Notes under the pieces: generated by a model
Told to the model about the DNA's origin: nothing
What the model saw: the letters and a program-made list of their open reading frames with translations, nothing else
The model's database searches: none
Made by a program: the position numbers and the translations under genes
Part shown: positions 1-58,947 of the stretch, piece after piece
Position numbering within the stretch: the first letter of the stretch is position 1
Layout of the letters: every line of letters begins with the position of its first letter
Assembly: GCA_002381615.1 (NCBI GenBank)
Contig: DFWY01000160.1
Span: 1 to 58,947 of the forward strand
Source of the DNA: Polaromonas sp. UBA4122
GTDB taxonomy: Bacteria > Pseudomonadota > Gammaproteobacteria > Burkholderiales > Burkholderiaceae_C
Direction: 5' to 3'
DNA length: 58,947 nucleotides

Positions 1-55
1 TGTTGGGTGGCGATCAGATCGCCGGGGTGTAAAGCTGATCGGCTGGAGTTAAGGC

Positions 56-331
56 TTGGCCAACACGTCTGTCATCACCGTGCTAGGCCGGATTGAAGAC
101 TGGAAACTGGAATGGGCGGGCCGAATCCGCTGCACCTTGTGCCTTTCAATTGGTGATTTGCATTTGACTGCAAACCGCGAGACCTTGCCGCTGGAGATTG
201 AAAATGGCCATTGGGTGAGGGCGAGGGTGTTGCTGCGTCGCGGCACGCCAGAATCCACGCGTTTGCTCAGCGTCACCGTCGTGCAGGCCGAGGAGGTTCC
301 GCCCACGTCGTGGACCCCTTGCCCGCCATAG
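56..331 (+). CDS. Hypothetical small protein, possibly partial
   Basis: This is a 91-residue open frame with a TTG start and no family I recognise. It has a regular alternation of charged and hydrophobic residues with several possible beta strands (for example LHLTANRETLPLEIENG), which looks more like a real small domain than a shadow frame. Two cysteines sit close together in RCTLC. No convincing ribosome binding site precedes the TTG, so the true start is uncertain or the gene may be a remnant. About 240 bases without a gene follow. Existence as an expressed gene is only weakly supported. Confidence 0.3.
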   Translation: MANTSVITVLGRIEDWKLEWAGRIRCTLCLSIGDLHLTANRETLPLEIENGHWVRARVLLRRGTPESTRLLSVTVVQAEEVPPTSWTPCPP

Positions 332-568
332 GCAGTGGTTAGCGGCAACGCAAGCACTGCTTTCTGGCAGACCGACAATCCCAAGGCGCCGGGGCGGGAG
401 TACGAGCGAGACCTTGCGGGAAAAGTGAATAGGTTTCTTTAGTCAACTGCCTATATCGACCAGGTGCACATTGCTGAGTGACCGTTATCGCTGGCTTTAT
501 CTGGGCTGTGGGGCAGGCAATGCCACCACCACAAACGAAAGCTTAAGGAGAACGGACATGACGATGCA

Positions 569-778
569 GTGTGTCGGCAGCAGAATGGGGCCAAGCCTGG
601 CGTCTACTGCTTTATCTCCAATGGCGACGGAGTACACCGCGAAACAGGCCATGGCGATGGTCCCTGCACGTTGCACAACCCCAGCTACGACTTTAACGAC
701 GATCTGATCCCACTGGGCGGTACCTATTGGGTGCAACTGGCCAGGCGCTGGCTGAACACGCCAGCCACGGCTTGAGCC
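569..778 (+). pseudogene. C-terminal stub of an M20 amidohydrolase (hippurate hydrolase type)
   Basis: The last 60 or so residues of this frame match, almost position by position, the C-terminus of the intact amidohydrolase encoded at 21365-22561. Shared landmarks are the ISNGDG/IGNGDG segment, the GPC-LHN motif, YDFNDDLIP/YDFNDALLP and the G-TYW near the end. The catalytic N-terminal two thirds, including the HPE, DMDALP and CGHDGH motifs, are absent. The sequence just upstream does not continue the homology, so this is a truncated relic of a paralogue rather than a working gene. The frame closes with TGA. No function is expected. Confidence 0.75.
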
Positions 779-944
779 CTGACTGTTGGCGCCGATTTGG
801 CTGTGATCAGTGTTTTCTAAATCGTATCCCTGGTCAATTCCTGACTGGCCGCAACAGATAAGATCCTGAGTTGTAAGGTTGAATTTCCTATCCCTCGTTC
901 GCATCCGTCTTTCCAAATAGCACAAACTCTCAAGGATCATACTT

Positions 945-1799
945 ATGGCAAACATCGCTTTTCTCGGTACCGGCTTGCTCGGCGGCGCTTTCGCTGAAGC
1001 GGCGGCCAAACGCGGCGACACGGTCACCGCGTGGAACCGTTCGCCCGACAAAGTTCATGCGCTGGAGCAGTTTGGAGTGACCGCAGCAGCGAGCCCGGCC
1101 GAGGCGGTGCGCAACGCGGTGCGCGTTCACATCGTGCTCAAGGACGACGCCGTGGTCGAAGAGGTGCTGGCGGCAGCGCGCGCCGGGCTTTCACCCGATA
1201 CGATCATCCTTGATCACACCACCACATTGCCGACAAGCACCGCAGCGCGTGCCGCACGTCTCAATGCCGAAGGGGTGAAGTACCTGCACTGCCCCGTCTT
1301 CATGGGCCCCCCAGCGGCGCGCAATGCGCAGGGTACGATGATGGTCGCCGGGCCCAAGGTGCTCTTCGAAACCGTCAAGGCTGAGCTGTCGAAAATGACG
1401 GGCCGGCTGGAGTACATGGGCGAACGCGCCGATCTGGCCGCCGTGAACAAACTGTTCGGCAACGCCATGATCATCGGCGTCGCGGCGGTGATGGCTGACG
1501 TATTCACCATGGCACAGGCGAGCAACGTCAGTGCAGAAGACGCCATTAAGCTGCTTGGTTTTATCGACTTAAATGCGATCGTGGCCGGGCGTGGCATGAA
1601 TATGGCGAAAGGAATCTTCACACCGAGTTTTGAGTTGGCAATGGCACGCAAAGATGTGCGGCTGATGCTCGAGACCACGGGCGATCGGCCGATGGCGGCG
1701 CTGCCGTCGGTGGCGGCCCGCATGGATCAGCTCATCGAGGCCGGGCACGGCGCCGAAGACTGCAGCGTGCTCGGCATAGACACGGTACAGCGACGGTAG
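945..1799 (+). CDS. NAD(P)-dependent oxidoreductase, 3-hydroxyisobutyrate dehydrogenase/6PGDH-like
   Basis: The 284-residue protein belongs to the beta-hydroxyacid dehydrogenase superfamily, which oxidises or reduces beta-hydroxy acids or semialdehydes with NAD(P) in the cytoplasm. An N-terminal Rossmann fold begins with GTGLLGG (residues 8-14). A central CPVFMGPPAARNAQGT segment (about 116-131) sits where this family binds substrate. K169 in VNKLFGN corresponds to the catalytic lysine. Length is normal for the family. AAGGAT lies about eight bases before the ATG, supporting this start. The gene stands alone between an amidohydrolase stub and a 260-bp gap. The substrate cannot be deduced: the family includes hydroxyisobutyrate, tartronate-semialdehyde and succinate-semialdehyde enzymes, as well as imine reductases. 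Confidence 0.85.
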   Translation: MANIAFLGTGLLGGAFAEAAAKRGDTVTAWNRSPDKVHALEQFGVTAAASPAEAVRNAVRVHIVLKDDAVVEEVLAAARAGLSPDTIILDHTTTLPTSTAARAARLNAEGVKYLHCPVFMGPPAARNAQGTMMVAGPKVLFETVKAELSKMTGRLEYMGERADLAAVNKLFGNAMIIGVAAVMADVFTMAQASNVSAEDAIKLLGFIDLNAIVAGRGMNMAKGIFTPSFELAMARKDVRLMLETTGDRPMAALPSVAARMDQLIEAGHGAEDCSVLGIDTVQRR

Positions 1800-2060
1800 G
1801 CGTCAACACCCAACGCAGATGCTGGTCGAGCACGTCTGTTCCGATTGGCCTTACCCATACCACGTCGATATCCTCTGAGTAGCGAACTGCGGGCGCAAGG
1901 TGTGCAATCTGAGCTTGGTCTTGTCAAACCAGCCGACGGTAAAATGCGTGTCCTGAGATGGATGCCTTGCCTATTCGTTTCCGACCCAAACCGCGGTCGC
2001 GCACCAAGGTAAGCCGCACAATTCTCGTTTCCCAATTAGTTGTCAAAAAGGATCCGACCC

Positions 2061-2837
2061 ATGCCACTCTCTAGCTCGACATTGTCAGCCATTCAAAAAG
2101 CCGGCGCCGCGGCATACACCGCAGATGCTAAGCTCAAAAACGCAGTTAAGGAATACGCCGATCGTGTCAATGCAGCTATTGGATCCAACCCGTATGGTTT
2201 GGGTAATGACGCTTTATTTGAGAACTGGAAGACGTTAGCGCGCCTCTCGCAGACGATTGCGGGGATCGAAGAAGAGATCAAAAAAGTGTTTCAAGTAGCC
2301 TCCGAAATGACAGCTGATGACCAGCCCAGCGTGGTGCAAGTTCCTGTTCTTGCCGCGCCGACACGTTCCGTTGGAAAGAGTGTGGTCAGTCAAGATGACC
2401 TGACACCTACGGCCGTGATGGTCAAAAAGAAGAAAAAGACATCGAAGCCTAATGCCCGTGTAGCTACTGCGCCGAAGGGTTCCGTTGAGCAGAGCGTGGA
2501 GAGTCGAAATGACCTGACGCCCACCGACGTGTTGGCTAAAGCCAAGAAAAAGACATCAATACCAGAAGCTAAAGTACGCTCGACCAAACTCGCTGGTGCT
2601 TCAGGAAAAACGCTTGAACTCAGCGGTAACCCAGCCAAGCTTCTGCAGTATTTGGAGCGCGTGCTTAATTCGAACGAATTCACTGAGGTTAGCCAAACGG
2701 TCATTGGGCAAGAGACCGGAATTCCCCTGGGCTCGATGACTGCAGCCATCAAGAAATTGATGGAGAGTGGTCGAATCATTGCTGGGCCGAATGGCAGTTT
2801 AAAACTAGCAAATTCTCAGCAGCAATTGGACGCTTAA
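2061..2837 (+). CDS. Basic repeat protein with C-terminal winged-helix-like domain
   Basis: I recognise no named family. The 258-residue product has three parts. The first is an alpha-helical N-terminus (about residues 1-85). The second is a lysine-rich linker (about 95-185) made of two imperfect copies of a 39-residue unit, each containing NDLTPT or DDLTPT followed by a KKKKKTS or KAKKKTS stretch. The third is a C-terminal segment (about 200-250) that looks like a winged helix, with a likely recognition helix GIPLGSMTAAIKKLMESG and a wing GPNGSLKL. DNA binding is therefore a reasonable inference. I chose the ATG at 2061 over an upstream TTG because AAGGAT lies seven bases before it. Codon use looks less GC-rich than in the catabolic operons. 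A hairpin follows immediately. Confidence 0.7.
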   Translation: MPLSSSTLSAIQKAGAAAYTADAKLKNAVKEYADRVNAAIGSNPYGLGNDALFENWKTLARLSQTIAGIEEEIKKVFQVASEMTADDQPSVVQVPVLAAPTRSVGKSVVSQDDLTPTAVMVKKKKKTSKPNARVATAPKGSVEQSVESRNDLTPTDVLAKAKKKTSIPEAKVRSTKLAGASGKTLELSGNPAKLLQYLERVLNSNEFTEVSQTVIGQETGIPLGSMTAAIKKLMESGRIIAGPNGSLKLANSQQQLDA

Positions 2838-2842
2838 AAAGG

Positions 2843-2878
2843 CGCAGACCCGAACTCAGTGCCAGTTCGGGGTCTGCG
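2843..2878 (+). terminator. Terminator-like hairpin after the winged-helix protein gene
   Basis: Starting six bases after the stop codon, CGCAGACCCGAACT pairs with AGTTCGGGGTCTGCG around a seven-base loop, leaving one bulged G. The stem is strong and well placed for termination or for 3'-end protection. No run of T follows, so an intrinsic terminator is not certain. Confidence 0.5.
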
Positions 2879-3047
2879 ACGATGGTAAAGCTGCCGTTTT
2901 TGAGCTGATGAGCTCTGGAGCGAAGCGAGTTATGTAGTGTCTTCATCTCAACAGCGCCCGCTTTCCCGGAAACTGCTGGAGGAAGACCTTCATGAAATCC
3001 CTTGCGGACGCCGCGCGGCCTCCCTCTATCCATTCCCGGTATCCAGC

Positions 3048-3440
3048 ATGAAATTTTTGGTCAGAATATTCTTCAAAATCCTGCGGTTCGTCCTCGGTCC
3101 CGTGATGCTGCTCTGGGAAGTTGCCAATCGACCGGCTGGACAGATACGTCAGCCTGCGGTGCAGGCGGGTGTTGATCAGCAGTGTCAGAACCTCGTTCTC
3201 TATCAATACAAGACCTGTCCCTTCTGCATCAAGGTAAGGCAGGAAATGCATCGCTTGTCACTCAAGATTGAACGCCGTGACGCGCAAAAAGACGCAAAGA
3301 ACCGTGAGGATTTGGTGCGCGGATGCGGTCAGGCCAAGGTGCCCTGCTTGAAAATTACCGACCAGGCGGGTAACAGCCAGTGGATGACTGATTCCGGCGC
3401 GATTATCACGTATCTGCGTGGGCGTTTTGCCAATGGCTGA
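3048..3440 (+). CDS. Membrane-anchored glutaredoxin-like protein
   Basis: The 130-residue product starts with a hydrophobic helix (about residues 3-23), predicted to anchor it in the inner membrane. A glutaredoxin/GST N-terminal thioredoxin fold follows, with the redox motif CPFC at residues 57-60. The later KVPCL contains the cis-proline typical of the fold, and DSGAIITYL matches the glutathione-binding end of glutaredoxins. The family reduces disulfides or handles glutathione adducts. A longer frame begins upstream at 2937, but its extra 37 residues do not resemble the family, and the ATG at 3048 puts the transmembrane helix at the N-terminus. It has no operon partner here. Confidence 0.75.
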   Translation: MKFLVRIFFKILRFVLGPVMLLWEVANRPAGQIRQPAVQAGVDQQCQNLVLYQYKTCPFCIKVRQEMHRLSLKIERRDAQKDAKNREDLVRGCGQAKVPCLKITDQAGNSQWMTDSGAIITYLRGRFANG

Positions 3441-3833
3441 GGGTTGCCCGAATGCTTCCCCTGAGCGAATTACAGCGCACCTGCGAGGCCACGGGACAAG
3501 GGCGTGTTCCGACGTCGACTCAGGGGCACCTAGTCTATTGGAGGTGGATGACTTTGTGCGTGGCGCGCAGCGACCAGAACAGCTTTACCGAGCGCGTGAG
3601 GGATTCACTTTCATGGAGTGAGGTGAATGTCACGCGCAAGCAGTTCAAAGAGTTTTGGACTTTCAAGCTGTAACCCCAATCCACTGGCAGCAACAATAAC
3701 TGGCTATAAAGGTTATAGGTTTCGAACCTATAAGATCGCAGGTGTACGCGAAAGATCTTTTCGACTTTTCATGTCTCTTGCGCCGAATTTCCCGCAGCCC
3801 CGATACCCCAGAAAACTAGGAGCGTTATCCCCA
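3441..3833. other. Gap between the glutaredoxin gene and the IS4 remnant
   Basis: No gene can be assigned with confidence. A 73-residue plus-strand frame (3452-3673) ends in a plausible helix but has no recognisable homology and no ribosome binding site. The stretch from about 3680 onward is AT-richer. It leads into the heptamer repeat at the truncated edge of the transposase. Confidence 0.4.
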
Positions 3834-3874
3834 ACCCAGCACCCAGCACCCAGCACCCAGCACCCAGCACCCAG
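3834..3874. repeat. Tandem heptamer repeat (ACCCAGC)n
   Basis: Five perfect consecutive copies of ACCCAGC are followed by a partial sixth. The array sits exactly at the point where homology to an IS4-type transposase begins, and the normal 5' part of that gene is missing. It may be a simple-sequence tract at a deletion or insertion junction. Confidence 0.9.
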
Positions 3875-3876
3875 GC

Positions 3877-4776
3877 GTGGGCTTTCCATTGGCCCGACTG
3901 GACATGGTGATTTGCTTGGCCACCGGCGCGGCGCTGGATGTGGCGATAGGGCCACACAGCGGCAAGGGCACGGGCGAACTCGGCCTGGTGCGCGGCCTGC
4001 TCGAAGGTTTCTGCCCAGGTGATGTGATGCTCGCCGATGCCCTGTACTGCAACTATTTCCTGATCGCCACCCTCATGGCCGCAGGCGTAGGCGTAGACGT
4101 AGACGTAGACGTATTGTTCGAGCAAAACGGATCGCGCATCACCGATTTTCGCCGTGGTAGGTCGGTTGGCACGCGTGATCACATCGTGCACTGGCCCAAG
4201 CCTGCGGCGCGTCCACAGTGGATGACGCCTGAGCAGTACGAGGCATTTCCCGATGAACTGACGGTGCGCGAAGCCAAGGTCGCACATCAGGTGTTGGTCA
4301 CCACCTTTATGGATCACCGGCACGTCAGCGAGGACGATCTCTCCGCGCTTTATGCGCGTCGCTGGAACGTCGAACTCGATTTGCGCAACCTCAAGAGCAC
4401 CATGGGTATGGACGTTCTGAACTGCCAGACGCCGCAGATGAACGAGAAACAACTGTGGATCCATCTACTGGCCTACAACGTGATCCGACTGCTCATGGCG
4501 CAGGCCGCCTGCAATGCCGGCGTAGACCCACGCGAGCTGAGCTTCAAGCACACCGTCCAATTGTGGACCGAGTGGGTCTCGCGAGGTCTGTCGGCCACGA
4601 AGGATTGCGGGCGGATGTTCACGTTGATCGCCCAATGTCGGGTTGGCAATCGACCCTCACGCATTGAGCCACGAATGCGAAAGCGACGACCCAAACCCTA
4701 TCTATGGTTGAAGGTTCCGCGCGCTCAGGCTCGTCGAAAGATCAAGATCCATGGTCATGATTGGGAGCCAAAGTAA
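3877..4776 (+). pseudogene. IS4-family transposase, 5'-truncated
   Basis: This 299-residue frame matches the C-terminal two thirds of DDE transposases of the IS4 family, which normally run to about 440 residues. GDVMLADALYCNYF (about residues 47-60) carries the second catalytic aspartate. YARRWNVELDLRNLK (about 160-174) is the Y-R-E-K signature with the catalytic glutamate. The N-terminal part with the first aspartate is missing and is replaced upstream by the heptamer repeat. A GACGTA microsatellite inside the gene encodes a VDVDVDV stretch. The product should be inactive. No clear terminal inverted repeat was found. Confidence 0.85.
4090..4112 (+). repeat. GACGTA hexamer microsatellite inside the transposase gene
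   Basis: Roughly three perfect hexamers (gtagac/gacgta phase), preceded by a diverged copy, encode alternating Val-Asp residues. The tract preserves the reading frame. It may be a slippage expansion in a gene no longer under selection. Confidence 0.7.
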
Positions 4777-4976
4777 GTGCCATTCCGCTTAGGCCTTGAT
4801 TGCCGTTCTCATGCTTGTCGTCCGGTACGGTTCACTTGCTACCTGATCGTTGACCACCGGTCAACATGGGTTGGTCGAATGCATACCCACCGCCGCATCG
4901 GTGGCGACATGGGTTCAGGTCTACTCCAACTGCCTTGCGACGGCGCTGGCATCCCGTTCCTTGAGCACGATCGAGT

Positions 4977-6134
4977 TCATCCAGTGCACCAGTCGAGGAT
5001 GATGTGGCGGAATAGTTTTTCTGCTTCGGCTATCCGCGCGACGTAGCAGAATTCATCAGTCTGGTGCGCCATGTGGGGTTCTCCCGGTCCCAGAATCACG
5101 GTTGGCGGCTGCCCGAGCGGTCCGCGCAGGGCTGCCGCATCGGTGAAATAGGAAACGGTCTTGGGCTGCAAGGGCGTATCGAAATGGGTCTGGCAGCGCG
5201 CGATCACGCTGTGCATCCACGGATCTTCCGGCGCGGTGTAGACGCTGCTGACATCGAGCAGGGTTTGCAGGCCGATTCCCGTCCCCATGCGACTGCACAG
5301 GCAACCCCATATCTGCTTGTGGTCCTGACCGGCGACGGTGCGGATATCGATCGTCATCTCGGCTGCATCCGGCACCGAGTTGATGTTGAGGCCGCCGCGC
5401 ACGGTCCCGATGTTGAGCGTTCCCTGCCCCATCAGTGCATGCGGTGCGGTACCGAAATCGAAGTTTTCCAACGCCAGTGCGGCGCGCGCGATCTTGTAAA
5501 TGGCGTTGTCACCGCTCTCGGGCATCGAGCCGTGGGCGGTGACGCCGGTCGCGCTGGCTTTCAGCCAGAACGCGCCCTTGTGGCCCACCATCGGTTCGTT
5601 GCCGGTCGGCTCAGCCACCACCAGCGCCCCGGCCTTGCCAAGAATGTCGGCCACATCTTCCATGCCAACCAGATGGAACGCTCCTTCGCAGCCGATCTCC
5701 TCGCCGGCGGTAATGACCAAGGTCAAGCCAGCGCTATCCTTGATCTCGCTGGCCACCGCGATCGCGGCGATAGTGAAGGCGGCGACGCCGCTTTTCATGT
5801 CGCTGGAACCGCGACCATACAGCTTGTCGCCCACGATCTCTGCGCCGAACGGGTCATGTGACCATTTCGCTGAACCGAGCGGCACCACGTCGACATGGCC
5901 GGTGAAGCAGATCGGCGGCTTGTCAGGCCTGCCGCCGATGCGTGCGACGAGGGTGCTGCGGTGCGGTGCGAATTCAACCAGTCGGCAATCGTAGCCCGCC
6001 GCCGACAGCAGCTCTGCCAGATACCCGGTGCACTGGTCTTCATTGCCGGGCGGATTGATGGTGTTCAGCCGCAGCAAGGTCTGTGTCAGCGCTACCGCAT
6101 CGTTGACCGCGTTACTTACTGAATTGTCAGACAT
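4977..6134 (-). CDS. M20 family peptidase/deacetylase, ArgE/DapE type
   Basis: The 385-residue cytoplasmic metallohydrolase resembles acetylornithine deacetylase and succinyl-diaminopimelate desuccinylase, which cleave the amide of N-acyl amino acids with two zinc ions. Visible metal-site motifs are GHVDVVP (H80, D82), GRGSSDMKSG (D112) and TAGEEIGCEG (catalytic E145 and metal ligand E146). HKGAFWLK and TAHGSMPE mark the dimerisation lid domain. The ATG at 6134 is preferred over one four codons upstream. The gene lies about 185 bases after the AllA-like gene in the same direction and probably ends the same operon, so a catabolic role in N-acyl or N-carbamoyl amino acid use is more likely than arginine synthesis. 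That role is inference. Confidence 0.85.
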   Translation of the reverse strand: MSDNSVSNAVNDAVALTQTLLRLNTINPPGNEDQCTGYLAELLSAAGYDCRLVEFAPHRSTLVARIGGRPDKPPICFTGHVDVVPLGSAKWSHDPFGAEIVGDKLYGRGSSDMKSGVAAFTIAAIAVASEIKDSAGLTLVITAGEEIGCEGAFHLVGMEDVADILGKAGALVVAEPTGNEPMVGHKGAFWLKASATGVTAHGSMPESGDNAIYKIARAALALENFDFGTAPHALMGQGTLNIGTVRGGLNINSVPDAAEMTIDIRTVAGQDHKQIWGCLCSRMGTGIGLQTLLDVSSVYTAPEDPWMHSVIARCQTHFDTPLQPKTVSYFTDAAALRGPLGQPPTVILGPGEPHMAHQTDEFCYVARIAEAEKLFRHIILDWCTG

Positions 6135-6318
6135 TGAGGTCTCCATATTGTTGTTAGCCGAAATAGCGGCACGAATCGACCAGCCATGTACCGTATTCTG
6201 GGCGCTGAATTGCGCTAACCGGTGCTCTTAGGACAGGACGTAACCATCAAGGTCAAACGCCCGCGCCTGGCGGACATTCTCTTTCACCAGCAGTACAGTG
6301 ATGCCGAACGAGTGTTCA

Positions 6319-6822
6319 CTATGACGAAACGGGGCCATCAAGCCATAGTCCTACCTGCCCAATGTGTTCTTCTGTGTCCCCCCGGTAGTTTCTGCCCTCG
6401 ATAACGGCGAACCGGTCCGCATCATTCAGGGCGACCAGACCATGATGCCAGGTTCCCCGATGCAAACTGATGCCCTGGCCAGGCGACGTCAGGAATGCCG
6501 TGACCTGTTCCCAATCGGGAGTTTCCCGGCCCGGCGCCACAACCACGACAAAGCGATGCATGCCCAGCGGAATAAAGACCTGACTGGCCTGCCGATGGCG
6601 TTCGAGCTTTGTAATTCTCAGTGGAAAGGTACGTGCATTTGCAAGGTAAATTCCTATCACCGGGCTGGCGGCCTGGACACCCGGATCGAACGAGGCCAGA
6701 TCCGGGAATCGTTCTGTGGTGCCCTCGTTGATGAATTCTGGCGTAGCGCCCCTGGCGTCGATCACCAGTCCGAAGCGGAAAAAGTTTTCCGCCGTGACAC
6801 TTTGGCATGCGATACGCCGCAT
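6319..6822 (-). CDS. Ureidoglycolate lyase family protein (AllA-like)
   Basis: The 167-residue product fits the AllA family (E. coli AllA about 160 residues), which releases urea from ureidoglycolate to give glyoxylate at the end of allantoin breakdown. The family hallmarks are present: FGLVID near the N-terminus, a central MHRFVVVVAPG strand, and a GTWHHGLVAL segment containing conserved histidines of the cupin-like active site. The ATG at 6822 shares its A with the TGA of the upstream ATPase gene (TGATG), indicating translational coupling. No allantoinase, allantoicase or urease gene is nearby, so the true substrate may be another ureido or hydroxy-amide compound released by the clustered amidases. 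Confidence 0.8.
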   Translation of the reverse strand: MRRIACQSVTAENFFRFGLVIDARGATPEFINEGTTERFPDLASFDPGVQAASPVIGIYLANARTFPLRITKLERHRQASQVFIPLGMHRFVVVVAPGRETPDWEQVTAFLTSPGQGISLHRGTWHHGLVALNDADRFAVIEGRNYRGDTEEHIGQVGLWLDGPVSS

Positions 6823-7556
6823 CAAAAGTTCAGCCCCAACCACTGCTTCACCTGTTCATGCAGATCGCCTTGGAAGGCTTCCTTCTTGCCCGCCGCTGTA
6901 ATACGGCCAAGGCTCAGCACATGGACGTGATCAGACATGCGCACGACGCGCCTGACGTTATGGTCGATCAATAAAATTCCCATGCCGGACTGGGTAAATT
7001 TTTCGATCCAGGAGAATACTTCTTCGGCCATGATCGGCGACAGCCCGATGCTCGGTTCGTCGATCAGGCACATTCGCGGCTGCTGCAGCCAGGCTTTCGC
7101 AAACTCTACCTGTTTCTGCTGGCCGCCAGACAAGTCGCCGGCTTGCGCCCGGCGCTTCTCGCGAACCGCAGGGAAGGCTACTAGCACTTCCTCAAAGCGC
7201 TGCGCAATGACACCGCCAAATTTTTTCCTGCGCCCCTGCAATGGCAGCAGGAGGTTTTCCTCAACCGTCAGATAAGGAAACAGGCTGGACTCTTGCGGGA
7301 TGCAGCAGATGCCGAGATCAATCAGCTGGTGCGGAGCGACTCCCGAAATAGGTTTTCCCATAAAGCTGACTTGTCCGGCTTTCGGGCTTAAAAAGCCGCA
7401 GATTGTTTTGACGACCGTGGATTTTCCTGCGCCGTTCAAGCCTATCAATCCGCTGACTTTCCCAGCATGGACCTGAAGCGAAACATCGCGCAACACATCG
7501 ATGTCCTGCGCATAGCCTGCCGTCACATTCTCGACGTTTAACAGCAATTCAGACAT
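6822..7556 (-). CDS. LIV-type ABC transporter ATP-binding protein (LivF-like)
   Basis: This 244-residue cytoplasmic ATPase powers the LIV-type importer encoded beside it. Walker A is GLNGAGKS (39-46), the signature is LSGGQQKQVE, Walker B is MCLIDEPSIGL, and the switch histidine is in LLIDHNVRRV. The start at 7556 gives a short 8-bp overlap with the preceding LivG-like gene; the ATG five codons upstream is less likely. It works as a heterodimer with the LivG-like ATPase. Gene order and the tight overlaps place it in the operon running from 12893 down to about 4977. Confidence 0.92.
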   Translation of the reverse strand: MSELLLNVENVTAGYAQDIDVLRDVSLQVHAGKVSGLIGLNGAGKSTVVKTICGFLSPKAGQVSFMGKPISGVAPHQLIDLGICCIPQESSLFPYLTVEENLLLPLQGRRKKFGGVIAQRFEEVLVAFPAVREKRRAQAGDLSGGQQKQVEFAKAWLQQPRMCLIDEPSIGLSPIMAEEVFSWIEKFTQSGMGILLIDHNVRRVVRMSDHVHVLSLGRITAAGKKEAFQGDLHEQVKQWLGLNF

Positions 7557-8271
7557 GGCTGGAACTTCCAAGGTAAGCCTCGATCACCGGCGTGCTTTCC
7601 AGTACGCTTCGGGTCGATCCCACCGCAATGACCTTGCCAGCATTCATGCACACCGAGCGCTGGCATAACTCGACGACGATAGGCATGTCGTGGCTGACCA
7701 GAACAAAGGTCTGGCCCATCGCATGTCGGCGCCGGATGAAGTTGGCCATGGTTTCCCGCATCACTGGATGGACGGCCGCGAAGGGTTCATCGAGCAGCGC
7801 CATTCTTGGCGGCTTGATGAAGCACATGCCAAACTCAAGAAGCTTGCGCTGGCCTCCCGATAACTGACCCGCATCGAGATACTGGACATGCGTCATGGCT
7901 AGTTCTTCGAGCAACACCTGGGCGCGCTGGTTGGTCTCTTTTTCGGTCAACCCCATCGCCATTCCCGCCACCAGCATATTGTCGAGTGTCGTAATGCGTC
8001 CGAAAACCCGCGTCATCTGGAACATACGCAGCAATCCGCGCCGAGCCAGCTCAACCGTCGTTAGGCGGGTCACATTCTCTCCTGCAAAAATGACTTCGCC
8101 GGCATCGGGCTGGAGAAATCCAGAAAGCATGTTGAGCACCGTTGTCTTGCCCGATCCGTTGGGTCCGATCAAACCGAGGATTTCGCCTTCCTCGACGGCA
8201 AAGCTGACATCGTCCACCGCCGCGACGCCACCGAAATGTATGGAAAGGCCCCTTGTCATGAGCAGGCTCAT
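7549..8271 (-). CDS. LIV-type ABC transporter ATP-binding protein (LivG-like)
   Basis: The 240-residue second ATPase of this importer has Walker A GPNGSGKT, signature LSGGQRKLLEFG, Walker B MALLDEPFAAV and the switch histidine in VLVSHDMPIV. Its ATG overlaps the end of the LivM-like gene by four bases (ATGA), a coupling repeated along the operon. MFQMTRVFG occupies the Q-loop region, and the length matches LivG proteins. Substrate choice is set by the receptor at 11688-12893, not by this subunit. Confidence 0.92.
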   Translation of the reverse strand: MSLLMTRGLSIHFGGVAAVDDVSFAVEEGEILGLIGPNGSGKTTVLNMLSGFLQPDAGEVIFAGENVTRLTTVELARRGLLRMFQMTRVFGRITTLDNMLVAGMAMGLTEKETNQRAQVLLEELAMTHVQYLDAGQLSGGQRKLLEFGMCFIKPPRMALLDEPFAAVHPVMRETMANFIRRRHAMGQTFVLVSHDMPIVVELCQRSVCMNAGKVIAVGSTRSVLESTPVIEAYLGSSSHV

Positions 8272-9242
8272 GTCGGCTCCTTCGCTGCATCGGGCGCGCT
8301 CTTCAGGCGCGGGCGCCAGCTAGTAACCAGGCCCCAGAGTCCGGTGCGGAAAAAACGCGCGAAGATAATCACCAGCGCAGAAAAAACAATCAGCTGTATG
8401 CCACCAATTTCCCGCAGCCATTCCGACGAAAGATAGACCAGCAGCGCACCGAGGATCGGGCCTGTCAGGGTGCCGATACCGCCTATGACTACCATCGAAA
8501 TAACCAGCCCGGTTTGCAGCAACAGGCCGAGTTCAGGACTGACGAGCTGGCTGAATGTGCCGTAGAGCGCACCGGCAAAGCCGCAGATCGCGCACGACAG
8601 TCCAAAGGCCAGGGTTTTATAGCGCACCACATCAATGCCGCGGGTCTCGGCACCGATGGAATCGTCCCGAATCGCAAGCCAGAAACGCCCTACCTTTGAG
8701 CGCATGAGCAGATAAAGTCCGACCAACGTCAATGCCAGAACCGCGAGAAAAAGATAGTAGTAGCCGACCCTGCTCTGCATTAAGGTTGGCACGTTCAGGC
8801 CCTGGTCACCACGCGTAAATTCATGAGAATTGCTGATGACGACCCGTGCGATCTCGGCAAACGACAACGTCGTCAGGGATAAATAGGGGCCACGCAAGCG
8901 AAGGATAAGCCGTCCCAGTGCCCATCCCACCAGCGCCGTGCCGAGCACTGCGGCCGGAAGGCCAAGCGCAAGCGGTGCCTGCCAATGATAATTAAGCAGC
9001 CCCGTGGTATAGGCCCCGAGCATGGCGAAAGCTGCTGGCGCAAGCGAGAACTGACCGGTGAACCCGGCCAGTAGGTTCCATCCCATCGCCAGCATCGCGA
9101 AATACATGCTGACGATGACGATGCCGAGCGAATACGGCGAGGTCACGAAGAAAGGAATACATGCCAGCACTGCCAGCAAGCCTAGCGCCGCTCGAAAATC
9201 CGTGCGTAGCCGGTTGGCCCAGAGATTGCGCGGGGTGCTCAT
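8268..9242 (-). CDS. LIV-type ABC transporter permease (LivM-like)
   Basis: The 324-residue inner-membrane permease has eight or more hydrophobic segments and LivM landmarks: MGWNLLAGFTGQFSLAPAAF near the N-terminus, LTTLSFAEIARV in the middle, and the cytoplasmic coupling region IRDDSIGAETRGIDVVRYK that docks on the ATPases. The C-terminal VVIGGIGTLTGPILGALL is characteristic. It overlaps both neighbours by four bases. Together with the LivH-like protein it forms the membrane channel. Confidence 0.92.
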   Translation of the reverse strand: MSTPRNLWANRLRTDFRAALGLLAVLACIPFFVTSPYSLGIVIVSMYFAMLAMGWNLLAGFTGQFSLAPAAFAMLGAYTTGLLNYHWQAPLALGLPAAVLGTALVGWALGRLILRLRGPYLSLTTLSFAEIARVVISNSHEFTRGDQGLNVPTLMQSRVGYYYLFLAVLALTLVGLYLLMRSKVGRFWLAIRDDSIGAETRGIDVVRYKTLAFGLSCAICGFAGALYGTFSQLVSPELGLLLQTGLVISMVVIGGIGTLTGPILGALLVYLSSEWLREIGGIQLIVFSALVIIFARFFRTGLWGLVTSWRPRLKSAPDAAKEPT

Positions 9243-10129
9243 ACCTCACGTCCTTTCTCTCCGAACAAACCTTGCGGTCGGAATATCAGGACCAGGATCA
9301 GCAGCAGCAGGCCGAATGCGTCGCGATAGGCATAGGACACATAGACAGCGAAGAAGGCCTCGAACACCCCCAGGAACAGGGCGGCGATCATCGCACCCCA
9401 AATCGAACCCATCCCGCCAAGCACGACGATGACATAGGATTTGATGGCAGGGAAGGCCCCCACGTCCGGGGAAGGATTAATGACTGGCGCGAGCAGGGCG
9501 CCTGACAATGCTGCGAGCAAACCGGCGATGGCAAAGATCATGCTGGTGGTGCGCGTGGCGTCAATGCCGGCCAGCGAAGCACCCAGCCGGTTTTGTGCAA
9601 CCGCCTGTATTTGCCGGCCCCACAGTGACTTCTTGATGAACAAGGCAAGGCCGAGCAGTATCGCCAGCGAGATGCCTGCCGCAATCAGCTTTTGACCGTT
9701 GAGCATGATGGGTCCGATCGCGAAACGGGTGGTTTCGATCAGCTCCGGACCGCGAATCGGATAAGGGCCGACGATCTTGTCCACCAGGTTGATGAGCAGC
9801 AGCGAAAGACCAAACGTGACGACGACTGCGTATTCATCCTTCATGATGCTCCAGCTTGCGTAACCGCTGTACAGAGGCCGCATCAACGTGCGTTCGACCA
9901 GCCATCCGAGCGCTGCGCCTGCGGCCGCCGCGACTGGCAACGCGATCCACGGCGACACGCCCAGTTTCAGCGAAATGAGCACATACGCATAAGAACCCAC
10001 CATGTAGAACTCACCATGGGCAAAGTTCACCACTTTCAATACGCCAAAAATCATGGCCAGTCCAACCGCCATAAGCGCGTAGAACAAGCCGAAGATCAAG
10101 CCGTTAACGAGCAGGTCAATTGCCAGCAT
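9239..10129 (-). CDS. LIV-type ABC transporter permease (LivH-like)
   Basis: The 296-residue inner-membrane permease shows the LivH opening (LVNGLIFGLFYALMAVGLAM, then FGVLKVVNFAHGEFYM), the coupling loop with AVAQNRLGASLAGIDATR, and a C-terminal VVLGGMGSIWGAMIAA. I chose the internal ATG at 10129, which overlaps the end of the amidase gene by 14 bases and puts the first transmembrane helix at the N-terminus. The longer frame to 10189 adds a charged leader inside the amidase gene. It pairs with the LivM-like permease. Confidence 0.9.
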   Translation of the reverse strand: MLAIDLLVNGLIFGLFYALMAVGLAMIFGVLKVVNFAHGEFYMVGSYAYVLISLKLGVSPWIALPVAAAAGAALGWLVERTLMRPLYSGYASWSIMKDEYAVVVTFGLSLLLINLVDKIVGPYPIRGPELIETTRFAIGPIMLNGQKLIAAGISLAILLGLALFIKKSLWGRQIQAVAQNRLGASLAGIDATRTTSMIFAIAGLLAALSGALLAPVINPSPDVGAFPAIKSYVIVVLGGMGSIWGAMIAALFLGVFEAFFAVYVSYAYRDAFGLLLLILVLIFRPQGLFGEKGREV

Positions 10130-11630
10130 GGCGATTCTTTTTACTGTTAGCGGCCGTTTGCCGTTTGCTCCATGGAGACAGGTGTTCAAGCCGCTCGGCT
10201 ATGGCCAGCACCTGCCAGTCCGCGCTACGTCTGCCGATGATCTGCAGGGCGAGCGGCACGCCGTCCTGCGTATGGCTCCATGGAATGGAAATGGCCGGGT
10301 GTCCGGTCAAGTTGAACGGCATCGTCAGTTGCGTCACTGCGGTATGCAGTGCATAAGAACGTCCCTCGATCTCGACTCGGACTGCACCGATGGGTGGCGC
10401 CGGCGCGCGCATCGTCGGGCAAATCAGGAAGTCGGCCTGGTCGAACGCGGCGTCCATGTGATCAGCCAGCTGGCGCCGCATCTTCTGGGCTTTGACATAC
10501 CAGTGTCCGGGCAGGAAATTTCCGATCTCGAGCCGCACCCGAACATCTTCGCCGAGCGCTTCACCGCGCTGCTGCAGGCGCTCGTTGTGGGTAGCGCTGG
10601 CTTCGGCGCAAATCGTGTTTAACTGGATAGCAGCCGCAGCTTCCATGCCATCGATCTGGGTAACCGAGCAGGCTGCGCCATCCTCCGCGAGCGCCCGCAT
10701 GGCTTCGGCCAGGGCGTCTCGTAAGCACGGGTCGAGCGGCTGATCGAAGTAGCCAGCCAGCCGGGCAATCCTGCGCCCCGCCAGGCCGGTATAGCGCCAG
10801 GCCGGCATTGACGGCAAGTCCAGCATGGCGGCAAACAGTGCCGCGGTATCGGCCACGGTTCGTCCCAATGGACCGACATGATCCAGCGAGGGCGCGAGAT
10901 CCATTACGCCATCCCTGGGCAAAACATCGTAGCTCGGCTTGAAACCGACGATGCCGCAACAGGCGGCCGGCACCCGGATCGAACCCGCAGTGTCGGTTCC
11001 GAGTCCAGCATGGACGATGCCGGCGGCAATGGCGGCGGAGGTGCCGCCGCTCGATCCGCCGGGAATCCGGTCCGGCACGGCAGGATTGATCACCCGTCCG
11101 AAACGCGGGTTGTCGCTGGTGATGCCGTACGCCAGTTCATGCAGATTGGTAGCGCCAATAAACACAGCACCTGCTCGCCGCAGCCTTGCAATCACTTCGG
11201 CATCGCGCAGCGCCGTCGTGTCTGCCACTGCGGCACTGCCACCGCTCAGAGGAGTGCCTGCGATGGCCATCAAATCTTTTACGGCCACAGGCATCCCCCC
11301 CAAAAAACCGGGCTCATGCCGCGGCGTTTGGTCGGACAACCAAGTGAACATATTCCAGCCTGCCAAATCCCTGGCACGCGCGATGGCATCAAGGACTTCG
11401 GCATGCGGCGTCACTGCAATATGCTGCGCTAGATTTGGCGCTCCGTCGGGAACCGGCATCGGCGCTGGCAATGCGACATAAGCCGGACAGGAGGGAAGCG
11501 GCTGCGCGCGGAAATAATCCAATTCCGGTCGATTGATTTCCAGCCGCTGAACCCAGGCCTCAGCCCTTTCACCGTGCCCGTAGCCAAGCCAAGCGGCATA
11601 GCCGACCAGCGATTCACGCAAGTTATTCAC
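10116..11630 (-). CDS. Amidase signature family hydrolase
   Basis: The 504-residue enzyme carries the complete Ser-cisSer-Lys triad of the amidase signature family: K118 in GMPVAVKDL, the GGSSGG turn at 191-196, and nucleophile S217 in GTDTAGSIRVP. These enzymes hydrolyse amides or ureido amides such as allophanate, aryl amides and Glu-tRNA amides. Its place between the receptor and the permeases of an importer suggests it acts on the imported compound in the cytoplasm. The N-terminal 100 residues are a variable extension. The specific substrate is unknown; AtzF-like, indoleacetamide-like and GatA-like members share these motifs. Confidence 0.88.
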   Translation of the reverse strand: MNNLRESLVGYAAWLGYGHGERAEAWVQRLEINRPELDYFRAQPLPSCPAYVALPAPMPVPDGAPNLAQHIAVTPHAEVLDAIARARDLAGWNMFTWLSDQTPRHEPGFLGGMPVAVKDLMAIAGTPLSGGSAAVADTTALRDAEVIARLRRAGAVFIGATNLHELAYGITSDNPRFGRVINPAVPDRIPGGSSGGTSAAIAAGIVHAGLGTDTAGSIRVPAACCGIVGFKPSYDVLPRDGVMDLAPSLDHVGPLGRTVADTAALFAAMLDLPSMPAWRYTGLAGRRIARLAGYFDQPLDPCLRDALAEAMRALAEDGAACSVTQIDGMEAAAAIQLNTICAEASATHNERLQQRGEALGEDVRVRLEIGNFLPGHWYVKAQKMRRQLADHMDAAFDQADFLICPTMRAPAPPIGAVRVEIEGRSYALHTAVTQLTMPFNLTGHPAISIPWSHTQDGVPLALQIIGRRSADWQVLAIAERLEHLSPWSKRQTAANSKKNRHAGN

Positions 11631-11652
11631 TGGAAACCCAATCAGATTAGAC

Positions 11653-11676
11653 GGCCCAGCCCGAGGGGGCTGAGCC
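11653..11676 (-). promoter_or_regulatory. Intercistronic hairpin between receptor and amidase genes
   Basis: CAGCCC pairs with GGGCTG around a four-base loop, and an outer GGC/GCC pair extends the stem past one mismatch. It lies in the 57-base gap after the solute-receptor gene. Such hairpins commonly let the receptor be made in excess over the membrane parts by protecting the upstream mRNA or partly terminating. No T-run follows in the minus-strand direction. Confidence 0.45.
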
Positions 11677-11687
11677 GGGATGAATTT

Positions 11688-12893
11688 CTATTTGACGGGC
11701 TTTTGCAGCTTGCCGACATTGAGCGGCTGACCCGGTCCCTGGATCAGGTTAGTTTTCGAAACCGGTTGGTTGACTTCGGTGAGCTGGTAATTCACATACG
11801 GAATATCGACCCACTGCTGATAAGTGAACCCCGGCTGCTGGGAAAATTGGAAGGACCCGCGAACACCTTCAAACTTCATCGTCTGGAGTGTCTTGATGAT
11901 CTTGTCGGGATCGGTACTCTTGCCTTGCCTGATCGCATCCACAATCAGGAGCAGCGAATCGGCTGCCTGGAAAATCAAGCGGTTGGGTTCGCCCTTGGTG
12001 CGCTTGGTATATTCCGCAGAAACCTCCTGCCCTACTTTCGGCATCGGCATTTGCGGATGATAGAGACCGAACGACAGCATGTATTTGCCGGCATTTTTCA
12101 CGTTTTGCCAGAAATCGGGGTAGTCGGCCAGACCGGCGCCGTCATACATCCAGGTCTTGGGACTCGGTGCGACGCCCTGTTCGTAGAGCTGGTTCATCAG
12201 GATATAAGCGGCCGGCGGCAACATGACATTGACCACCATGTCGGGCGGATTCGCTCGCAGGGCGAGGATAGCGGGCGTGAAATCCTTGCCAGCCCGGTCC
12301 AGCGTCTCGTATTTGTACTCGACCTGGGGTGCCTTGGCCTTGATCAGCTCCCCCATCAATTTGGCTTGGCCGATGCCGTAATCGGTATTCTCGGCAAAGG
12401 CGACCACGCGCTTGACGCCCATGGCGCCAATCGTTTCGGCCATTGCGGTGGATACGCGGGTGTTGTAATTTCCCGGATTGAAGACTTGGGAATAGCCCTT
12501 TTTTCGGACATCGTCAGACCAGCAATTAGTGTTGACGTAAGGAACGTTATAGCGATGCGCTACTTCGATTTCCGCCAAGCATACGGAGCTTTGATGTCCG
12601 CCAGTGACCGCAACAACCTTGTCCTTGACGATCAGCTTTTCCGTTGCGGACCTCCCTTTTTCGGGGATTCCCTGGTTGTCTTCATAGATCAGTTTGATCG
12701 GCCGGCCAAGCACGCCACCTTTTGCATTGATCATGTCTTTGATGATCTCAACACCGTCTTTTACCTGTACGCCCTGCACGACCGAACCCGGCGGGGATTG
12801 CGCGATACTGATGCCAATGGCGATGGGCTCCTGGGCGTAGGCAGCCCCGCCGAAAAATGCCAGAAGCAGGGGGGCCAAGATAATCCGTTGCAT
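11688..12893 (-). CDS. LIV-type ABC transporter periplasmic substrate-binding protein
   Basis: The 401-residue receptor has a clear signal peptide (LAPLLLAFFGGAAYA, cleaved before QEP at about residue 20) and the periplasmic type-1 fold of LivJ/AmiC-like receptors. IGISIAQSPPG is at the start, NAKGGVLGRPIKLIYEDNQG forms the hinge-proximal segment, and VVAFAENTDYG is the central strand. The ATG at 12893 is fixed by a near-perfect ribosome binding site, TTAGGAGGACGACA. The longer frame to 13049 runs through the palindromic operator and is not coding. It is the first gene of the operon and delivers ligand to LivH/LivM. The ligand is probably an amide or ureido compound, by association. Confidence 0.9.
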   Translation of the reverse strand: MQRIILAPLLLAFFGGAAYAQEPIAIGISIAQSPPGSVVQGVQVKDGVEIIKDMINAKGGVLGRPIKLIYEDNQGIPEKGRSATEKLIVKDKVVAVTGGHQSSVCLAEIEVAHRYNVPYVNTNCWSDDVRKKGYSQVFNPGNYNTRVSTAMAETIGAMGVKRVVAFAENTDYGIGQAKLMGELIKAKAPQVEYKYETLDRAGKDFTPAILALRANPPDMVVNVMLPPAAYILMNQLYEQGVAPSPKTWMYDGAGLADYPDFWQNVKNAGKYMLSFGLYHPQMPMPKVGQEVSAEYTKRTKGEPNRLIFQAADSLLLIVDAIRQGKSTDPDKIIKTLQTMKFEGVRGSFQFSQQPGFTYQQWVDIPYVNYQLTEVNQPVSKTNLIQGPGQPLNVGKLQKPVK

Positions 12894-12948
12894 TGTCGTC
12901 CTCCTAAGGTGAAAATGGTGCTGTATCAGCCGTTCTGTTTTCTCGACT

Positions 12949-12975
12949 GGTCTTACTGGTCTGACCAGTAAGACC
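12949..12975. promoter_or_regulatory. Perfect palindromic operator, FadR/FCD type
   Basis: The arms GGTCTTACTGGTC and GACCAGTAAGACC flank a single central T, a perfect 27-bp palindrome. Its core TGGTCTGACCA fits the TGGTNNNACCA consensus of the FadR subfamily of GntR regulators. It lies between the divergent transport operon (start 12893) and a GntR/FCD regulator gene (start 13034), where it could control both promoters. Confidence 0.8.
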
Positions 12976-13033
12976 CGCCAATATAACCACATTTTTTCCT
13001 GCGTGCAACACAAATAGAAAGACGGCGAAGGTA

Positions 13034-13708
13034 ATGAAAAAAAGTGCACCTCAACATGCCGCCGAAATCATCCAGCAGCGCATTCGTAGCGGCAAGTATC
13101 CCGTGGGAAAACCCTTACTTGGCCAGCGGTTGCTCGCAGAAGAACTTGGCGTTGGAAGGCCGGCGATTCGCGAGGCAATTTCAGCACTGGAAGGGCTTGG
13201 ATTACTTCAGGTCGAGCCGGGGAGGGGGGTGTTCGTGCGTGACCCCAAAGCTGTTCGGTCCGCACGCTGGCGTTTCGCTGCGCAATATTCGCTGGAAAAT
13301 GTGTACACGGTAAGGGCGTCACTGGAATCCCTATCAGTCCTTCTCGCAACACAGCGCGCGACACTCGCGGAGGTGAAGATGCTGGAGCGCTTGACAGACA
13401 AGCTCGCAGCAGCGGTTAAATCCGCAGATCTGCTGGCCATGTCGGCTGCCGATCGCGAGTTCCATCGCAAGCTCGCAGAAATGTCAGGCAATCCGCTGCT
13501 CCTGGAGATGCTGGATGCATTTGATGTCGTAATAACCGAATGCAGGAACCTGGCGTTCCAGGATGCGAGCACCAAACATCGTACGGCCCCTGTTCTTGAA
13601 CACCTTCAGATCATCAAAGCAATCAAGTCAGGTGATGCAAATGTGGCCAGCAGAAACATGAAGACCCATATTCTTCACGCGCAAGCTCGCGCCGGATTGG
13701 GGGGCTAA
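13034..13708 (+). CDS. GntR family transcriptional regulator, FadR/FCD subfamily
   Basis: The 224-residue regulator has an N-terminal winged helix (residues 8-72), with the recognition region GVGRPAIREAISALEGLG and the wing VEPGRGVFV. An all-helical FCD ligand-binding domain (about 85-220) follows. D and H residues in the FCD region (DREFHRKLAEMSGNPLL and the late KTHILHAQ) match the metal-site pattern of the subfamily. It is divergent from the amidase/transport operon and separated from it by a perfect FadR-type palindrome, so it most likely represses that operon and itself until an organic-acid effector binds. An alternative start ten codons downstream is possible but would trim the first helix. 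Confidence 0.9.
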   Translation: MKKSAPQHAAEIIQQRIRSGKYPVGKPLLGQRLLAEELGVGRPAIREAISALEGLGLLQVEPGRGVFVRDPKAVRSARWRFAAQYSLENVYTVRASLESLSVLLATQRATLAEVKMLERLTDKLAAAVKSADLLAMSAADREFHRKLAEMSGNPLLLEMLDAFDVVITECRNLAFQDASTKHRTAPVLEHLQIIKAIKSGDANVASRNMKTHILHAQARAGLGG

Positions 13709-13787
13709 GCAAAGGTTTTGTCGCGTTAACGGTCAATCAGCCCGTTCGTCTATGCTGAGCGCTTTAACTGAAAAGGCTTGAAACGAG

Positions 13788-13967
13788 ATGTTGGCGACCA
13801 AAGGGATGCGTTTCCCGATCGATGTCATTCTGGTGTGCATCCGTTGGTACGCGGCTTATCTGTTGAGCTATCGCCATCTTGAAGAAATGATGCAGGGCTG
13901 CGCCGAGATGTCGGTTGCCGACCAGTTTTATGCGCTGGCAGGGCAAATCCGTCCAGTCCCAGTCTGA
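13788..13967 (+). pseudogene. IS6-family transposase N-terminal remnant
   Basis: The first 33 or so codons encode KGMRFPIDVIL and then YLLSYRHLEEMM, matching the KGYRFP and LSLRDVEEML landmarks at the start of IS6/IS26-family DDE transposases. After that the sequence loses similarity and stops, before any catalytic residue. It is a decayed fragment of a mobile element. No inverted repeat was recognised. Confidence 0.7.
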
Positions 13968-14044
13968 GGGACTGGCATTCGTCACCGACAGAATCACGTC
14001 CATCCGCGGCTAACGTGACAAAACCGTATTGGGTAGCCGATTAC

Positions 14045-14368
14045 TCAGTGTATGCGGTCGGTCACGATCTTCTGAACTTGGTGCGTAATGTGCACCATCA
14101 TGATGCGCCGATCGGTTTCGTGCGCGAATCGTTCCAAAGTGGACTTGGCTTCCATGCGATCCAGGAGGCGAGTCACCGTTGGCTGCTTGGCAATCGAAAC
14201 CTGGGCCAGCCCCTCCAATGTTCCTGCCCTCGCTGGCCGAGAGCCTAGCGAGTATCTACCGTTCTGTGGGGGGAAACCGTTGGCCTGCATGACGGCATCG
14301 ACTTCTATGGAAATCAGCGCGCTGGCCTGGGCCAGCAAAGCGGCTAAGTATTCGTAGACGAAGGGCAT
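14045..14368 (-). pseudogene. MarR-family regulator, decayed by frameshifts
   Basis: The frame begins FVYEYLAALLAQAS and resumes as LAQVSIAKQPTVTRLLDRME, the recognition helix of MarR regulators, then HETDRR in the wing. Between them (about 14235-14275) the in-frame reading makes no sense. In another frame the same DNA reads ILARLSASEGRNIG, the expected MarR helices, preceded by a stop codon. Two compensating frameshifts plus a nonsense change therefore interrupt the gene, and the C-terminal dimerisation helices are lost at the stop. It is flanked by an IS6 stub and a gene-free stretch. No function is expected. Confidence 0.75.
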
Positions 14369-14700
14369 TCAGAGGTGCGAGGCATGATGCTTTTCTTCAT
14401 ACTGGCGATGATTTAATTTATTGGCATAGACCTTGCATAACAGTACAAGCATCTGTATTGCTTGTGTGAACCGCAGATGTTGATACAGGACAGCTAATGC
14501 AACAGAACCGTTCAAGGTAGGAGCGTCCATCCCATTGCTTACGTCCATTGCGCTATACGAAGTTTTATAGCATGGCCGTTGGGCCAGCGACGCGCATAGG
14601 GGAAACACTGAACTTTTATCGTCGTTCGATGGCTACACTAACTCAGTAGCATTGCTTAGCTTGAATGGCCTTTTTAGGCTCGTTTTTTATAAAAAGTAGC
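14369..14700. other. Gene-free region upstream of the Dpp-type operon
   Basis: This AT-richer stretch holds no supported gene. A 79-residue minus-strand frame (14369-14608) has helical character but no ribosome binding site or recognisable family. The promoter of the peptide-transport operon must lie here. I see no strong sigma-70 boxes or palindrome that I would commit to. Confidence 0.5.
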
Positions 14701-16290
14701 ATGACCATGAAGTTAATTCACAAAACAATCCTGTTGTCAGCGATGGCTGTCAGTTTTCTAAGCGTGGGTGGCATGGCGCAAGCGCGTGATTTGACGATCG
14801 CGCTGAGTTCCGAACCTAGCTCGATGGATCCTCAATTCCATTCACTCACACCCAATATACAGTTATCGGAAACCATATTCGATCCACTGGTGCGCACCGA
14901 CTCCACGGGTAAGCCGATCCCGTCTCTGGCCGAGTCTTGGACGGTCGACGGCAATGTGTGGCTGTTCAAATTGCACCCTAACGTGAAGTTCTCGGATGGC
15001 TCACCTTTTACCGCTGACGATGTGCTCTTCACCTATGCCCGCGTACCCAAGGTTCCGAATAGCCCATCCTCTTACACCCTTTATTTAGGCTCTGTTGACA
15101 AGGTCGAGGCTGTCGATCCTCTAACGGTCAAAATCACCACCAAGGGCCCGTCGCCCGTCTTGCTGGCCAATTTGTCCTTGCTGCCCATCATGTCCAAAAA
15201 AGCGGCATCCGGACCGGCCCCAGAAGGCAAGACTACAGTTGAATTGAATCGCGGCGATGGCCTGATCGGAACCGGCCCGTACAAATTCGTATCCTGGAAG
15301 CGCGGCGCCGAGATCGTGCTTGATCGCAACCCGAATTATTGGGGCAACAAACCGGCTTGGGATAAGGTTACATATCGCCCTATCTCGAATCCGGCGGCAC
15401 GGGTAGCGGCCTTGCTGGCAGGCGACGTTGATGTGATTGAAAATCCCCCGACTGATGACCTGCCCAAGCTCAACAAAGATAAGAAGCTGCACATCCAGGA
15501 AACCACCTCGGTACGCGTGATTTACGTGGCTTTGAACCAGTCAAAGGAAGTGCCTCCCGGCATGTCAGGCACCGAAGGCAAGAACCCCCTGACCGACAAG
15601 CGGGTACGTGAGGCCTTGTCACTGGCGATAGACCGAAACGCCATCGTCGAACGCATCATGGACGGGGTCGCTCAGCCGGCCGCTAATTTGCTGGCCTACC
15701 CGGCTTTTGGCGCATCCAAAAAATATTCGACGGTGCCTGCCGCCAATGCGGCCAAGGCCAAAGAACTGCTGGCTGTCGCTGGATACCCCAAGGGCTTCTC
15801 GCTATCCATGGGCTCGCCCGCCGGTCGCTATACCAACGACCAGCGTATCGCGCAGGCCGTGGCATCCATGTGGGCACAAATAGGGATCAAGACCGATGTC
15901 GAAACCATGGCGCCACCGGTGTTCTTCAAAAAGCGCGACAGCTATTCGTTCAGCACCTACCTGGCGGGTTGGGCGGCAGTCACTGGCGAGATGATCCACC
16001 CGCTCACGGCACTCGTCGTCAGTCATGTTCCCAAGCAGGGCCTGGGCACGACCAACTGGAGCCATTATTCCAACCCCGAACTCGACCGCCTGGTCATCGA
16101 TGCGTCCAGAACACAGGACGATGGCAAGCGCTCCGAAATGCTGCAGCGCGCGGCGGATATGGCGATGAAAGATTACGCTATTTTGCCCTTGCAATTCGAA
16201 CTATCTGTCTGGGCCATGAAGAAGGACGTGCGCTACGGCGGTCGCTCGGATCAACTGACTCTTGCTCAAGACATGGCTCTAGCCAAGTAA
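14701..16290 (+). CDS. Peptide/opine-type ABC transporter substrate-binding protein (DppA/OppA family 5)
   Basis: The 529-residue periplasmic receptor has a signal peptide (hydrophobic segment about residues 10-23, cleavage after AQA near 28). It carries the SBP family 5 features: SSEPSSMDPQF near the mature start, LAESWTVDG, VKFSDGSPFTADDVLFT, GTGPYKFVSWKRG and VREALSLAIDRNAIV. The family binds short peptides, glutathione, nickel or opine-like ligands. The start is one of two ATGs six bases apart (14701 or 14707), both giving a usable signal peptide; the annotated upstream extension lacks one. It leads an operon with two permeases, two ATPases and three amide hydrolases, pointing to an N-acyl or N-formyl amino acid or peptide ligand. 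Confidence 0.9.
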   Translation: MTMKLIHKTILLSAMAVSFLSVGGMAQARDLTIALSSEPSSMDPQFHSLTPNIQLSETIFDPLVRTDSTGKPIPSLAESWTVDGNVWLFKLHPNVKFSDGSPFTADDVLFTYARVPKVPNSPSSYTLYLGSVDKVEAVDPLTVKITTKGPSPVLLANLSLLPIMSKKAASGPAPEGKTTVELNRGDGLIGTGPYKFVSWKRGAEIVLDRNPNYWGNKPAWDKVTYRPISNPAARVAALLAGDVDVIENPPTDDLPKLNKDKKLHIQETTSVRVIYVALNQSKEVPPGMSGTEGKNPLTDKRVREALSLAIDRNAIVERIMDGVAQPAANLLAYPAFGASKKYSTVPAANAAKAKELLAVAGYPKGFSLSMGSPAGRYTNDQRIAQAVASMWAQIGIKTDVETMAPPVFFKKRDSYSFSTYLAGWAAVTGEMIHPLTALVVSHVPKQGLGTTNWSHYSNPELDRLVIDASRTQDDGKRSEMLQRAADMAMKDYAILPLQFELSVWAMKKDVRYGGRSDQLTLAQDMALAK

Positions 16291-16305
16291 AGTGCAGTTG
16301 ACAGG

Positions 16306-17283
16306 GTGTTGTCCAGCATAATTCGCCGACTACTCCAGACCATTGGAGTGGTTCTGGTCATGTCGGCGCTGGTGTTTGCTGGGATTTATCTGGTTGGAGA
16401 CCCTGTTTCCATGCTTGCCAGCCCCGAAGCGACTGAGGTCGAGCGCGAGCTCATACGCCAGTCGCTGGGCTTGAATCTACCCTTGTGGCACCAATACTTC
16501 ATTTTTTTGGGTAAGGCAGCGGTTCATCTTGACTTTGGCAACAGCTTTTTAACTGGCGAGCCCGCCATGCGCCTGATCCTTGAACGCATGCCGGCCACGC
16601 TGGAATTGGCCACGGTGGCCATGTTGTTCTCGGTGCTGATTGGTGTGCCGCTGGGCATCTACGCGGGCCTTAACCCCGAAAGCTTCGGGGCACGCTCCAT
16701 CATGACGAGTTCGGTGCTGGGTTTCTCTCTACCTAACTTCTGGGTGGGCCTGATGCTCATCATGGTGTTTGCCGTATTGTTGGGCTGGTTGCCGGCGGGC
16801 GGGCGTGGGCCGGTCGAGGCATTCGGGCCAATTCAGCTTAGTATTTTTAGCTGGGCGGGCTGGCAACGCCTGATTCTTCCGGTTACCACCATCGCCGCCG
16901 CTAAATGCGCCTTGATCATACGTGTAACGCGAGCGGCCACCCGCGAATGTCTGCCCCTTGATTACATCAAGTTTGCACGCGCCAAAGGTTTGTCCGAAAA
17001 GCGCGTGCTGGGTGTGCATTTGCTGAAGAACATTTTGATTCCCATCGTCACAATAGGGGGGCTGGAGTATGGCCAGGTCTTTGCATTTGCCGTGGTGACG
17101 GAAACTGTTTTTTCCTGGCCTGGCATGGGTAAGCTGCTGATCGATTCGATTATTACACTTGATCGGCCGGTGGTGGTCGCCTATCTGATGTTAACGGTTG
17201 TGTTTCTGGCGCTTCTTAATTTAGTGGTCGATATTATCTACACCATACTGGATCCGCGCGTGCGATTGGAGGCGCGCGCGTGA
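16306..17283 (+). CDS. ABC transporter permease (DppB family)
   Basis: The 325-residue inner-membrane permease has a GTG start 13 bases after the receptor gene. It has the six-helix DppB architecture: an N-terminal helix, the DFGNSFLTGEPAMRLILERMPATLELA motif region split across a loop, GVPLGIYAGL, and the EAA loop FARAKGLSEKRVLGVHLLKN that contacts the ATPases. VTETVFSWPGMGKLLIDSI near the C-terminus is classic for this family. It forms a heterodimer with the next gene's product, whose start overlaps this stop by four bases. Confidence 0.92.
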   Translation: MLSSIIRRLLQTIGVVLVMSALVFAGIYLVGDPVSMLASPEATEVERELIRQSLGLNLPLWHQYFIFLGKAAVHLDFGNSFLTGEPAMRLILERMPATLELATVAMLFSVLIGVPLGIYAGLNPESFGARSIMTSSVLGFSLPNFWVGLMLIMVFAVLLGWLPAGGRGPVEAFGPIQLSIFSWAGWQRLILPVTTIAAAKCALIIRVTRAATRECLPLDYIKFARAKGLSEKRVLGVHLLKNILIPIVTIGGLEYGQVFAFAVVTETVFSWPGMGKLLIDSIITLDRPVVVAYLMLTVVFLALLNLVVDIIYTILDPRVRLEARA

Positions 17284-18203
17284 CAACAACGAATACGACC
17301 CTTGAATCCCGAACTGTGCTGGCAAAGCGCGAAAGCATGCTGCGATTATTTGCCGAGCAGTTTTTTGCCAGTAAGCTGGCGGTGCTGGGACTGATCCTGC
17401 TGGTGCTCTTCTTGTGTCTGGCGATTTTTGCGCACTGGATCGCGCCGCAAAATCCGTTTGATATCGCCACGCTCGCTATTATGGATTCCAAGCTGCCACC
17501 CGGGGCGGTCAGCAGCAGCGGTGCCATGACATACTGGCTGGGCACTGACGGCCAAGCGCGAGATGTGTTTTCCGCCATTTTGTATGGCTTGCGTATCAGC
17601 CTTATTGTGGGCTTTGTGTCGGTGTCGGTGGCTTTCGTGATTGGGGTGACGGTAGGACTGATTTCGGCGTATTTTGGTGGCCGCATTGATGCGCTGCTGA
17701 TGCGTATCGTCGATATCCAACTGTCATTTCCAGCGATACTGGTGGCCCTTATTTTGCTGGCGGTGCTGGGAAAAGGGGTCGACAAGGTGATTTATGCGTT
17801 GGTGGCGGTACAGTGGGCGTATTTTGCCCGCGCCGCCCGCGGGGCGGCCATTGTCGAACGCAACAAGGAGTATGTCGAGGCGGCGCGTTGTATGTCGTTG
17901 TCGTGGCAGCGCATTCTGTGGCGCCACTTATTTCCCAATTGCATTCCGCCGCTCATGGTGATTGCCACCATCGATCTGGCCCATGCGATAGCGCTTGAAG
18001 CCACGCTGTCCTTTCTGGGCGTTGGTGTGCCCGTTACCGAGCCCTCACTGGGCATGCTGATTGCCAACGGTTTCGAATTCATGATGTCGGGCACCTACTG
18101 GATTGCATTCTTTCCAGGCATCGCGCTAGCGCTGGTGGTGGTGGCTATCAACCTGGTGGGTGATCATTTGCGCGATATTCTCAATCCCCGCAACGAGATT
18201 TAG
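17280..18203 (+). CDS. ABC transporter permease (DppC family)
   Basis: The 307-residue second permease starts at a GTG overlapping the dppB-like stop (GTGA). An N-terminal cytoplasmic tail and helix precede YWLGTDGQARDVFSAILYGLR, split in the family by a periplasmic loop. GVTVGLISAYFGGRIDALLMRIVD and the EAA loop EAARCMSLSWQRILWRHLFPN follow. FLGVGVPVTEPSLGMLI near the end is diagnostic of DppC. It pairs with DppB in the inner membrane to import the ligand carried by the family 5 receptor. Confidence 0.92.
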   Translation: MTTTNTTLESRTVLAKRESMLRLFAEQFFASKLAVLGLILLVLFLCLAIFAHWIAPQNPFDIATLAIMDSKLPPGAVSSSGAMTYWLGTDGQARDVFSAILYGLRISLIVGFVSVSVAFVIGVTVGLISAYFGGRIDALLMRIVDIQLSFPAILVALILLAVLGKGVDKVIYALVAVQWAYFARAARGAAIVERNKEYVEAARCMSLSWQRILWRHLFPNCIPPLMVIATIDLAHAIALEATLSFLGVGVPVTEPSLGMLIANGFEFMMSGTYWIAFFPGIALALVVVAINLVGDHLRDILNPRNEI

Positions 18204-18204
18204 G

Positions 18205-18216
18205 CAGGAGCATTTT
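18205..18216 (+). promoter_or_regulatory. Ribosome binding site that fixes a TTG start
   Basis: AGGAG lies just after the dppC-like stop codon and a few bases before a TTG codon at 18217. No ATG or GTG in the right frame has comparable spacing, so this Shine-Dalgarno supports a TTG start for the following ATPase gene. Confidence 0.6.
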
Positions 18217-19212
18217 TTGCTGACACATGCGGCGTCCTCTTCCAGCCAATGGCTACTTGATGTCCAGGGGCTAAAAACCTGGTTCTACACGCGCGGCGGC
18301 GTGGTCAAGGCCGTCGATGGCGTCTCTTTTCAGCTAAAGCAAGGGGAAATCCTGGGGCTGGTGGGCGAGTCGGGCTCGGGCAAGAGCATGACTGGTTTTT
18401 CTCTCATGAACCTGGTCGATAAGCCTGGCAGGGTGCAGGCAGATCGTCTTTTTTTTGATGGCCGCGACTTGCAGACCTTATCGCCGAAGGAACATCGCGC
18501 GTTGCGTGGCAATGATATGGCGATGATATTTCAGGATCCGATGATGACCCTGAATCCTACCTTGCGCGTCGATACGCAAATGATCGAGACGGTGCAGGCG
18601 CACGAGTCGGTTTCCCGGGCGGCGGCGCGCGCGCGTTCCATCGACGTGCTGGGCAAGGTGGGAATTACGGCTCCCGAAGAACGCATGCGTGTCTATCCTC
18701 ATCATTTATCGGGAGGTATGCGCCAGCGCATTGCGATCGCCATTGCCTTGTTGAATTCCCCTAAACTGATTATTGCTGACGAGCCCACGACGGCGCTGGA
18801 TGTGACGATACAAGGGCAAATTCTGTACGAAGTGCAGAAGCTGTGCCGTGAGATGGGCACGGCGCTGATGTGGATTACGCATGACCTAGCGATAGTGTCA
18901 GGACTGGCCGATCGTCTGGCGGTGATGTACGCCGGCCGCATTGTGGAGATGGGCCCCACCGCCGACATCATACGTGCCGCGCAACATCCGTACACGCATG
19001 GCCTGATGGCCTCGATTCCCACTTTCGACACGCGGGGAGAGGACCTGTTCCAGATCCCCGGTTCGACACCGTCCCCGCTGAATATGCCCGAGGGCTGCCC
19101 TTTCAGGACACGCTGTAATCGCGCCACGCCAAAGTGTGCTCAGGAACCGGTATTCGAGGAAGTAGCACCCTCGCATAGCGTGAGTTGTTGGCATCGCGGG
19201 GTAGAGACATGA
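18217..19212 (+). CDS. Peptide ABC transporter ATP-binding protein (DppD family)
   Basis: The 331-residue ATPase has Walker A GESGSGKS, a Q-loop ending in MIFQDPMMTLNPTLRV, signature HLSGGMRQRI, Walker B LIIADEPTTALD and switch histidine ITHDLAIV. The oligopeptide-type C-terminal extension contains GCPFRTRC and later CW, the cysteine-rich segment that binds an iron-sulfur cluster in some DppD/OppD proteins. The TTG at 18217 is chosen because a good ribosome binding site precedes it. The longer frame from 18160 would overlap the permease gene by 44 bases. It acts with the DppF-like protein at the membrane. Confidence 0.9.
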   Translation: MLTHAASSSSQWLLDVQGLKTWFYTRGGVVKAVDGVSFQLKQGEILGLVGESGSGKSMTGFSLMNLVDKPGRVQADRLFFDGRDLQTLSPKEHRALRGNDMAMIFQDPMMTLNPTLRVDTQMIETVQAHESVSRAAARARSIDVLGKVGITAPEERMRVYPHHLSGGMRQRIAIAIALLNSPKLIIADEPTTALDVTIQGQILYEVQKLCREMGTALMWITHDLAIVSGLADRLAVMYAGRIVEMGPTADIIRAAQHPYTHGLMASIPTFDTRGEDLFQIPGSTPSPLNMPEGCPFRTRCNRATPKCAQEPVFEEVAPSHSVSCWHRGVET

Positions 19213-20249
19213 GCGGGGATAATAATGACGTAATTCTCAGTCTACGCCAGGTTGAGCGGCATTATGTGCAGCCGCAAGATATGGTGGACAGGCTTGGGCG
19301 CCTGTTGAAGGGGCGTTCTGCACCCAAGCCCGTGCGGGCGGTGGCGGGCGTCGACCTAGATATTATCGCCGGCGAGGTCATAGGCATAGTGGGCGAGTCG
19401 GGTTGCGGTAAATCCACATTAGGACGCATGCTGGCGGGGATTTTGGCGCCTACGCGTGGCGAAATCCTGTACAAGGGTCGTTCGATCGCCACGCTCGATA
19501 CTGTCGGGCGGCGCGAATATGAGCTAAGTGTGCAGATGATTTTCCAGGATCCTTTTTCTTCGCTCAACCCACGCATGCGGGTGATCGACATCATTGGCGA
19601 GGCACCGCTGGCGCATGGCATGATTGCCCGAGCTGCCAAAGAATCCTACGTGTGCGAGCTGATGCAGAAGGTGGGCCTGGATCCGGCCTACCGCTTTCGT
19701 TACCCGCACCAGTTTTCGGGCGGGCAGCGTCAGCGCGTTGGTGTGGCGCGCGCCCTGGCCTTGAAGCCGTCGGTCATCGTCTGTGACGAGGCAGTGGCGG
19801 CGCTTGACGTGTCCATCCAGGCCCAGGTCTTGAATTTGTTCATTGACCTGCGCAAGGAATTCGCGCTGACGTATTTCTTCATTAGCCACAATCTGGGTGT
19901 AGTCAGCCATATTTCGGATCGCGTGGCCATCATGTACTTGGGGCGGATTGTTGAAATCGCGCCGACCGAAACCATTTTCAAGGCCGCCAATCATCCTTAT
20001 ACGCAGGCACTGATTAAAGATTTACCCAGATTACAGGCAGAGCGGCGTCAGTTCGACCCGATCAAGGGTGAGCTGCCTTCGCCCAGCGATCCACCGGCAG
20101 GCTGCCCATTTCATCCGCGCTGCCCGCACGTCATGCCGCGCTGCCGCGAAGAGCGTCCGGTGCTTAACTTGGTGGAGCATGACATGGATGGGGCCACACC
20201 TATAAGGTTCAACCACATGAGCGCTTGTCATTTAAATGATGTCGTGTGA
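19209..20249 (+). CDS. Peptide ABC transporter ATP-binding protein (DppF family)
   Basis: The 346-residue second ATPase begins at an ATG overlapping the previous stop by four bases. Walker A is GESGCGKS, the Q-loop region is MIFQDPFSSLNPRM, the signature is FSGGQRQRVG, Walker B is VIVCDEAVAALD and the switch histidine is in FISHNLGVV. Walker B reads DEA where DEP is usual, as in many DppF proteins. The C-terminal GCPFHPRCPHVMPRC contains the oligopeptide-type cysteine cluster. It completes the five-gene transporter. Confidence 0.92.
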   Translation: MSGDNNDVILSLRQVERHYVQPQDMVDRLGRLLKGRSAPKPVRAVAGVDLDIIAGEVIGIVGESGCGKSTLGRMLAGILAPTRGEILYKGRSIATLDTVGRREYELSVQMIFQDPFSSLNPRMRVIDIIGEAPLAHGMIARAAKESYVCELMQKVGLDPAYRFRYPHQFSGGQRQRVGVARALALKPSVIVCDEAVAALDVSIQAQVLNLFIDLRKEFALTYFFISHNLGVVSHISDRVAIMYLGRIVEIAPTETIFKAANHPYTQALIKDLPRLQAERRQFDPIKGELPSPSDPPAGCPFHPRCPHVMPRCREERPVLNLVEHDMDGATPIRFNHMSACHLNDVV

Positions 20250-20325
20250 ATGCAGGCAGATAATGCCGGCCGATATTTTGGATTTATTACCTTGACTTAT
20301 GGCTCGATTATTAAGGAACCGCGAA

Positions 20326-21189
20326 ATGAAATTTGCTGATTCAGACTTTGATCCGTTTGTGTTGTCGATGCCCACCGATAGCGTGATCCCGCTGGTCTGC
20401 GACTCGCCACATAGCGGCGTCATCTATCCCCGGGATTTCGGAAGTTGCCTGCCCGCGTCGATCCTGCGCTCGGGTGAAGATACGTATGTGGACGAACTTT
20501 GGCGGGCTATTCCTGGTGTGGGGGGCTGTTTGTTAGCGGCCAATTTCCCTCGCACGTATATCGACCCTAACCGCGAGATCACCGATATTGACGGCAACAT
20601 GCTCGCTGAACCTTGGGCGACTGAATTACATCCTACCGAGAAAACGCGTCTTGGCAACGGTCTGATATGGCGACTTGCGCGTCACCAAGCCATTTACGAT
20701 CGCAAGCTGTGGGTGGCCGAAATCGAAAATCGCATCCAGAGCTTTCATCAACCCTATCATGCCGCATTAAGCCAGCAGATAGAGGCGGCCCACAAGAAAT
20801 TTGGCGGCATCTGGCATCTGAACCTGCACTCGATGCCGTCCAATTCATACGAGGTGCTTGAAATTGATACCGACAAGCAGTTGGCCGACTTTGTGCTTGG
20901 AGATCGCGATGGGGTCACTTGTGATCCGGAACTGGTCGAGACGATTGAAACATTTCTAATTGGGCGTGGCTATACGGTGGCGCGCAATGATCCGTTCAAA
21001 GGCGTGGCGCTGATCGCCCGTATAGGGCGCCCTGCAGAGAATCGCCATAGTTTGCAAATCGAGGTCAATCGCAGCCTCTATATGGATGAAGCTACCTACG
21101 AAAAATCGCAAGGCTTCGACGCTTTGCAGCAGTCCTTAAGTTTGTTGGCGGTGCATCTGGCTAAATTTGTAAAGACGCAATTGGCATAG
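20326..21189 (+). CDS. N-formylglutamate amidohydrolase family protein
   Basis: The 287-residue enzyme fits the N-formylglutamate amidohydrolase family, zinc enzymes that release formate from N-formylglutamate in histidine breakdown. CDSPHSGVIYP near the N-terminus carries a metal-binding histidine, AANFPRTYIDPNRE holds the substrate arginines, and WHLNLHSMPS supplies further ligands. QIEVNRSLYMDE near the end is also conserved. The ATG at 20326 has AAGGA ten bases upstream and is preferred over the ATG at 20299. No hut genes are near, so a role in removing formyl or other acyl groups from ligands of the adjacent peptide transporter is likely. Confidence 0.88.
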   Translation: MKFADSDFDPFVLSMPTDSVIPLVCDSPHSGVIYPRDFGSCLPASILRSGEDTYVDELWRAIPGVGGCLLAANFPRTYIDPNREITDIDGNMLAEPWATELHPTEKTRLGNGLIWRLARHQAIYDRKLWVAEIENRIQSFHQPYHAALSQQIEAAHKKFGGIWHLNLHSMPSNSYEVLEIDTDKQLADFVLGDRDGVTCDPELVETIETFLIGRGYTVARNDPFKGVALIARIGRPAENRHSLQIEVNRSLYMDEATYEKSQGFDALQQSLSLLAVHLAKFVKTQLA

Positions 21190-21364
21190 CCTGGTGACGA
21201 TCGGGATTATTTTATCAGGGCGACCACAACTACGAGGCGGGTCAGATACCTGTCGGCCCATCAGCAACTCGTCGGCTTAGGCCCTTGACCTTAACCCGAA
21301 GATTAAATTGGTTTATCGTACTTATAACGTGCCCGAAAACGGCGCTTTTCAAGAGACAAGAATC

Positions 21365-22561
21365 ATGAACTTATTAGCCGACATAGTACGAAATCACGAA
21401 GAACTTATCGCTATCCGCCGCGATATTCATGCCCATCCAGAATTGGCGTTTCAAGAGCAGCGAACCTCGGCCCTGGTGGCAAAACGCTTGACTGAGCTGG
21501 GCCTGGAAGTGCATACAGGCCTGGGCAAGACGGGTGTCGTGGGGGTGTTGCGATCGGGGGTGAGCACGCGGTCCATCGGTTTGCGCGCCGACATGGACGC
21601 CTTGCCTATGCCAGAGAACAATCGTTTCGCGCATTGCTCAAAGAATCCCGGGAAAATGCATGGCTGTGGCCACGATGGCCATATCACCATGCTGTTAGGG
21701 GCGGCCCAGTACCTGGCCGAGCATAAAAATTTCGATGGTGTGGTCAATTTTATTTTCCAGCCAGCCGAAGAAGGGGGCAACGCTGGCGCCAAAGCCATGA
21801 TCGACGACGGCTTGTTTGAACGCTTCCCCTGCGATGTGGTGTACGGCATGCACAATATGCCCGGCATGGCTACCGGGGTCTTTGGCTTTCGTTCCGGGCC
21901 AACCATGGCGTCGAGCAACCGCTTCGATATCGTGATCAATGGCGTGGGCGGCCATGCGGCACAGCCGCACAATTCCGTAGATCCCATCATGATCGCCACA
22001 GAAATGGTGCAGGCCTTGCAGAGCCTTATCACGCGTAATAAAAATCCGATTGACACGGCCGTGTTGTCGATTACCCAGATACATGCGGGTGACGCCTACA
22101 ACGTCATTCCGGCGCAGGCCGTGATTCGCGGAACGGTCAGAACCTACAGTGTCGAGGTGCTTGATCTTATGGAACACAATATGCGCCGCATTGTGACCAA
22201 GCTTTGTGAAGCTTATGGGGCCACTGGCGAGCTGGATTTTGTGCGCTGTTATCCAGCACTGATCAACTGGCCCAAGGAAACCGGGTTCGCTGCGGATCTG
22301 GCCGAAAAGATCTTCGGCACCGATCATGTCGACCGCACGATTCCACCATTTACCGGGTCCGAAGACTTTTCCTTTTACTTGGAAAAAGTGCCCGGCACTT
22401 ATTTGTTCATCGGCAATGGCGATGGCAATCATCGCATCGATACATATCACGGCATGGGGCCATGCCAGCTGCACAACTCCAACTACGACTTCAACGATGC
22501 CTTGCTACCCGTCGGCGCCACATACTGGTCCAAGCTGGTCGAGGCTACGCTGACTGCGTAG
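21365..22561 (+). CDS. M20 family amidohydrolase (hippurate hydrolase/IAA-amino acid hydrolase type)
   Basis: The 398-residue metallohydrolase of subfamily M20D cleaves N-acyl amino acids such as hippurate. Motifs in order are RRDIHAHPELAFQE (17-31), LRADMDALPMPE, CGHDGH with metal ligands C101 and H103, and FQPAEEGGNAG with the catalytic glutamate. A dimerisation domain with GGHAAQPHNSVDP follows, and FTGSEDFSFYLEKVPG comes near the end. I chose the ATG at 21365; the upstream GTG extension has no family match. It lies downstream of the formylglutamase-like gene and upstream of an amidase, in one direction. Its C-terminus is the intact counterpart of the stub at 569-778. Confidence 0.9.
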   Translation: MNLLADIVRNHEELIAIRRDIHAHPELAFQEQRTSALVAKRLTELGLEVHTGLGKTGVVGVLRSGVSTRSIGLRADMDALPMPENNRFAHCSKNPGKMHGCGHDGHITMLLGAAQYLAEHKNFDGVVNFIFQPAEEGGNAGAKAMIDDGLFERFPCDVVYGMHNMPGMATGVFGFRSGPTMASSNRFDIVINGVGGHAAQPHNSVDPIMIATEMVQALQSLITRNKNPIDTAVLSITQIHAGDAYNVIPAQAVIRGTVRTYSVEVLDLMEHNMRRIVTKLCEAYGATGELDFVRCYPALINWPKETGFAADLAEKIFGTDHVDRTIPPFTGSEDFSFYLEKVPGTYLFIGNGDGNHRIDTYHGMGPCQLHNSNYDFNDALLPVGATYWSKLVEATLTA

Positions 22562-22780
22562 GTCGGATTACACCTTCGGCTAATTCGACGTTCGACGTTC
22601 GGCTGTTGCCGCCGACCACGCATTGACCATCCAAAGCTGTTTATGCCGCCAAAAAAATGACTAGCGATGTCACCCGGATAACAATGGTCAAAATTAAATC
22701 GGCACGGCTGGTCAATAGTGAAACGGCGCCACCCCCCATATGACTTTCCTGAGTAACCTTCATTTTGTGAGAATGCAAGC

Positions 22781-24193
22781 ATGACGAAAAATCAGCAGAT
22801 CGCTTTTTCGAGCCTGGCCAACATGGCTCGTGGTTTACAGGAAAAAGAATACTCTTCGGTAGAGTTGACGCGGGTCTTTCTCGACCGGATTGCGCGGCTC
22901 AACGAAAAGGTGCACGCTTATACAAGCGTGTATGAAGAATCAGCGCTGCTACAGGCACAAGCCGCCGATTTGCAGAGGCAGAGCGGATTGCCATTGCCGC
23001 CGCTGCATGGTCTTCCGATCGCGGTGAAAGATCTATGCGAGATCAGCGGACAGATCACCACTGCGGGATCGCTAGCCTGGAAAGCGCGGCGTAGTTCGAT
23101 TACCAGCACCGTGGTGGAACGCTTGCAGGCGGCCGGGATGGTGATGCTTGGTAAAACGCATATGGTGGAATTCGCTTTCGGCGCATGGGGAACCAACCCA
23201 CTGATGGGCACGCCGCGTAATCCCTGGGATATGACCGACCATCATCGTGCTCCGGGCGGTTCGAGCAGCGGTTCCGGGGTAGCGGTTGCGGCCGGCTTGG
23301 CGCCAGCCGCGATCGGTTCGGACACTGGGGGATCGATCCGCGCTCCCGCCGCATTCAACGGCCTGACCGGGCTGAAGACGACGCATGGCCTCATCAGCCT
23401 GTACGGGACAGTACCCCTGTCGGCGAGCCTCGATACGATCGGGCCGCTGACCCACACGGCTGAAGACGCTGCGCTTTTGACGCAGGTACTGGCAGGCCCC
23501 GACTGGCGCGACCCCAATACGCTGCATCGACCGATTTTTGCATTCAAACGCAATGAACCCGTGTCCGCCCGTCATTTGAGAATTGCCGTCATGCAGCCGG
23601 AGCAATATCCATGGCCCGTAGCCGATGATGTTCATGCTGCCACCCAGGAGGCAATGCGCGCGTTTCAGTCACTCGGCGCCACCATTGAGCATGTCAATGT
23701 CCCATTCGACTTTGCCGAGTTGATGCGCAACAACGGCGCGCTCATCGCGGCTGAAGCGTACCACGTGCATGCAGACTATATTGAGGACGCGAACCTGCCG
23801 ATCGGTCCTTGGGTGCGCAAACGCATCCTAAGCGGCAGGGCGGTCGATGCGAACGCTTATCTTGCCATCATGGCGCACCGCCAAGAAGCGATTGCAAGGT
23901 TCAATAACTGGATGCAGGCTTATGATTTGTTGCTGACGCCGACGCTGCCGTTCGTCGCTTGCCCGCTGGAAGAAATCGACGAAGAAATCACGCCTCTGGG
24001 CGCCTTCAATCGCGCGATCAATTATCTGGATACTTGCGCAATCAGCCTCCCGGCCGGATTTTCCGAACGCGGTCTGCCCATCGGCATCCAACTCGTATCA
24101 AAACCATGGCAGGAAAGTTTGCTGTTGCAAACGGGACAAGCATTCCAAAATGTAACGGATTGGCATCGCCGCAAACCCCCGGGTCTGCAATGA
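22781..24193 (+). CDS. Amidase signature family hydrolase
   Basis: The 470-residue enzyme has a complete amidase-signature triad: K83 in LPIAVKDL, the GGSSSGSG turn at 159-166, and nucleophile S185 in GSDTGGSIRAP. It resembles GatA-type and aryl-amide amidases in length, but no gatB or gatC is nearby, so it is a catabolic amide hydrolase rather than a tRNA amidotransferase. The 219-base upstream gap contains a short GTTCGAC direct repeat around 22585 and could hold its own promoter. It may belong to the Dpp-linked hydrolase set or serve the LIV transporter that follows 177 bases later. Confidence 0.88.
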   Translation: MTKNQQIAFSSLANMARGLQEKEYSSVELTRVFLDRIARLNEKVHAYTSVYEESALLQAQAADLQRQSGLPLPPLHGLPIAVKDLCEISGQITTAGSLAWKARRSSITSTVVERLQAAGMVMLGKTHMVEFAFGAWGTNPLMGTPRNPWDMTDHHRAPGGSSSGSGVAVAAGLAPAAIGSDTGGSIRAPAAFNGLTGLKTTHGLISLYGTVPLSASLDTIGPLTHTAEDAALLTQVLAGPDWRDPNTLHRPIFAFKRNEPVSARHLRIAVMQPEQYPWPVADDVHAATQEAMRAFQSLGATIEHVNVPFDFAELMRNNGALIAAEAYHVHADYIEDANLPIGPWVRKRILSGRAVDANAYLAIMAHRQEAIARFNNWMQAYDLLLTPTLPFVACPLEEIDEEITPLGAFNRAINYLDTCAISLPAGFSERGLPIGIQLVSKPWQESLLLQTGQAFQNVTDWHRRKPPGLQ

Positions 24194-24370
24194 ATCGCTT
24201 GATTGACGCCTTCAATGCTGTTGGTGGATCACGTCCGAGAAAGGCAGACACTCAGATGTCGCCAAAAAAACCGGCGGATTACTGGAAATCACCAATGTGT
24301 TTTGGGCGGTTTGACCGTTTACTGGAGTTTCAGGTTTTTTAGGTGTTTTTTTAATTTTTAGGAGACAACA

Positions 24371-25612
24371 ATGCATAGTTCATCTTCAAGAGCAGTAACC
24401 ACAGGTGGAGTGAGCACGGCTAGCCGACGTGATTTTTTGAAATACTCTGCATCTGTACCAATGCTTGGCTATCTGGGCAGTGCTGCGGCACAAGTGGATG
24501 CCATTCAATTCGGGTGTGCCGTTCCCTTGTCCGGGCCGTTTGCTGCAAATGGAAAATATGCTGATACGGGCATGAAACTCGCTATCGAAAAATACGGGAA
24601 AGTGCTCGGAAGAGCGGTGGCCTACACGGCTATTGATACCGAAGGCAAACCAGCCACGGCAATCCGCAAGGTGCAAGATGCAATTCAACAAAAAGGAACC
24701 CGCTTCTTTCTAGGGGGTTTCCTGTCTTCCGAGGCACTCGCGATCGGCAAGGAAGTCGATAAAGCGGGAGGCGTCTCTATCACCACTGCCGGCGCCGATG
24801 AACTGACCGGCAGCGAATGCAATCGTTCGACGTTCCGCTGGTCAGTACCTACTTATGGCGCAATCGAGCAAACGGTCCGTCCGTTGATCGAAAAAATGCC
24901 GAAGGCGAAACGCTGGTACACGATCACGCCGCAGTATGTGTTCGGGGAAGGGCTTTTGAGCGCGGCCAAGGCAGTGTTCAAGGAAAAAGGGATCGAGCAC
25001 GTCGGCAACAGCTACCATTCGCTGGACGAGAAAGAATTCAGCGGCTATCTGACCAACGCCATGGCGGCCAAGCCTGATGTGCTGCTACTGCTCAACTTCA
25101 GTATCCAAAGCTCCGATACATTGCGCCAAGCGGTTAGCTTCGGTATGAAAAAGAACATGACGATCGTGATGGCTTGGGCTTCCGGTTTGGAACAGTTCGA
25201 ATCGCTGGGGGCAGATCTTTGCCAAGATGTGTATTTTGGTGCCCAGTACTGGCACGCGATCAATTCGCCTTTCAACAAGGAATTCGTCAAGCTCGTCAAC
25301 ACTACCCTGAATGAGGACCCGAACTACAGTCTGGCGGGATCCTACGTCTGCACAAAGATTGTGCTCGATGCGATTGCAAAGGCCAACAGCGTCGATCCCA
25401 AGGCAGTCATCGCGGCAATGGAGGGCATGAAGTACGAAGGGCTCACTGGTGTGGAGGAAATTCGCAAGGGTGACCATCAAGTCATCAAGAACTACTATCT
25501 GCTCAAGGGTAAGGGCAAGGCAGTCATGCGCAACAAGAATGACTATGCCGACATCGTCTCATCGGGTAAATCGTTTCTTCCGCTGGAAAAGACGCTGTGC
25601 AAGATGGCTTGA
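24371..25612 (+). CDS. LIV-type ABC transporter substrate-binding protein with Tat signal
   Basis: The 413-residue periplasmic receptor carries a twin-arginine leader: SRRDFLK at residues 18-24, a hydrophobic stretch and an AAAQ cleavage site near 41. The mature part has the type-1 periplasmic fold, with IQFGCAVPLSGPFAANGKYADTG at the start split by the hinge, and RWYTITPQYVFGEGL in the middle. AGGAGACAACA precedes the ATG. Tat export suggests folding before export. It is the first gene of the second LIV operon, and the linked carbamoylase and M81 peptidase suggest a modified amino acid or peptide ligand. Confidence 0.92.
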   Translation: MHSSSSRAVTTGGVSTASRRDFLKYSASVPMLGYLGSAAAQVDAIQFGCAVPLSGPFAANGKYADTGMKLAIEKYGKVLGRAVAYTAIDTEGKPATAIRKVQDAIQQKGTRFFLGGFLSSEALAIGKEVDKAGGVSITTAGADELTGSECNRSTFRWSVPTYGAIEQTVRPLIEKMPKAKRWYTITPQYVFGEGLLSAAKAVFKEKGIEHVGNSYHSLDEKEFSGYLTNAMAAKPDVLLLLNFSIQSSDTLRQAVSFGMKKNMTIVMAWASGLEQFESLGADLCQDVYFGAQYWHAINSPFNKEFVKLVNTTLNEDPNYSLAGSYVCTKIVLDAIAKANSVDPKAVIAAMEGMKYEGLTGVEEIRKGDHQVIKNYYLLKGKGKAVMRNKNDYADIVSSGKSFLPLEKTLCKMA

Positions 25613-25644
25613 CCAATCCAACGCGATAGTAGTTAACCTCGCCT

Positions 25645-25667
25645 GCAACCGCGCACCGCGCGGTTGC
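25645..25667 (+). promoter_or_regulatory. Strong intercistronic hairpin between receptor and permease genes
   Basis: GCAACCGCGC and GCGCGGTTGC form a perfect ten-base stem with a three-base loop, 33 bases after the receptor stop codon and 27 bases before the LivH-like start. No T-run follows. A role in differential expression of receptor versus membrane subunits by mRNA protection is a reasonable inference. Confidence 0.6.
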
Positions 25668-25693
25668 CATTTCACATTCAAGGTCGGCGCGGC

Positions 25694-26563
25694 ATGAGTA
25701 TATATCTGCTACAGATTATCAACGGTATCGGTATCGGTATGCTTTACTTCCTGATGGCAGTAGGTCTAAGCATCGTTTTCGGATTGCTCGGTTTCGTCAA
25801 TTTCGCGCACGGCGCTTTTTTCCTGTTGGGCGCGTATTTCTGCTTTCAGTTTGGCGAACTGGGCCTGGACTTCTGGTGGACGCTTCTCCTCGCGCCTCTG
25901 AGTGTCGGTGCTTTCGCCTGGTTGGCGGAAAAAATATTGTTGCGCCACATTTACCAGTTGCCGCACGAATTTCATATCGTATTCACCGTCGGCGTTGCAT
26001 TGGTGTTGCAGGAGGCCGTCATTTTGCAGTGGGGTGTGCTTGGCCACAACATCGCGATGCCGGCCCTGCTGCAGGGCATTGTCATTCTCGGCGATTTCGT
26101 CTATCCGATATACCGTCTGTTCGTGATTGGCTTTACGGCTGCCATGGCGCTGCTATTATGGTGGCTGCTGGACGGCACGCGCCTGGGTGCGATCGTGCGC
26201 GCAGGAAGCGAATCGACCGAGATGGTCTCGCTGTTGGGCGTCAATATCAACCGTATTTTCAGCCTGGTGTTTGCGCTTGGCGCAGTGACGGCCGGGATGG
26301 CAGGCGTCCTCGCCGCGCCGATACGCGGTGTGGAGCCTTTTATGGGGATTGAAGCGCTCGGGATCGCTTTCGTGGTCGTCGTCATCGGGGGCATGGGCAG
26401 CTTTTGGGGCGCACTCGCCGGAGGCTTGTTGGTGGGCATAGTACAAAGCCTGATGAGTACGATCTGGCCAGAAGGCGCGCACCTGATGATTTATATCGCG
26501 ATGGCGGCTGTCATGTTGCTGCGTCCCAATGGCCTGTTCGGGCGCAGCGGAAAGAACGAATGA
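25694..26563 (+). CDS. LIV-type ABC transporter permease (LivH-like)
   Basis: The 289-residue inner-membrane permease opens with MSIYLLQIINGIGIGMLYFL and FGLLGFVNFAHGAFFLLGAY, and has the coupling loop AGSESTEMVSLLGVNINR. VVVIGGMGSFWGALAGGLLV comes near the C-terminus. The ATG at 25694 is chosen because it starts directly before the first helix; ten extra codons upstream overlap the hairpin region. It forms the channel with the LivM-like protein, whose start overlaps its stop by four bases. Confidence 0.92.
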   Translation: MSIYLLQIINGIGIGMLYFLMAVGLSIVFGLLGFVNFAHGAFFLLGAYFCFQFGELGLDFWWTLLLAPLSVGAFAWLAEKILLRHIYQLPHEFHIVFTVGVALVLQEAVILQWGVLGHNIAMPALLQGIVILGDFVYPIYRLFVIGFTAAMALLLWWLLDGTRLGAIVRAGSESTEMVSLLGVNINRIFSLVFALGAVTAGMAGVLAAPIRGVEPFMGIEALGIAFVVVVIGGMGSFWGALAGGLLVGIVQSLMSTIWPEGAHLMIYIAMAAVMLLRPNGLFGRSGKNE

Positions 26564-27552
26564 ACGTATTGAAGCGTTACCGCTATCTCCTCCTGTCGAT
26601 TGTGACCGTACTGCTGCTACCCGCGATGCTGAGCTCGGCTTCTCTGGCGACGGAAGTGCTGATATTTGCGCTGGCCGCATTGGGATGCAATCTGCTGCTT
26701 GGCTACACAGGGCTGATGTCGTTCGGTCAAGGTATTTTTCTAGGGCTGGGCAGCTATGCCGCCGGGCTTGCCCTGTTGTATATGCGGGTGCCGCTACTAG
26801 CTGCGCTGCTGGCTGCGATGGTCGTCGGTGCGGTCGCGGCCCTGGTCGTCGGCTGGTTTTCGATCCGCCAGCGCGGCGTTTATTTCGTGATGCTGACCCT
26901 AGCGTTCGCGCAGATGTTTTACTTTTTGGCTTATACGCTCAAGGATATTACCGGCGGCGACAACGGCCTGTTAAACATTCCTCGCCCGCCGCTTTCCTTG
27001 TTCGGTGTTACCCTGATTCCCACTTCGACGCCGTGGCAATACTACAGCGCCGTCGCGGTTATTTTCGTTATTGCGTTTGCGCTGCTGCAGCGTGTAGCCG
27101 ATTCTGTGCTCGGCCGTACCCTGCTGGCGATCCGCGACAACGAGACGCGTGCCGCGGCAATCGGTTACGACATCAAGTCGTTCAAGCTGATCGCCTTCAT
27201 GATATCGGGCGCCGTCACCGGGTTGGCCGGGGCACTGTACACAATGCTGACCGGGATCGCACCGCTGTCTAACATCGAATACCACGCCAGCGAATCGATC
27301 TTGATCATGACGGTCATTGGCGGTACCGGAAATCTTTTCGCGTCGGTGCTGGGTGCAGCGTTTTATGTACTGGTGGGAGACTGGCTTTCCACGCTGTGGC
27401 CGCGATGGTTGATGCTGCTCGGGATCTTGCTGATTGCCGTCAGCCTCTACATGCAGAAAGGGCTATGGGGTCTCGGCGTGCAACTTGTCCAGCGCCTGAA
27501 GCCGCATCGCGTTCCCAGAGATTCATCCGGCGTCAAGCAGGAGAAGAATTGA
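26560..27552 (+). CDS. LIV-type ABC transporter permease (LivM-like)
   Basis: The 330-residue permease starts at an ATG overlapping the LivH-like stop (ATGA); the longer in-frame extension to 26404 lies inside the previous gene. Landmarks are LGCNLLLGYTGLMSFGQGIF, FVMLTLAFAQMFYFLAYTL, the coupling region IRDNETRAAAIGYDIKSFK and VIGGTGNLFASVLGAAFYV. It has multiple hydrophobic helices throughout. It completes the membrane channel of the second LIV system. Confidence 0.92.
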   Translation: MNVLKRYRYLLLSIVTVLLLPAMLSSASLATEVLIFALAALGCNLLLGYTGLMSFGQGIFLGLGSYAAGLALLYMRVPLLAALLAAMVVGAVAALVVGWFSIRQRGVYFVMLTLAFAQMFYFLAYTLKDITGGDNGLLNIPRPPLSLFGVTLIPTSTPWQYYSAVAVIFVIAFALLQRVADSVLGRTLLAIRDNETRAAAIGYDIKSFKLIAFMISGAVTGLAGALYTMLTGIAPLSNIEYHASESILIMTVIGGTGNLFASVLGAAFYVLVGDWLSTLWPRWLMLLGILLIAVSLYMQKGLWGLGVQLVQRLKPHRVPRDSSGVKQEKN

Positions 27553-28319
27553 TGACTGTCCCGATTCTGCAGGCAGTCAATGTGGTGAAACGCTACGGCA
27601 AGTTCACTGCAGTCAATGGCGTCACGCTCAATGTGATGCCACGCACCGTGCACTCGGTCATCGGCCCCAACGGCGCCGGTAAAACGACGCTGTTTAACAC
27701 GATGACCGGTACTGTGCCGATCAGCGAAGGAAGCATCATCGTTGACGGCGAGGAGGTGTCGCATCTTCCGGGATACAAAAGGGTCCTCAAAGGGTTGACA
27801 CGCTCATTCCAGGTAACCAGCCTCTTTCCGAACCTGAGCGTGCATGAAAATCTTCGCTTGGCGGCGAAAGGCCGCAATCCGGCGCAGGCTTTTCATTTGT
27901 GGCGTTCGGCGGAGTCGTTTACTGCAGCTGCTGAGACAGTGGACGTCTTGCTTAAGCGTCTTAACCTCGGCGCCGTCGCCACCCGCGCGGCAGGAGAACT
28001 CTCGCACGGGCAACAGCGCCGTCTCGAAGTGGGTATGGCGATGGCCGGGCAGCCAAAAGTGATTTTTCTGGATGAACCGACCTCGGGCATGGGAATCGAT
28101 GACATTGGCGCCATGAAACGTCTGATCCGCGGTTTGCGCGAGGAGTACACGGTGGTTTTAATCGAGCACAACATGGATATCGTGATGGATATTTCAGATA
28201 CCGTCACCGTCATGCAACTGGGGCAGGTGCTGGTCGAGGGCACGCCCGACGAGATCCGGAATGATGAGCGCGTACGCCACGCATATCTGGGCAGCATGAT
28301 TACCGGGGGCGGCGCATGA
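27552..28319 (+). CDS. LIV-type ABC transporter ATP-binding protein (LivG-like)
   Basis: The 255-residue ATPase starts at an ATG sharing one base with the previous stop (TGATG). It has Walker A GPNGAGKT, a Q-loop near TRSFQVTSLFPNLSV, signature LSHGQQRRLEVG, Walker B VIFLDEPTSGMG and switch histidine LIEHNMDIV. Serine-histidine replaces serine-glycine in the signature (LSHGQ), a variation common in LivG proteins. It partners the LivF-like ATPase that follows with a four-base overlap. Confidence 0.92.
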   Translation: MTVPILQAVNVVKRYGKFTAVNGVTLNVMPRTVHSVIGPNGAGKTTLFNTMTGTVPISEGSIIVDGEEVSHLPGYKRVLKGLTRSFQVTSLFPNLSVHENLRLAAKGRNPAQAFHLWRSAESFTAAAETVDVLLKRLNLGAVATRAAGELSHGQQRRLEVGMAMAGQPKVIFLDEPTSGMGIDDIGAMKRLIRGLREEYTVVLIEHNMDIVMDISDTVTVMQLGQVLVEGTPDEIRNDERVRHAYLGSMITGGGA

Positions 28320-29020
28320 TACTGGAAACGCAGGACATTCACGGTTATTACGGCAAGAGTCATATCATTCAGGGCATCTCGATTGCCGTTGAGGAAGGTG
28401 AGGTCATCACGCTTCTCGGCCGCAATGGCGCGGGCAAAACGACGACACTGAAAACCATTGTTGGCGTGGTGCCACCGCGGCAGGGGAATATCTGGTTCAT
28501 GGGCAACAATGTCGCAGGATTGCCGACCCATCGCATTGCCGCACTCGGGGTATGCCTGGTTCCTGAGCATCGCGGTATTTTCAAACTGTTGAGCGTCGAA
28601 GAAAATCTCAAAATGGCTGCTCGCAAAGACTCTCCATGGCAACTGGCGGATATTTATACGATTTTCCCGAGACTGAAAGAGCGTCGCAAAAACAGCGGGG
28701 CGCAGTTATCCGGAGGGGAGCAACAAATGCTCGCGATTGGACGCGCGTTGACGACGCACCCCAAGGTTTTAATGCTGGATGAACCAGTCGAAGGCCTGGC
28801 TCCCGTGATCGTCGATGAAATCGTGGCGCAGCTTAAGCAGATCAAGGCGGCGGGCATGCCCATCATCCTGGTCGAACAAAATCTGCAAGTCTGCACACAG
28901 CTCGCCGATCGGCACTACATCATCGAGCAGGGACGCATTGTTTACGAGGCAACCAACGCCGAGTTTTTGGCGGACGGCAGCGTCAAAGACCGTTATCTCG
29001 GTGTCAGCATTGCCCTATGA
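28316..29020 (+). CDS. LIV-type ABC transporter ATP-binding protein (LivF-like)
   Basis: The 234-residue ATPase has Walker A GRNGAGKT, signature LSGGEQQMLAIG, Walker B VLMLDEPVEGLAP and a VEQNL segment in place of the switch histidine region, as is normal for LivF. The DIHGYYGKSHIIQGIS opening is family-typical. It completes the second LIV transporter. The next gene, a carbamoylase-family hydrolase, begins 25 bases later in the same direction, which supports a shared transcript. Confidence 0.92.
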   Translation: MILETQDIHGYYGKSHIIQGISIAVEEGEVITLLGRNGAGKTTTLKTIVGVVPPRQGNIWFMGNNVAGLPTHRIAALGVCLVPEHRGIFKLLSVEENLKMAARKDSPWQLADIYTIFPRLKERRKNSGAQLSGGEQQMLAIGRALTTHPKVLMLDEPVEGLAPVIVDEIVAQLKQIKAAGMPIILVEQNLQVCTQLADRHYIIEQGRIVYEATNAEFLADGSVKDRYLGVSIAL

Positions 29021-29045
29021 CACTCAAGCCGCAATCACAAACACT

Positions 29046-30317
29046 ATGAAAACCGAGCTCTCTCTGGATACCTTGCGCATCAATGGACCGCGCTTGTGGC
29101 AAGCCTTGATGGACCTGGCGCAGATCGGCGCAACGCCTAAAGGCGGGGTGTGCCGGCTCGCGCTCTCCGACCTCGACCGGCAGGCACGCGATCTGGTATC
29201 CGGTTGGGCGCGCGCCGAAGGCATGACCGTCACGATCGATCAGATCGGCAATATTTTCATGCGCCGCCCCGGGCACGACAACACGCGGCCGCCTGTTGTG
29301 ACCGGGTCGCATATCGACACCCAGCCGACCGGCGGTAAATTCGACGGCAACTACGGCGTCCTCGCAGGCCTGGAAGTCATTCGAACGTTGAATGAACACG
29401 GCATTCAGACCGAAGCGCCGCTCGAAGTGGTGGTTTGGACCAATGAGGAAGGCTCGCGCTTTGTTCCGGTGATGATGGGTTCCGGTGTCTTTTGCGGCGC
29501 ATTCTCTCTGGAGCATGCGTATGCCGCAACCGATATCGCTGGCAAATTGGTACAGGAAGAGCTGGCGCGCATCGGCTATGTCGGGACCGAGGTGCCGGGA
29601 CAACATCCTATCGGCGCCTATTTCGAGACCCACATCGAACAAGGTCCGGTGCTGGAAAACGCCGGCTGCGTGATAGGCGTGGTGCCCGCTGTGCTGGGAC
29701 TGACCTGGTATGACTGCGTGGTGACCGGATTCGAGTCGCATGCCGGCCCGACGCCGATGGCGATTCGCAAGGATGCGCTGCAGGTCGCGACCCGTATCAT
29801 GCAAGAGGTCGTTGCAATCGCTAATCGCTATCCGCCATACGGGCGCGGTACGGTTGGCATGGTGCAGGTCATGCCCAATAGCCGCAATGTAATCCCCGGC
29901 CAGGTGAAATTCTCGATCGATCTTCGCAATGTGTCCGAGGACCTGCTGGCCCGCATGAATCAGGATCTGCACGATTATGTTGCGCGTACCGGCAGCGAGA
30001 GCGGGCTTGGCATCGCGCTTGAGCAGGTGTCCCATTTTGCGCCGTGTCCGTTTCATTCCGATTGCGTCGGCGCGGTGAGGGACGCGGTCGCCACGCTCGG
30101 TTACTCGACGATGGACGTGGTATCGGGTGCGGGCCATGACGCGATCTACGCCGCGCGGGTCGCTCCATCCGGCATGATTTTCGTGCCATGCAAAGAGGGC
30201 ATTAGCCACAACGAGATCGAAGATGCAGATCCGGCGCACCTGGAGGCTGGCGCCAACGTGCTGCTGCTGGCGATGCTGTCGGCGACCCGCGCGACCCGCG
30301 CGACCCGCGTGGCCTGA
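29046..30317 (+). CDS. Zn-dependent hydrolase of the hydantoinase/carbamoylase (AllC/HyuC-like) M20 family
   Basis: The 423-residue enzyme belongs to the M20 group that includes N-carbamoyl-L-amino acid hydrolase, beta-ureidopropionase and allantoate amidohydrolase, which hydrolyse ureido bonds to amine, CO2 and ammonia. Metal motifs are TGSHIDTQPTGGKFDG (H89, D91, D100) and WTNEEGSRF (E134, E135); ETHIEQGPVLE and VVSGAGHDA are further hallmarks. The ATG at 29046 is preferred over upstream frames lying inside livF. The extreme C-terminus is a threefold Ala-Thr-Arg repeat encoded by a GCGACCCGC tandem. Linkage to a LIV transporter suggests uptake of a carbamoyl or related amino acid. Confidence 0.9.
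   Translation: MKTELSLDTLRINGPRLWQALMDLAQIGATPKGGVCRLALSDLDRQARDLVSGWARAEGMTVTIDQIGNIFMRRPGHDNTRPPVVTGSHIDTQPTGGKFDGNYGVLAGLEVIRTLNEHGIQTEAPLEVVVWTNEEGSRFVPVMMGSGVFCGAFSLEHAYAATDIAGKLVQEELARIGYVGTEVPGQHPIGAYFETHIEQGPVLENAGCVIGVVPAVLGLTWYDCVVTGFESHAGPTPMAIRKDALQVATRIMQEVVAIANRYPPYGRGTVGMVQVMPNSRNVIPGQVKFSIDLRNVSEDLLARMNQDLHDYVARTGSESGLGIALEQVSHFAPCPFHSDCVGAVRDAVATLGYSTMDVVSGAGHDAIYAARVAPSGMIFVPCKEGISHNEIEDADPAHLEAGANVLLLAMLSATRATRATRVA
30282..30308 (+). repeat. GCGACCCGC tandem repeat at the 3' end of the carbamoylase gene
   Basis: Three perfect nine-base copies encode three Ala-Thr-Arg triplets just before the stop codon. The copies keep the frame and lengthen a disordered, positively charged tail. 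Copy number could vary between strains by slippage. Confidence 0.85.
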
Positions 30318-30382
30318 CGGCACGCAGCTGTCTCGCTCAATCGCAACCCGCCTCATCCTTAGCCTCAGCAGGAGCCAACACC

Positions 30383-31909
30383 ATGCCACGCAAGATTGTC
30401 ATCGCCCGCTTCAACCATGAGACCAATACCTTTTCGCCCATCGAGACACCTCTTTCGGCCTTTGCTCCGATGTGGAACGAGGACGCGTACCGCGACCAGA
30501 AAGGCGCTCGCACCGCAATGGGCGCGTTTTTGGATATTGCAGAATCCGTTCTGGGGGCCACGGTCGTCACACCGGTGGCTGCAATGGCCAACCCCAGCGG
30601 CACGGTCGCTGCCGAAGCCTACGAGGCGATATGCGAGTCCATTCTCGCCGCCGTCGCGGAAGGTTGTGACGCCATCATGCTGGATTTGCATGGTGCGATG
30701 GTCGCGGAACAGGCCGGGGACGGGGAGGGCAACCTGCTGGAAAAAATCCGTCGTATCGCGCCTGCCGTACCGATGTGCGTCGCCCTTGACTTGCATGGCA
30801 ACCTGACGCAAAAGATGGTCGACAATTGCGACATCATTGTCGGCTTCAAGACCTACCCGCATATCGATATGTATGAAACCGGAGCGCATGCGGGGCGCTT
30901 GCTGGTCGATATGATCGAGCAGCGCATCGTGCCCGTGATCGGATGGCGACAATTGCCTCTGTTGTCGCATACCCTCATGAGCAATACCTCGGCCGCTGCG
31001 ATGCAGCGCGCGGTCGACGCGGCGCTCGCGGCCGAAGCTGAACCCGGCATTCTGGCGGTGTCGATCATGGCTGGTTTTTCGCTCGCTGATTTTGAAGGTG
31101 CCGGCATGTCGGTAGTGGTCGTGGCAGACCGAAATTCCGATCGCGCCGATGCGGTCGCGGCCCGCATTTCGCATCAGATGTGGAACGACCGCGAGGGATT
31201 CATCTATGCCAGCGAGCCGCTTGCACGATCGGTGCAGCGCGCGCAGGAACTTGCGGGTGGCGCCGGGCCCGGGCCAGTGCTGTTGCTCGATCATAGTGAC
31301 AATGTCATGTCGGGTGGCAGCTGCGACACAATGGATGTGCTGGAGGCTGTGCTGCAAGCGGGCCTGACCGATATCGCCGTCGGGCCTGTATGCGATGCAG
31401 AGGCGGTGGCCCGATTGGTGGCGGCTGGTATCGGCGCCACGGTCACGGTTGCGCTCGGCAACAAGACCATCCTGAAGGCGCAAGGACTGGCCAAGACGCC
31501 GACCGTATTGACCGGCGTTGTGCGGGCCACTAGCGCGGGCGAGTTTTGCGTGAGCGGGCCAATCTACACCGGATCGACTGTCAGAATGGGGCGCACCGTA
31601 CTGTTCGATATCGGTGCCGCCCAGATCGTCGTTACCGAAGAGCGGGTTGAACCGTATGATCTCGGAATCTATACCAGCGTCGGTATCAGTCCAGCAGAAA
31701 AAACCTACCTACTATTGAAGTCCCGTATGTATTGTCGCCCGGTGTTCGGGCCCCTCAGCAAGGGAATCGTGGAGTGCGATTCTGACTCTGGCGGCCCTAC
31801 GAGTTCGAACTATTCATTGTTTCCGTTCAAGAAAATTCGCCGACCAATTTATCCGCTTGATCCAGCCGTCGATTTTCGGAAACTTCGCGACTTCCCTGAT
31901 AGACCATGA
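30383..31909 (+). CDS. M81 family metallopeptidase (MlrC/microcystinase C-like)
   Basis: The 508-residue protein fits the M81 family, whose best-known member MlrC cleaves linearised microcystin and tetrapeptide products. The N-terminus has ARFNHETNTFSP (H12, E13), followed by MLDLHGAMVAEQ and LDLHGNLT with likely zinc ligands, and KTYPHIDMYETG. A C-terminal domain with LLLDHSDNVMSGGSCDT and a terminal PIYPLDP follows. Length is normal for the family. It lies 65 bases after the carbamoylase gene and closes the second LIV operon. M81 genes in heterotrophs that never meet microcystin are common, so the substrate here is probably another peptide or N-substituted amino acid. Confidence 0.9.
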   Translation: MPRKIVIARFNHETNTFSPIETPLSAFAPMWNEDAYRDQKGARTAMGAFLDIAESVLGATVVTPVAAMANPSGTVAAEAYEAICESILAAVAEGCDAIMLDLHGAMVAEQAGDGEGNLLEKIRRIAPAVPMCVALDLHGNLTQKMVDNCDIIVGFKTYPHIDMYETGAHAGRLLVDMIEQRIVPVIGWRQLPLLSHTLMSNTSAAAMQRAVDAALAAEAEPGILAVSIMAGFSLADFEGAGMSVVVVADRNSDRADAVAARISHQMWNDREGFIYASEPLARSVQRAQELAGGAGPGPVLLLDHSDNVMSGGSCDTMDVLEAVLQAGLTDIAVGPVCDAEAVARLVAAGIGATVTVALGNKTILKAQGLAKTPTVLTGVVRATSAGEFCVSGPIYTGSTVRMGRTVLFDIGAAQIVVTEERVEPYDLGIYTSVGISPAEKTYLLLKSRMYCRPVFGPLSKGIVECDSDSGGPTSSNYSLFPFKKIRRPIYPLDPAVDFRKLRDFPDRP

Positions 31910-32059
31910 TAAGCCAAGCTACCACCCATATTATGGATTGGAACTTCTATTGACGGCTACGCCATGGATGTCTGAATGAGCACTGGTTTAATAACATCTG
32001 CAGCTGACAGTAAAGGGCTTCGTATACTTTATGCTGGGGCAGGGGTAGAAGGTCACTGA

Positions 32060-32785
32060 TTAGCGACGGTCTGTGGGAGAGTGCAGTAGCATTCGCGTAA
32101 CTTCCTCTGGCAGGGTACGAGACGCCCCTTCTCTCCTCGGCATGCCTTCGATAAATGGGAATAGCTGCACTTTAGCTATATTCAGCACGCGGCGAAGCTC
32201 AGCTACAGGCTCAGTGTGCTCATCGACACGCAGATCGACACTTGGGTACCACTCCTTGTCCATGATCTTCAATGCGGCAGACTGCTTGCCCCTAAAGTCA
32301 CCCCCCGCGCGGTCACCCGCTTCAAGCGTGCGCATCAGACGCTCTCCGAGATCAGATTCGGCGTTGCTTTTCCAGGCGGCGCGCATCGCCAGAAGGGTTG
32401 CCTCACCAAGCAACATATTCCCCTGGATAGCAAAGTCGCTTCCGGTAAAATGCGCCTGCCAAGCAGTACAGCTCGAGCCTGACCACGCTACCCCATCTCC
32501 CTCCCTTCCAATAATTCCAATTTGCCGCAATGCTGCATCGTCATCTTTAGACAACACCTGATCCAGGGCATCTCGCGCAGATGCACCAAGCTGCATCAAC
32601 TTGAGCGCGTCAATTGCAAGATTCGGATTGACCCATGATTGTGTGGAGATTGCACCAACGCCGGGTATAACGTATGGGCACATAGACCCGACTGCTGGCA
32701 CCGCGCTACTAACAGCCACGCCCAACTGTCCTGTTCGCTCACATCGCGCAACGATCGAAAAGGTGTTGAGTTCCAGCACCTTCAC
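32060..32785 (-). CDS. DUF1028 family protein (Ntn-hydrolase-like)
   Basis: The 241-residue product matches the DUF1028 family, with FSIVARCERTGQLGVAVSSA at the N-terminus and later GVGAISTQSWVNP and GNMLLGEATL. The family is predicted to have an N-terminal-nucleophile hydrolase fold and often sits beside amino acid or peptide importers, suggesting an acylase or peptidase role; no reaction is assigned here. It is the last gene of a minus-strand cluster, and its start overlaps the end of the LivF-like gene by four bases. The signature is close to the N-terminus, with no signal peptide, so it is cytoplasmic as read. Confidence 0.88.
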   Translation of the reverse strand: MKVLELNTFSIVARCERTGQLGVAVSSAVPAVGSMCPYVIPGVGAISTQSWVNPNLAIDALKLMQLGASARDALDQVLSKDDDAALRQIGIIGREGDGVAWSGSSCTAWQAHFTGSDFAIQGNMLLGEATLLAMRAAWKSNAESDLGERLMRTLEAGDRAGGDFRGKQSAALKIMDKEWYPSVDLRVDEHTEPVAELRRVLNIAKVQLFPFIEGMPRREGASRTLPEEVTRMLLHSPTDRR

Positions 32786-33489
32786 ACTCCCAGCTCAGCG
32801 ATGATGCGTGCATAGGCATCTGGCATGTTAGTGGGACCATGCTCGCCAAGTTCACCACGCTCAAGCACGGCAAAACGATCCGCTGTACTGAGTGCAAATT
32901 TGACATTTTGCTCAACGATCAGCATCGCGATGGATGAGGCGTTACGCTCAGCCTGTAAAACACCTGAGATTCTCTCGATGACAGAAGGTTGTAATCCCTC
33001 TGTTATTTCATCGATAAGTAACAGTCGTAGCTGAGCCATTAGCGCTCGCCCCAAGATCATCATCTTCTGCTCACCACCAGACAAGGTTCCGGCCTTTTGG
33101 CGCAGCCGCTGCGGAATAAATGGAAAGTAACCAGCTATGCGCTCAAGTCCAATACGAAAACGACGAGGGTCAGACACGGCGATACGTAAGTTATCTTCGA
33201 CGCTGAGATCCTGAAAAACCGCTTTTTCTTGAGGCGCGTAGGCTATCCCGCGGGCGGCTAACGTGTGGGGCTGTCCGGCGACTAATGTATCTCCGCCGAA
33301 TGCTATAGATCCGGCCTGTCGAGGCAAGAAACCCATAATTCCCTTGAGAAGGGTTGACTTGCCCATACCGTTTTTTCCGAGCAACGCCACCGCTTCCCCT
33401 CGCATGATCTTGAGGCTAACGCCATGAATGACGGTAGCCTGACCGTAGCCGCAACGCAGGGCTTCCAGTGCCAAAACTATTTCACTCAT
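32782..33489 (-). CDS. LIV-type ABC transporter ATP-binding protein (LivF-like)
   Basis: The 235-residue ATPase has Walker A GKNGMGKS, signature LSGGEQKMMILG, Walker B LLLIDEITEGLQP and VEQNVKFA at the switch. Walker B reads DEI in place of DEP. It overlaps the LivG-like gene upstream and the DUF1028 gene downstream by four bases each. This importer is incomplete in the window: its receptor and permease genes should lie upstream but are replaced by foreign sequence near 34380, so the pair of ATPases may have no channel of its own. Confidence 0.9.
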   Translation of the reverse strand: MSEIVLALEALRCGYGQATVIHGVSLKIMRGEAVALLGKNGMGKSTLLKGIMGFLPRQAGSIAFGGDTLVAGQPHTLAARGIAYAPQEKAVFQDLSVEDNLRIAVSDPRRFRIGLERIAGYFPFIPQRLRQKAGTLSGGEQKMMILGRALMAQLRLLLIDEITEGLQPSVIERISGVLQAERNASSIAMLIVEQNVKFALSTADRFAVLERGELGEHGPTNMPDAYARIIAELGV

Positions 33490-34358
33490 GACACACTTCC
33501 TTCAGCGGAGGTTAACTCCGGCGTCGGTGCAGCCACCCCGGCATAGATGTCTCTGACAAGTTCTGAATGAACCACTTCTTCCACTGATCCATCAAGAACA
33601 ATTTCTCCTTGATGAAGAACAATTACCCTTGAACTGATGTCGCAAACAAAATCAAGATCATGCTCGATAAGTACTACGCAGATTTGATGTTCATTGGCCA
33701 GGCTCTTCAACGTGTCTCCAATTGCGGTACGTTCAGGCTTTGTTAGCCCCGCAGTTGGCTCGTCCAGAAGAATGATATTGGGTTCCAATGCAAGCACCAT
33801 CGATAATTCAAGGGCTTGCTTTTGACCATGCGATAGTAAACGACATGGCGTTTCAAGGAGACGAGCTAGTCCGGTTGTCTGCACGATACTCCAAGCTGCG
33901 GGCGGTAGCTCGACGGTCTGAGTACGTCGCCACATCTTTAAGTGAACCAGCCGTGTACGTGCAACCGCCAAGGCATCAAGGACTGTTAAGTCATCAAACA
34001 CGTTGGCAGTCTGGAATTTGCGTCCGAGCCCTAGTCGTACGCATTCAAAGGGCGGCAACTTGGCGATTGAATAATCGTTAACCGTAATGTCACCACTCGA
34101 ACGCTCTCGTCCGTCACTGATGCACCGCATCAATGTCGTTTTACCAGCACCGTTAGGGCCGACAAGTGAAAGTAGTTCGCCATGACGTGCGTCAAAGCTA
34201 ACATTATTTAAGACGTTCAGACTACCGAAATGCTTGGCAACCGCCTGAATTTTTAGCGCGAGCTTGCCACGACTGGACAAGCCAAAAAGGGGTTGTCCCT
34301 CACTTGGAACGATCCGTCCAGATATCTTGGGCTGGGTAAAAGCCCTACCACGTCGCAT
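33486..34358 (-). pseudogene. LivG-like ATPase carrying a remnant of a LivM C-terminus, truncated upstream
   Basis: The 290 codons from an internal ATG at 34358 contain a full LivG ATPase from about residue 36: Walker A GPNGAGKT, signature LSHGQKQALELS, Walker B IILLDEPTAGLTKPE and switch histidine LIEHDLDFV. The preceding residues, including QGLLPALAGLMRRGR just upstream of that ATG, resemble the tail of a LivM permease and a linker, as in LivM-LivG fusions. At about 34380 homology stops and an unrelated AAA+ ATPase fragment begins on the opposite strand. The ATPase part could still be translated, but the permease half is gone. Confidence 0.7.
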
Positions 34359-34379
34359 CAGCCCAGCCAGTGCGGGTAG

Positions 34380-34799
34380 CAGCCCCTGAGCGCCAAATGT
34401 GTGCGGGACATCTCGCTGCTCTTCGAATTCGATGCCAGCCAGGTCACGTGGATTGCTACGGCCAACAATGCGCTCATCCTGGACCAGCCCTTGCGCAGCC
34501 GGTTCAGGGAGTTCCACATCATGACGCCCACGGCATCCGAGTGCCTGGTGCTGGCGGCGGAAGTGATGCAAGCTGCCATCAAATCCATCGCAGTCAAAGG
34601 CTTCAAACTGGATGTGTCCTTGCGTCGCCATCTGGCGCATCTACCAGCCCGGCAAATCTCGCAGCTGACCCTGGAGGCGGTAGCAAACGCGGTCGCAGCC
34701 GGCAGAAAGGAGCTGAGACTGGACGACTTCCCGCGATGGCTGTTCGACGATGATGACGCGGCCGGTGAAAGCAACTCCACGCCCAACTACCTCCACTGA
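34380..34799 (+). pseudogene. C-terminal fragment of a Lon-like AAA+ ATPase
   Basis: About 138 codons encode the end of an AAA+ module. FDASQVTWIATANN is the sensor-1 strand and LRSRFREFHI the arginine-finger and sensor region, as in Lon-type and related ATPases. A helical lid follows, then a short acidic tail. The Walker motifs are missing, and an in-frame stop (TAG) precedes the homology. The fragment begins exactly where the LivM-LivG gene on the other strand breaks off, so it marks a recombination junction. No activity is expected. Confidence 0.7.
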
Positions 34800-34946
34800 A
34801 TGGAAGGTGATCATGACCATGCTTCACGAGCGAACTCGCGCTTTACGCTACCCGCAAGGTGCCAAGAAAAGGCATCTAGTTTCAAAGTCTAACTGTGGCG
34901 GAGTTTTATAAGCGGCTGCATGAATGGCAATTGGTTTGGGAAAAAG

Positions 34947-34970
34947 GAAAAGACCCCGAAGGGTCTTTTC
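34947..34970 (-). terminator. Intrinsic terminator of the histone-like gene
   Basis: GAAAAGACCC pairs perfectly with GGGTCTTTTC around a four-base loop. The A/T-rich base of the stem gives a U-rich tract in the minus-strand transcript. It lies about 30 bases past the stop codon of the H1-like gene and could act in both directions. Confidence 0.75.
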
Positions 34971-34998
34971 TGCAAAGCAACAGTGTCGCTAAAGAATA

Positions 34999-35280
34999 TT
35001 ATTTCTTAGCAGCAGGCTTTACCGCCTTCTTTGGCGCTGCACCTTTAGGGGCAGCCTTTGCCTTTTGAGCTACAGGCGCAGGGGTCACTGGAACAACTTT
35101 CAGCGCAGCACGTTGATCACGCAAGGCTTTGATTTCCGCATTGATTTTGTCTTTGCGTTCGGTCAGCTTCGCAATGCTTGCGCTAAGTTTTGTAATGGCC
35201 TTGGCTGTTTTGGAAACAGGAGCCGTTACCTTCTTTGGAGTTGCCGCAGCCTTTGGGGCCATTTTTTTCGCAGTTGCCAT
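34999..35280 (-). CDS. Histone H1-like, Lys/Ala/Pro-rich protein
   Basis: The 93-residue product has alanine/lysine/proline-rich tails (PKAAATPKK at the N-terminus, APKGAAPKKAVKPAAKK at the C-terminus) around a central coiled-coil (about residues 22-60, LSASIAKLTERKDKINAEI). This resembles the H1-like nucleoid or DNA-binding proteins of Betaproteobacteria, which bind DNA non-specifically. The ATG at 35280 has AAGGAA eight bases upstream; the longer frame to 35370 adds an unrelated leader. It stands alone and has a good terminator. Composition rather than a conserved domain drives this assignment, so the function is tentative. Confidence 0.75.
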   Translation of the reverse strand: MATAKKMAPKAAATPKKVTAPVSKTAKAITKLSASIAKLTERKDKINAEIKALRDQRAALKVVPVTPAPVAQKAKAAPKGAAPKKAVKPAAKK

Positions 35281-35734
35281 TTTCAAATTTCCTTTTTTAT
35301 TTAACTGGTTTAGATATTTCACCAGTACCGCATTGTCTCCAATATTTTCGTTCGTCACCCACATCGGCATTCAAACGTCAGGAAACTTGCCAGTAAATTG
35401 TCATTGAGTCACTGACGATTCACGCTTGAGCGGCAGTCCCGCTGCATTGCCGTCGTTCAAGCGGAAAAAACGACGAGCCCCATGCCAATGACGGCTGAAG
35501 ACTGGTACCGGCCTTTCGCCGAAACCCCAAGAAATCCAACGGATTGTCGAAAGCCGACCTTCAACTTTGCCGGAAGCAGGCATTCGCCGCCGATGCCAAA
35601 AACTCGGAAGCTGTCATCCAACTTCGACAATCAATTTTTCCGATTGGTCGTCGGCAGCGCAGCGGAAGCAGTCAGCCACTTGGAACTCAGGAGTACCGGT
35701 CAAACCTCAAGCAGACTTCTTCGGACATGCAGGA

Positions 35735-36400
35735 GTGCGCAATGGTCTCGCGGCAAGTCTGCGCCGTCAGGATGACGGTGAGCAACAGGCTGTGGACGAA
35801 ACTGTGGCCGCAGTGCAGAGCAGCTCGCGACTCCTGGACCGTGTCGCCGTCGCAATGGCGACGTCACCAAATTTGGCCGCTGAGCTCTTGAAAATCGAAG
35901 AAGATGAGCGTGTTGATACGCATCCTGCGCGGCGCTTCATATATCGGAAGCAAGAAGATTTCATTGTGGAGGTGGAAGATGAGGAGATTCCATTCAACGC
36001 ACATGTAGTCAGGGTTGCCGTTGTTGACCACGATCCAGTCAATGTGGTTATGACGCCAGTAGAGTCCCGTTCCGAAAGCACGGTTGTGCGCGGGCTCATC
36101 AATGTCACTCAAGGAAAAGGCGGGTCTGACGTTATCCAGTTGGGAGGAATTCACGAGTTCCGATTCATCGGTCTGGAAGGCTGGAAGAAGGCCGTACTCG
36201 AAGCTGCGCGTTGGCTTAAGCTTCCAATTTGTCTGGTGGCAGTGGAGACAGTCAGCACCTGCACCCTACTGCATCGACCGTCTGACGTTCTCCAAGTCCA
36301 TAATTGGCACGACCTTCTAGCGAATACATTGGTGGCGCTGCTGAGTATCCGAGACGCACAGAGCGGCGGGCGTGTGCAGGAACTGCGCGATGTGGCATGA
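35735..36400 (+). CDS. Hypothetical protein of unknown family
   Basis: I do not recognise this product. The open frame extends from a TTG at 35567, but its first 55 or so codons look non-coding, so a GTG near 35735 is given as a tentative start. From there the protein has ordinary composition: a helical N-terminus (about residues 1-50), an acidic VEVEDEEIPF segment, alternating beta strands (HVVRVAVVDHDPVNVVM) and a helical C-terminal part ending in LLANTLVALLSIRD. It lies between mobile-element remnants, and the sequence just upstream reads as fragments in other frames, so it may itself be a truncated gene. Confidence 0.4.
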   Translation: MRNGLAASLRRQDDGEQQAVDETVAAVQSSSRLLDRVAVAMATSPNLAAELLKIEEDERVDTHPARRFIYRKQEDFIVEVEDEEIPFNAHVVRVAVVDHDPVNVVMTPVESRSESTVVRGLINVTQGKGGSDVIQLGGIHEFRFIGLEGWKKAVLEAARWLKLPICLVAVETVSTCTLLHRPSDVLQVHNWHDLLANTLVALLSIRDAQSGGRVQELRDVA

Positions 36401-36476
36401 GCGGGTGAGGACTGGAGCACGTGATTGCAGCGACATGGGGGTGACCAGCGAATAGGCCGCGACAGGCTGAAGTTGT

Positions 36477-36526
36477 CTTGACTGTTGACCCAATGGTCAT
36501 ACTTTGCGCCTTTCAACGACAGGGCA
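36477..36526. repeat. 50-bp repeat, copy 1 (mobile-element end)
   Basis: This 50-base stretch is identical to 56958-57007. On the minus strand it starts with TGCCCTGTCGTTGAAAGGC and ends with GGGTCAACAGTCAAG. It interrupts the istA reading frame at RAFWLVA, as an inserted element end would. Flanking sequence differs at the two sites. Confidence 0.85.
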
Positions 36527-36915
36527 ACCAGCCAGAAGGCCCGACTGGCGCACAGTGTCAAATGCGCCACTTGCAGCTTGTACAACACGCCGCCCACCAG
36601 CAGACCTTCATCGCTCCAGTCAAACTGGAAGGCTTCACCCAGCTAGAAGCTCAAGGGCACGAACGCTTTCGTGCTGGATTTACCAGACAGCTCGCGCCAG
36701 GCGCGGGTGAAGTCAGTCACTGCGCTGTAGCCACCCCGGTACTCCTGCGCCTGGATTTGAACAAACAGCGCTTTGGCTGTGCGCCTGCCGTGCTTGGCTC
36801 GATTGGAGTCGGCCGTAAGGGCCTGCTCCAGCGTTGCTTCAAAGGCGGTGAGCTTGGCAGTGCAAATCCGTCTAGTTTGAGGGACTGGCACGCACCCAGT
36901 CCGACGTACGTTCAA
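36520..36915 (-). pseudogene. istA: IS21-family transposase IstA fragment with nonsense mutation
   Basis: Reading on the minus strand from 36915, the frame encodes an IstA middle region: AKALFVQIQAQEYRGGYSAV, then TKAFVPLSF, a TAG stop at about 36643-36645, then LGEAFQFDW with the first catalytic aspartate of the DDE domain. VAHLTLCASRAFWLVA follows before homology ends. The stop replaces the glutamate usual in FELGEAFQFDW, a one-base change from GAG. Both ends of the gene and the istB partner are missing, and the 3' edge is taken over by a 50-bp element end. It is inactive. Confidence 0.8.
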
Positions 36916-36949
36916 CTGCGGTTAACGCGACAGAACCCACTTGAACCAT

Positions 36950-36971
36950 ACAGACAAAGTGTTTTGTCTGT
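36950..36971. promoter_or_regulatory. Inverted repeat upstream of the third LIV operon
   Basis: ACAGACAAA and TTTGTCTGT flank a four-base spacer, a perfect 9-bp inverted repeat 122 bases before the receptor gene. It could be an operator for the linked IclR regulator at 42858. I did not find a second copy before other promoters, and no consensus supports the link. Confidence 0.4.
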
Positions 36972-37092
36972 CAAACCAATGCTAGGGTTTTCATGATTGG
37001 TTAAGCAGTAGGACGGATGTTTAATTAATCTTGGCAATGCCTAACAAAGATCCTCACAAGAGGCTTGGTTCAAAGCACATTTTGGAGACATC

Positions 37093-38274
37093 ATGAAATT
37101 TTGTTTAACAAAACTTGTAAATCGACTGATCATACTGACCTGCTTGGCGGCAGTGAGTAGTGGCGTTTTCGCGCAGACGGTAAAGATTGGGTGGCTTTCT
37201 TCTCTCACTGGACCACTGTCGTCCGCAGCGGTGGCCGAAAATCAAGGCGTCCAACTTGCCGTCGAAGAGATCAACAAGGCCGGGGGTATTCTCGGAAAGC
37301 AAATCGAACTGTTGACTCGTGATACTGCCGGCGATCCGACAAAAGCCGTCAATTTCGCGCAGCAACTCGCCTTCAGCGACAAGGTCCAGTTCGTAATAGG
37401 CCCGGTCAACTCAGGCGAGGGCCTCGCAACCACACCTATCCTGGCGCGCGCCGGGGTGCCAAACATCGTGATCGGCTCAATCGACGAGCTGACCGATGCA
37501 ACAAAGTACCCGCGCGCCTTTCGCGCCATCAACACAAACCGGCAATGGATCTCGACGGCAAATAACTACGCCTTGGACACACTGAAGAAGACTAAAGTCG
37601 CGATCATTGCCGACACTTCCGGCTATGGCACCGCAAGCGCCAAGACCGCGCAAGAGTTGCTTGAAAAAGTGGGCATCAAGCCGGTCTATAAGGTCTTGGT
37701 AGATCCTAACAAGACAGATCTCTCCGACGAGATGTCCAAGGCCCGTGCAGCCGGTGCTGATGTGGTGATGCCGTGGTCGGCCGCCACCGGTCTACTCGCA
37801 AGGCTGCTCAATGCCCGTGGCGACATGGGCTGGAATGTGCCGGTCGTTGGTCACCCTGCGTTAATGGCCTCGCAAATCCGACAATTGCTCAATAAGCCTC
37901 AATATTGGGAGAACACGTTTGCCTCCGGCTACCTGAGTACTACCTACGGCACCGACGGCAAGTTGCCTGAGCTCACCCAAGCCCTGGCCGACAAGATGCG
38001 ACCGAGGCTGGGCGGCGGCGAGATCGATGTCCTTTTCTGGTGGGTTGCGATGGGCTATGACACCGTCAAGATCATCGAGCATGCTGCCAAGACCGCCGGC
38101 TCCACTGAACCTGCTGCAATCCAAAAGGCACTCGAAAACACTAAGGACTTCCACGGCGTCTACGCCAACTATACCTGGAGTCCGACCCAGCGTAATGGAT
38201 TTCCGGACAGCAATATGGTGACCAACGCGGCCAATACATTCAAGGATGGCAGCTTCAGGCTCGCCCCGCGCTGA
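37093..38274 (+). CDS. LIV-type ABC transporter substrate-binding protein
   Basis: The 393-residue receptor has a signal peptide (hydrophobic core LIILTCLAAVSSGVFA, cleavage before QTVKIG near residue 28) and the type-1 periplasmic fold. Mature landmarks are IGWLSSLTGPLSS, VEEINKAGGILGKQIELL, DTAGDPTKAVNFAQ and VAIIADTSGYGTASA. It is the first gene of the third complete LIV system, and everything downstream to 56645 runs in the same direction with short gaps or overlaps. The ligand is therefore probably the compound, or a precursor of it, degraded by the CoA-dependent enzymes of the cluster. Confidence 0.92.
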   Translation: MKFCLTKLVNRLIILTCLAAVSSGVFAQTVKIGWLSSLTGPLSSAAVAENQGVQLAVEEINKAGGILGKQIELLTRDTAGDPTKAVNFAQQLAFSDKVQFVIGPVNSGEGLATTPILARAGVPNIVIGSIDELTDATKYPRAFRAINTNRQWISTANNYALDTLKKTKVAIIADTSGYGTASAKTAQELLEKVGIKPVYKVLVDPNKTDLSDEMSKARAAGADVVMPWSAATGLLARLLNARGDMGWNVPVVGHPALMASQIRQLLNKPQYWENTFASGYLSTTYGTDGKLPELTQALADKMRPRLGGGEIDVLFWWVAMGYDTVKIIEHAAKTAGSTEPAAIQKALENTKDFHGVYANYTWSPTQRNGFPDSNMVTNAANTFKDGSFRLAPR

Positions 38275-38301
38275 AACTCGGCTGAGCGAGACACCTTCAT
38301 T

Positions 38302-39162
38302 ATGCTCACTGTCATCATCTCTGGCCTTGCAATCGGCATGTTGTATGCGGCCACTGCGCTGGTCTACAACGTGATGTACTCAACCTCCAAAGTCCTGTCG
38401 ATTACGACTGGCCATATCGCGATGTTGGGCGGTGTCTTTGGCGCATGGTTTGTGGCCACGCTGCATCTGCCATGGGTGCTCGGCTTGATGGGCGGCATGA
38501 CAGTCGGTGCGGCTTTTGGATGGGCAACCGAAGTGCTCGCGATTCGCCGAGTGCTGAACCGCGGCGATGAGCATCTATGGCTGCTTAGCACACTGGCGCT
38601 GGCAACGATGGTTCAGCAAGGCGTGGCCCTTTGGTGGGGCACAGAGCCAAAGCCCTTTCCGCGACTGTTCACACAAGATTTTGGCGATGGCGTGCTGGAC
38701 CAAAAATACTGGCTTCCGATCGGCATTGCGGCAATGATGGCAATCGGGCTTGAGATCTTCTACCGCCGAACTATGTACGGAAAGCTTTTTCTTGCGATGT
38801 CGGAAGATGCGTTTGCGGCGCGGGCCCGCGGCGTCTCTACAGATCGAATTCGGGTGATGTCGTACATGCTCTCTGGCGCGCTTGGTGGTCTGGCCGGCTT
38901 CGCGGCCGGACAACTAACCTTCGCCTATTTCGCGCTCGGCATGACCCTGACGTTGAACGGCTTTATCGCGCTGGCAGTTGGCGGCTTGGGCAGTAACATC
39001 GGTGCATTGATCGGTGGCGCTGCGCTCGGCCTGCTGAACGGCTTCGCGAGTTACTGGTTCGGTGGAGAATATCAGCAGACCATCGCGGTCGGTCTGCTCA
39101 TGGTCGTGTTGCTGCTAAAGCCCGAAGGTCTGCTTGGTTCGAAGAACGTGAGGCCTGTATGA
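38302..39162 (+). CDS. LIV-type ABC transporter permease (LivH-like)
   Basis: The 286-residue inner-membrane permease shows LAIGMLYAATALVYNVMYST and LSITTGHIAMLGGVFGAW, a divergent form of the LivH opening. The coupling loop is MSEDAFAARARGVSTDRIR, and LAVGGLGSNIGALIGGAAL comes near the end. The receptor gene ends 27 bases upstream, and the following LivM-like start overlaps by four bases. It forms the channel with the LivM-like protein. Confidence 0.9.
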   Translation: MLTVIISGLAIGMLYAATALVYNVMYSTSKVLSITTGHIAMLGGVFGAWFVATLHLPWVLGLMGGMTVGAAFGWATEVLAIRRVLNRGDEHLWLLSTLALATMVQQGVALWWGTEPKPFPRLFTQDFGDGVLDQKYWLPIGIAAMMAIGLEIFYRRTMYGKLFLAMSEDAFAARARGVSTDRIRVMSYMLSGALGGLAGFAAGQLTFAYFALGMTLTLNGFIALAVGGLGSNIGALIGGAALGLLNGFASYWFGGEYQQTIAVGLLMVVLLLKPEGLLGSKNVRPV

Positions 39163-40172
39163 ACAATACTTCTTTCGTGTTCAGCAACAAGAACATCGCG
39201 CTAGCATTGGGCGCCGTGCTTGCCGTAACGCTGCCTTCGTGGGTCGGTGACCAATATCAGCTGCACTTGGCGGCGTTGATCTGCGTCTACTGGATACTCA
39301 TCGCTGGCCTTAACTTGGTGGTCGGCTATACCGGCCAGCTATCGATCGGACACGTCGGTTTGCTTTCCGTCGGTGCCTACGCGTTTGCAATCTTAACGGG
39401 CAAGATGGGCTGGCATCCAGCGGCTGCGGTGATCGCGGCAGGCGCTCTAGGCGGCCTGTGTGGCTTTGCGCTCGGCCTGCCCTCGCTGCGCTTGCCTGGT
39501 TTCTATTTTGCGATGACAACGATGGCGTTTGCGCTGATCGTCAACGAACTGGTGCTTGCACAGGTCGATGTGACCGGCGGTGGCATTGGTCTGGCAGGGC
39601 CAGTATTTCCGGCGCCATTTGATAGTCCAAAAGGCTTTTATTACTTAGCTGCAGCGTTGGCGCTGGTCGTTACGTTGCTTAGCTGGAACATCGCGCGTCG
39701 CATGTGGGGGCGCGGTTTGATGTCGATCCGCGACAACCCAGTGGCAGCACAAGCGGTCGGCGTACCATTGTTCCGCGTCAAACTGGTGGTGTTCGTGTTC
39801 AGTGGGGTCACTGCCGGTGTGGCCGGGGCGATGTTCGCAAGCCTACAGAGCTATATCACGCCCGACACTTTCGTCTTTGAATTGAGCCTGTTTTTCTTTG
39901 TTTGCATCGTGATCGGCGGGCGCGGCAGCATTCTCGGGCCCTTTCTCGGCACCGTGATACTGACGGTTATGCCCGAACTAGTCGCACCGCTTGCGAAGCT
40001 CGGCAATTTCTTCTACGGCTTGATCCTTTTGGCCGTGGTGCTGATCGTGCCAGAAGGCATCGGCCGCGTGTTCGAGCTGATCGCCGAGCGGTTTCGGCCA
40101 CGCCGTGAGAAGCACGAAGCCATCACACCCGATCTGCCGCGCCTGGTCCGAGCAATCGGAGGCCGTCGATGA
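39159..40172 (+). CDS. LIV-type ABC transporter permease (LivM-like)
   Basis: The 337-residue permease has IAGLNLVVGYTGQLSIGHVG, LPGFYFAMTTMAFALIVNEL, the coupling region IRDNPVAAQAVGVPLFRVK and VIGGRGSILGPFLGTVIL, all typical of LivM. Its polar C-terminal tail is rich in arginine. Start and stop each overlap the neighbouring genes by four bases, indicating tight translational coupling along the operon. Confidence 0.92.
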   Translation: MNNTSFVFSNKNIALALGAVLAVTLPSWVGDQYQLHLAALICVYWILIAGLNLVVGYTGQLSIGHVGLLSVGAYAFAILTGKMGWHPAAAVIAAGALGGLCGFALGLPSLRLPGFYFAMTTMAFALIVNELVLAQVDVTGGGIGLAGPVFPAPFDSPKGFYYLAAALALVVTLLSWNIARRMWGRGLMSIRDNPVAAQAVGVPLFRVKLVVFVFSGVTAGVAGAMFASLQSYITPDTFVFELSLFFFVCIVIGGRGSILGPFLGTVILTVMPELVAPLAKLGNFFYGLILLAVVLIVPEGIGRVFELIAERFRPRREKHEAITPDLPRLVRAIGGRR

Positions 40173-41005
40173 ACCGAACCGTCGCGATACAGGCATTACC
40201 AATTCAGGAAGCGCCACCGGCAATCTCGTCGGCAGCAGTCACTTCGGCCCGAACCGCGCTGGAAGCGGTGGATATTAGCAAAGAATTCGGCGGCATTAGC
40301 GCACTCGCCCACGTCTCGCTTGCGCTGCAGCCCGGTGAAGTGCATGGCCTTATCGGCCCCAACGGCAGTGGAAAGACGACGCTGCTCAATTTGCTGTCGG
40401 GTTACTACCAACCATCATCGGGATCCATCCGCCATGGCGGGGAAGAACTCGCGGGTTCCACCGTGCAGCGTCGCGCCCACGTCGGCGTTGCGCGCACGTT
40501 CCAGAAGCCACGGCTTTTGCCCACCCTTTCAGTCCTTGACAACGCGGTGCTGGGGGCTTGGCCGCACGCCCAGGCTGGTTTCTTGGCAACTGCCCTTGGC
40601 ATGCCGCGGGTGGCGCGCGAAGACAAAGCCCTGCGTGAGCACGCGGCCGAGCTACTACACGGCATAGGGCTCGGCCATGTCATTGGGCGACGCGCCAACT
40701 TGCTCGATCATGCCGAGCAGCGTTTCCTTGAGATAGCCCGTGGCCTCGCGATGCGCCCGCGCTTCATCCTGCTGGATGAACCAGCCGGCGGACTGACCGA
40801 GAAGGAGATCGAACACCTGAGTGCTGTGATCTGCACGCTTCGCGGCGCTGGTATCGGCGTGCTGCTGGTCGAACACCACACCGACTTCGTTTTTCGCATC
40901 TGCGACCGTGTGACCACGCTCAACGTGGGCAAGATGATCAAACAGGGCACGCCGGACGAAGTGCGCGCCGATGCGGAAGTCATCCGCGTATATCTCGGAG
41001 CCTGA
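40169..41005 (+). CDS. LIV-type ABC transporter ATP-binding protein (LivG-like)
   Basis: The 278-residue ATPase has a 30-residue N-terminal extension before VDISKEFGGISALAHVS. Walker A is GPNGSGKT, the signature region is LLDHAEQRFLEIARG, Walker B is FILLDEPAGGLTEKE and the switch histidine is in LLVEHHTDFV. The signature reads LDHAEQR where LSYGQQR is usual, a marked departure at the serine and glycine that contact ATP. Either this subunit hydrolyses ATP poorly or the pair is asymmetric. It pairs with the LivF-like ATPase three bases downstream. Confidence 0.9.
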   Translation: MNRTVAIQALPIQEAPPAISSAAVTSARTALEAVDISKEFGGISALAHVSLALQPGEVHGLIGPNGSGKTTLLNLLSGYYQPSSGSIRHGGEELAGSTVQRRAHVGVARTFQKPRLLPTLSVLDNAVLGAWPHAQAGFLATALGMPRVAREDKALREHAAELLHGIGLGHVIGRRANLLDHAEQRFLEIARGLAMRPRFILLDEPAGGLTEKEIEHLSAVICTLRGAGIGVLLVEHHTDFVFRICDRVTTLNVGKMIKQGTPDEVRADAEVIRVYLGA

Positions 41006-41008
41006 GAA

Positions 41009-41794
41009 ATGACCATGACCGCGATTCCAAGCCAGCGTCCAGCGCAAACGTTGCTCGAAGTGCGTGACCTGCACATCGCTTATGGCAAAGCCGAAGTTGT
41101 GCACGGCATTTCGATGGACGTACGCGCTGGCGAATTTGTAGTCATATTGGGCCGCAATGGCGCTGGAAAGAGCACACTGATGCACGCAATATCCGGGCTC
41201 GTACCCAAGCGTTCTGGTAGCGTGCATTTTGACGGTCGTGACTTGAGCGATGCGGGTCCACGCGACATCGTCAAAGCCGGCATTGTGCAAGTCCTAGAAG
41301 GGCACCGCGTGTTCCACACGTTGTCGGTCGAAGACAACCTCCTGATCGGAACTTACGCTGTCACGCCGCGCGGCGATCGCAGCAAGCTCGATCGCATCTA
41401 CACCATGTTTCCCGAACTGGCTGACCGCCGCCATCAGATGGCGTCGCGCCTTTCAGGTGGGCAGCAGCAGATTCTCGCGGTCGGCCAAGGCGTTATTGGT
41501 GAGCCTCGACTGCTGATACTGGACGAGCCATCGGGTGGCCTTGCGCCAATTGTGATTGACCGAATCCTCGCGGTGGCATCCTCGTTGTGCCAGAGCGGCT
41601 TGGCAATCCTGCTGGTCGAACAGTTGGTCGAGAAGGCATTGCGCAATGCGCACTACGGCTACGTGGTCGAAACGGGGAGGGTTGTCGCGGCAGCCTTCTC
41701 TGGTGAATTGCGCGAGGGCGATTTGCTGCAGCGGGTTTATCTAGGCGGTGCCGCTTCGGTGCCGCTGGCAACTTCACTTGAGGAGCAGGTCTAA
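41009..41794 (+). CDS. LIV-type ABC transporter ATP-binding protein (LivF-like)
   Basis: The 261-residue ATPase has Walker A GRNGAGKS, a canonical signature LSGGQQQILAVG, Walker B LLILDEPSGGLAP and VEQLVEKAL at the switch region. The start is the first of two ATGs separated by one codon, three bases after the LivG-like stop. With an atypical signature in the LivG partner, this subunit may provide the competent site. Its stop overlaps the start of the cyclase gene by one base, tying transport to catabolism. Confidence 0.92.
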   Translation: MTMTAIPSQRPAQTLLEVRDLHIAYGKAEVVHGISMDVRAGEFVVILGRNGAGKSTLMHAISGLVPKRSGSVHFDGRDLSDAGPRDIVKAGIVQVLEGHRVFHTLSVEDNLLIGTYAVTPRGDRSKLDRIYTMFPELADRRHQMASRLSGGQQQILAVGQGVIGEPRLLILDEPSGGLAPIVIDRILAVASSLCQSGLAILLVEQLVEKALRNAHYGYVVETGRVVAAAFSGELREGDLLQRVYLGGAASVPLATSLEEQV

Positions 41795-42849
41795 TGGCAG
41801 TTGAACTCCGCTGGAAACAGCGACCGCCCGGCTCGAACTGGGGCGACTTCGGTCCTAATGACCAATGTGGACGACTCAATTTACTGACTTCGCAAAAAGT
41901 TCAGCAGGGTATCGCTGAGGTGGAAGAAGGTTTGACCTTCTGCCTCAGTCTTCCCTTGGATTACCCTGGCGGAAACGTACTGAATCCGCGCCGCCATCCG
42001 CCGGTACTTCGTCCCACGCTGCGCAATGGTCGGCCAAATATGAACTATCGGCTGTTCACCGACAACATCATGGAGACTGACGTTCTCAGCGATGATTTGG
42101 TCGTGCTACACCTGCAGTATTCGACCCAGTGGGACAGCTTTGCGCATGTGGGGCAGATGTTCGACGCGGATGGCGATGGCGTGCCCGAACCAGTCTACTA
42201 CAACGGTTTTCGGGCCGGATTCGACGTTGTCGGGCCAGAGGATTCTACCGACGCTGGCGTGCCTGCGCCTGGCTCCATGCGCTCTACATCCAAAGCGCAT
42301 GCACTCGGAATAGAAAATATGGCTGAGCGTTGCGTGCAGGGTCGCGGAGTCATGATCGATCTCCATGCGCATCTGGGCAACGGCCGACAGGCGGTTGGCT
42401 ACGACGCACTGATGCGCGTGCTGGAAACCGACCAGGTCAAAGTCGAAGCCGGAGACATGGTGTGTCTTCACACCGGCTTTGCGCAAACGCTTCTGGCAAT
42501 GGGCGGACAGCCTGACCCGGTACGGCTGGACCAGACTGGCGCGGTACTCGATGGCCGAGACGACAGATTGCTGCAGTGGATTACTGACAGCGGGCTTGCG
42601 GTGCTGATCGCAGACAACTATGCCGTCGAAGCCCACCCCGCCAGACGGCGCATGGATTGTTGCGCCACCTTGCCGTTGCACGAGCATTGCCTTTTTAAAC
42701 TTGGAATTCACCTAGGCGAACTCTGGCACCTGACGCCACTGGCGCAATGGCTGCGCAGTCGAGGCCGCAGCAGGTTCCTGCTGACAGCCCCTCCGCTGCG
42801 CTTGCCCGGCGCGGTAGGGTCGCCCGTCACACCCGTGGCGACTGTTTAA
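41794..42849 (+). CDS. Cyclase family protein (kynurenine formamidase-like metal hydrolase)
   Basis: The 351-residue protein belongs to the cyclase family, metal-dependent hydrolases that include bacterial kynurenine formamidase and isatin hydrolase. The core motif is seen as QWDSFAHVG (about 111-119), where the family has HxGTHxDxPxH, so the first histidine is replaced in this long subgroup. YDALMRVLETDQVKVEAGDMVCLHTG and LIADNYAVEAHP are further family segments. The product would open a ring or cleave a C-N or ester-like bond. Its place directly after the transporter suggests it acts early on the imported compound. The precise substrate is unknown. Confidence 0.85.
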   Translation: MAVELRWKQRPPGSNWGDFGPNDQCGRLNLLTSQKVQQGIAEVEEGLTFCLSLPLDYPGGNVLNPRRHPPVLRPTLRNGRPNMNYRLFTDNIMETDVLSDDLVVLHLQYSTQWDSFAHVGQMFDADGDGVPEPVYYNGFRAGFDVVGPEDSTDAGVPAPGSMRSTSKAHALGIENMAERCVQGRGVMIDLHAHLGNGRQAVGYDALMRVLETDQVKVEAGDMVCLHTGFAQTLLAMGGQPDPVRLDQTGAVLDGRDDRLLQWITDSGLAVLIADNYAVEAHPARRRMDCCATLPLHEHCLFKLGIHLGELWHLTPLAQWLRSRGRSRFLLTAPPLRLPGAVGSPVTPVATV

Positions 42850-42857
42850 GAAATATC

Positions 42858-43628
42858 ATGCACCAGATTTCTGACACTAATTCGGCGCAGAAGGTCTGCC
42901 GCATCCTTCGTGTGCTCTCGACACCGAAGCCGCTGCGCCTTGCGGATATTTCAGACGGATCCGGACTCAACAAGGCGACCACGTTGCGCCTGATCGAGAC
43001 CCTGATGTCCGAAGGGTTCATACACCGCGACCCCACGACAAAATGCTATTCGCTTGGCGATGAAGCGCTGGTGCTCGGCATGGCGATGCAAGGTCGCGAC
43101 CATATCCGCGACCGCGTCCGACCTTTTTTGGTGCAGCTGGCTGCGATGTCGGGCGACACGCTACTTTTGTCGACTCGTCATGGGCTCGAATCGGTGTGCG
43201 TGGACCGGGAATTTGGCACATTTCCGATACGTGCAAACTACCTCGACATAGGAAGTCGACGGCCACTTGGCGCAGGCGCCGGCAGTCTGGCGATCTTGGC
43301 ATGGCTTCCAGACGAGGAGGTCGAAACCGTGCTCAACCTTCTGGAGCCGGTTTTCAAGAAGCGTTATCCACGCATCACATGCGAACTGTTGAAAGCAGAA
43401 ATCGCGTTGGCGCGCGAGCGAGGCTATGCGATGTTGCTGGATGTGGTGATCGACCAGATGGGCGGAATCAGCGTGCCAATTCTCGGCAGCGACGGAAAAC
43501 CGATCGGCGCTATCAGCGTGGCGGCCCTTTCCCAACGTATATCGACACGCCTGTCTTTGCTGGTCCCCGCTTTGAAGAATGCGGGACTCCAGCTCTCGGC
43601 GAATTACGCACAACGGGAGGCTGCATGA
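42858..43628 (+). CDS. IclR family transcriptional regulator
   Basis: The 256-residue regulator has an N-terminal winged helix (about residues 8-70) with the recognition region SGLNKATTLRLIETLMSEG. A C-terminal IclR effector domain follows, with SVCVDREFGTFPIRANYLDIGSRRPLG split by a loop, and MGGISVPILGSDGKPIGAISVA. It lies inside the cluster in the same direction, eight bases after the cyclase gene, and the next gene overlaps its stop. It likely controls the cluster in response to an aromatic or carboxylic effector. The inverted repeat at 36950-36971 is one candidate site. The longer upstream frame is not supported. Confidence 0.9.
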   Translation: MHQISDTNSAQKVCRILRVLSTPKPLRLADISDGSGLNKATTLRLIETLMSEGFIHRDPTTKCYSLGDEALVLGMAMQGRDHIRDRVRPFLVQLAAMSGDTLLLSTRHGLESVCVDREFGTFPIRANYLDIGSRRPLGAGAGSLAILAWLPDEEVETVLNLLEPVFKKRYPRITCELLKAEIALARERGYAMLLDVVIDQMGGISVPILGSDGKPIGAISVAALSQRISTRLSLLVPALKNAGLQLSANYAQREAA

Positions 43629-44758
43629 GTTTTATTACGGGCAGCGGTCTGACGCGATATGGCCGCCACGATGGTCGCAGCACGCTCGATTTGATGAGCG
43701 ATGCAGTCGACCTCGCGCTGGTCGATGCCGGTTTGGTGCGCGCTGACATCGACGGCCTGATCTGCGGCTATTCGACGACGCTGCCGCACCTCATGCTCTC
43801 GACCGTGTTTGCTGAGCACTACGGCCTGAGGCCGAGATACGCGCACGCGATTCAGTTGGGCGGTGCAACCGGTTTTGCGCTGGTTATGCTGGCGCACCTG
43901 CTGGTCACCTCGGGCGCGGCAAAGCGTGTGCTGGTTGTCGGCGGTGAAAACCGGATGAGTGGGCAGAGTCGCGATTCGGCCATCCAAGTGCTTGCGCAGG
44001 TCGGTCACCCCGTTTACGAGGTGCCGCTGGGAGCCACCATTCCTGCCTACTACGGGCTTGTGGCCTCACGCTACATGCACGAGTTCGGTTGCACAGAGGC
44101 CGACTTCGCCGAAATGGCGGTGCTGATGCGCCGGCATGCGGCGTTACACGACGGTGCTCAGTTTCGTAGCCCGATCAGCGTCGCCGATGTAATGGCCTCG
44201 CGCCCTATTGCGTCGCCTTTGAAGATGCTCGACTGCTGCCCGGTATCGGACGGCGGCTGCGCGTTCGTAGTGTCGGCCCAGGCCGAGGGGGCGAACCCGG
44301 TACGAATCAGCGCAGCGGCCCAAGTTCACAACGCGCAGCATGTCAGCGCCGCGGTGAGCTTGACCGATTTCGGTGCGGGCGCTTGTGCTGCTCGGGCATT
44401 GGAGGGTGCTGGGCGTGCGCTCGCCGAAGTTGAATATGCTGCTATCTACGATAGCTTCACGATCACGCTGACGATGCTGCTCGAAGAGATCGGCCTCTCA
44501 CCGCGCGGCCGCGCTGGCGTGTTGGCGCGGGAGGGGCATTTCGATGCCGATGGCGCCATGCCTCTGAATCTGCATGGTGGACTCCTCTCGTATGGCCATT
44601 GCGGGGTGGCTGGCGCCATGGCGCACTTAGCCGAAACCCATCTGCAAATGACCGGCCGCGCGGGCGACCGCCAGGCACGCCGGGCAGGGGTGTCGCTGTT
44701 GCATGGTGACGGCGGGGTCTTGTCGTCACATGTCAGTTTAGTGATGGAAGCAGTATGA
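43625..44758 (+). CDS. Thiolase-like protein (lipid-transfer/SCP-x thiolase type)
   Basis: The 377-residue protein has the thiolase fold. The segment that normally holds the nucleophilic cysteine reads QLGGATGFALVMLAH, with no cysteine. The C-terminal NLHGGLLSYGHCGVAGAMAH replaces the usual GHPxGATG. Thiolase-like proteins without the nucleophile act as retro-aldolases on side-chain CoA esters when paired with a DUF35 protein, as in steroid degradation (Ltp2/ChsH2). A DUF35 gene follows with a four-base overlap, so an aldolase role is favoured over a thiolytic one. This is inference from family knowledge. Confidence 0.85.
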   Translation: MSFITGSGLTRYGRHDGRSTLDLMSDAVDLALVDAGLVRADIDGLICGYSTTLPHLMLSTVFAEHYGLRPRYAHAIQLGGATGFALVMLAHLLVTSGAAKRVLVVGGENRMSGQSRDSAIQVLAQVGHPVYEVPLGATIPAYYGLVASRYMHEFGCTEADFAEMAVLMRRHAALHDGAQFRSPISVADVMASRPIASPLKMLDCCPVSDGGCAFVVSAQAEGANPVRISAAAQVHNAQHVSAAVSLTDFGAGACAARALEGAGRALAEVEYAAIYDSFTITLTMLLEEIGLSPRGRAGVLAREGHFDADGAMPLNLHGGLLSYGHCGVAGAMAHLAETHLQMTGRAGDRQARRAGVSLLHGDGGVLSSHVSLVMEAV

Positions 44759-45141
44759 ACCCCAATGCAGCTTCGGTCGAAATGACGCCATCATCCAGCT
44801 GGACGCACGGGGGGGACCGCATAGTCTTCCAGCGGTGCGACGACTGCCAACACACCTGGTATTTCCACCGCGACTTCTGTCCGGCCTGCGGCCACGAAGC
44901 GCCAGCCACATCAACTTCCGCCGGACTCGGCGTCGTGCACGCCAGTACGCTTGTGCAGCGCGCTCCGAGCGACGAGTTTCGAGCCATTGCTCCTTACCGT
45001 ATCGTGCTGGTCGACGTCGCCGAGGGCTTTCGCATGATGGCACACGGGGATGAGTCGCTGGCCATTGGAGACCGGGTGCGGTGCGATGTGCAAAAAGTAG
45101 CTGGCCGACTACTACCTTTTTTCAACAGGGAACCCTCATGA
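44755..45141 (+). CDS. DUF35/OB-fold protein with Zn-ribbon, thiolase partner
   Basis: The 128-residue product has an N-terminal rubredoxin-like zinc ribbon, CDDC at about residues 26-29 and CPAC at about 42-45, followed by an OB-fold (FRAIAPYRIVLVDVAEGFRM). Such DUF35 proteins form complexes with thiolase-like or hydratase-like enzymes and help bind the acyl-CoA. Its start overlaps the thiolase-like gene by four bases, and its stop overlaps the start of the acyl-CoA synthetase gene. A longer alternative frame for the synthetase inside this gene is not real. It should work together with the upstream thiolase-like protein. Confidence 0.88.
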   Translation: MNPNAASVEMTPSSSWTHGGDRIVFQRCDDCQHTWYFHRDFCPACGHEAPATSTSAGLGVVHASTLVQRAPSDEFRAIAPYRIVLVDVAEGFRMMAHGDESLAIGDRVRCDVQKVAGRLLPFFNREPS

Positions 45142-47267
45142 TTCTTGACCCGCGCGACGCACTGCGCCTAGCACTGGCGCCGCGATCCATCGCCGTGATC
45201 GGCGCCTCTGACAATCCCAACAAGATTGGAGGCCGGCCGCTGGCTTATTTGGCCCGTTTCGGCTTTCGCGGCGTAGTCTATCCGATCAATCCGACCCGCA
45301 ACGAAGTGCAAGGCCTTCGCTGCTTCCCGAGTCTGCAGGCGCTGCCAGAGGTGCCCGACGTGGTCGTCGTTGCGGTGGCTGGCGAACTGGCCGTAGCGGC
45401 TGTCGACGAATGCGGCGAGGCTGGCGTGGCGCTGTGCATCTTGATGAGTTCGGGCTTCGGCGAAAGCAACCCTGAAGGCAAGGTGCGCGAGCAGGGGATG
45501 GCGGCGCGCGCGCGGGCCCGCGGCATGCGCATCGTCGGGCCCAACTCGCAGGGCATGGCGAACTTCGGCAACGGCGCGGTGCTCAGCTTTTCGACCATGT
45601 TCACTGAGGTCGCACCAGCCGATGGACCGGTCGGCATCATCAGTCAGAGCGGCGCGATGAGCGTGATTCCGTACGGGTTGCTGCGCGCGCGCGGTGTTGG
45701 CGTGCGTCACTCGCACGCCACTGGCAACGACTGCGACGTGACGGTGTGCGAACTCGCGTCTGTGGTTGCCGAAGACCCGGGTCTCAAGCTGCTGTTGCTG
45801 TACCTCGAAGGCATTCCCGATCCATGGAACCTGGCCGAAACGGCCCGTGTTGCACGCGCGCGCAATTTGCCTATCGTCGCGCTGAAGTCGGGCCGCTCAG
45901 CAGCCGGCCAAGAGGCGGCCAAGTCACATACTGGGGCACTCGCCAGTGAAGACCGAATGGTCGATGCCTTCCTCGCGGATCACGGCATCTGGCGCGCACA
46001 AAGCATGGTCGATCTGGTCGATACCGCCCAGCTTTATCTCAAGGGCTGGAAGCCAAAAGGGCGGCGGCTGGTGGCTATTAGCAATTCTGGTGCGGTGTGC
46101 GTGCTGACGGCCGACGCTGCTAGCGCTGCAAATATGCCGCTCGAGCCGCTTTCGCCCGCTACGCAGGCTGAACTGAAGACCATTCTTCCCGGTTTTGCGA
46201 CCACCACCAATCCGGTCGACATCACCGCTGCGTTGCTCACCAACAGCCGACTGTTCGGTGCGATCTTGCCGCCGATCGCGCGTGACCCGGCGGCTGATGC
46301 CTTCGTCATCGGCATAGCAGTCGCTGGGGCCGGTTACGACGTCGATGCATTCGCGAGCGATACGGCGCGCTTTGCCGCCGAAACCGGCAAGCCGTTGGTC
46401 GTTGCCGCGCCGCAGCAAAGTATCTCCGATCGTTTCAAGGCGCTGGAACTGGAGGTTTACCCGACCGAAGGCGAAGCGGTGCGCGCCCTGGGGCAGTTTC
46501 TGTCGCACGCCGAACTCCAGCAAGCCGCCAAATTTCGCAATGCATCGGTGCCGAACAGGCCGCGCACCGTCGGAGCGTCGACGATGCTAGATGAGGCCGC
46601 CAGTTTGACGCTGCTTGCCGCGTGCGGCGTGGCGGTGGCCCGACATACCCTGTGCCTCTCCGAGGCAGAAGCGCGTGCAGCGTTCGAAGTGCTCGGTGGC
46701 GCGCCCGTGGTCGTCAAGGGCTGCACCGCCGATGCGTCTCACAAATCTGAACTGGGTCTGGTGCGGATCGGCATTCCCGATGCAGCGAGCGTTGCTGCGG
46801 CTTACCGTGAGATGGTGGGTGCGGCCCGCGCCGCCGAAATCACGCTCAGCGGGGTGATCGTCGCCGAGTTGGTGCGCGGGCGGCGTGAGCTGATGATCGG
46901 CGCACGGCTCGACCCGGTGTTCGGCCCGGTGGTGCTGGTTGGCGACGGCGGCAAGTACGTCGAGGCAATGCCCGACGCGCAAGTGTTGCTGCAACCGTTC
47001 GACGTCGGTCAGGTCGAACGCGCGCTCCGCCGACTGCGCATCGCACCGCTGTTAGACGGCGTGCGCGGCGAGCCGGCTCTCGATGTGGCTGCGTTTTGCC
47101 GAAACGTCGTTGCCGTTGGTGAGCTGATGTGCGATGACGCGGCCGGCATTACCCAGCTCGACATCAATCCCGTAATCGTTGGCGCGCGCGGAGAAGGCTG
47201 CATCGCGGTTGATGCCGTGGTCTACCGCGAATCCAATCCGGCAACTTTATCAAAGGAAATCAGATGA
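45138..47267 (+). CDS. ADP-forming acyl-CoA synthetase (acetate--CoA ligase family)
   Basis: The 709-residue enzyme fuses the alpha and beta parts of NDP-forming acyl-CoA synthetases. The N-terminal CoA-binding Rossmann domain has IAVIGASDNPNKIGGRPL. The succinyl-CoA-synthetase-like domain has GIISQSGAMSV and SHTGALASED, which contains the phosphohistidine. The C-terminal ATP-grasp domain (from about 480) has VVVKGCTADASHKSELGLV. The family makes acyl-CoA from acid, ATP and CoA with ADP as product, or the reverse. It probably activates the acid released by the cyclase or a later intermediate. Starts and stops overlap neighbours by four bases. Confidence 0.9.
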   Translation: MILDPRDALRLALAPRSIAVIGASDNPNKIGGRPLAYLARFGFRGVVYPINPTRNEVQGLRCFPSLQALPEVPDVVVVAVAGELAVAAVDECGEAGVALCILMSSGFGESNPEGKVREQGMAARARARGMRIVGPNSQGMANFGNGAVLSFSTMFTEVAPADGPVGIISQSGAMSVIPYGLLRARGVGVRHSHATGNDCDVTVCELASVVAEDPGLKLLLLYLEGIPDPWNLAETARVARARNLPIVALKSGRSAAGQEAAKSHTGALASEDRMVDAFLADHGIWRAQSMVDLVDTAQLYLKGWKPKGRRLVAISNSGAVCVLTADAASAANMPLEPLSPATQAELKTILPGFATTTNPVDITAALLTNSRLFGAILPPIARDPAADAFVIGIAVAGAGYDVDAFASDTARFAAETGKPLVVAAPQQSISDRFKALELEVYPTEGEAVRALGQFLSHAELQQAAKFRNASVPNRPRTVGASTMLDEAASLTLLAACGVAVARHTLCLSEAEARAAFEVLGGAPVVVKGCTADASHKSELGLVRIGIPDAASVAAAYREMVGAARAAEITLSGVIVAELVRGRRELMIGARLDPVFGPVVLVGDGGKYVEAMPDAQVLLQPFDVGQVERALRRLRIAPLLDGVRGEPALDVAAFCRNVVAVGELMCDDAAGITQLDINPVIVGARGEGCIAVDAVVYRESNPATLSKEIR

Positions 47268-48619
47268 CTAAAACGATACGGATCGGCGCTGGCGCCGCTT
47301 GGTGGGGCGACCGAGTCGAGCCAGCTGCCCTGAGCGCCGAACGCGGCAAACTCGATTACCTGTGCTTCGAGACCATGGCAGAGGCCACCGTCTCTGCCGC
47401 CCAAGTGCGAGCGCGCCGCGACCCGAGCTTTGAAGGTTACGACACCTACCTCGACGACCGGATGCGCGCCGTGCTGCCAGCTTGCATGCGGCAAGGTACG
47501 CGCATCATCAGCAATCAAGGCTGGATTAATCCGGACGCCGCAGCCAAACGCATCGTGCACTGGCTGCGGGAACTTGGCCACTCCGGCGTGAAAGTTGCTT
47601 CTGTCAACGGTAGCCTAATCACGGACCGCGTGCTGAAACTCACCGACAGCATCCTAGAAAACGGCAAGCCAACCTCGACGCTGAAGCCGACATTGATCTC
47701 CGCCGAGGCCTACCTCGGCGCCGAGCCGATCGTTGAGGCCTTGAAGGCCGGCGCACAGATCGTCGTCACGGGCCGGGTCGCTGATCCGTCGATCTTCATG
47801 GCACCGATGATGTTTGAGTTCGGCTGGGACCCGCTGGACCACGTGAAGCTTGGCCAGGGCGTGGGTATCGGACACCTATTGGAGTGCGGCGCCCAGGTGA
47901 CAGGCGGCTACTTCTCGGACCCAGGCTTCAAGGACGTGCCTGAGCCGTGGAATTTCGGTTTCCCGATCGCCGAGGTGGATGAAGACGGCAGCGCCGTCAT
48001 CACCAAGGTGGCAGGCACTGGCGGAGCGGTCACGCTGCAGACCGTCAAGGAGCAGATGCTCTACGAAGTGCACGACCCGGCCAACTACCTGACGCCGGAT
48101 GTGGTGGTCGACTTCACCCAGGCCCGCATCGAGCAGATCGGGCCCGACCGGGTGCGCGTTTCAAACATCGGTGGCAAGCCGCGCACGCCGACCTTGAAGG
48201 TGTCGATCGGCTGCACCGAGGGATTCATCGGCGAGGACATGTTCTTCTATGCCGGACCGGGGGCGCTGCGGCGTGCACAGTTGGCGAAGAAGATCCTAGA
48301 AGAGCGCTTCCGCATCGTCGGCCTACAGGCTGAGGAATATCGTGTCGACTTTCTCGGTATCAACGCCATCCACGGCGCGGCAACGCCAGCCGACGCGCCC
48401 GAGCCCTACGAGATCGCAGTGCGCGTGGCGGCACGCACTGCGACCCGAGAAGAGGCTGTGAAGGTCGGGCGCGAGGTCGACGGCATGGCCGTATCCGGCA
48501 TCGCCCACACCGGCAAACGTGTACCGCATGCGGACCGTACGCGTGAGGTTATCGGCGTGTGGTCCGCCCTGGTGCCGCGCGAGCAGGTGCCGGCGTCCAT
48601 CAATTACTTTGAAAGCTGA
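47264..48619 (+). CDS. Acyclic terpene utilization AtuA family protein (DUF1446)
   Basis: The 451-residue protein matches the main domain of AtuA, required for citronellol and geraniol use in Pseudomonas but without an assigned reaction. Landmarks are RIGAGAAWWGDRVEPA at the N-terminus, DYLCFETMAEATVS, ISNQGWINPDAAAKR and VVTGRVADPSIFMAP. In Pseudomonas the gene is longer and carries a C-terminal domain, which here is a separate small gene three bases downstream. No geranyl-CoA carboxylase (AtuC/AtuF) or isohexenylglutaconyl-CoA hydratase gene is in the window, so a role outside the terpene pathway is likely. Confidence 0.88.
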   Translation: MTKTIRIGAGAAWWGDRVEPAALSAERGKLDYLCFETMAEATVSAAQVRARRDPSFEGYDTYLDDRMRAVLPACMRQGTRIISNQGWINPDAAAKRIVHWLRELGHSGVKVASVNGSLITDRVLKLTDSILENGKPTSTLKPTLISAEAYLGAEPIVEALKAGAQIVVTGRVADPSIFMAPMMFEFGWDPLDHVKLGQGVGIGHLLECGAQVTGGYFSDPGFKDVPEPWNFGFPIAEVDEDGSAVITKVAGTGGAVTLQTVKEQMLYEVHDPANYLTPDVVVDFTQARIEQIGPDRVRVSNIGGKPRTPTLKVSIGCTEGFIGEDMFFYAGPGALRRAQLAKKILEERFRIVGLQAEEYRVDFLGINAIHGAATPADAPEPYEIAVRVAARTATREEAVKVGREVDGMAVSGIAHTGKRVPHADRTREVIGVWSALVPREQVPASINYFES

Positions 48620-48621
48620 TC

Positions 48622-48984
48622 ATGAAAGTCAAACTTCAGCATATAGCCCACACTCGTTCGGGCGACAAGGGCGACACCTCGAACATCGCCGTCTTCGCCT
48701 ATACGCCCGAGTTCTACCCGCTACTCAAGGCACAGCTTACGGCCGAACGGTTCAAGGCGTTTTACGCTGGCGCGATCAAGGGAGATGTGATTCGCTACGA
48801 GGTCGACAACCTCGACGCGATGAACTTTGTTTGCCACGGTGCACTCGGCGGAGGCGTGTCGCGCAGCCTTTGCCTCGACAACTATGGGAAGGCGCTGTCT
48901 GCGGCCATTCTCGGATTCGAGATCGAGGTGCCCGACGCCTTGCGGCCACAGTTGCGTGGTTCACACCTGCTGGCCGAGGCTTGA
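48622..48984 (+). CDS. AtuA-related C-terminal domain as a stand-alone protein
   Basis: The 120-residue product corresponds to the C-terminal domain of full-length AtuA proteins: LQHIAHTRSGDKGDTSNIAV at the N-terminus, then NFVCHGALGGGVSRSLCLD and a terminal GSHLL. It starts two bases after the AtuA stop and is likely made in equal amounts and bound to it. The GDKGDTSN loop is the most conserved part of the domain and probably contributes to the active site. The function of the pair is unknown. Confidence 0.88.
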   Translation: MKVKLQHIAHTRSGDKGDTSNIAVFAYTPEFYPLLKAQLTAERFKAFYAGAIKGDVIRYEVDNLDAMNFVCHGALGGGVSRSLCLDNYGKALSAAILGFEIEVPDALRPQLRGSHLLAEA

Positions 48985-49007
48985 GCAGATGCCCTCGGAG
49001 CAAACTG

Positions 49008-50096
49008 ATGATTCACAAAAAACATACGATCCTGATCGCTGGCGCAAGTGGCGTGGTTGGAGCGGCAGCAGTCGAACACTTCGCCTCGCTTCCCGATTGG
49101 GAGGTGCTGGCGTTGTCGCGCCGGCCGTCACCATTGCCCGAGGGCGTGCGCCATGTGGCGATCGACCTGACCGACCCGGCTGCTTGCGTCTCGGCTGCTC
49201 AGAGCCTCACCCACGTGACCCACGTGATGTTCGCCGCACTATACGAGTTACCAGAACTCGTAGCCGGGTGGCGCGACCCAAAGCAGATGGCGGTCAACGA
49301 GGCTATGCTTCGCAATCTTCTCGACGCCTTGCAGCCAGCCGCGAAGGGCCTGCGCCACATCACGCTGATGCAGGGAACCAAAGCTTATGGCGGGCACATA
49401 AAGCCCGCGCCGGGGCCGGCCAAGGAGCGGGCGCCGCGTCACCGGCACGACAACTTCTACTGGCTGCAGGAAGACCTTCTGCGTGAACGTCAACCACACG
49501 CGGGCTGGACCTTCACGGTGCTGCGACCGCAACTAATCTTCGGCTATGCAATCGGCAGTCCGATGAATATCGTCGCCGCTATTGGCGCCTATACCGCGGT
49601 ACAGCGCGAACTTGGGCGGTCGTGCACGTTTCCCGGTGGCGGGCGCTACATCAACGCCGCCAGCGACAGCCGGTTGATCGCGCGGGCGGCTGAGTTTGCC
49701 GGCACCCATGAGATATCTGCCAACGAAACCTACAACGTGGTTAACGGCGACGCGCTCGTGTGGCAGGACATCTGGGGTTCAATCGCGCAGCGCTTTGGTA
49801 TGGAAACCAGCGCGGCCGAGTCGCTGGAACTGACGAAGGCTATGCCGGCGTATGAAACCACCTGGGCACGCATCGTCTCGAAGTACGGGCTGCGGTCGCT
49901 CAGCCTGGAAAAAATGATAGGCAGTTCGTGGCAGTTCACAGACCGTGCGCTCGCGCATGGCTTGGCGAATCCGGCCGACTCGGTGCTGAGTCCGATCAAG
50001 CTGCGCCAACACGGCTTTCCCGGCTGCGAAGACACCGAAGACTCGCTGCATTACTGGCTTGAGCGGATGCAAGCGGAACGTTTGCTTCCGCGATGA
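49008..50096 (+). CDS. PRISE-like SDR family reductase (progesterone 5-beta-reductase/iridoid synthase type)
   Basis: The 362-residue oxidoreductase has an N-terminal Rossmann motif ILIAGASGVVGAAAVEHF (residues 7-24). It has the PRISE features LMQGTKAYGGHI and NFYWLQEDLL, the latter matching the NFYYxxED motif with the catalytic tyrosine. VLRPQLIFGYAIGSPMNI is also typical. These enzymes reduce the C=C bond of enones using NADPH. The ATG at 49008 follows a GGAG ribosome binding site; longer frames overlap upstream genes. In this cluster it could reduce an unsaturated ketone or aldehyde intermediate. Confidence 0.85.
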   Translation: MIHKKHTILIAGASGVVGAAAVEHFASLPDWEVLALSRRPSPLPEGVRHVAIDLTDPAACVSAAQSLTHVTHVMFAALYELPELVAGWRDPKQMAVNEAMLRNLLDALQPAAKGLRHITLMQGTKAYGGHIKPAPGPAKERAPRHRHDNFYWLQEDLLRERQPHAGWTFTVLRPQLIFGYAIGSPMNIVAAIGAYTAVQRELGRSCTFPGGGRYINAASDSRLIARAAEFAGTHEISANETYNVVNGDALVWQDIWGSIAQRFGMETSAAESLELTKAMPAYETTWARIVSKYGLRSLSLEKMIGSSWQFTDRALAHGLANPADSVLSPIKLRQHGFPGCEDTEDSLHYWLERMQAERLLPR

Positions 50097-50130
50097 GCAC
50101 CGCGTTCATACTCTTTACGGAAACCAAAAT

Positions 50131-51123
50131 ATGATTTCAAATCGTCGACATTGGCTTGCGTCCGTGTGTGCAGGCACTGCCTTCCTGGTGCTGACGGTAG
50201 CGGTAGCCTTGCCAGCGCTGGCCGATTTCCCAGACCGCGCGATTAGGATCGTCGTGCCCTATCCACCCGGTGGCACAACCGACCTGCTTGCACGTGCCAT
50301 CGCGCCGCGCTTGGCCGAGCGACTACACCAGACGGTGGTAATCGATAACCGCGCCGGTGCGGGCGGCGTGATCGGTGCGAAATTGGTAGCCAAGTCAACT
50401 CCCGATGGCTATACGCTGTTGTTCGGTACCATCGCGACCCACGGCATTCTGCCCGTGCTGCTGAAGCCCGCGCCGTACGACGCATTGAAGGATTTTGCGC
50501 CGATCACCTTGGTAGCAAGCACCCCCAACGTCCTGGTCGCCAGTCCTGCGGCGCCTTTTCGCAACGTCGGCGAGTTTCTCGCGTTGGCGCGAGCCAACCC
50601 CGGGACCATCAACTTCGGTTCGACTAGCCTCGGCGGCTCGCCGCACATGAGTGGCGAGCTGTTGAAGACAATGGCGAAGGTCGACCTCGTGCATGTGCCG
50701 TACAAGGGCGGCGGGCCGATGCTGATCGATTTGATTGGAGGACAGATCCAGACGGGATTCGATAACCTGCCTTCGTCAATCAACCATATCCGCGCCGGCA
50801 AGATCCGAGCACTCGCCGTGACAACGGCGAAGCGCTGGCCCGGCGCGCCGGAGATACCGACTCTTGCTGAGGCTGGTGTGCCAGGCTATGAAGCCTCGGC
50901 ATGGTTCGGCCTGCTTGCGCCGGCCGGCACGCCCCAGCCTGTCATTGACCAACTGCAACATCATGTCGCGGCAATCCTAGCCTTGCCCGAGGTCGAAAAG
51001 TTGTTCTTCGAACAGGGTGCCGAACCCTCTGGCAACACGCCAGGAGAATTTCGGAGCCTGATCGCAACCGAACTGCAGAAGTGGACCAAGGTGGTTGCGG
51101 CCACAGGCGTCAAGCTTGAGTGA
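50131..51123 (+). CDS. Tripartite tricarboxylate transporter receptor (Bug/TctC family), copy 1
   Basis: The 330-residue protein has a signal peptide (hydrophobic segment about residues 9-27, cleavage near PALADFP) and the Bug signature: IVVPYPPGGTTDLLARA, VIDNRAGAGGVIGAKLVAK split by the ligand loop, and VPYKGGGPMLIDLIGGQ. Bug receptors bind small carboxylates or amides in the periplasm. No TctA or TctB membrane genes are adjacent, as is common in Alcaligenaceae, so it may feed a transporter elsewhere or act as a sensor. An extended upstream frame overlaps the reductase gene and lacks a leader. Confidence 0.92.
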   Translation: MISNRRHWLASVCAGTAFLVLTVAVALPALADFPDRAIRIVVPYPPGGTTDLLARAIAPRLAERLHQTVVIDNRAGAGGVIGAKLVAKSTPDGYTLLFGTIATHGILPVLLKPAPYDALKDFAPITLVASTPNVLVASPAAPFRNVGEFLALARANPGTINFGSTSLGGSPHMSGELLKTMAKVDLVHVPYKGGGPMLIDLIGGQIQTGFDNLPSSINHIRAGKIRALAVTTAKRWPGAPEIPTLAEAGVPGYEASAWFGLLAPAGTPQPVIDQLQHHVAAILALPEVEKLFFEQGAEPSGNTPGEFRSLIATELQKWTKVVAATGVKLE

Positions 51124-51166
51124 TCCGCAACGCTATGCGCAACCTGCGCTGCCTTATGGAGACATA

Positions 51167-52156
51167 ATGACGAAATTCAACGCACTGATTACTGGCATTG
51201 CGGTCGCCATGATGACGCTTACAGCCAGAGCCCAGCCGGCGGGCCAAACCGCGGCGTCGACCTACCCGAACAAGCCGGTTAAGGTGGTGGTACCCTACCC
51301 ACCGGGGGGGCCGACCGACATCGTCGCTCGGGTAGTGTTCCAGCAAGTCTCCGAAGCAACCGGTCAACAGTTCGTCATTGACAACCGTGCCGGTGCTGGC
51401 GGCAACATCGGCGCCGAAGCAGTGGCACACGCGCCCGCGGACGGATATACGCTGCTGGTCGCGACAACCGCGCACGCAATCAACATGTCATTGTTCAGTG
51501 GCCTGCGCTACGACGTGGTCAAAGATTTCGCGCCGGTGTCACTGCTGACTCAGGGCCCGCTAGTACTGGTGGCTACACCCAGTTTCCCGGCGAACAATGT
51601 ACGCGAACTGATCGCGCTGGCCAAGGCCAAGCCAGACACATTGAACTTTGCATCTTCGGGCAACGGACAGTCCACACACCTGTCGGGCGAGCTTTTTAAC
51701 TCGATGTCGGGGGTGAAGCTTTTGCACGTCCCGTACAAGGGCAGTGCCCCGGCACTGACAGATGTTGTATCGGGCCAGGTGCCCTTGATGTTCGACACGA
51801 TGCTATCGGCGATGCCGTTCGTCAATTCCGGCAAGCTCAAGGCGCTGGCCGTCACCAGTTCGCGGCGCTCACCAGTGGCACCCAATGTGCCGACGATTGC
51901 TGAATCAGGGCTGCCCGGTTACGAGGTTTTTGCTTGGAACGGACTATTGGCACCAGCTGGGACGCCAAAGGCCGTGGTTGCCCGACTAAGCGAGGAATTG
52001 AAGAAGGCGATGCAGTTGCCGCAGGTCAAGGAGAAGTTCAGCGCACAAGGTTTTACGGCCACTTGGGATACGCCCGACTATTTTGGAAGGTTCTTGCAGG
52101 AAGAAGTGGAAAAGTGGACGAAAACCGTCAAGGCATCTAAGGCAAAGGTTGATTAA
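51167..52156 (+). CDS. Tripartite tricarboxylate transporter receptor (Bug/TctC family), copy 2
   Basis: The 329-residue second Bug protein follows the first after 43 bases. It has a signal peptide (ITGIAVAMMTLTARA, cleavage near residue 22), VVVPYPPGGPTDIVARV, VIDNRAGAGGNIGAEAVAH split by the ligand loop, and VPYKGSAPALTDVVSGQ. It is clearly homologous to copy 1 but diverged throughout, so this is an old duplication, not a recent one. The two may bind different ligands of the pathway. No membrane partners are present. Confidence 0.92.
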   Translation: MTKFNALITGIAVAMMTLTARAQPAGQTAASTYPNKPVKVVVPYPPGGPTDIVARVVFQQVSEATGQQFVIDNRAGAGGNIGAEAVAHAPADGYTLLVATTAHAINMSLFSGLRYDVVKDFAPVSLLTQGPLVLVATPSFPANNVRELIALAKAKPDTLNFASSGNGQSTHLSGELFNSMSGVKLLHVPYKGSAPALTDVVSGQVPLMFDTMLSAMPFVNSGKLKALAVTSSRRSPVAPNVPTIAESGLPGYEVFAWNGLLAPAGTPKAVVARLSEELKKAMQLPQVKEKFSAQGFTATWDTPDYFGRFLQEEVEKWTKTVKASKAKVD

Positions 52157-52304
52157 ATATGGGCTGGATTCAAAGCATTGCTCCCGATGAGCCGGGGAAG
52201 GGACCTTGGCAGTTGACGCTTTGGTCGAATATGCGCAAGGCCCGGTTTCCATAGCTGGCGGCGCAAAGGAATTAATTTACGCCAGTATTGGAATAGGACA
52301 CGCT

Positions 52305-53477
52305 ATGAACTTCGACTTACCGGGTGAAATCTGCGAACTGGGCGAGCGAACCCGTCGCTTCATTGCTGAGCAAGTGATTCCCCTCGAGAACGATGAACGC
52401 CAGACTTCGCATGGCCCCAGCGGGGAGCTGCGTCAAGAGCTTGTTGCAAGGGCGCGTGCTGCTGGATTGTTGACGCCCCATGCGTCGCGAGAGATGGGGG
52501 GACTGGGACTGAGTCATGTGGCTAAAGCGGTGGTGTTTGAAGAAGCCGGGTATTCGTGGCTTGGCCCCACAGCGCTCAATATTCACGCCCCCGACGAAGG
52601 CAACATTCATCTGATGGAAGAGGTCGCCAGCGCGGCGCAGAAAGAGCGCTGGCTGCGCCCGCAGGTAGAGGGCCGCACGCGTTCGTGCTTTGCGATGACA
52701 GAGCCGGAACCCGGTGCGGGTGCAGATCCCTCGATGATGGCCACCACCGCAATGCGCGACGGTGACGATTACGTTATCAACGGCCTGAAATGTTTTATCA
52801 CCGGCGCAGACGGTGCTGACTACGTCATCGTGATGGCTCGCATGGAAGATGGTTCTGCAACCATGTTCCTGACGGACATGGGCGGCGCCGGCATCACGCT
52901 GGAGCGAAACATGGATGCCATGGACCACTGCTTCACGGGTGGTCATGGCGTGCTGAGTTTCAAAAATGTTCGTGTACCGGCCACGGATGTCTTGGGCGAG
53001 GTGGGGAAAGGTTTCCGTTATGCACAGGTTCGGTTGGCGCCGGCACGATTGACGCACTGCATGCGCTGGCTCGGCCAGGCACGCCGCGCACACGATTTGG
53101 CAGTGAGCTACGCGCGCAGGCGGCAGGCCTTCGGCAAGTCGCTGGCTGAGCACGAAGGCGTGGGCTTTATGCTTGCTGACAACGACATGGACCTGCATAC
53201 CTCGCGCCTGCACATCTGGCACACTGCCTGGCTGCTCGACCAGGGGCAAAAGTGCAATTTCGAGTCCAGCCGAGCCAAGGTCGTGTGCTCCGAAGCGCAA
53301 TGGCGAGTCGTCGACCGTTGCGTGCAGATTCTGGGCGGCCAGGGCGTCACGGCCGAAACCCCGGTGATGCGCATCTTCACCGACATGCGCGCCTTTCGCA
53401 TCTATGACGGCCCAAGCGAGGTTCACCGCTGGAGCATGGCGCGCAAGATAGTCCAGGCGGCGGAGAATGTGGCATGA
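52305..53477 (+). CDS. Acyl-CoA dehydrogenase, ACAD10/11 (LvaC)-like
   Basis: The 390-residue flavoprotein has the ACAD fold, with CFAMTEPEPGAGADPSMM (FAD and substrate binding), LAPARLTHCMRWLGQAR and RRQAFGKSLAEHEGV. Near the C-terminus, where ordinary acyl-CoA dehydrogenases have the catalytic glutamate (YEGT), this protein reads YDGPSEVH, the pattern of ACAD10/11. That group handles 4-phosphorylated acyl-CoA and removes the phosphate, as in levulinate use by Pseudomonas (LvaC). An APH-type kinase and an SDR gene follow in the same operon, which supports that chemistry. The substrate itself is not defined. Confidence 0.85.
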   Translation: MNFDLPGEICELGERTRRFIAEQVIPLENDERQTSHGPSGELRQELVARARAAGLLTPHASREMGGLGLSHVAKAVVFEEAGYSWLGPTALNIHAPDEGNIHLMEEVASAAQKERWLRPQVEGRTRSCFAMTEPEPGAGADPSMMATTAMRDGDDYVINGLKCFITGADGADYVIVMARMEDGSATMFLTDMGGAGITLERNMDAMDHCFTGGHGVLSFKNVRVPATDVLGEVGKGFRYAQVRLAPARLTHCMRWLGQARRAHDLAVSYARRRQAFGKSLAEHEGVGFMLADNDMDLHTSRLHIWHTAWLLDQGQKCNFESSRAKVVCSEAQWRVVDRCVQILGGQGVTAETPVMRIFTDMRAFRIYDGPSEVHRWSMARKIVQAAENVA

Positions 53478-54250
53478 GCAGCAGCCCATTCGACCGTTTC
53501 CGCCTCGATGGGCGAATTGCGCTGGTGACGGGGGCGTCCAGCGGCCTCGGCACCCATTTCGCGCTGTTGCTCGCCAGCGCTGGCGCGCGTGTGGCGGTGG
53601 CAGCGCGCCGGATGGACAAGCTGCAGTCGGTGGTGGATACCATCACGCAGGCTGGCGGTGAAGCGCGTGCGCTGTCGCTTGACGTGACCGATGGTGCCAG
53701 CGTGCGCGGCTGCTTCGACGAACTCGCCAGCTGGGGCGCACCCGATGTGCTGGTGAACAACGCTGGCGTGACCGTGACCCGTCCCGTGCTCGAACAGACC
53801 GAAGCCGACTTCGACAGCGTGATCAACACCAACCTCAAGGGCTGCTGGATGGTGGCCACGGAGGCTGCACGGCGCATGGTGGCAGCCGAATGCGGCGGCA
53901 GTATCATCAATATCGCTTCCATTTTGGGCGAGCGTGTGGCCGGCGGCATCGCGCCGTATGCCATCTCCAAGGCGGGCGTCATACAGACCACCAAGGCCAT
54001 GGCACTGGAGCTGGCGCGCTACCGCATCCGCGTCAACGCACTGCTGCCGGGCTATGTTGTGACCGATCTGAACCGGGAATTCCTCTCCAGCGAGGCCGGG
54101 CAAAAGCTGCGCGCCCGCATCCCGAGCCGCCGCTTCGGAGAAATGACCGACCTGGATGGCCCGCTGCTGCTGATCGCCTCGGATGCGGGCGCAGCCATGT
54201 CCGGCACCACAGTGGCGGTCGATGGTGCACACCTGGTGAGCTCGCTATGA
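53474..54250 (+). CDS. SDR family oxidoreductase
   Basis: The 258-residue short-chain dehydrogenase has the cofactor motif TGASSGLGTHFAL (residues 16-28), NNAG at about 92-95, and the catalytic triad with S in INIASILGE and Y-xxx-K in PYAISKAG. VNALLPGYVVTDLNREF and SGTTVAVDGAH near the end are typical of classical SDRs. Its start overlaps the dehydrogenase gene by four bases and its stop overlaps the kinase gene. By analogy with LvaD, it may reduce a 4-keto acyl-CoA to the 4-hydroxy compound; a 3-hydroxyacyl role is equally possible. Confidence 0.88.
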   Translation: MSSSPFDRFRLDGRIALVTGASSGLGTHFALLLASAGARVAVAARRMDKLQSVVDTITQAGGEARALSLDVTDGASVRGCFDELASWGAPDVLVNNAGVTVTRPVLEQTEADFDSVINTNLKGCWMVATEAARRMVAAECGGSIINIASILGERVAGGIAPYAISKAGVIQTTKAMALELARYRIRVNALLPGYVVTDLNREFLSSEAGQKLRARIPSRRFGEMTDLDGPLLLIASDAGAAMSGTTVAVDGAHLVSSL

Positions 54251-55275
54251 GTGTGCTGCTTCCTCTCGGGGCCCTTGCCCAGTACCTGCGCGCCCAGGGC
54301 CTGTGTGGCAGCGAAGCCATCGCCATTTCTGCGCTCTCCGGCGGGCAGTCCAACCCGACCTTCCGCATCACGGCCGGTACGCGCAGCTATGTGCTGCGCA
54401 AGAAGCCGCCAGGGCAGCTCCTGGCCTCCGCACATGCCATTGACCGCGAATACCGCGTCATGAGCGCCCTGCAAGGCAGCGACGTTCCGGTGCCCCGGAT
54501 GCTCACCTATTGCCAGGATGAACAGATCATTGGCACCCCCTTTTACCTGATGGAGTTTCTGGACGGGCGCGTGCTCGTGGACCAGTCGCTGCCTGGCATG
54601 GAGCCCGCCGAACGCGGCGAGATCTACCGCGAAATGAACCGTGTCATCGCTGCCTTGCACAGCGTGGACTACCAAGCCGTCGGACTGCAAAGCTACGGCA
54701 AGCCCGGCAACTACTTCGCACGCCAGATCGCACGTTGGACCCGCCAGTGCCGCGAGTCAACGCTACCGGTCAACGACGCCATGCAGCGGCTCATAGGCTG
54801 GCTGCCTGAGCACATTCCGGCCGGCGATGAGACGACACTGGTGCATGGTGACTACCGGCTCGACAACCTGGTATTTCACCCCACTGAGCCGCGCGTGATC
54901 GGTGTGCTGGACTGGGAGCTGTCGACGCTCGGGCACCCTCTGGCCGATTTCTCCTACCAGAGCATGAGTTGGCACATTCCGCCGTCCCTCTGGCGCGGAA
55001 TCAATGGGCTGAACCTGGTCTCGCTCGGAATTCCCTGCGAGGCCGAGTACATCGCCCAGTATGCTCAGGCTACCGGTCGCGATCCAGCTGAGCACTTGGA
55101 CTTCTATCTCGCCTACAACCTGTTTCGCATGGCCGCCATCCTGCACGGAATTGCTCAGCGTGCGGCGGACGGCAATGCCGCCGCCGTCGATGCGGTGGAA
55201 ACCGGTCGCAAGGCCGGTCCGCTGGCCGAACTGGGCTGGCAATGTGCACTGCGGCATGACGCTGCTCGAAGCTGA
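54247..55275 (+). CDS. APH-type phosphotransferase (ACAD10/11 kinase-domain or LvaA-like)
   Basis: The 342-residue kinase has the aminoglycoside-phosphotransferase fold: LSGGQSNPTFRI as the glycine-rich region, YVLRKKPPGQLL with the ATP-binding lysine, the catalytic loop LVHGDYRLDNLVFH (HGD and N) and the metal-binding VLDWELSTLGHPLADF. Homologues form the N-terminal domain of ACAD10/11 and the LvaA kinase, which phosphorylate 4-hydroxyacyl-CoA. Adjacency to an ACAD10/11-like gene favours this over antibiotic resistance. Upstream frame extensions lie within the SDR gene. Confidence 0.88.
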   Translation: MSVLLPLGALAQYLRAQGLCGSEAIAISALSGGQSNPTFRITAGTRSYVLRKKPPGQLLASAHAIDREYRVMSALQGSDVPVPRMLTYCQDEQIIGTPFYLMEFLDGRVLVDQSLPGMEPAERGEIYREMNRVIAALHSVDYQAVGLQSYGKPGNYFARQIARWTRQCRESTLPVNDAMQRLIGWLPEHIPAGDETTLVHGDYRLDNLVFHPTEPRVIGVLDWELSTLGHPLADFSYQSMSWHIPPSLWRGINGLNLVSLGIPCEAEYIAQYAQATGRDPAEHLDFYLAYNLFRMAAILHGIAQRAADGNAAAVDAVETGRKAGPLAELGWQCALRHDAARS

Positions 55276-55296
55276 ATCAATCCCTGGAAAGTTTGC

Positions 55297-56004
55297 ATGA
55301 AAAAGATTTATCCCAGCGCCGAAGAGGCGCTTTCCGGACTCGTGAGCGACGGGCAGTTGCTTGCTGTAGGCGGGTTCGGTCTGTGTGGCATTCCGGAGGC
55401 GCTGATTGATGCGCTCATTCACTCGGGAGTGAAGAACCTGACCGTCATTTCGAACAATGCCGGTGTGGACGGTTTCGGCCTTGGTAAGCTGCTGCAAACG
55501 AGGCAAATCCGCAAGATGATCTCCAGTTACGTCGGCGAGAACAAAGAGTTTGAACGCCAGTACTTGGCCGGCGAACTGGAACTGGAGTTCACTCCCCAAG
55601 GCACGCTGGCCGAAAAGCTGCGTGCCGGAGGGGCGGGCATCCCAGCATTCTTCACGAGTACCGGAGTGGGCACCATCGTCGCAGATGGCAAGGAGATGCA
55701 CGACTTCGACGGCAAGACCTATGTGATGGAACGCTCGCTGGTTCCCCAAGTATCCTTGGTCAAAGCGTGGAAGGCTGATCGGGCCGGTAATTTGGTCTTC
55801 CGGCGCACCGCGCGAAATTTCAACCCGGCGGTCGCAATGGCCGGAAAGACAACGGTGGTGGAAGTCGAGGAGATCGTTGACACCGGCAGTCTCGACCCTG
55901 ACGCCATCCACCTGCCGGGCATTTATGTCCACCGCATCGTGCTTAACGCCAACCCGGAAAAGCGCATCGAGCGCCGTACCGTCACCAATCCAACTGGAGC
56001 CTGA
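55297..56004 (+). CDS. 3-oxoacid CoA-transferase subunit A (ScoA-like)
   Basis: The 235-residue alpha subunit of a family I CoA-transferase has [17 protein letters not shown] near the N-terminus, [13 protein letters not shown], a GEN-like loop ([13 protein letters not shown]) and [19 protein letters not shown]. It moves CoA from succinyl-CoA or acetyl-CoA to a keto or hydroxy acid. The partner subunit starts two bases after its stop. Within this cluster it would activate the acid product or recover CoA at the end of the pathway. Confidence 0.92.
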
Positions 56005-56006
56005 CC

Positions 56007-56645
56007 ATGGCCTGGACCCACAACCAGATGGCTGCTCGCGCGGCCCGAGAACTGCAGGATGGCTACTACGTCAACCTTGGCATCGGCCTGCCAACCGGCG
56101 TAGCCAACTTCGTCAACCCCGACATAGAGGTCTGGCTGCAAAGCGAGAACGGCATGTTGGGGATTGGTCCGTATCCCACAGAAGACCAGGTCGACCCCGA
56201 CATCATCAACGCGGGTAAGGAAACCGTCACCATGATCCCCGGCACCAGTATCGTCGGATCGCATGACAGCTTTGCGATGGTCCGTGGAGGCAAAATCGAC
56301 TTGTCGATCCTGGGCGCGCTTCAGGTCAGCGAAAAAGGTGACCTGGCCAACTGGATGATTCCTGGAAAAATGGTCAAGGGCATGGGCGGTGCGATGGATT
56401 TGGTGGCTGGCGTACGCACCGTTATTGTGCTGATGGAGCATGTGGCGCGCAGAAAGGATGGCGGCTGGGACCTGAAGATCCTTCCACAATGCACCTTGCC
56501 GCTGACCGGCGTAGGGGTGGTTGATCGCATCATCACGGATCTCGCCGTGATGGAAGTGACACCTCATGGCCTAAAGCTTGTGGAACTGGCCGACGGCGTG
56601 AGTCGTGAGGAGGTCCAGGGCAAGACTGGCGTGGCACTGCTTTAA
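56007..56645 (+). CDS. 3-oxoacid CoA-transferase subunit B (ScoB-like)
   Basis: The 212-residue beta subunit has [16 protein letters not shown] and the catalytic glutamate in [12 protein letters not shown]. The family segments [28 protein letters not shown] (split here by a turn) and [18 protein letters not shown] follow. It forms the active heteromer with the ScoA-like protein directly upstream and is the last gene of the cluster. Downstream there is about a kilobase of mobile-element remnants. Confidence 0.92.
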
Positions 56646-56957
56646 CTTGCTGCCCAAAAGTTGACGATTCCCCCTACCTGCTCGCATGGCAATCAAGGGA
56701 TCTTCATTGGGAGCAGCCGTAAAAAGATCTGTGACTTCCATTCGTTGTGTAAACGAAGCGCTGTGCGGCGGAGTGGGCAAATGGGGTGAGGACGGCAGTG
56801 ACAGGCATGAGTACCAGTTGGCTGACCCGTGCGCTTGCATGTGGCTTTAGACCCTGTAGCGGGCGGGATATTTTGCATTTGACCAATCCGACGGCCAATA
56901 CTGGCATACCGTCACCATGCCATTTCGCAGCAAATGGAATCTGACCAAGAGCATGAG

Positions 56958-57007
56958 CTTGACTGTTGACCCAATGGTCATACTTTGCGCCTTTCAACGA
57001 CAGGGCA
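56958..57007. repeat. 50-bp repeat, copy 2 (mobile-element end)
   Basis: This is an exact copy of 36477-36526 in the same orientation, about 20.5 kb away. Flanks are unrelated to copy 1. The shared block reads like the terminus of one transposable element, possibly IS21-like, remaining after the rest was lost. Confidence 0.85.
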
Positions 57008-57157
57008 CGCAAAGCTTCGAGAGGGGTCAGGTGGCTTGGAGCGTGCTGAATCGGCATCCCGTCAGTCGACCGGAAATTCTAGAAAACATAGACCCGACAA
57101 CGACTTAGCCCTTTTTTGCGGAAACAACGACGCTGTAGTACATGGTTGTTGAAAAGT

Positions 57158-57199
57158 TCTCATAACCGGTCGTAAGTTCAAATCTTGCCCGCGCAACCA
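57158..57199 (+). tRNA. 3' half of a tRNA-Met-like gene (partial; possible att site)
   Basis: The stretch contains an anticodon-loop-like CTCATAA (CAT anticodon), a GGTCG variable region, a T-arm GTAAG-TTCAAAT-CTTGC with good pairing, a CCGCGCA acceptor strand and a terminal ACCA. The 5' half does not pair: no matching acceptor strand, D-arm or anticodon 5' stem is found upstream. It is therefore a 3' fragment, the portion usually duplicated by integrases that insert into tRNA genes. A terminator follows 27 bases later. Confidence 0.65.
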
Positions 57200-57225
57200 A
57201 CATCCAAGCGGTCTAGGCTGGTAGC

Positions 57226-57258
57226 AAACGCCCACTTCATGTGGGCGTTTTGCTTTTT
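57226..57258 (+). terminator. Intrinsic terminator after the tRNA-like sequence
   Basis: AAACGCCCAC pairs perfectly with GTGGGCGTTT around a TTCAT loop, followed by TGCTTTTT. The structure and spacing are those of a Rho-independent terminator downstream of a tRNA gene. Confidence 0.85.
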
Positions 57259-57591
57259 GGCCCAAATTTGGCCCATTTCTGGCCCACTTTTGGCCCACAA
57301 AATTTCCACACAGCTGAAAGTGACCATTGGGTATTGGCCCATACATTGGGATACGGATAGGTGGTCACGAACTTCGGAGCCATTCGGCGTACGATGTGCA
57401 AACTCGCGTGCGCAGTAGTGTGGCTCCAGAGTAGGGCGCTCACCAGAGGCGCCTCATAGGCAATCCATATTGGGATGCTTCGCGGTTCAACTACGCGTTG
57501 GGTGGTACCAGATGCGCCACACCGCAGCTATCCCCCTGTGTCAGACTAGTTGTCGCCTCTAAAAAATACTCTTTTAGAAGCACAGACAACA

Positions 57592-57672
57592 ATGAAGAAG
57601 AAATATTCCGAAGCGTTTATCGAACAAGCCGTGGTCAAGCTGCTTTCCCGTGGCAAGCGCACGGTGACCGAT
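57592..57672 (+). pseudogene. Transposase N-terminal stub
   Basis: The first 27 codons read MKKKYSEAFIEQAVVKLLS and then RGKRTVTD, matching the N-terminus of helix-turn-helix transposase subunits (IS3-like orfA group: YSxxFIEQALVKVxxRGxRT). Homology stops abruptly at about 57672, and the remaining in-frame codons do not resemble the family. It is a truncated insertion-sequence remnant. Confidence 0.65.
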
Positions 57673-57992
57673 GGCAATGGTCGCAATAATCGGCACGGTG
57701 GTATACGCCGTCGGAACGGTGTTGCGCATAAACGAAACCCTGCGTGGCGTGTAAGCCATTGATTTTGCTTGTGATATTGATCCCCTCCCGTGCCCCGGCC
57801 GCGTTTCTGCGCTGAGTACGCAGCCAGGCAATGATGACGGCCAAGGAGGAGATGGGCGCGCACAAAGCAAAAAGCCACCTAACAGGTGGCTGCGAGTACC
57901 AACCCCACCTGGAACCGACATCATATGATGGGCCTGTCTAGCGATTTGCTACACAATCAACATTTTTAGTGTACAGTTAGGCCATAGATTTT
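57673..57992. other. Gap between transposase stub and TA-like pair
   Basis: I support no gene here. On the minus strand a possible gene start at 57759 (MAYTPRRVSFMRN, then a hydrophobic stretch) runs into the transposase junction and would be truncated. A minus-strand hairpin with a T-run lies at 57868-57891. The promoter of the following gene pair should be within the last 80 bases. Confidence 0.45.
57868..57891 (-). terminator. Minus-strand intrinsic terminator
   Basis: Read on the minus strand, AGCCACCT pairs with AGGTGGCT around a three-base loop and is followed by TTTTGC. The gene it would terminate, coming from beyond 57900 on the minus strand, is not recognisable, so it may be a relic. 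Confidence 0.65.
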
Positions 57993-58310
57993 ATGGGTTA
58001 CGAAACTCTCCGGCGGAAGAGCAAAGCTCAGCTGGCAAAGCACATCAGGACCATTGCTAAGAACACTGCATCCATTTTTCTGACGGACCACGCTAAAAAG
58101 CGGATGCACGAGCGAAAAGTCAGTTCCGAAGAAGTTTTCCAGTGTTTGCAGTTGGGCACTATTGATCGTGAGCCGGAAGGCAACCCGGGAAAAGGCAGCT
58201 TGGAGTGTTTGATGGAGCGGTATGTAGCCGGACGGCAGCTCGGAATCATCGTGGCGCTGTGCGATGAATATCCCGATGCAATCGTCGTGACAATTTTTAA
58301 GGTTAATTAA
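57993..58310 (+). CDS. DUF4258 domain protein, probable RelE-like toxin
   Basis: The 105-residue product fits DUF4258, small proteins related to RelE/MqsR-like toxins. The conserved core is FLTDHAKKRMHERKVSSEEV (about residues 29-48), with histidine and arginine residues, then CLMERYVAGRQLGIIVAL and a final VVTIFKVN strand. It is followed 13 bases later by an HTH protein with a zinc-ribbon-poor MqsA-like layout, the usual toxin-first arrangement of the MqsRA and HigBA types. Activity is inferred from family and context only. Confidence 0.85.
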   Translation: MGYETLRRKSKAQLAKHIRTIAKNTASIFLTDHAKKRMHERKVSSEEVFQCLQLGTIDREPEGNPGKGSLECLMERYVAGRQLGIIVALCDEYPDAIVVTIFKVN

Positions 58311-58323
58311 GTAGGGACACATC

Positions 58324-58788
58324 ATGTATCACTACACAGAATGCGGTTTGGACAACGTCTGGTTGGAAAACGGGTTCGTGGTTAAAACCACCGCCTATGG
58401 GAAAGCCGTGGCCATCGATGACGCTGTCGGATTGAACAAAGTCCTTGCTCTGGACGTGACCAAGAAGAAAGGCCGGATCACCGGTAAAGAGCTGCGTTTC
58501 ATGCGAGTGGTTTTGGGCATGTCACAAGAAGGCTTGGGTAAATGTGTTGGCGCAAGCGAGCAATCCGTAAGCCTGTGGGAGCGTACCGGCAAAGTTCCTC
58601 AATACACGGACAGCATTGTTCGCATGCTCGTTTCTGAGAAGCTCAATGGCAACAGCAAGGTGTCAGACGTAATAGAGCGAATCAACACGGTGGAGCGGAT
58701 CATCAACCAGCGGATAGTTGCGCGCGAGAAAAAGCATAAATGGACATCGAAGTTCGAAAGCGATGAAAGGTTCGCGCTGGCGGCCTGA
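58324..58788 (+). CDS. HTH-XRE transcriptional regulator, probable antitoxin
   Basis: The 154-residue protein begins YHYTECGLDNVWLENGF, a segment typical of antitoxins paired with DUF4258 proteins. It has an XRE-type helix-turn-helix at about residues 55-105, with MRVVLGMSQEGLGKCVGASEQSVSLWERTG. The C-terminal part is a basic helix-rich tail. It lies 13 bases after the DUF4258 gene and likely neutralises it and represses the operon. Unlike MqsA it shows only one N-terminal cysteine, so no zinc ribbon is formed. Confidence 0.85.
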   Translation: MYHYTECGLDNVWLENGFVVKTTAYGKAVAIDDAVGLNKVLALDVTKKKGRITGKELRFMRVVLGMSQEGLGKCVGASEQSVSLWERTGKVPQYTDSIVRMLVSEKLNGNSKVSDVIERINTVERIINQRIVAREKKHKWTSKFESDERFALAA

Positions 58789-58947
58789 GCGTTCTCGCCA
58801 ATATTTATTCGGGCCGGCGCTTGCCTTGAAAAACACCATTTGGTATTGCCGAACCGTGATACCCCCGATTGGCACTAGCCGGAGCGGGTTCTGTCGCGAT
58901 AAGGATATCCGACAATCTGCGCCATGCATGATTTCCGAAAAGGTTTG
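58789..58947. other. Window end without a supported gene
   Basis: The last 159 bases hold no supported gene. A minus-strand frame (58663-58929) is a shadow of the HTH gene. The sequence is cut by the window edge. Confidence 0.5.

Follow-up and report, generated by a model that had tools for sequence, protein, structure and literature searches.

A recurrent seven-enzyme gene set beside uptake genes in Polaromonas: a candidate catabolic operon for an oxygenated organic acid

A 58,947-nucleotide contig from Polaromonas sp. UBA4122 (DFWY01000160.1; this whole stretch is the window below) carries a single run of 20 genes, all on the + strand between 37093 and 56645 (Table 1); we asked what such a run might degrade, and how many of its genes belong together. 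The run is compact: 18 of its 19 junctions lie between −4 and +43 bp (−4 eight times, −1, 2 twice, 3, 8, 21, 23, 27, 34 and 43 bp), and the sole larger gap, of 148 bp, is upstream of the dehydrogenase gene (ACAD, 52305). The transporter genes LivKHMGF (37093–41794) run straight into the cyclase gene, LivF and Cyc overlapping by 1 bp. The gene block is flanked by a perfect 50-bp direct repeat whose two copies, 20481 bp apart, are the only ones found in the whole genome. No Rfam family or tRNA was detected when the window was scanned, and a plasmid search gave partial matches only, covering at most 11% of the query. Upstream genes in the window include an amidase and M20 peptidases.

Table 1 Genes of the run and the flanking repeat, with the basis of each assignment and, where counted, recurrence among 80 AtuA loci.
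Feature	Position	Strand	Basis and recurrence
Direct repeat, left copy	36477..36526		Perfect 50 bp, flanks gene block
LIV-type periplasmic binding protein (Peripla_BP_6)	37093..38274	+	Domain scan; relatives of at least 60% identity in 21/80 loci
LivH-type permease	38302..39162	+	Named by eye from sequence; 25/80
LivM-type permease	39159..40172	+	Named by eye; 26/80
LivG-type ATPase	40169..41005	+	Named by eye; 26/80
LivF-type ATPase	41009..41794	+	Named by eye; 24/80
Cyc, PF04199 cyclase-type hydrolase	41794..42849	+	Domain call and motif
IclR-family regulator	42858..43628	+	Domain call; 22/80
Thio, thiolase-fold protein	43625..44758	+	Domain call and residue alignment
DUF35/ChsH2-type Zn-ribbon OB protein, adjoins Thio	44755..45141	+	Domain call and Cys residues
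ACS, ADP-forming acyl-CoA synthetase	45138..47267	+	Domain call and His264
AtuA-family protein (PF07287)	47264..48619	+	Domain call and structure model
AtuA ferredoxin-like partner (PF23544)	48622..48984	+	Domain call; 79/80
PRISE-type 1,4-enone reductase (PF22917)	49008..50096	+	Domain call and conserved residues
TctC/Bug receptor 1	50131..51123	+	Domain call; 49/80
TctC/Bug receptor 2	51167..52156	+	Domain call; 17/80
ACAD10/11/LvaC-like acyl-CoA dehydrogenase	52305..53477	+	Domain call and residues; tail block
Short-chain dehydrogenase (SDR)	53474..54250	+	Domain call; tail block
APH-fold kinase, ACAD11 kinase domain-like	54247..55275	+	Domain call; tail block
3-oxoacid CoA-transferase subunit A	55297..56004	+	Domain call; tail block
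3-oxoacid CoA-transferase subunit B	56007..56645	+	Domain call; tail block
Direct repeat, right copy	56958..57007		Perfect 50 bp

The pieces listed by an initial annotation of this DNA are all present in one direction, and Pfam and NCBIfam domain calls agree with them. Its remark that enoyl-CoA hydratase, 3HCDH-type dehydrogenase and biotin carboxylase are missing from the run is borne out by these scans at the limits used, for 16 of the 20 genes, the other four (LivH, LivM, LivG and LivF) being transporters named by eye outside the scans; the SDR of the tail could still act on a hydroxyacyl-CoA. We propose, with a probability of about one half, that seven core enzymes (Cyc, Thio, DUF35, ACS, AtuA, its partner and PRISE), together with the IclR regulator and the LIV and TctC uptake genes, form an operon that breaks down an organic acid, oxygenated and probably methyl-branched, or the lactone or ester of such an acid. 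Sequence and model show the protein families, the motifs, the AtuA fold and the recurrence of the core; the order and direction of steps, the substrate and any cooperation of the tail with the core are inferred from these.

The core recurs in other genomes, and because it does so its gene set is not a chance grouping; the outcome that would have counted against the initial annotation, its pieces together in no other genome, did not arise. Searching with AtuA gave 234 confirmed loci, of which we compared the best 80: 27 hold at least six of the seven core enzymes and 14 hold all seven, as counted by tblastn with copies below the identity floors scored absent (Cyc 55%, IclR 45%, Thio 50%, DUF35 35%, ACS 48%, AtuA 70%, AtuA partner 60%, PRISE 60%, Liv 60%, TctC 50%, tail 55%); PRISE, for example, is lost in this way at 36–37% identity in L109 and 44% in L121. 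Absences are weak in the 30 of 80 loci shorter than 19 kb, and the gene callers used for neighbour views miss some genes. In 23 of these 27 loci all core matches share a strand; gene order varies by lineage while the set stays, and the transporter type beside it changes (LIV, SBP_bac_5 type or DctP type). A TctC receptor often stands directly downstream of AtuA and its partner, or of PRISE, in the AtuA loci. In 250 genomes of the family, with kinship uncorrected, Thio at 55% identity or more occurs in 15, PRISE at 46% or more in 10 and both in 8; all six genomes with AtuA at 80% or more also have Thio. As far afield as another family of the same phylum, one locus (L172) carries Cyc-PRISE-Thio-DUF35-ACS on one strand at 38–62% identity, in a stretch that also holds LIV-type genes, a MaoC hydratase and an acyl-CoA dehydrogenase and in which AtuA is not found.

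The core set varies between loci. AtuA and its partner are the only core enzymes in 32 of the 80 loci, and Thio/DUF35 occur without AtuA in 8 of 12 further loci (L142–L153) and in L162–L172; because of this, AtuA may act in a step, or on a substrate, apart from the rest of the core. In the ten loci of f48 (L162–L171), Thio/DUF35 are never accompanied by Cyc or PRISE and in nine not by ACS either, with a CaiB-type CoA-transferase nearby in place of ACS in L162. Cyc relatives at E ≤ 1e-60 were found in 12 of 18 chosen genomes, several not adjoining Thio.

The tail is another matter: that all the named genes form one cluster, as first annotated, holds for the recurring core and not for the twenty genes as a conserved unit. 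Within the fetched flanks of the 80 AtuA loci, ACAD and kinase matches are absent (0/80 each) and the CoA-transferase appears once (1/80); nor was an ACAD found, at the limit used, in the genome of closest synteny (L043). ACAD, SDR and kinase form a trio of their own in three of seven loci around close ACADs (L159–L161 of L155–L161), the other four having ACAD without a close SDR and kinase pair. These observations, and the position of the run's only large gap directly upstream of the tail, favour a reading of two pathways side by side, in which the conserved core operon is followed by an independent levulinate-like operon for 4-hydroxy or 4-oxo acids (ACAD-SDR-kinase-CoA-transferase). Consistent with this, ACAD is not significantly enriched in core genomes (17 of 27, versus 7 of 16 AtuA-only genomes; one-sided Fisher p 0.18, kinship ignored), the controls being 16 of the 32 such loci in a set that held seven further Thio loci, five of them with ACAD. 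Against it, in a related cluster without AtuA (L022) the genes IclR-Thio-DUF35-TctC-ACS-ACAD-SDR-kinase follow one another, PRISE and Cyc being encoded on the opposite strand; the order TctC-ACS-ACAD is also seen in L154, there without SDR or kinase matches. A close ACAD is moreover present in 11 of the 15 Thio genomes versus 30 of the 250 family genomes overall (Fisher, kinship ignored), several of the 15 being congeneric (g19 has three of them, g70 two); this count and the preceding one are not independent, as some genomes seem shared (identical coordinates in G293/G231 and G295/G136). Membership of the tail in a conserved unit is thus unsupported by the 80 neighbourhoods or the 27-versus-16 comparison, while the family-wide count points the opposite way, and we consider the two-pathway arrangement a serious alternative whose chances fall somewhat short of even.

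Cyc bears on a second alternative. Its QxxxQxDxxxH motif (Q108, Q112, D114 and H118) is present in all 39 aligned sequences, and its only PDB sequence match is 5ibz, which we take to be the MGS0169 esterase. MGS0169 is a metal-dependent esterase whose preference for an ester over isatin amounts to three orders or more. The same PF04199 motif is found in MGS0169 and in the trans-dienelactone hydrolase of Pseudomonas reinekei, the latter likeness being one of motif, with the hydrolase sequence itself outside the alignment. Cyc is therefore a predicted metal-dependent ester or lactone hydrolase. A pathway degrading an isatin- or kynurenine-type cyclic amide or formamide, with Cyc as amidohydrolase, would fit its Pfam family and the amidase and M20 peptidase genes upstream; however, the Gln-Gln motif is the esterase/dienelactone hydrolase variant rather than His-His, which lowers an amidohydrolase role and leaves this reading improbable.

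Thio is a predicted retro-aldolase. A glycine (G80) occupies the aligned thiolase nucleophile position, where thiolases 7yvy and 6esq have Cys, and a Y275-D-S-F site aligns with their HD-x-F; G80 and Y275 occur in 53 of 53 aligned sequences, and with Gly so placed throughout we rejected a Claisen thiolase role as first choice. The best PDB match, 4u4e, an entry titled Thiolase, likewise has no aligned Cys and reads YDSF, and relatives include 6ok1 with Y294-D-H-F, which fits Ltp2 numbering (PMC12329534). At the position of Sal Cys304, 51 of the 53 sequences have Ser and the other 2 have Ala; the alignment has a gap at Ltp2 Tyr344, and the neighbouring Y323 of Thio is Tyr in 28, Phe in 23 and Cys in 2. 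DUF35 adjoins Thio here and in every one of the 12 loci L142–L153, and its cysteines C28, C31, C42 and C45, conserved in 24 of 24 aligned sequences, have the C-x2-C-x10-C-x2-C spacing given for the C4 type (PMC12329534). ACS His264 is conserved in 39 of 39 aligned sequences, and the catalytic K125 and Y151 of PRISE in 49 of 49; the alignment of PRISE with progesterone 5-beta-reductase (E 4e-46) spans almost the entire protein. ACAD has R243, H251-C-M-R254 and D368, as in the ACAD10/11/LvaC type. The three chemical steps first suggested for this run thus find candidate enzymes by protein type: a retro-aldol step in the Thio/DUF35 pair, an enone reduction in PRISE, and 4-hydroxy removal from a 4-hydroxyacyl-CoA in ACAD and the kinase.

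For this family there is nothing unusual in AtuA standing beside its small partner: the two adjoin in 20 of 20 distant loci, fused or separate alike counted. The AtuA model (pLDDT 90) has as its top Foldseek match 9evf (E 8e-26, TM 0.69), a remote one at 17% identity and rmsd 7.2 over 486 columns; no PDB chain matched the partner. The matched protein, a citramalate lyase with AtuA-like fold, was solved with ADP and pyruvate and shares GR..DP, EC.A, YE..DP and LK with AtuA, which suggests a citramalate-lyase subunit A fold and a putative lyase activity. We found no paper on this lyase in a literature search with most subscription journals outside its scope, and the same search returned no described pathway with the present gene set, in keeping with the initial annotation. 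The acyclic-terpene (Atu) route requires a biotin-dependent carboxylase and an enoyl-CoA hydratase and is otherwise a different gene set, so that a variant of it for citronellol- or geraniol-type acids is very unlikely here: the AtuA family is shared, but it is a widespread one that turns up in 99 of the 250 family genomes (E ≤ 1e-70), and neither geranyl-CoA carboxylase nor hydratase was found in the 16 of 20 genes scanned, the remaining four being transporters by eye.

Returning to the catabolic operon, we suggest the following order and direction of steps. Uptake via the LIV and TctC-type systems would come first; with the help of a divalent metal, Cyc would open a lactone or ester to give an enone, whose C=C PRISE would then reduce, and ACS would attach CoA using ATP. 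Dehydrogenation and hydration would follow, presumably by enzymes encoded elsewhere in the genome; hydratases do lie beside some core relatives (MaoC and ECH in L113, MaoC in L172). Thio/DUF35 would cleave a beta-hydroxyacyl-CoA by retro-aldol reaction to a carbonyl compound and a short acyl-CoA, and AtuA with its partner might cleave a tertiary beta-hydroxy acid in the manner of citramalate lyase, possibly with ATP. If tail and core cooperate, the SDR, kinase and ACAD, with the 3-oxoacid CoA-transferase, could turn 4-oxo or 4-hydroxy products into 2-enoyl-CoA. A terpenoid-derived or cyclic substrate, as suggested by the initial annotation, would be one possibility.

A bolder version, which we hold only tentatively and think doubtful, is a widely distributed, undescribed pathway for unsaturated lactones of butenolide or enol-lactone type that come from plants or from photo-oxidised terpenoids. 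Cyc would open the lactone, PRISE would reduce the enone to a 4-oxo acid, and the route would further include activation with CoA and two different lyases of retro-aldol type, Thio/DUF35 acting on a thioester and ATP-using AtuA on a free tertiary hydroxy acid, the whole being joined here to a levulinate-type 4-hydroxyacyl-CoA route. The proposed operon offers testable roles for three poorly assigned bacterial families (AtuA and its partner, bacterial PRISE, and non-thiolase DUF35 pairs) and a named gene set trackable across Burkholderiales genomes; if its substrate is found, it would provide a degradation route for a class of natural organic acids.

Parts of the run resemble known systems. The tail trio matches the lva operon and ACAD10/11 in its ACAD (R, HCMR and Asp), APH kinase and SDR; in contrast to lva, the CoA ligase here is ADP-forming rather than of LvaE type, core and trio are not conserved together, and there is no LvaB in the tail because no further gene lies between the tail genes. 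Like the steroid side-chain aldolases Ltp2-ChsH2 and Sal-Shy, Thio combines a thiolase fold, an adjoining DUF35, no aligned nucleophile and YD-x-F, but it reads YDSF rather than YDHF (Ltp2) or YDCY (Sal), and unlike in those systems no hydratase is fused to DUF35 and no steroid genes were recognised in the run. AtuA, finally, resembles citramalate lyase subunit A (PDB 9erq and 9evf), itself an AtuA-family protein, in the fold of its model and in several invariant residues.

The twenty genes, their start codons refined, form one plus-strand run whose widest intergenic gap, 148 bp, lies just 5′ of the acyl-CoA dehydrogenase gene. The initial annotation had placed a co-directional run at 41794-56645; its co-directionality stood and its start did not, because the LIV (LivKHMGF-type) transporter genes pass directly into the cyclase gene, which they overlap by 1 bp, and so belong to the run. 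Its list of genes and domains agreed with the Pfam and NCBIfam matches of the 16 genes scanned, LivH, M, G and F being named by eye. Here, core denotes seven enzymes (cyclase-type hydrolase, thiolase-like protein, DUF35 protein, ADP-forming CoA ligase, AtuA, AtuA partner and PRISE reductase) and tail denotes an ACAD10/11-like dehydrogenase (ACAD), an SDR, an APH kinase and 3-oxoacid CoA-transferase A/B; L-numbers are loci from other genomes.

Coordinates of the gene run and its surroundings in the window
Feature	Position	Remarks
Upstream region	4977-34640	many uptake and amide/peptide hydrolysis genes (10 proteins scanned): amidase, two M20 peptidases, M81/MlrC-type peptidase, SBP_bac_5 and LIV-type receptors, DUF1028
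Perfect 50-bp direct repeat	36477-36526 / 56958-57007	brackets the 20-gene block
Twenty-gene run	37093-56645	+ strand
LIV transporter genes	37093-41794	+ strand
3′ half of a tRNA-Met-like gene	~57156-57200	by eye; CAT, T-arm, CCA; repeats after
Remnant resembling IS3-type orfA start	57590-57700	by eye
Two small neighbouring ORFs	57993-58788	toxin-antitoxin-like pair by eye; second ORF without Pfam match

A search for neighbourhood conservation, as initially proposed, established that the core recurs elsewhere. We compared AtuA with a species-level genome collection (248 stretches matched, 234 confirmed) and probed the best 80 of the 234 by tblastn with the 20 proteins of the run, using per-protein identity floors. 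Of the 80 loci, 27 carry six or seven core enzymes and 14 of these the full set, counts conditional on AtuA as the retrieval query; core matches all lay on the same strand in 23 of those 27. Singly, the AtuA partner was matched in 79 loci, the thiolase-like protein and DUF35 in 38 each, the CoA ligase in 34, the cyclase in 30 and PRISE in 27, together with the first TctC/Bug receptor (49), LivH (25) and the IclR regulator (22). Identity to the window is 68% for DUF35 and 82-95% for the other six core proteins in L043, and 54-87% for all seven in L048 (Ideonella). Two isolates with the complete set of seven are Ideonella sp. A 288 (L048) and Sheuella amnicola (L053). Both share the window's order, cyclase-IclR-thiolase-like-DUF35-ligase-AtuA-partner-PRISE, whereas L053 reads cyclase-IclR-AtuA-partner-PRISE-thiolase-like-DUF35-ligase; the enzyme set persists across lineages while gene order varies. 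Uptake genes beside the core vary too, with LIV genes in many loci, an SBP_bac_5 type receptor in L053 (whose sequence cluster comprises 11 loci) and a DctP-type receptor in L121.

Starting the search with the thiolase-like protein avoids any dependence on the AtuA retrieval. This protein occurs at an identity of at least 55% in 15 of 250 family genomes, the window's counted. Twelve of the other 14 (L142-L153), some cut by contig ends, have DUF35 in 12/12, the ligase in 8/12 and AtuA in 4/12; the remaining two (L022 and L023) both carry the thiolase-like protein with DUF35, IclR and PRISE, and L022 additionally has ligase, cyclase and the tail trio of ACAD, SDR and kinase. Across the phylum, thiolase-like matches at E<=1e-95 were found in 12 of 398 genomes, again counting the window's. 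On one strand of L172, from another family, lie a cyclase (62% identity), PRISE (56%), thiolase-like protein (62%), DUF35 (38%) and ligase (55%), near LIV-type transporter genes, an acyl-CoA dehydrogenase and a MaoC hydratase; no AtuA was matched there within 20 kb. The other ten matches, all from family f48 (L162-L171), have the thiolase-like protein (67-68%) and DUF35 (47-54%), with the ligase in 1/10 and no tblastn match to cyclase or PRISE.

Other arrangements were also seen. In L162 and L164-L171, from one genus with large genomes, the thiolase-like/DUF35 pair occurs without the ligase, and in L162 a CaiB-type CoA-transferase stands immediately ahead of it. A second cluster type, IclR-thiolase-like-DUF35-TctC, is found in 10 of the 11 loci L143-L153 (ligase 8/11, AtuA 4/11), and L098, L101, L107, L113 and L119 resemble it. 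PRISE and cyclase relatives lie near each other in L024-L028, the rest of the core being absent.

The whole run is not one conserved unit: the tail is not kept with the core, the 80 AtuA loci yielding no ACAD, no kinase, one SDR and one match to each CoA-transferase subunit. Anywhere in the genome, a close ACAD was found in 17 of 27 core genomes versus 7 of 16 AtuA-only genomes, a difference that is not significant. In favour of a possible link between tail and core, a close ACAD was found in 11 of the 15 genomes with the thiolase-like protein versus 30 of 250 family genomes overall (kinship not corrected). L022 likewise reads IclR-thiolase-like-DUF35-TctC-ligase-ACAD-SDR-kinase, its PRISE and cyclase genes lying on the opposite strand; L154 has TctC-ligase-ACAD without SDR or kinase matches. 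Loci L155-L161 surround seven more close ACADs: the trio is together in three of them, and the other four have no kinase match and no close SDR.

The flanking repeat, of which a whole-genome search found only two copies, the G+C content of core and tail (0.62, versus 0.56 and 0.52 in the flanks) and the lack of PRISE, thiolase-like protein and close ACAD, at the limits used, in two same-genus genomes among the 250 all fit acquisition of the 20-gene block as one piece in this lineage. The repeat could mark its insertion; the stretch that the two copies enclose showed no integrase gene. The tRNA-Met-like stretch is possibly an attachment-site remnant; ARAGORN called no tRNA in the window, this stretch included.

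The tail SDR is presumably a 4-oxo reductase (LvaD). ACAD11 was matched twice, its kinase domain by the kinase (E 6e-78) and the protein itself, as one of many acyl-CoA dehydrogenases, by the dehydrogenase, which carries R243, H251-C-M-R254 and D368, corresponding to residues described in passages of PMC12440821 as special to ACAD10/11 and LvaC. Because of this kinase match and these residues, the prediction that the tail acts on 4-hydroxyacyl-CoA is well supported.

For the cyclase-type hydrolase, the sole PDB sequence match at E<=0.1 was 5ibz, which we take to be MGS0169; Q108, Q112, D114 and H118 are kept in 39/39 aligned sequences. In the thiolase-like protein, Gly80 (Gly in 53/53 aligned) sits at the Cys position of 7yvy (acetyl-CoA acetyltransferase) and 6esq (acetoacetyl-CoA thiolase), and YDSF occupies the place of their HD-x-F; its top PDB match, 4u4e, titled Thiolase, also lacks the aligned Cys and also has YDSF. 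As possible catalytic acids, H325 is kept in all aligned sequences and C326 in 50 of 53. Passages of PMC12329534 describe Ltp2 (YDHF) and Sal (YDCY) as thiolase-fold aldolases with DUF35 partners and Tyr as base. Four Cys of DUF35 are kept in 24/24 aligned sequences, and ligase His264 in 39/39.

The Atu pathway has a proposed acetate-releasing step chemically akin to citramalate-type cleavage. Against solved structures AtuA gave one sequence match, 9erq (AtuA family protein / citramalate lyase subunit A), at E 2.6e-4 with the single sequence and 2.5e-10 with a 28-sequence profile. For its AlphaFold2 model (pLDDT 90, pTM 0.88), Foldseek ranked 9evf, a citramalate lyase - ADP - pyruvate complex, first (E 8e-26, TM 0.69, 17% identity), the second being far weaker (E 4e-4). 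R171, D174, E207, C208, Y267, E268 and K312 are kept in 103/103 aligned relatives, and the motifs around them align with 9erq. Given the lyase fold match and the aligned invariant residues, our best guess is that AtuA may cleave a tertiary beta-hydroxy acid in a citramalate-like manner, perhaps with ATP. No PDB chain matched the AtuA partner at E<=1. In enterobacteria, as noted in part of PMC4682846, a DUF1446 gene adjoins methylaspartate ammonia-lyase. PRISE aligns almost end to end with progesterone 5-beta-reductase (E 4e-46), and its Lys125 and Tyr151 are kept in 49/49 aligned sequences; sections of PMC11643720 give Tyr and Lys as the catalytic residues of PRISE-type enzymes and describe them as active on small enones.

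The most economical route would open a lactone or ester, reduce an enone, activate the product with CoA and cleave it by a retro-aldol step, with a second lyase that would act on a tertiary hydroxy acid. The literature searched, with partial coverage, yielded no description of this gene set. The proposed core route would resemble parts of three known ones, the dienelactone/maleylacetate route, steroid side-chain removal and citramalate cleavage; despite this partial likeness, the core pathway is not filed under any of the three.
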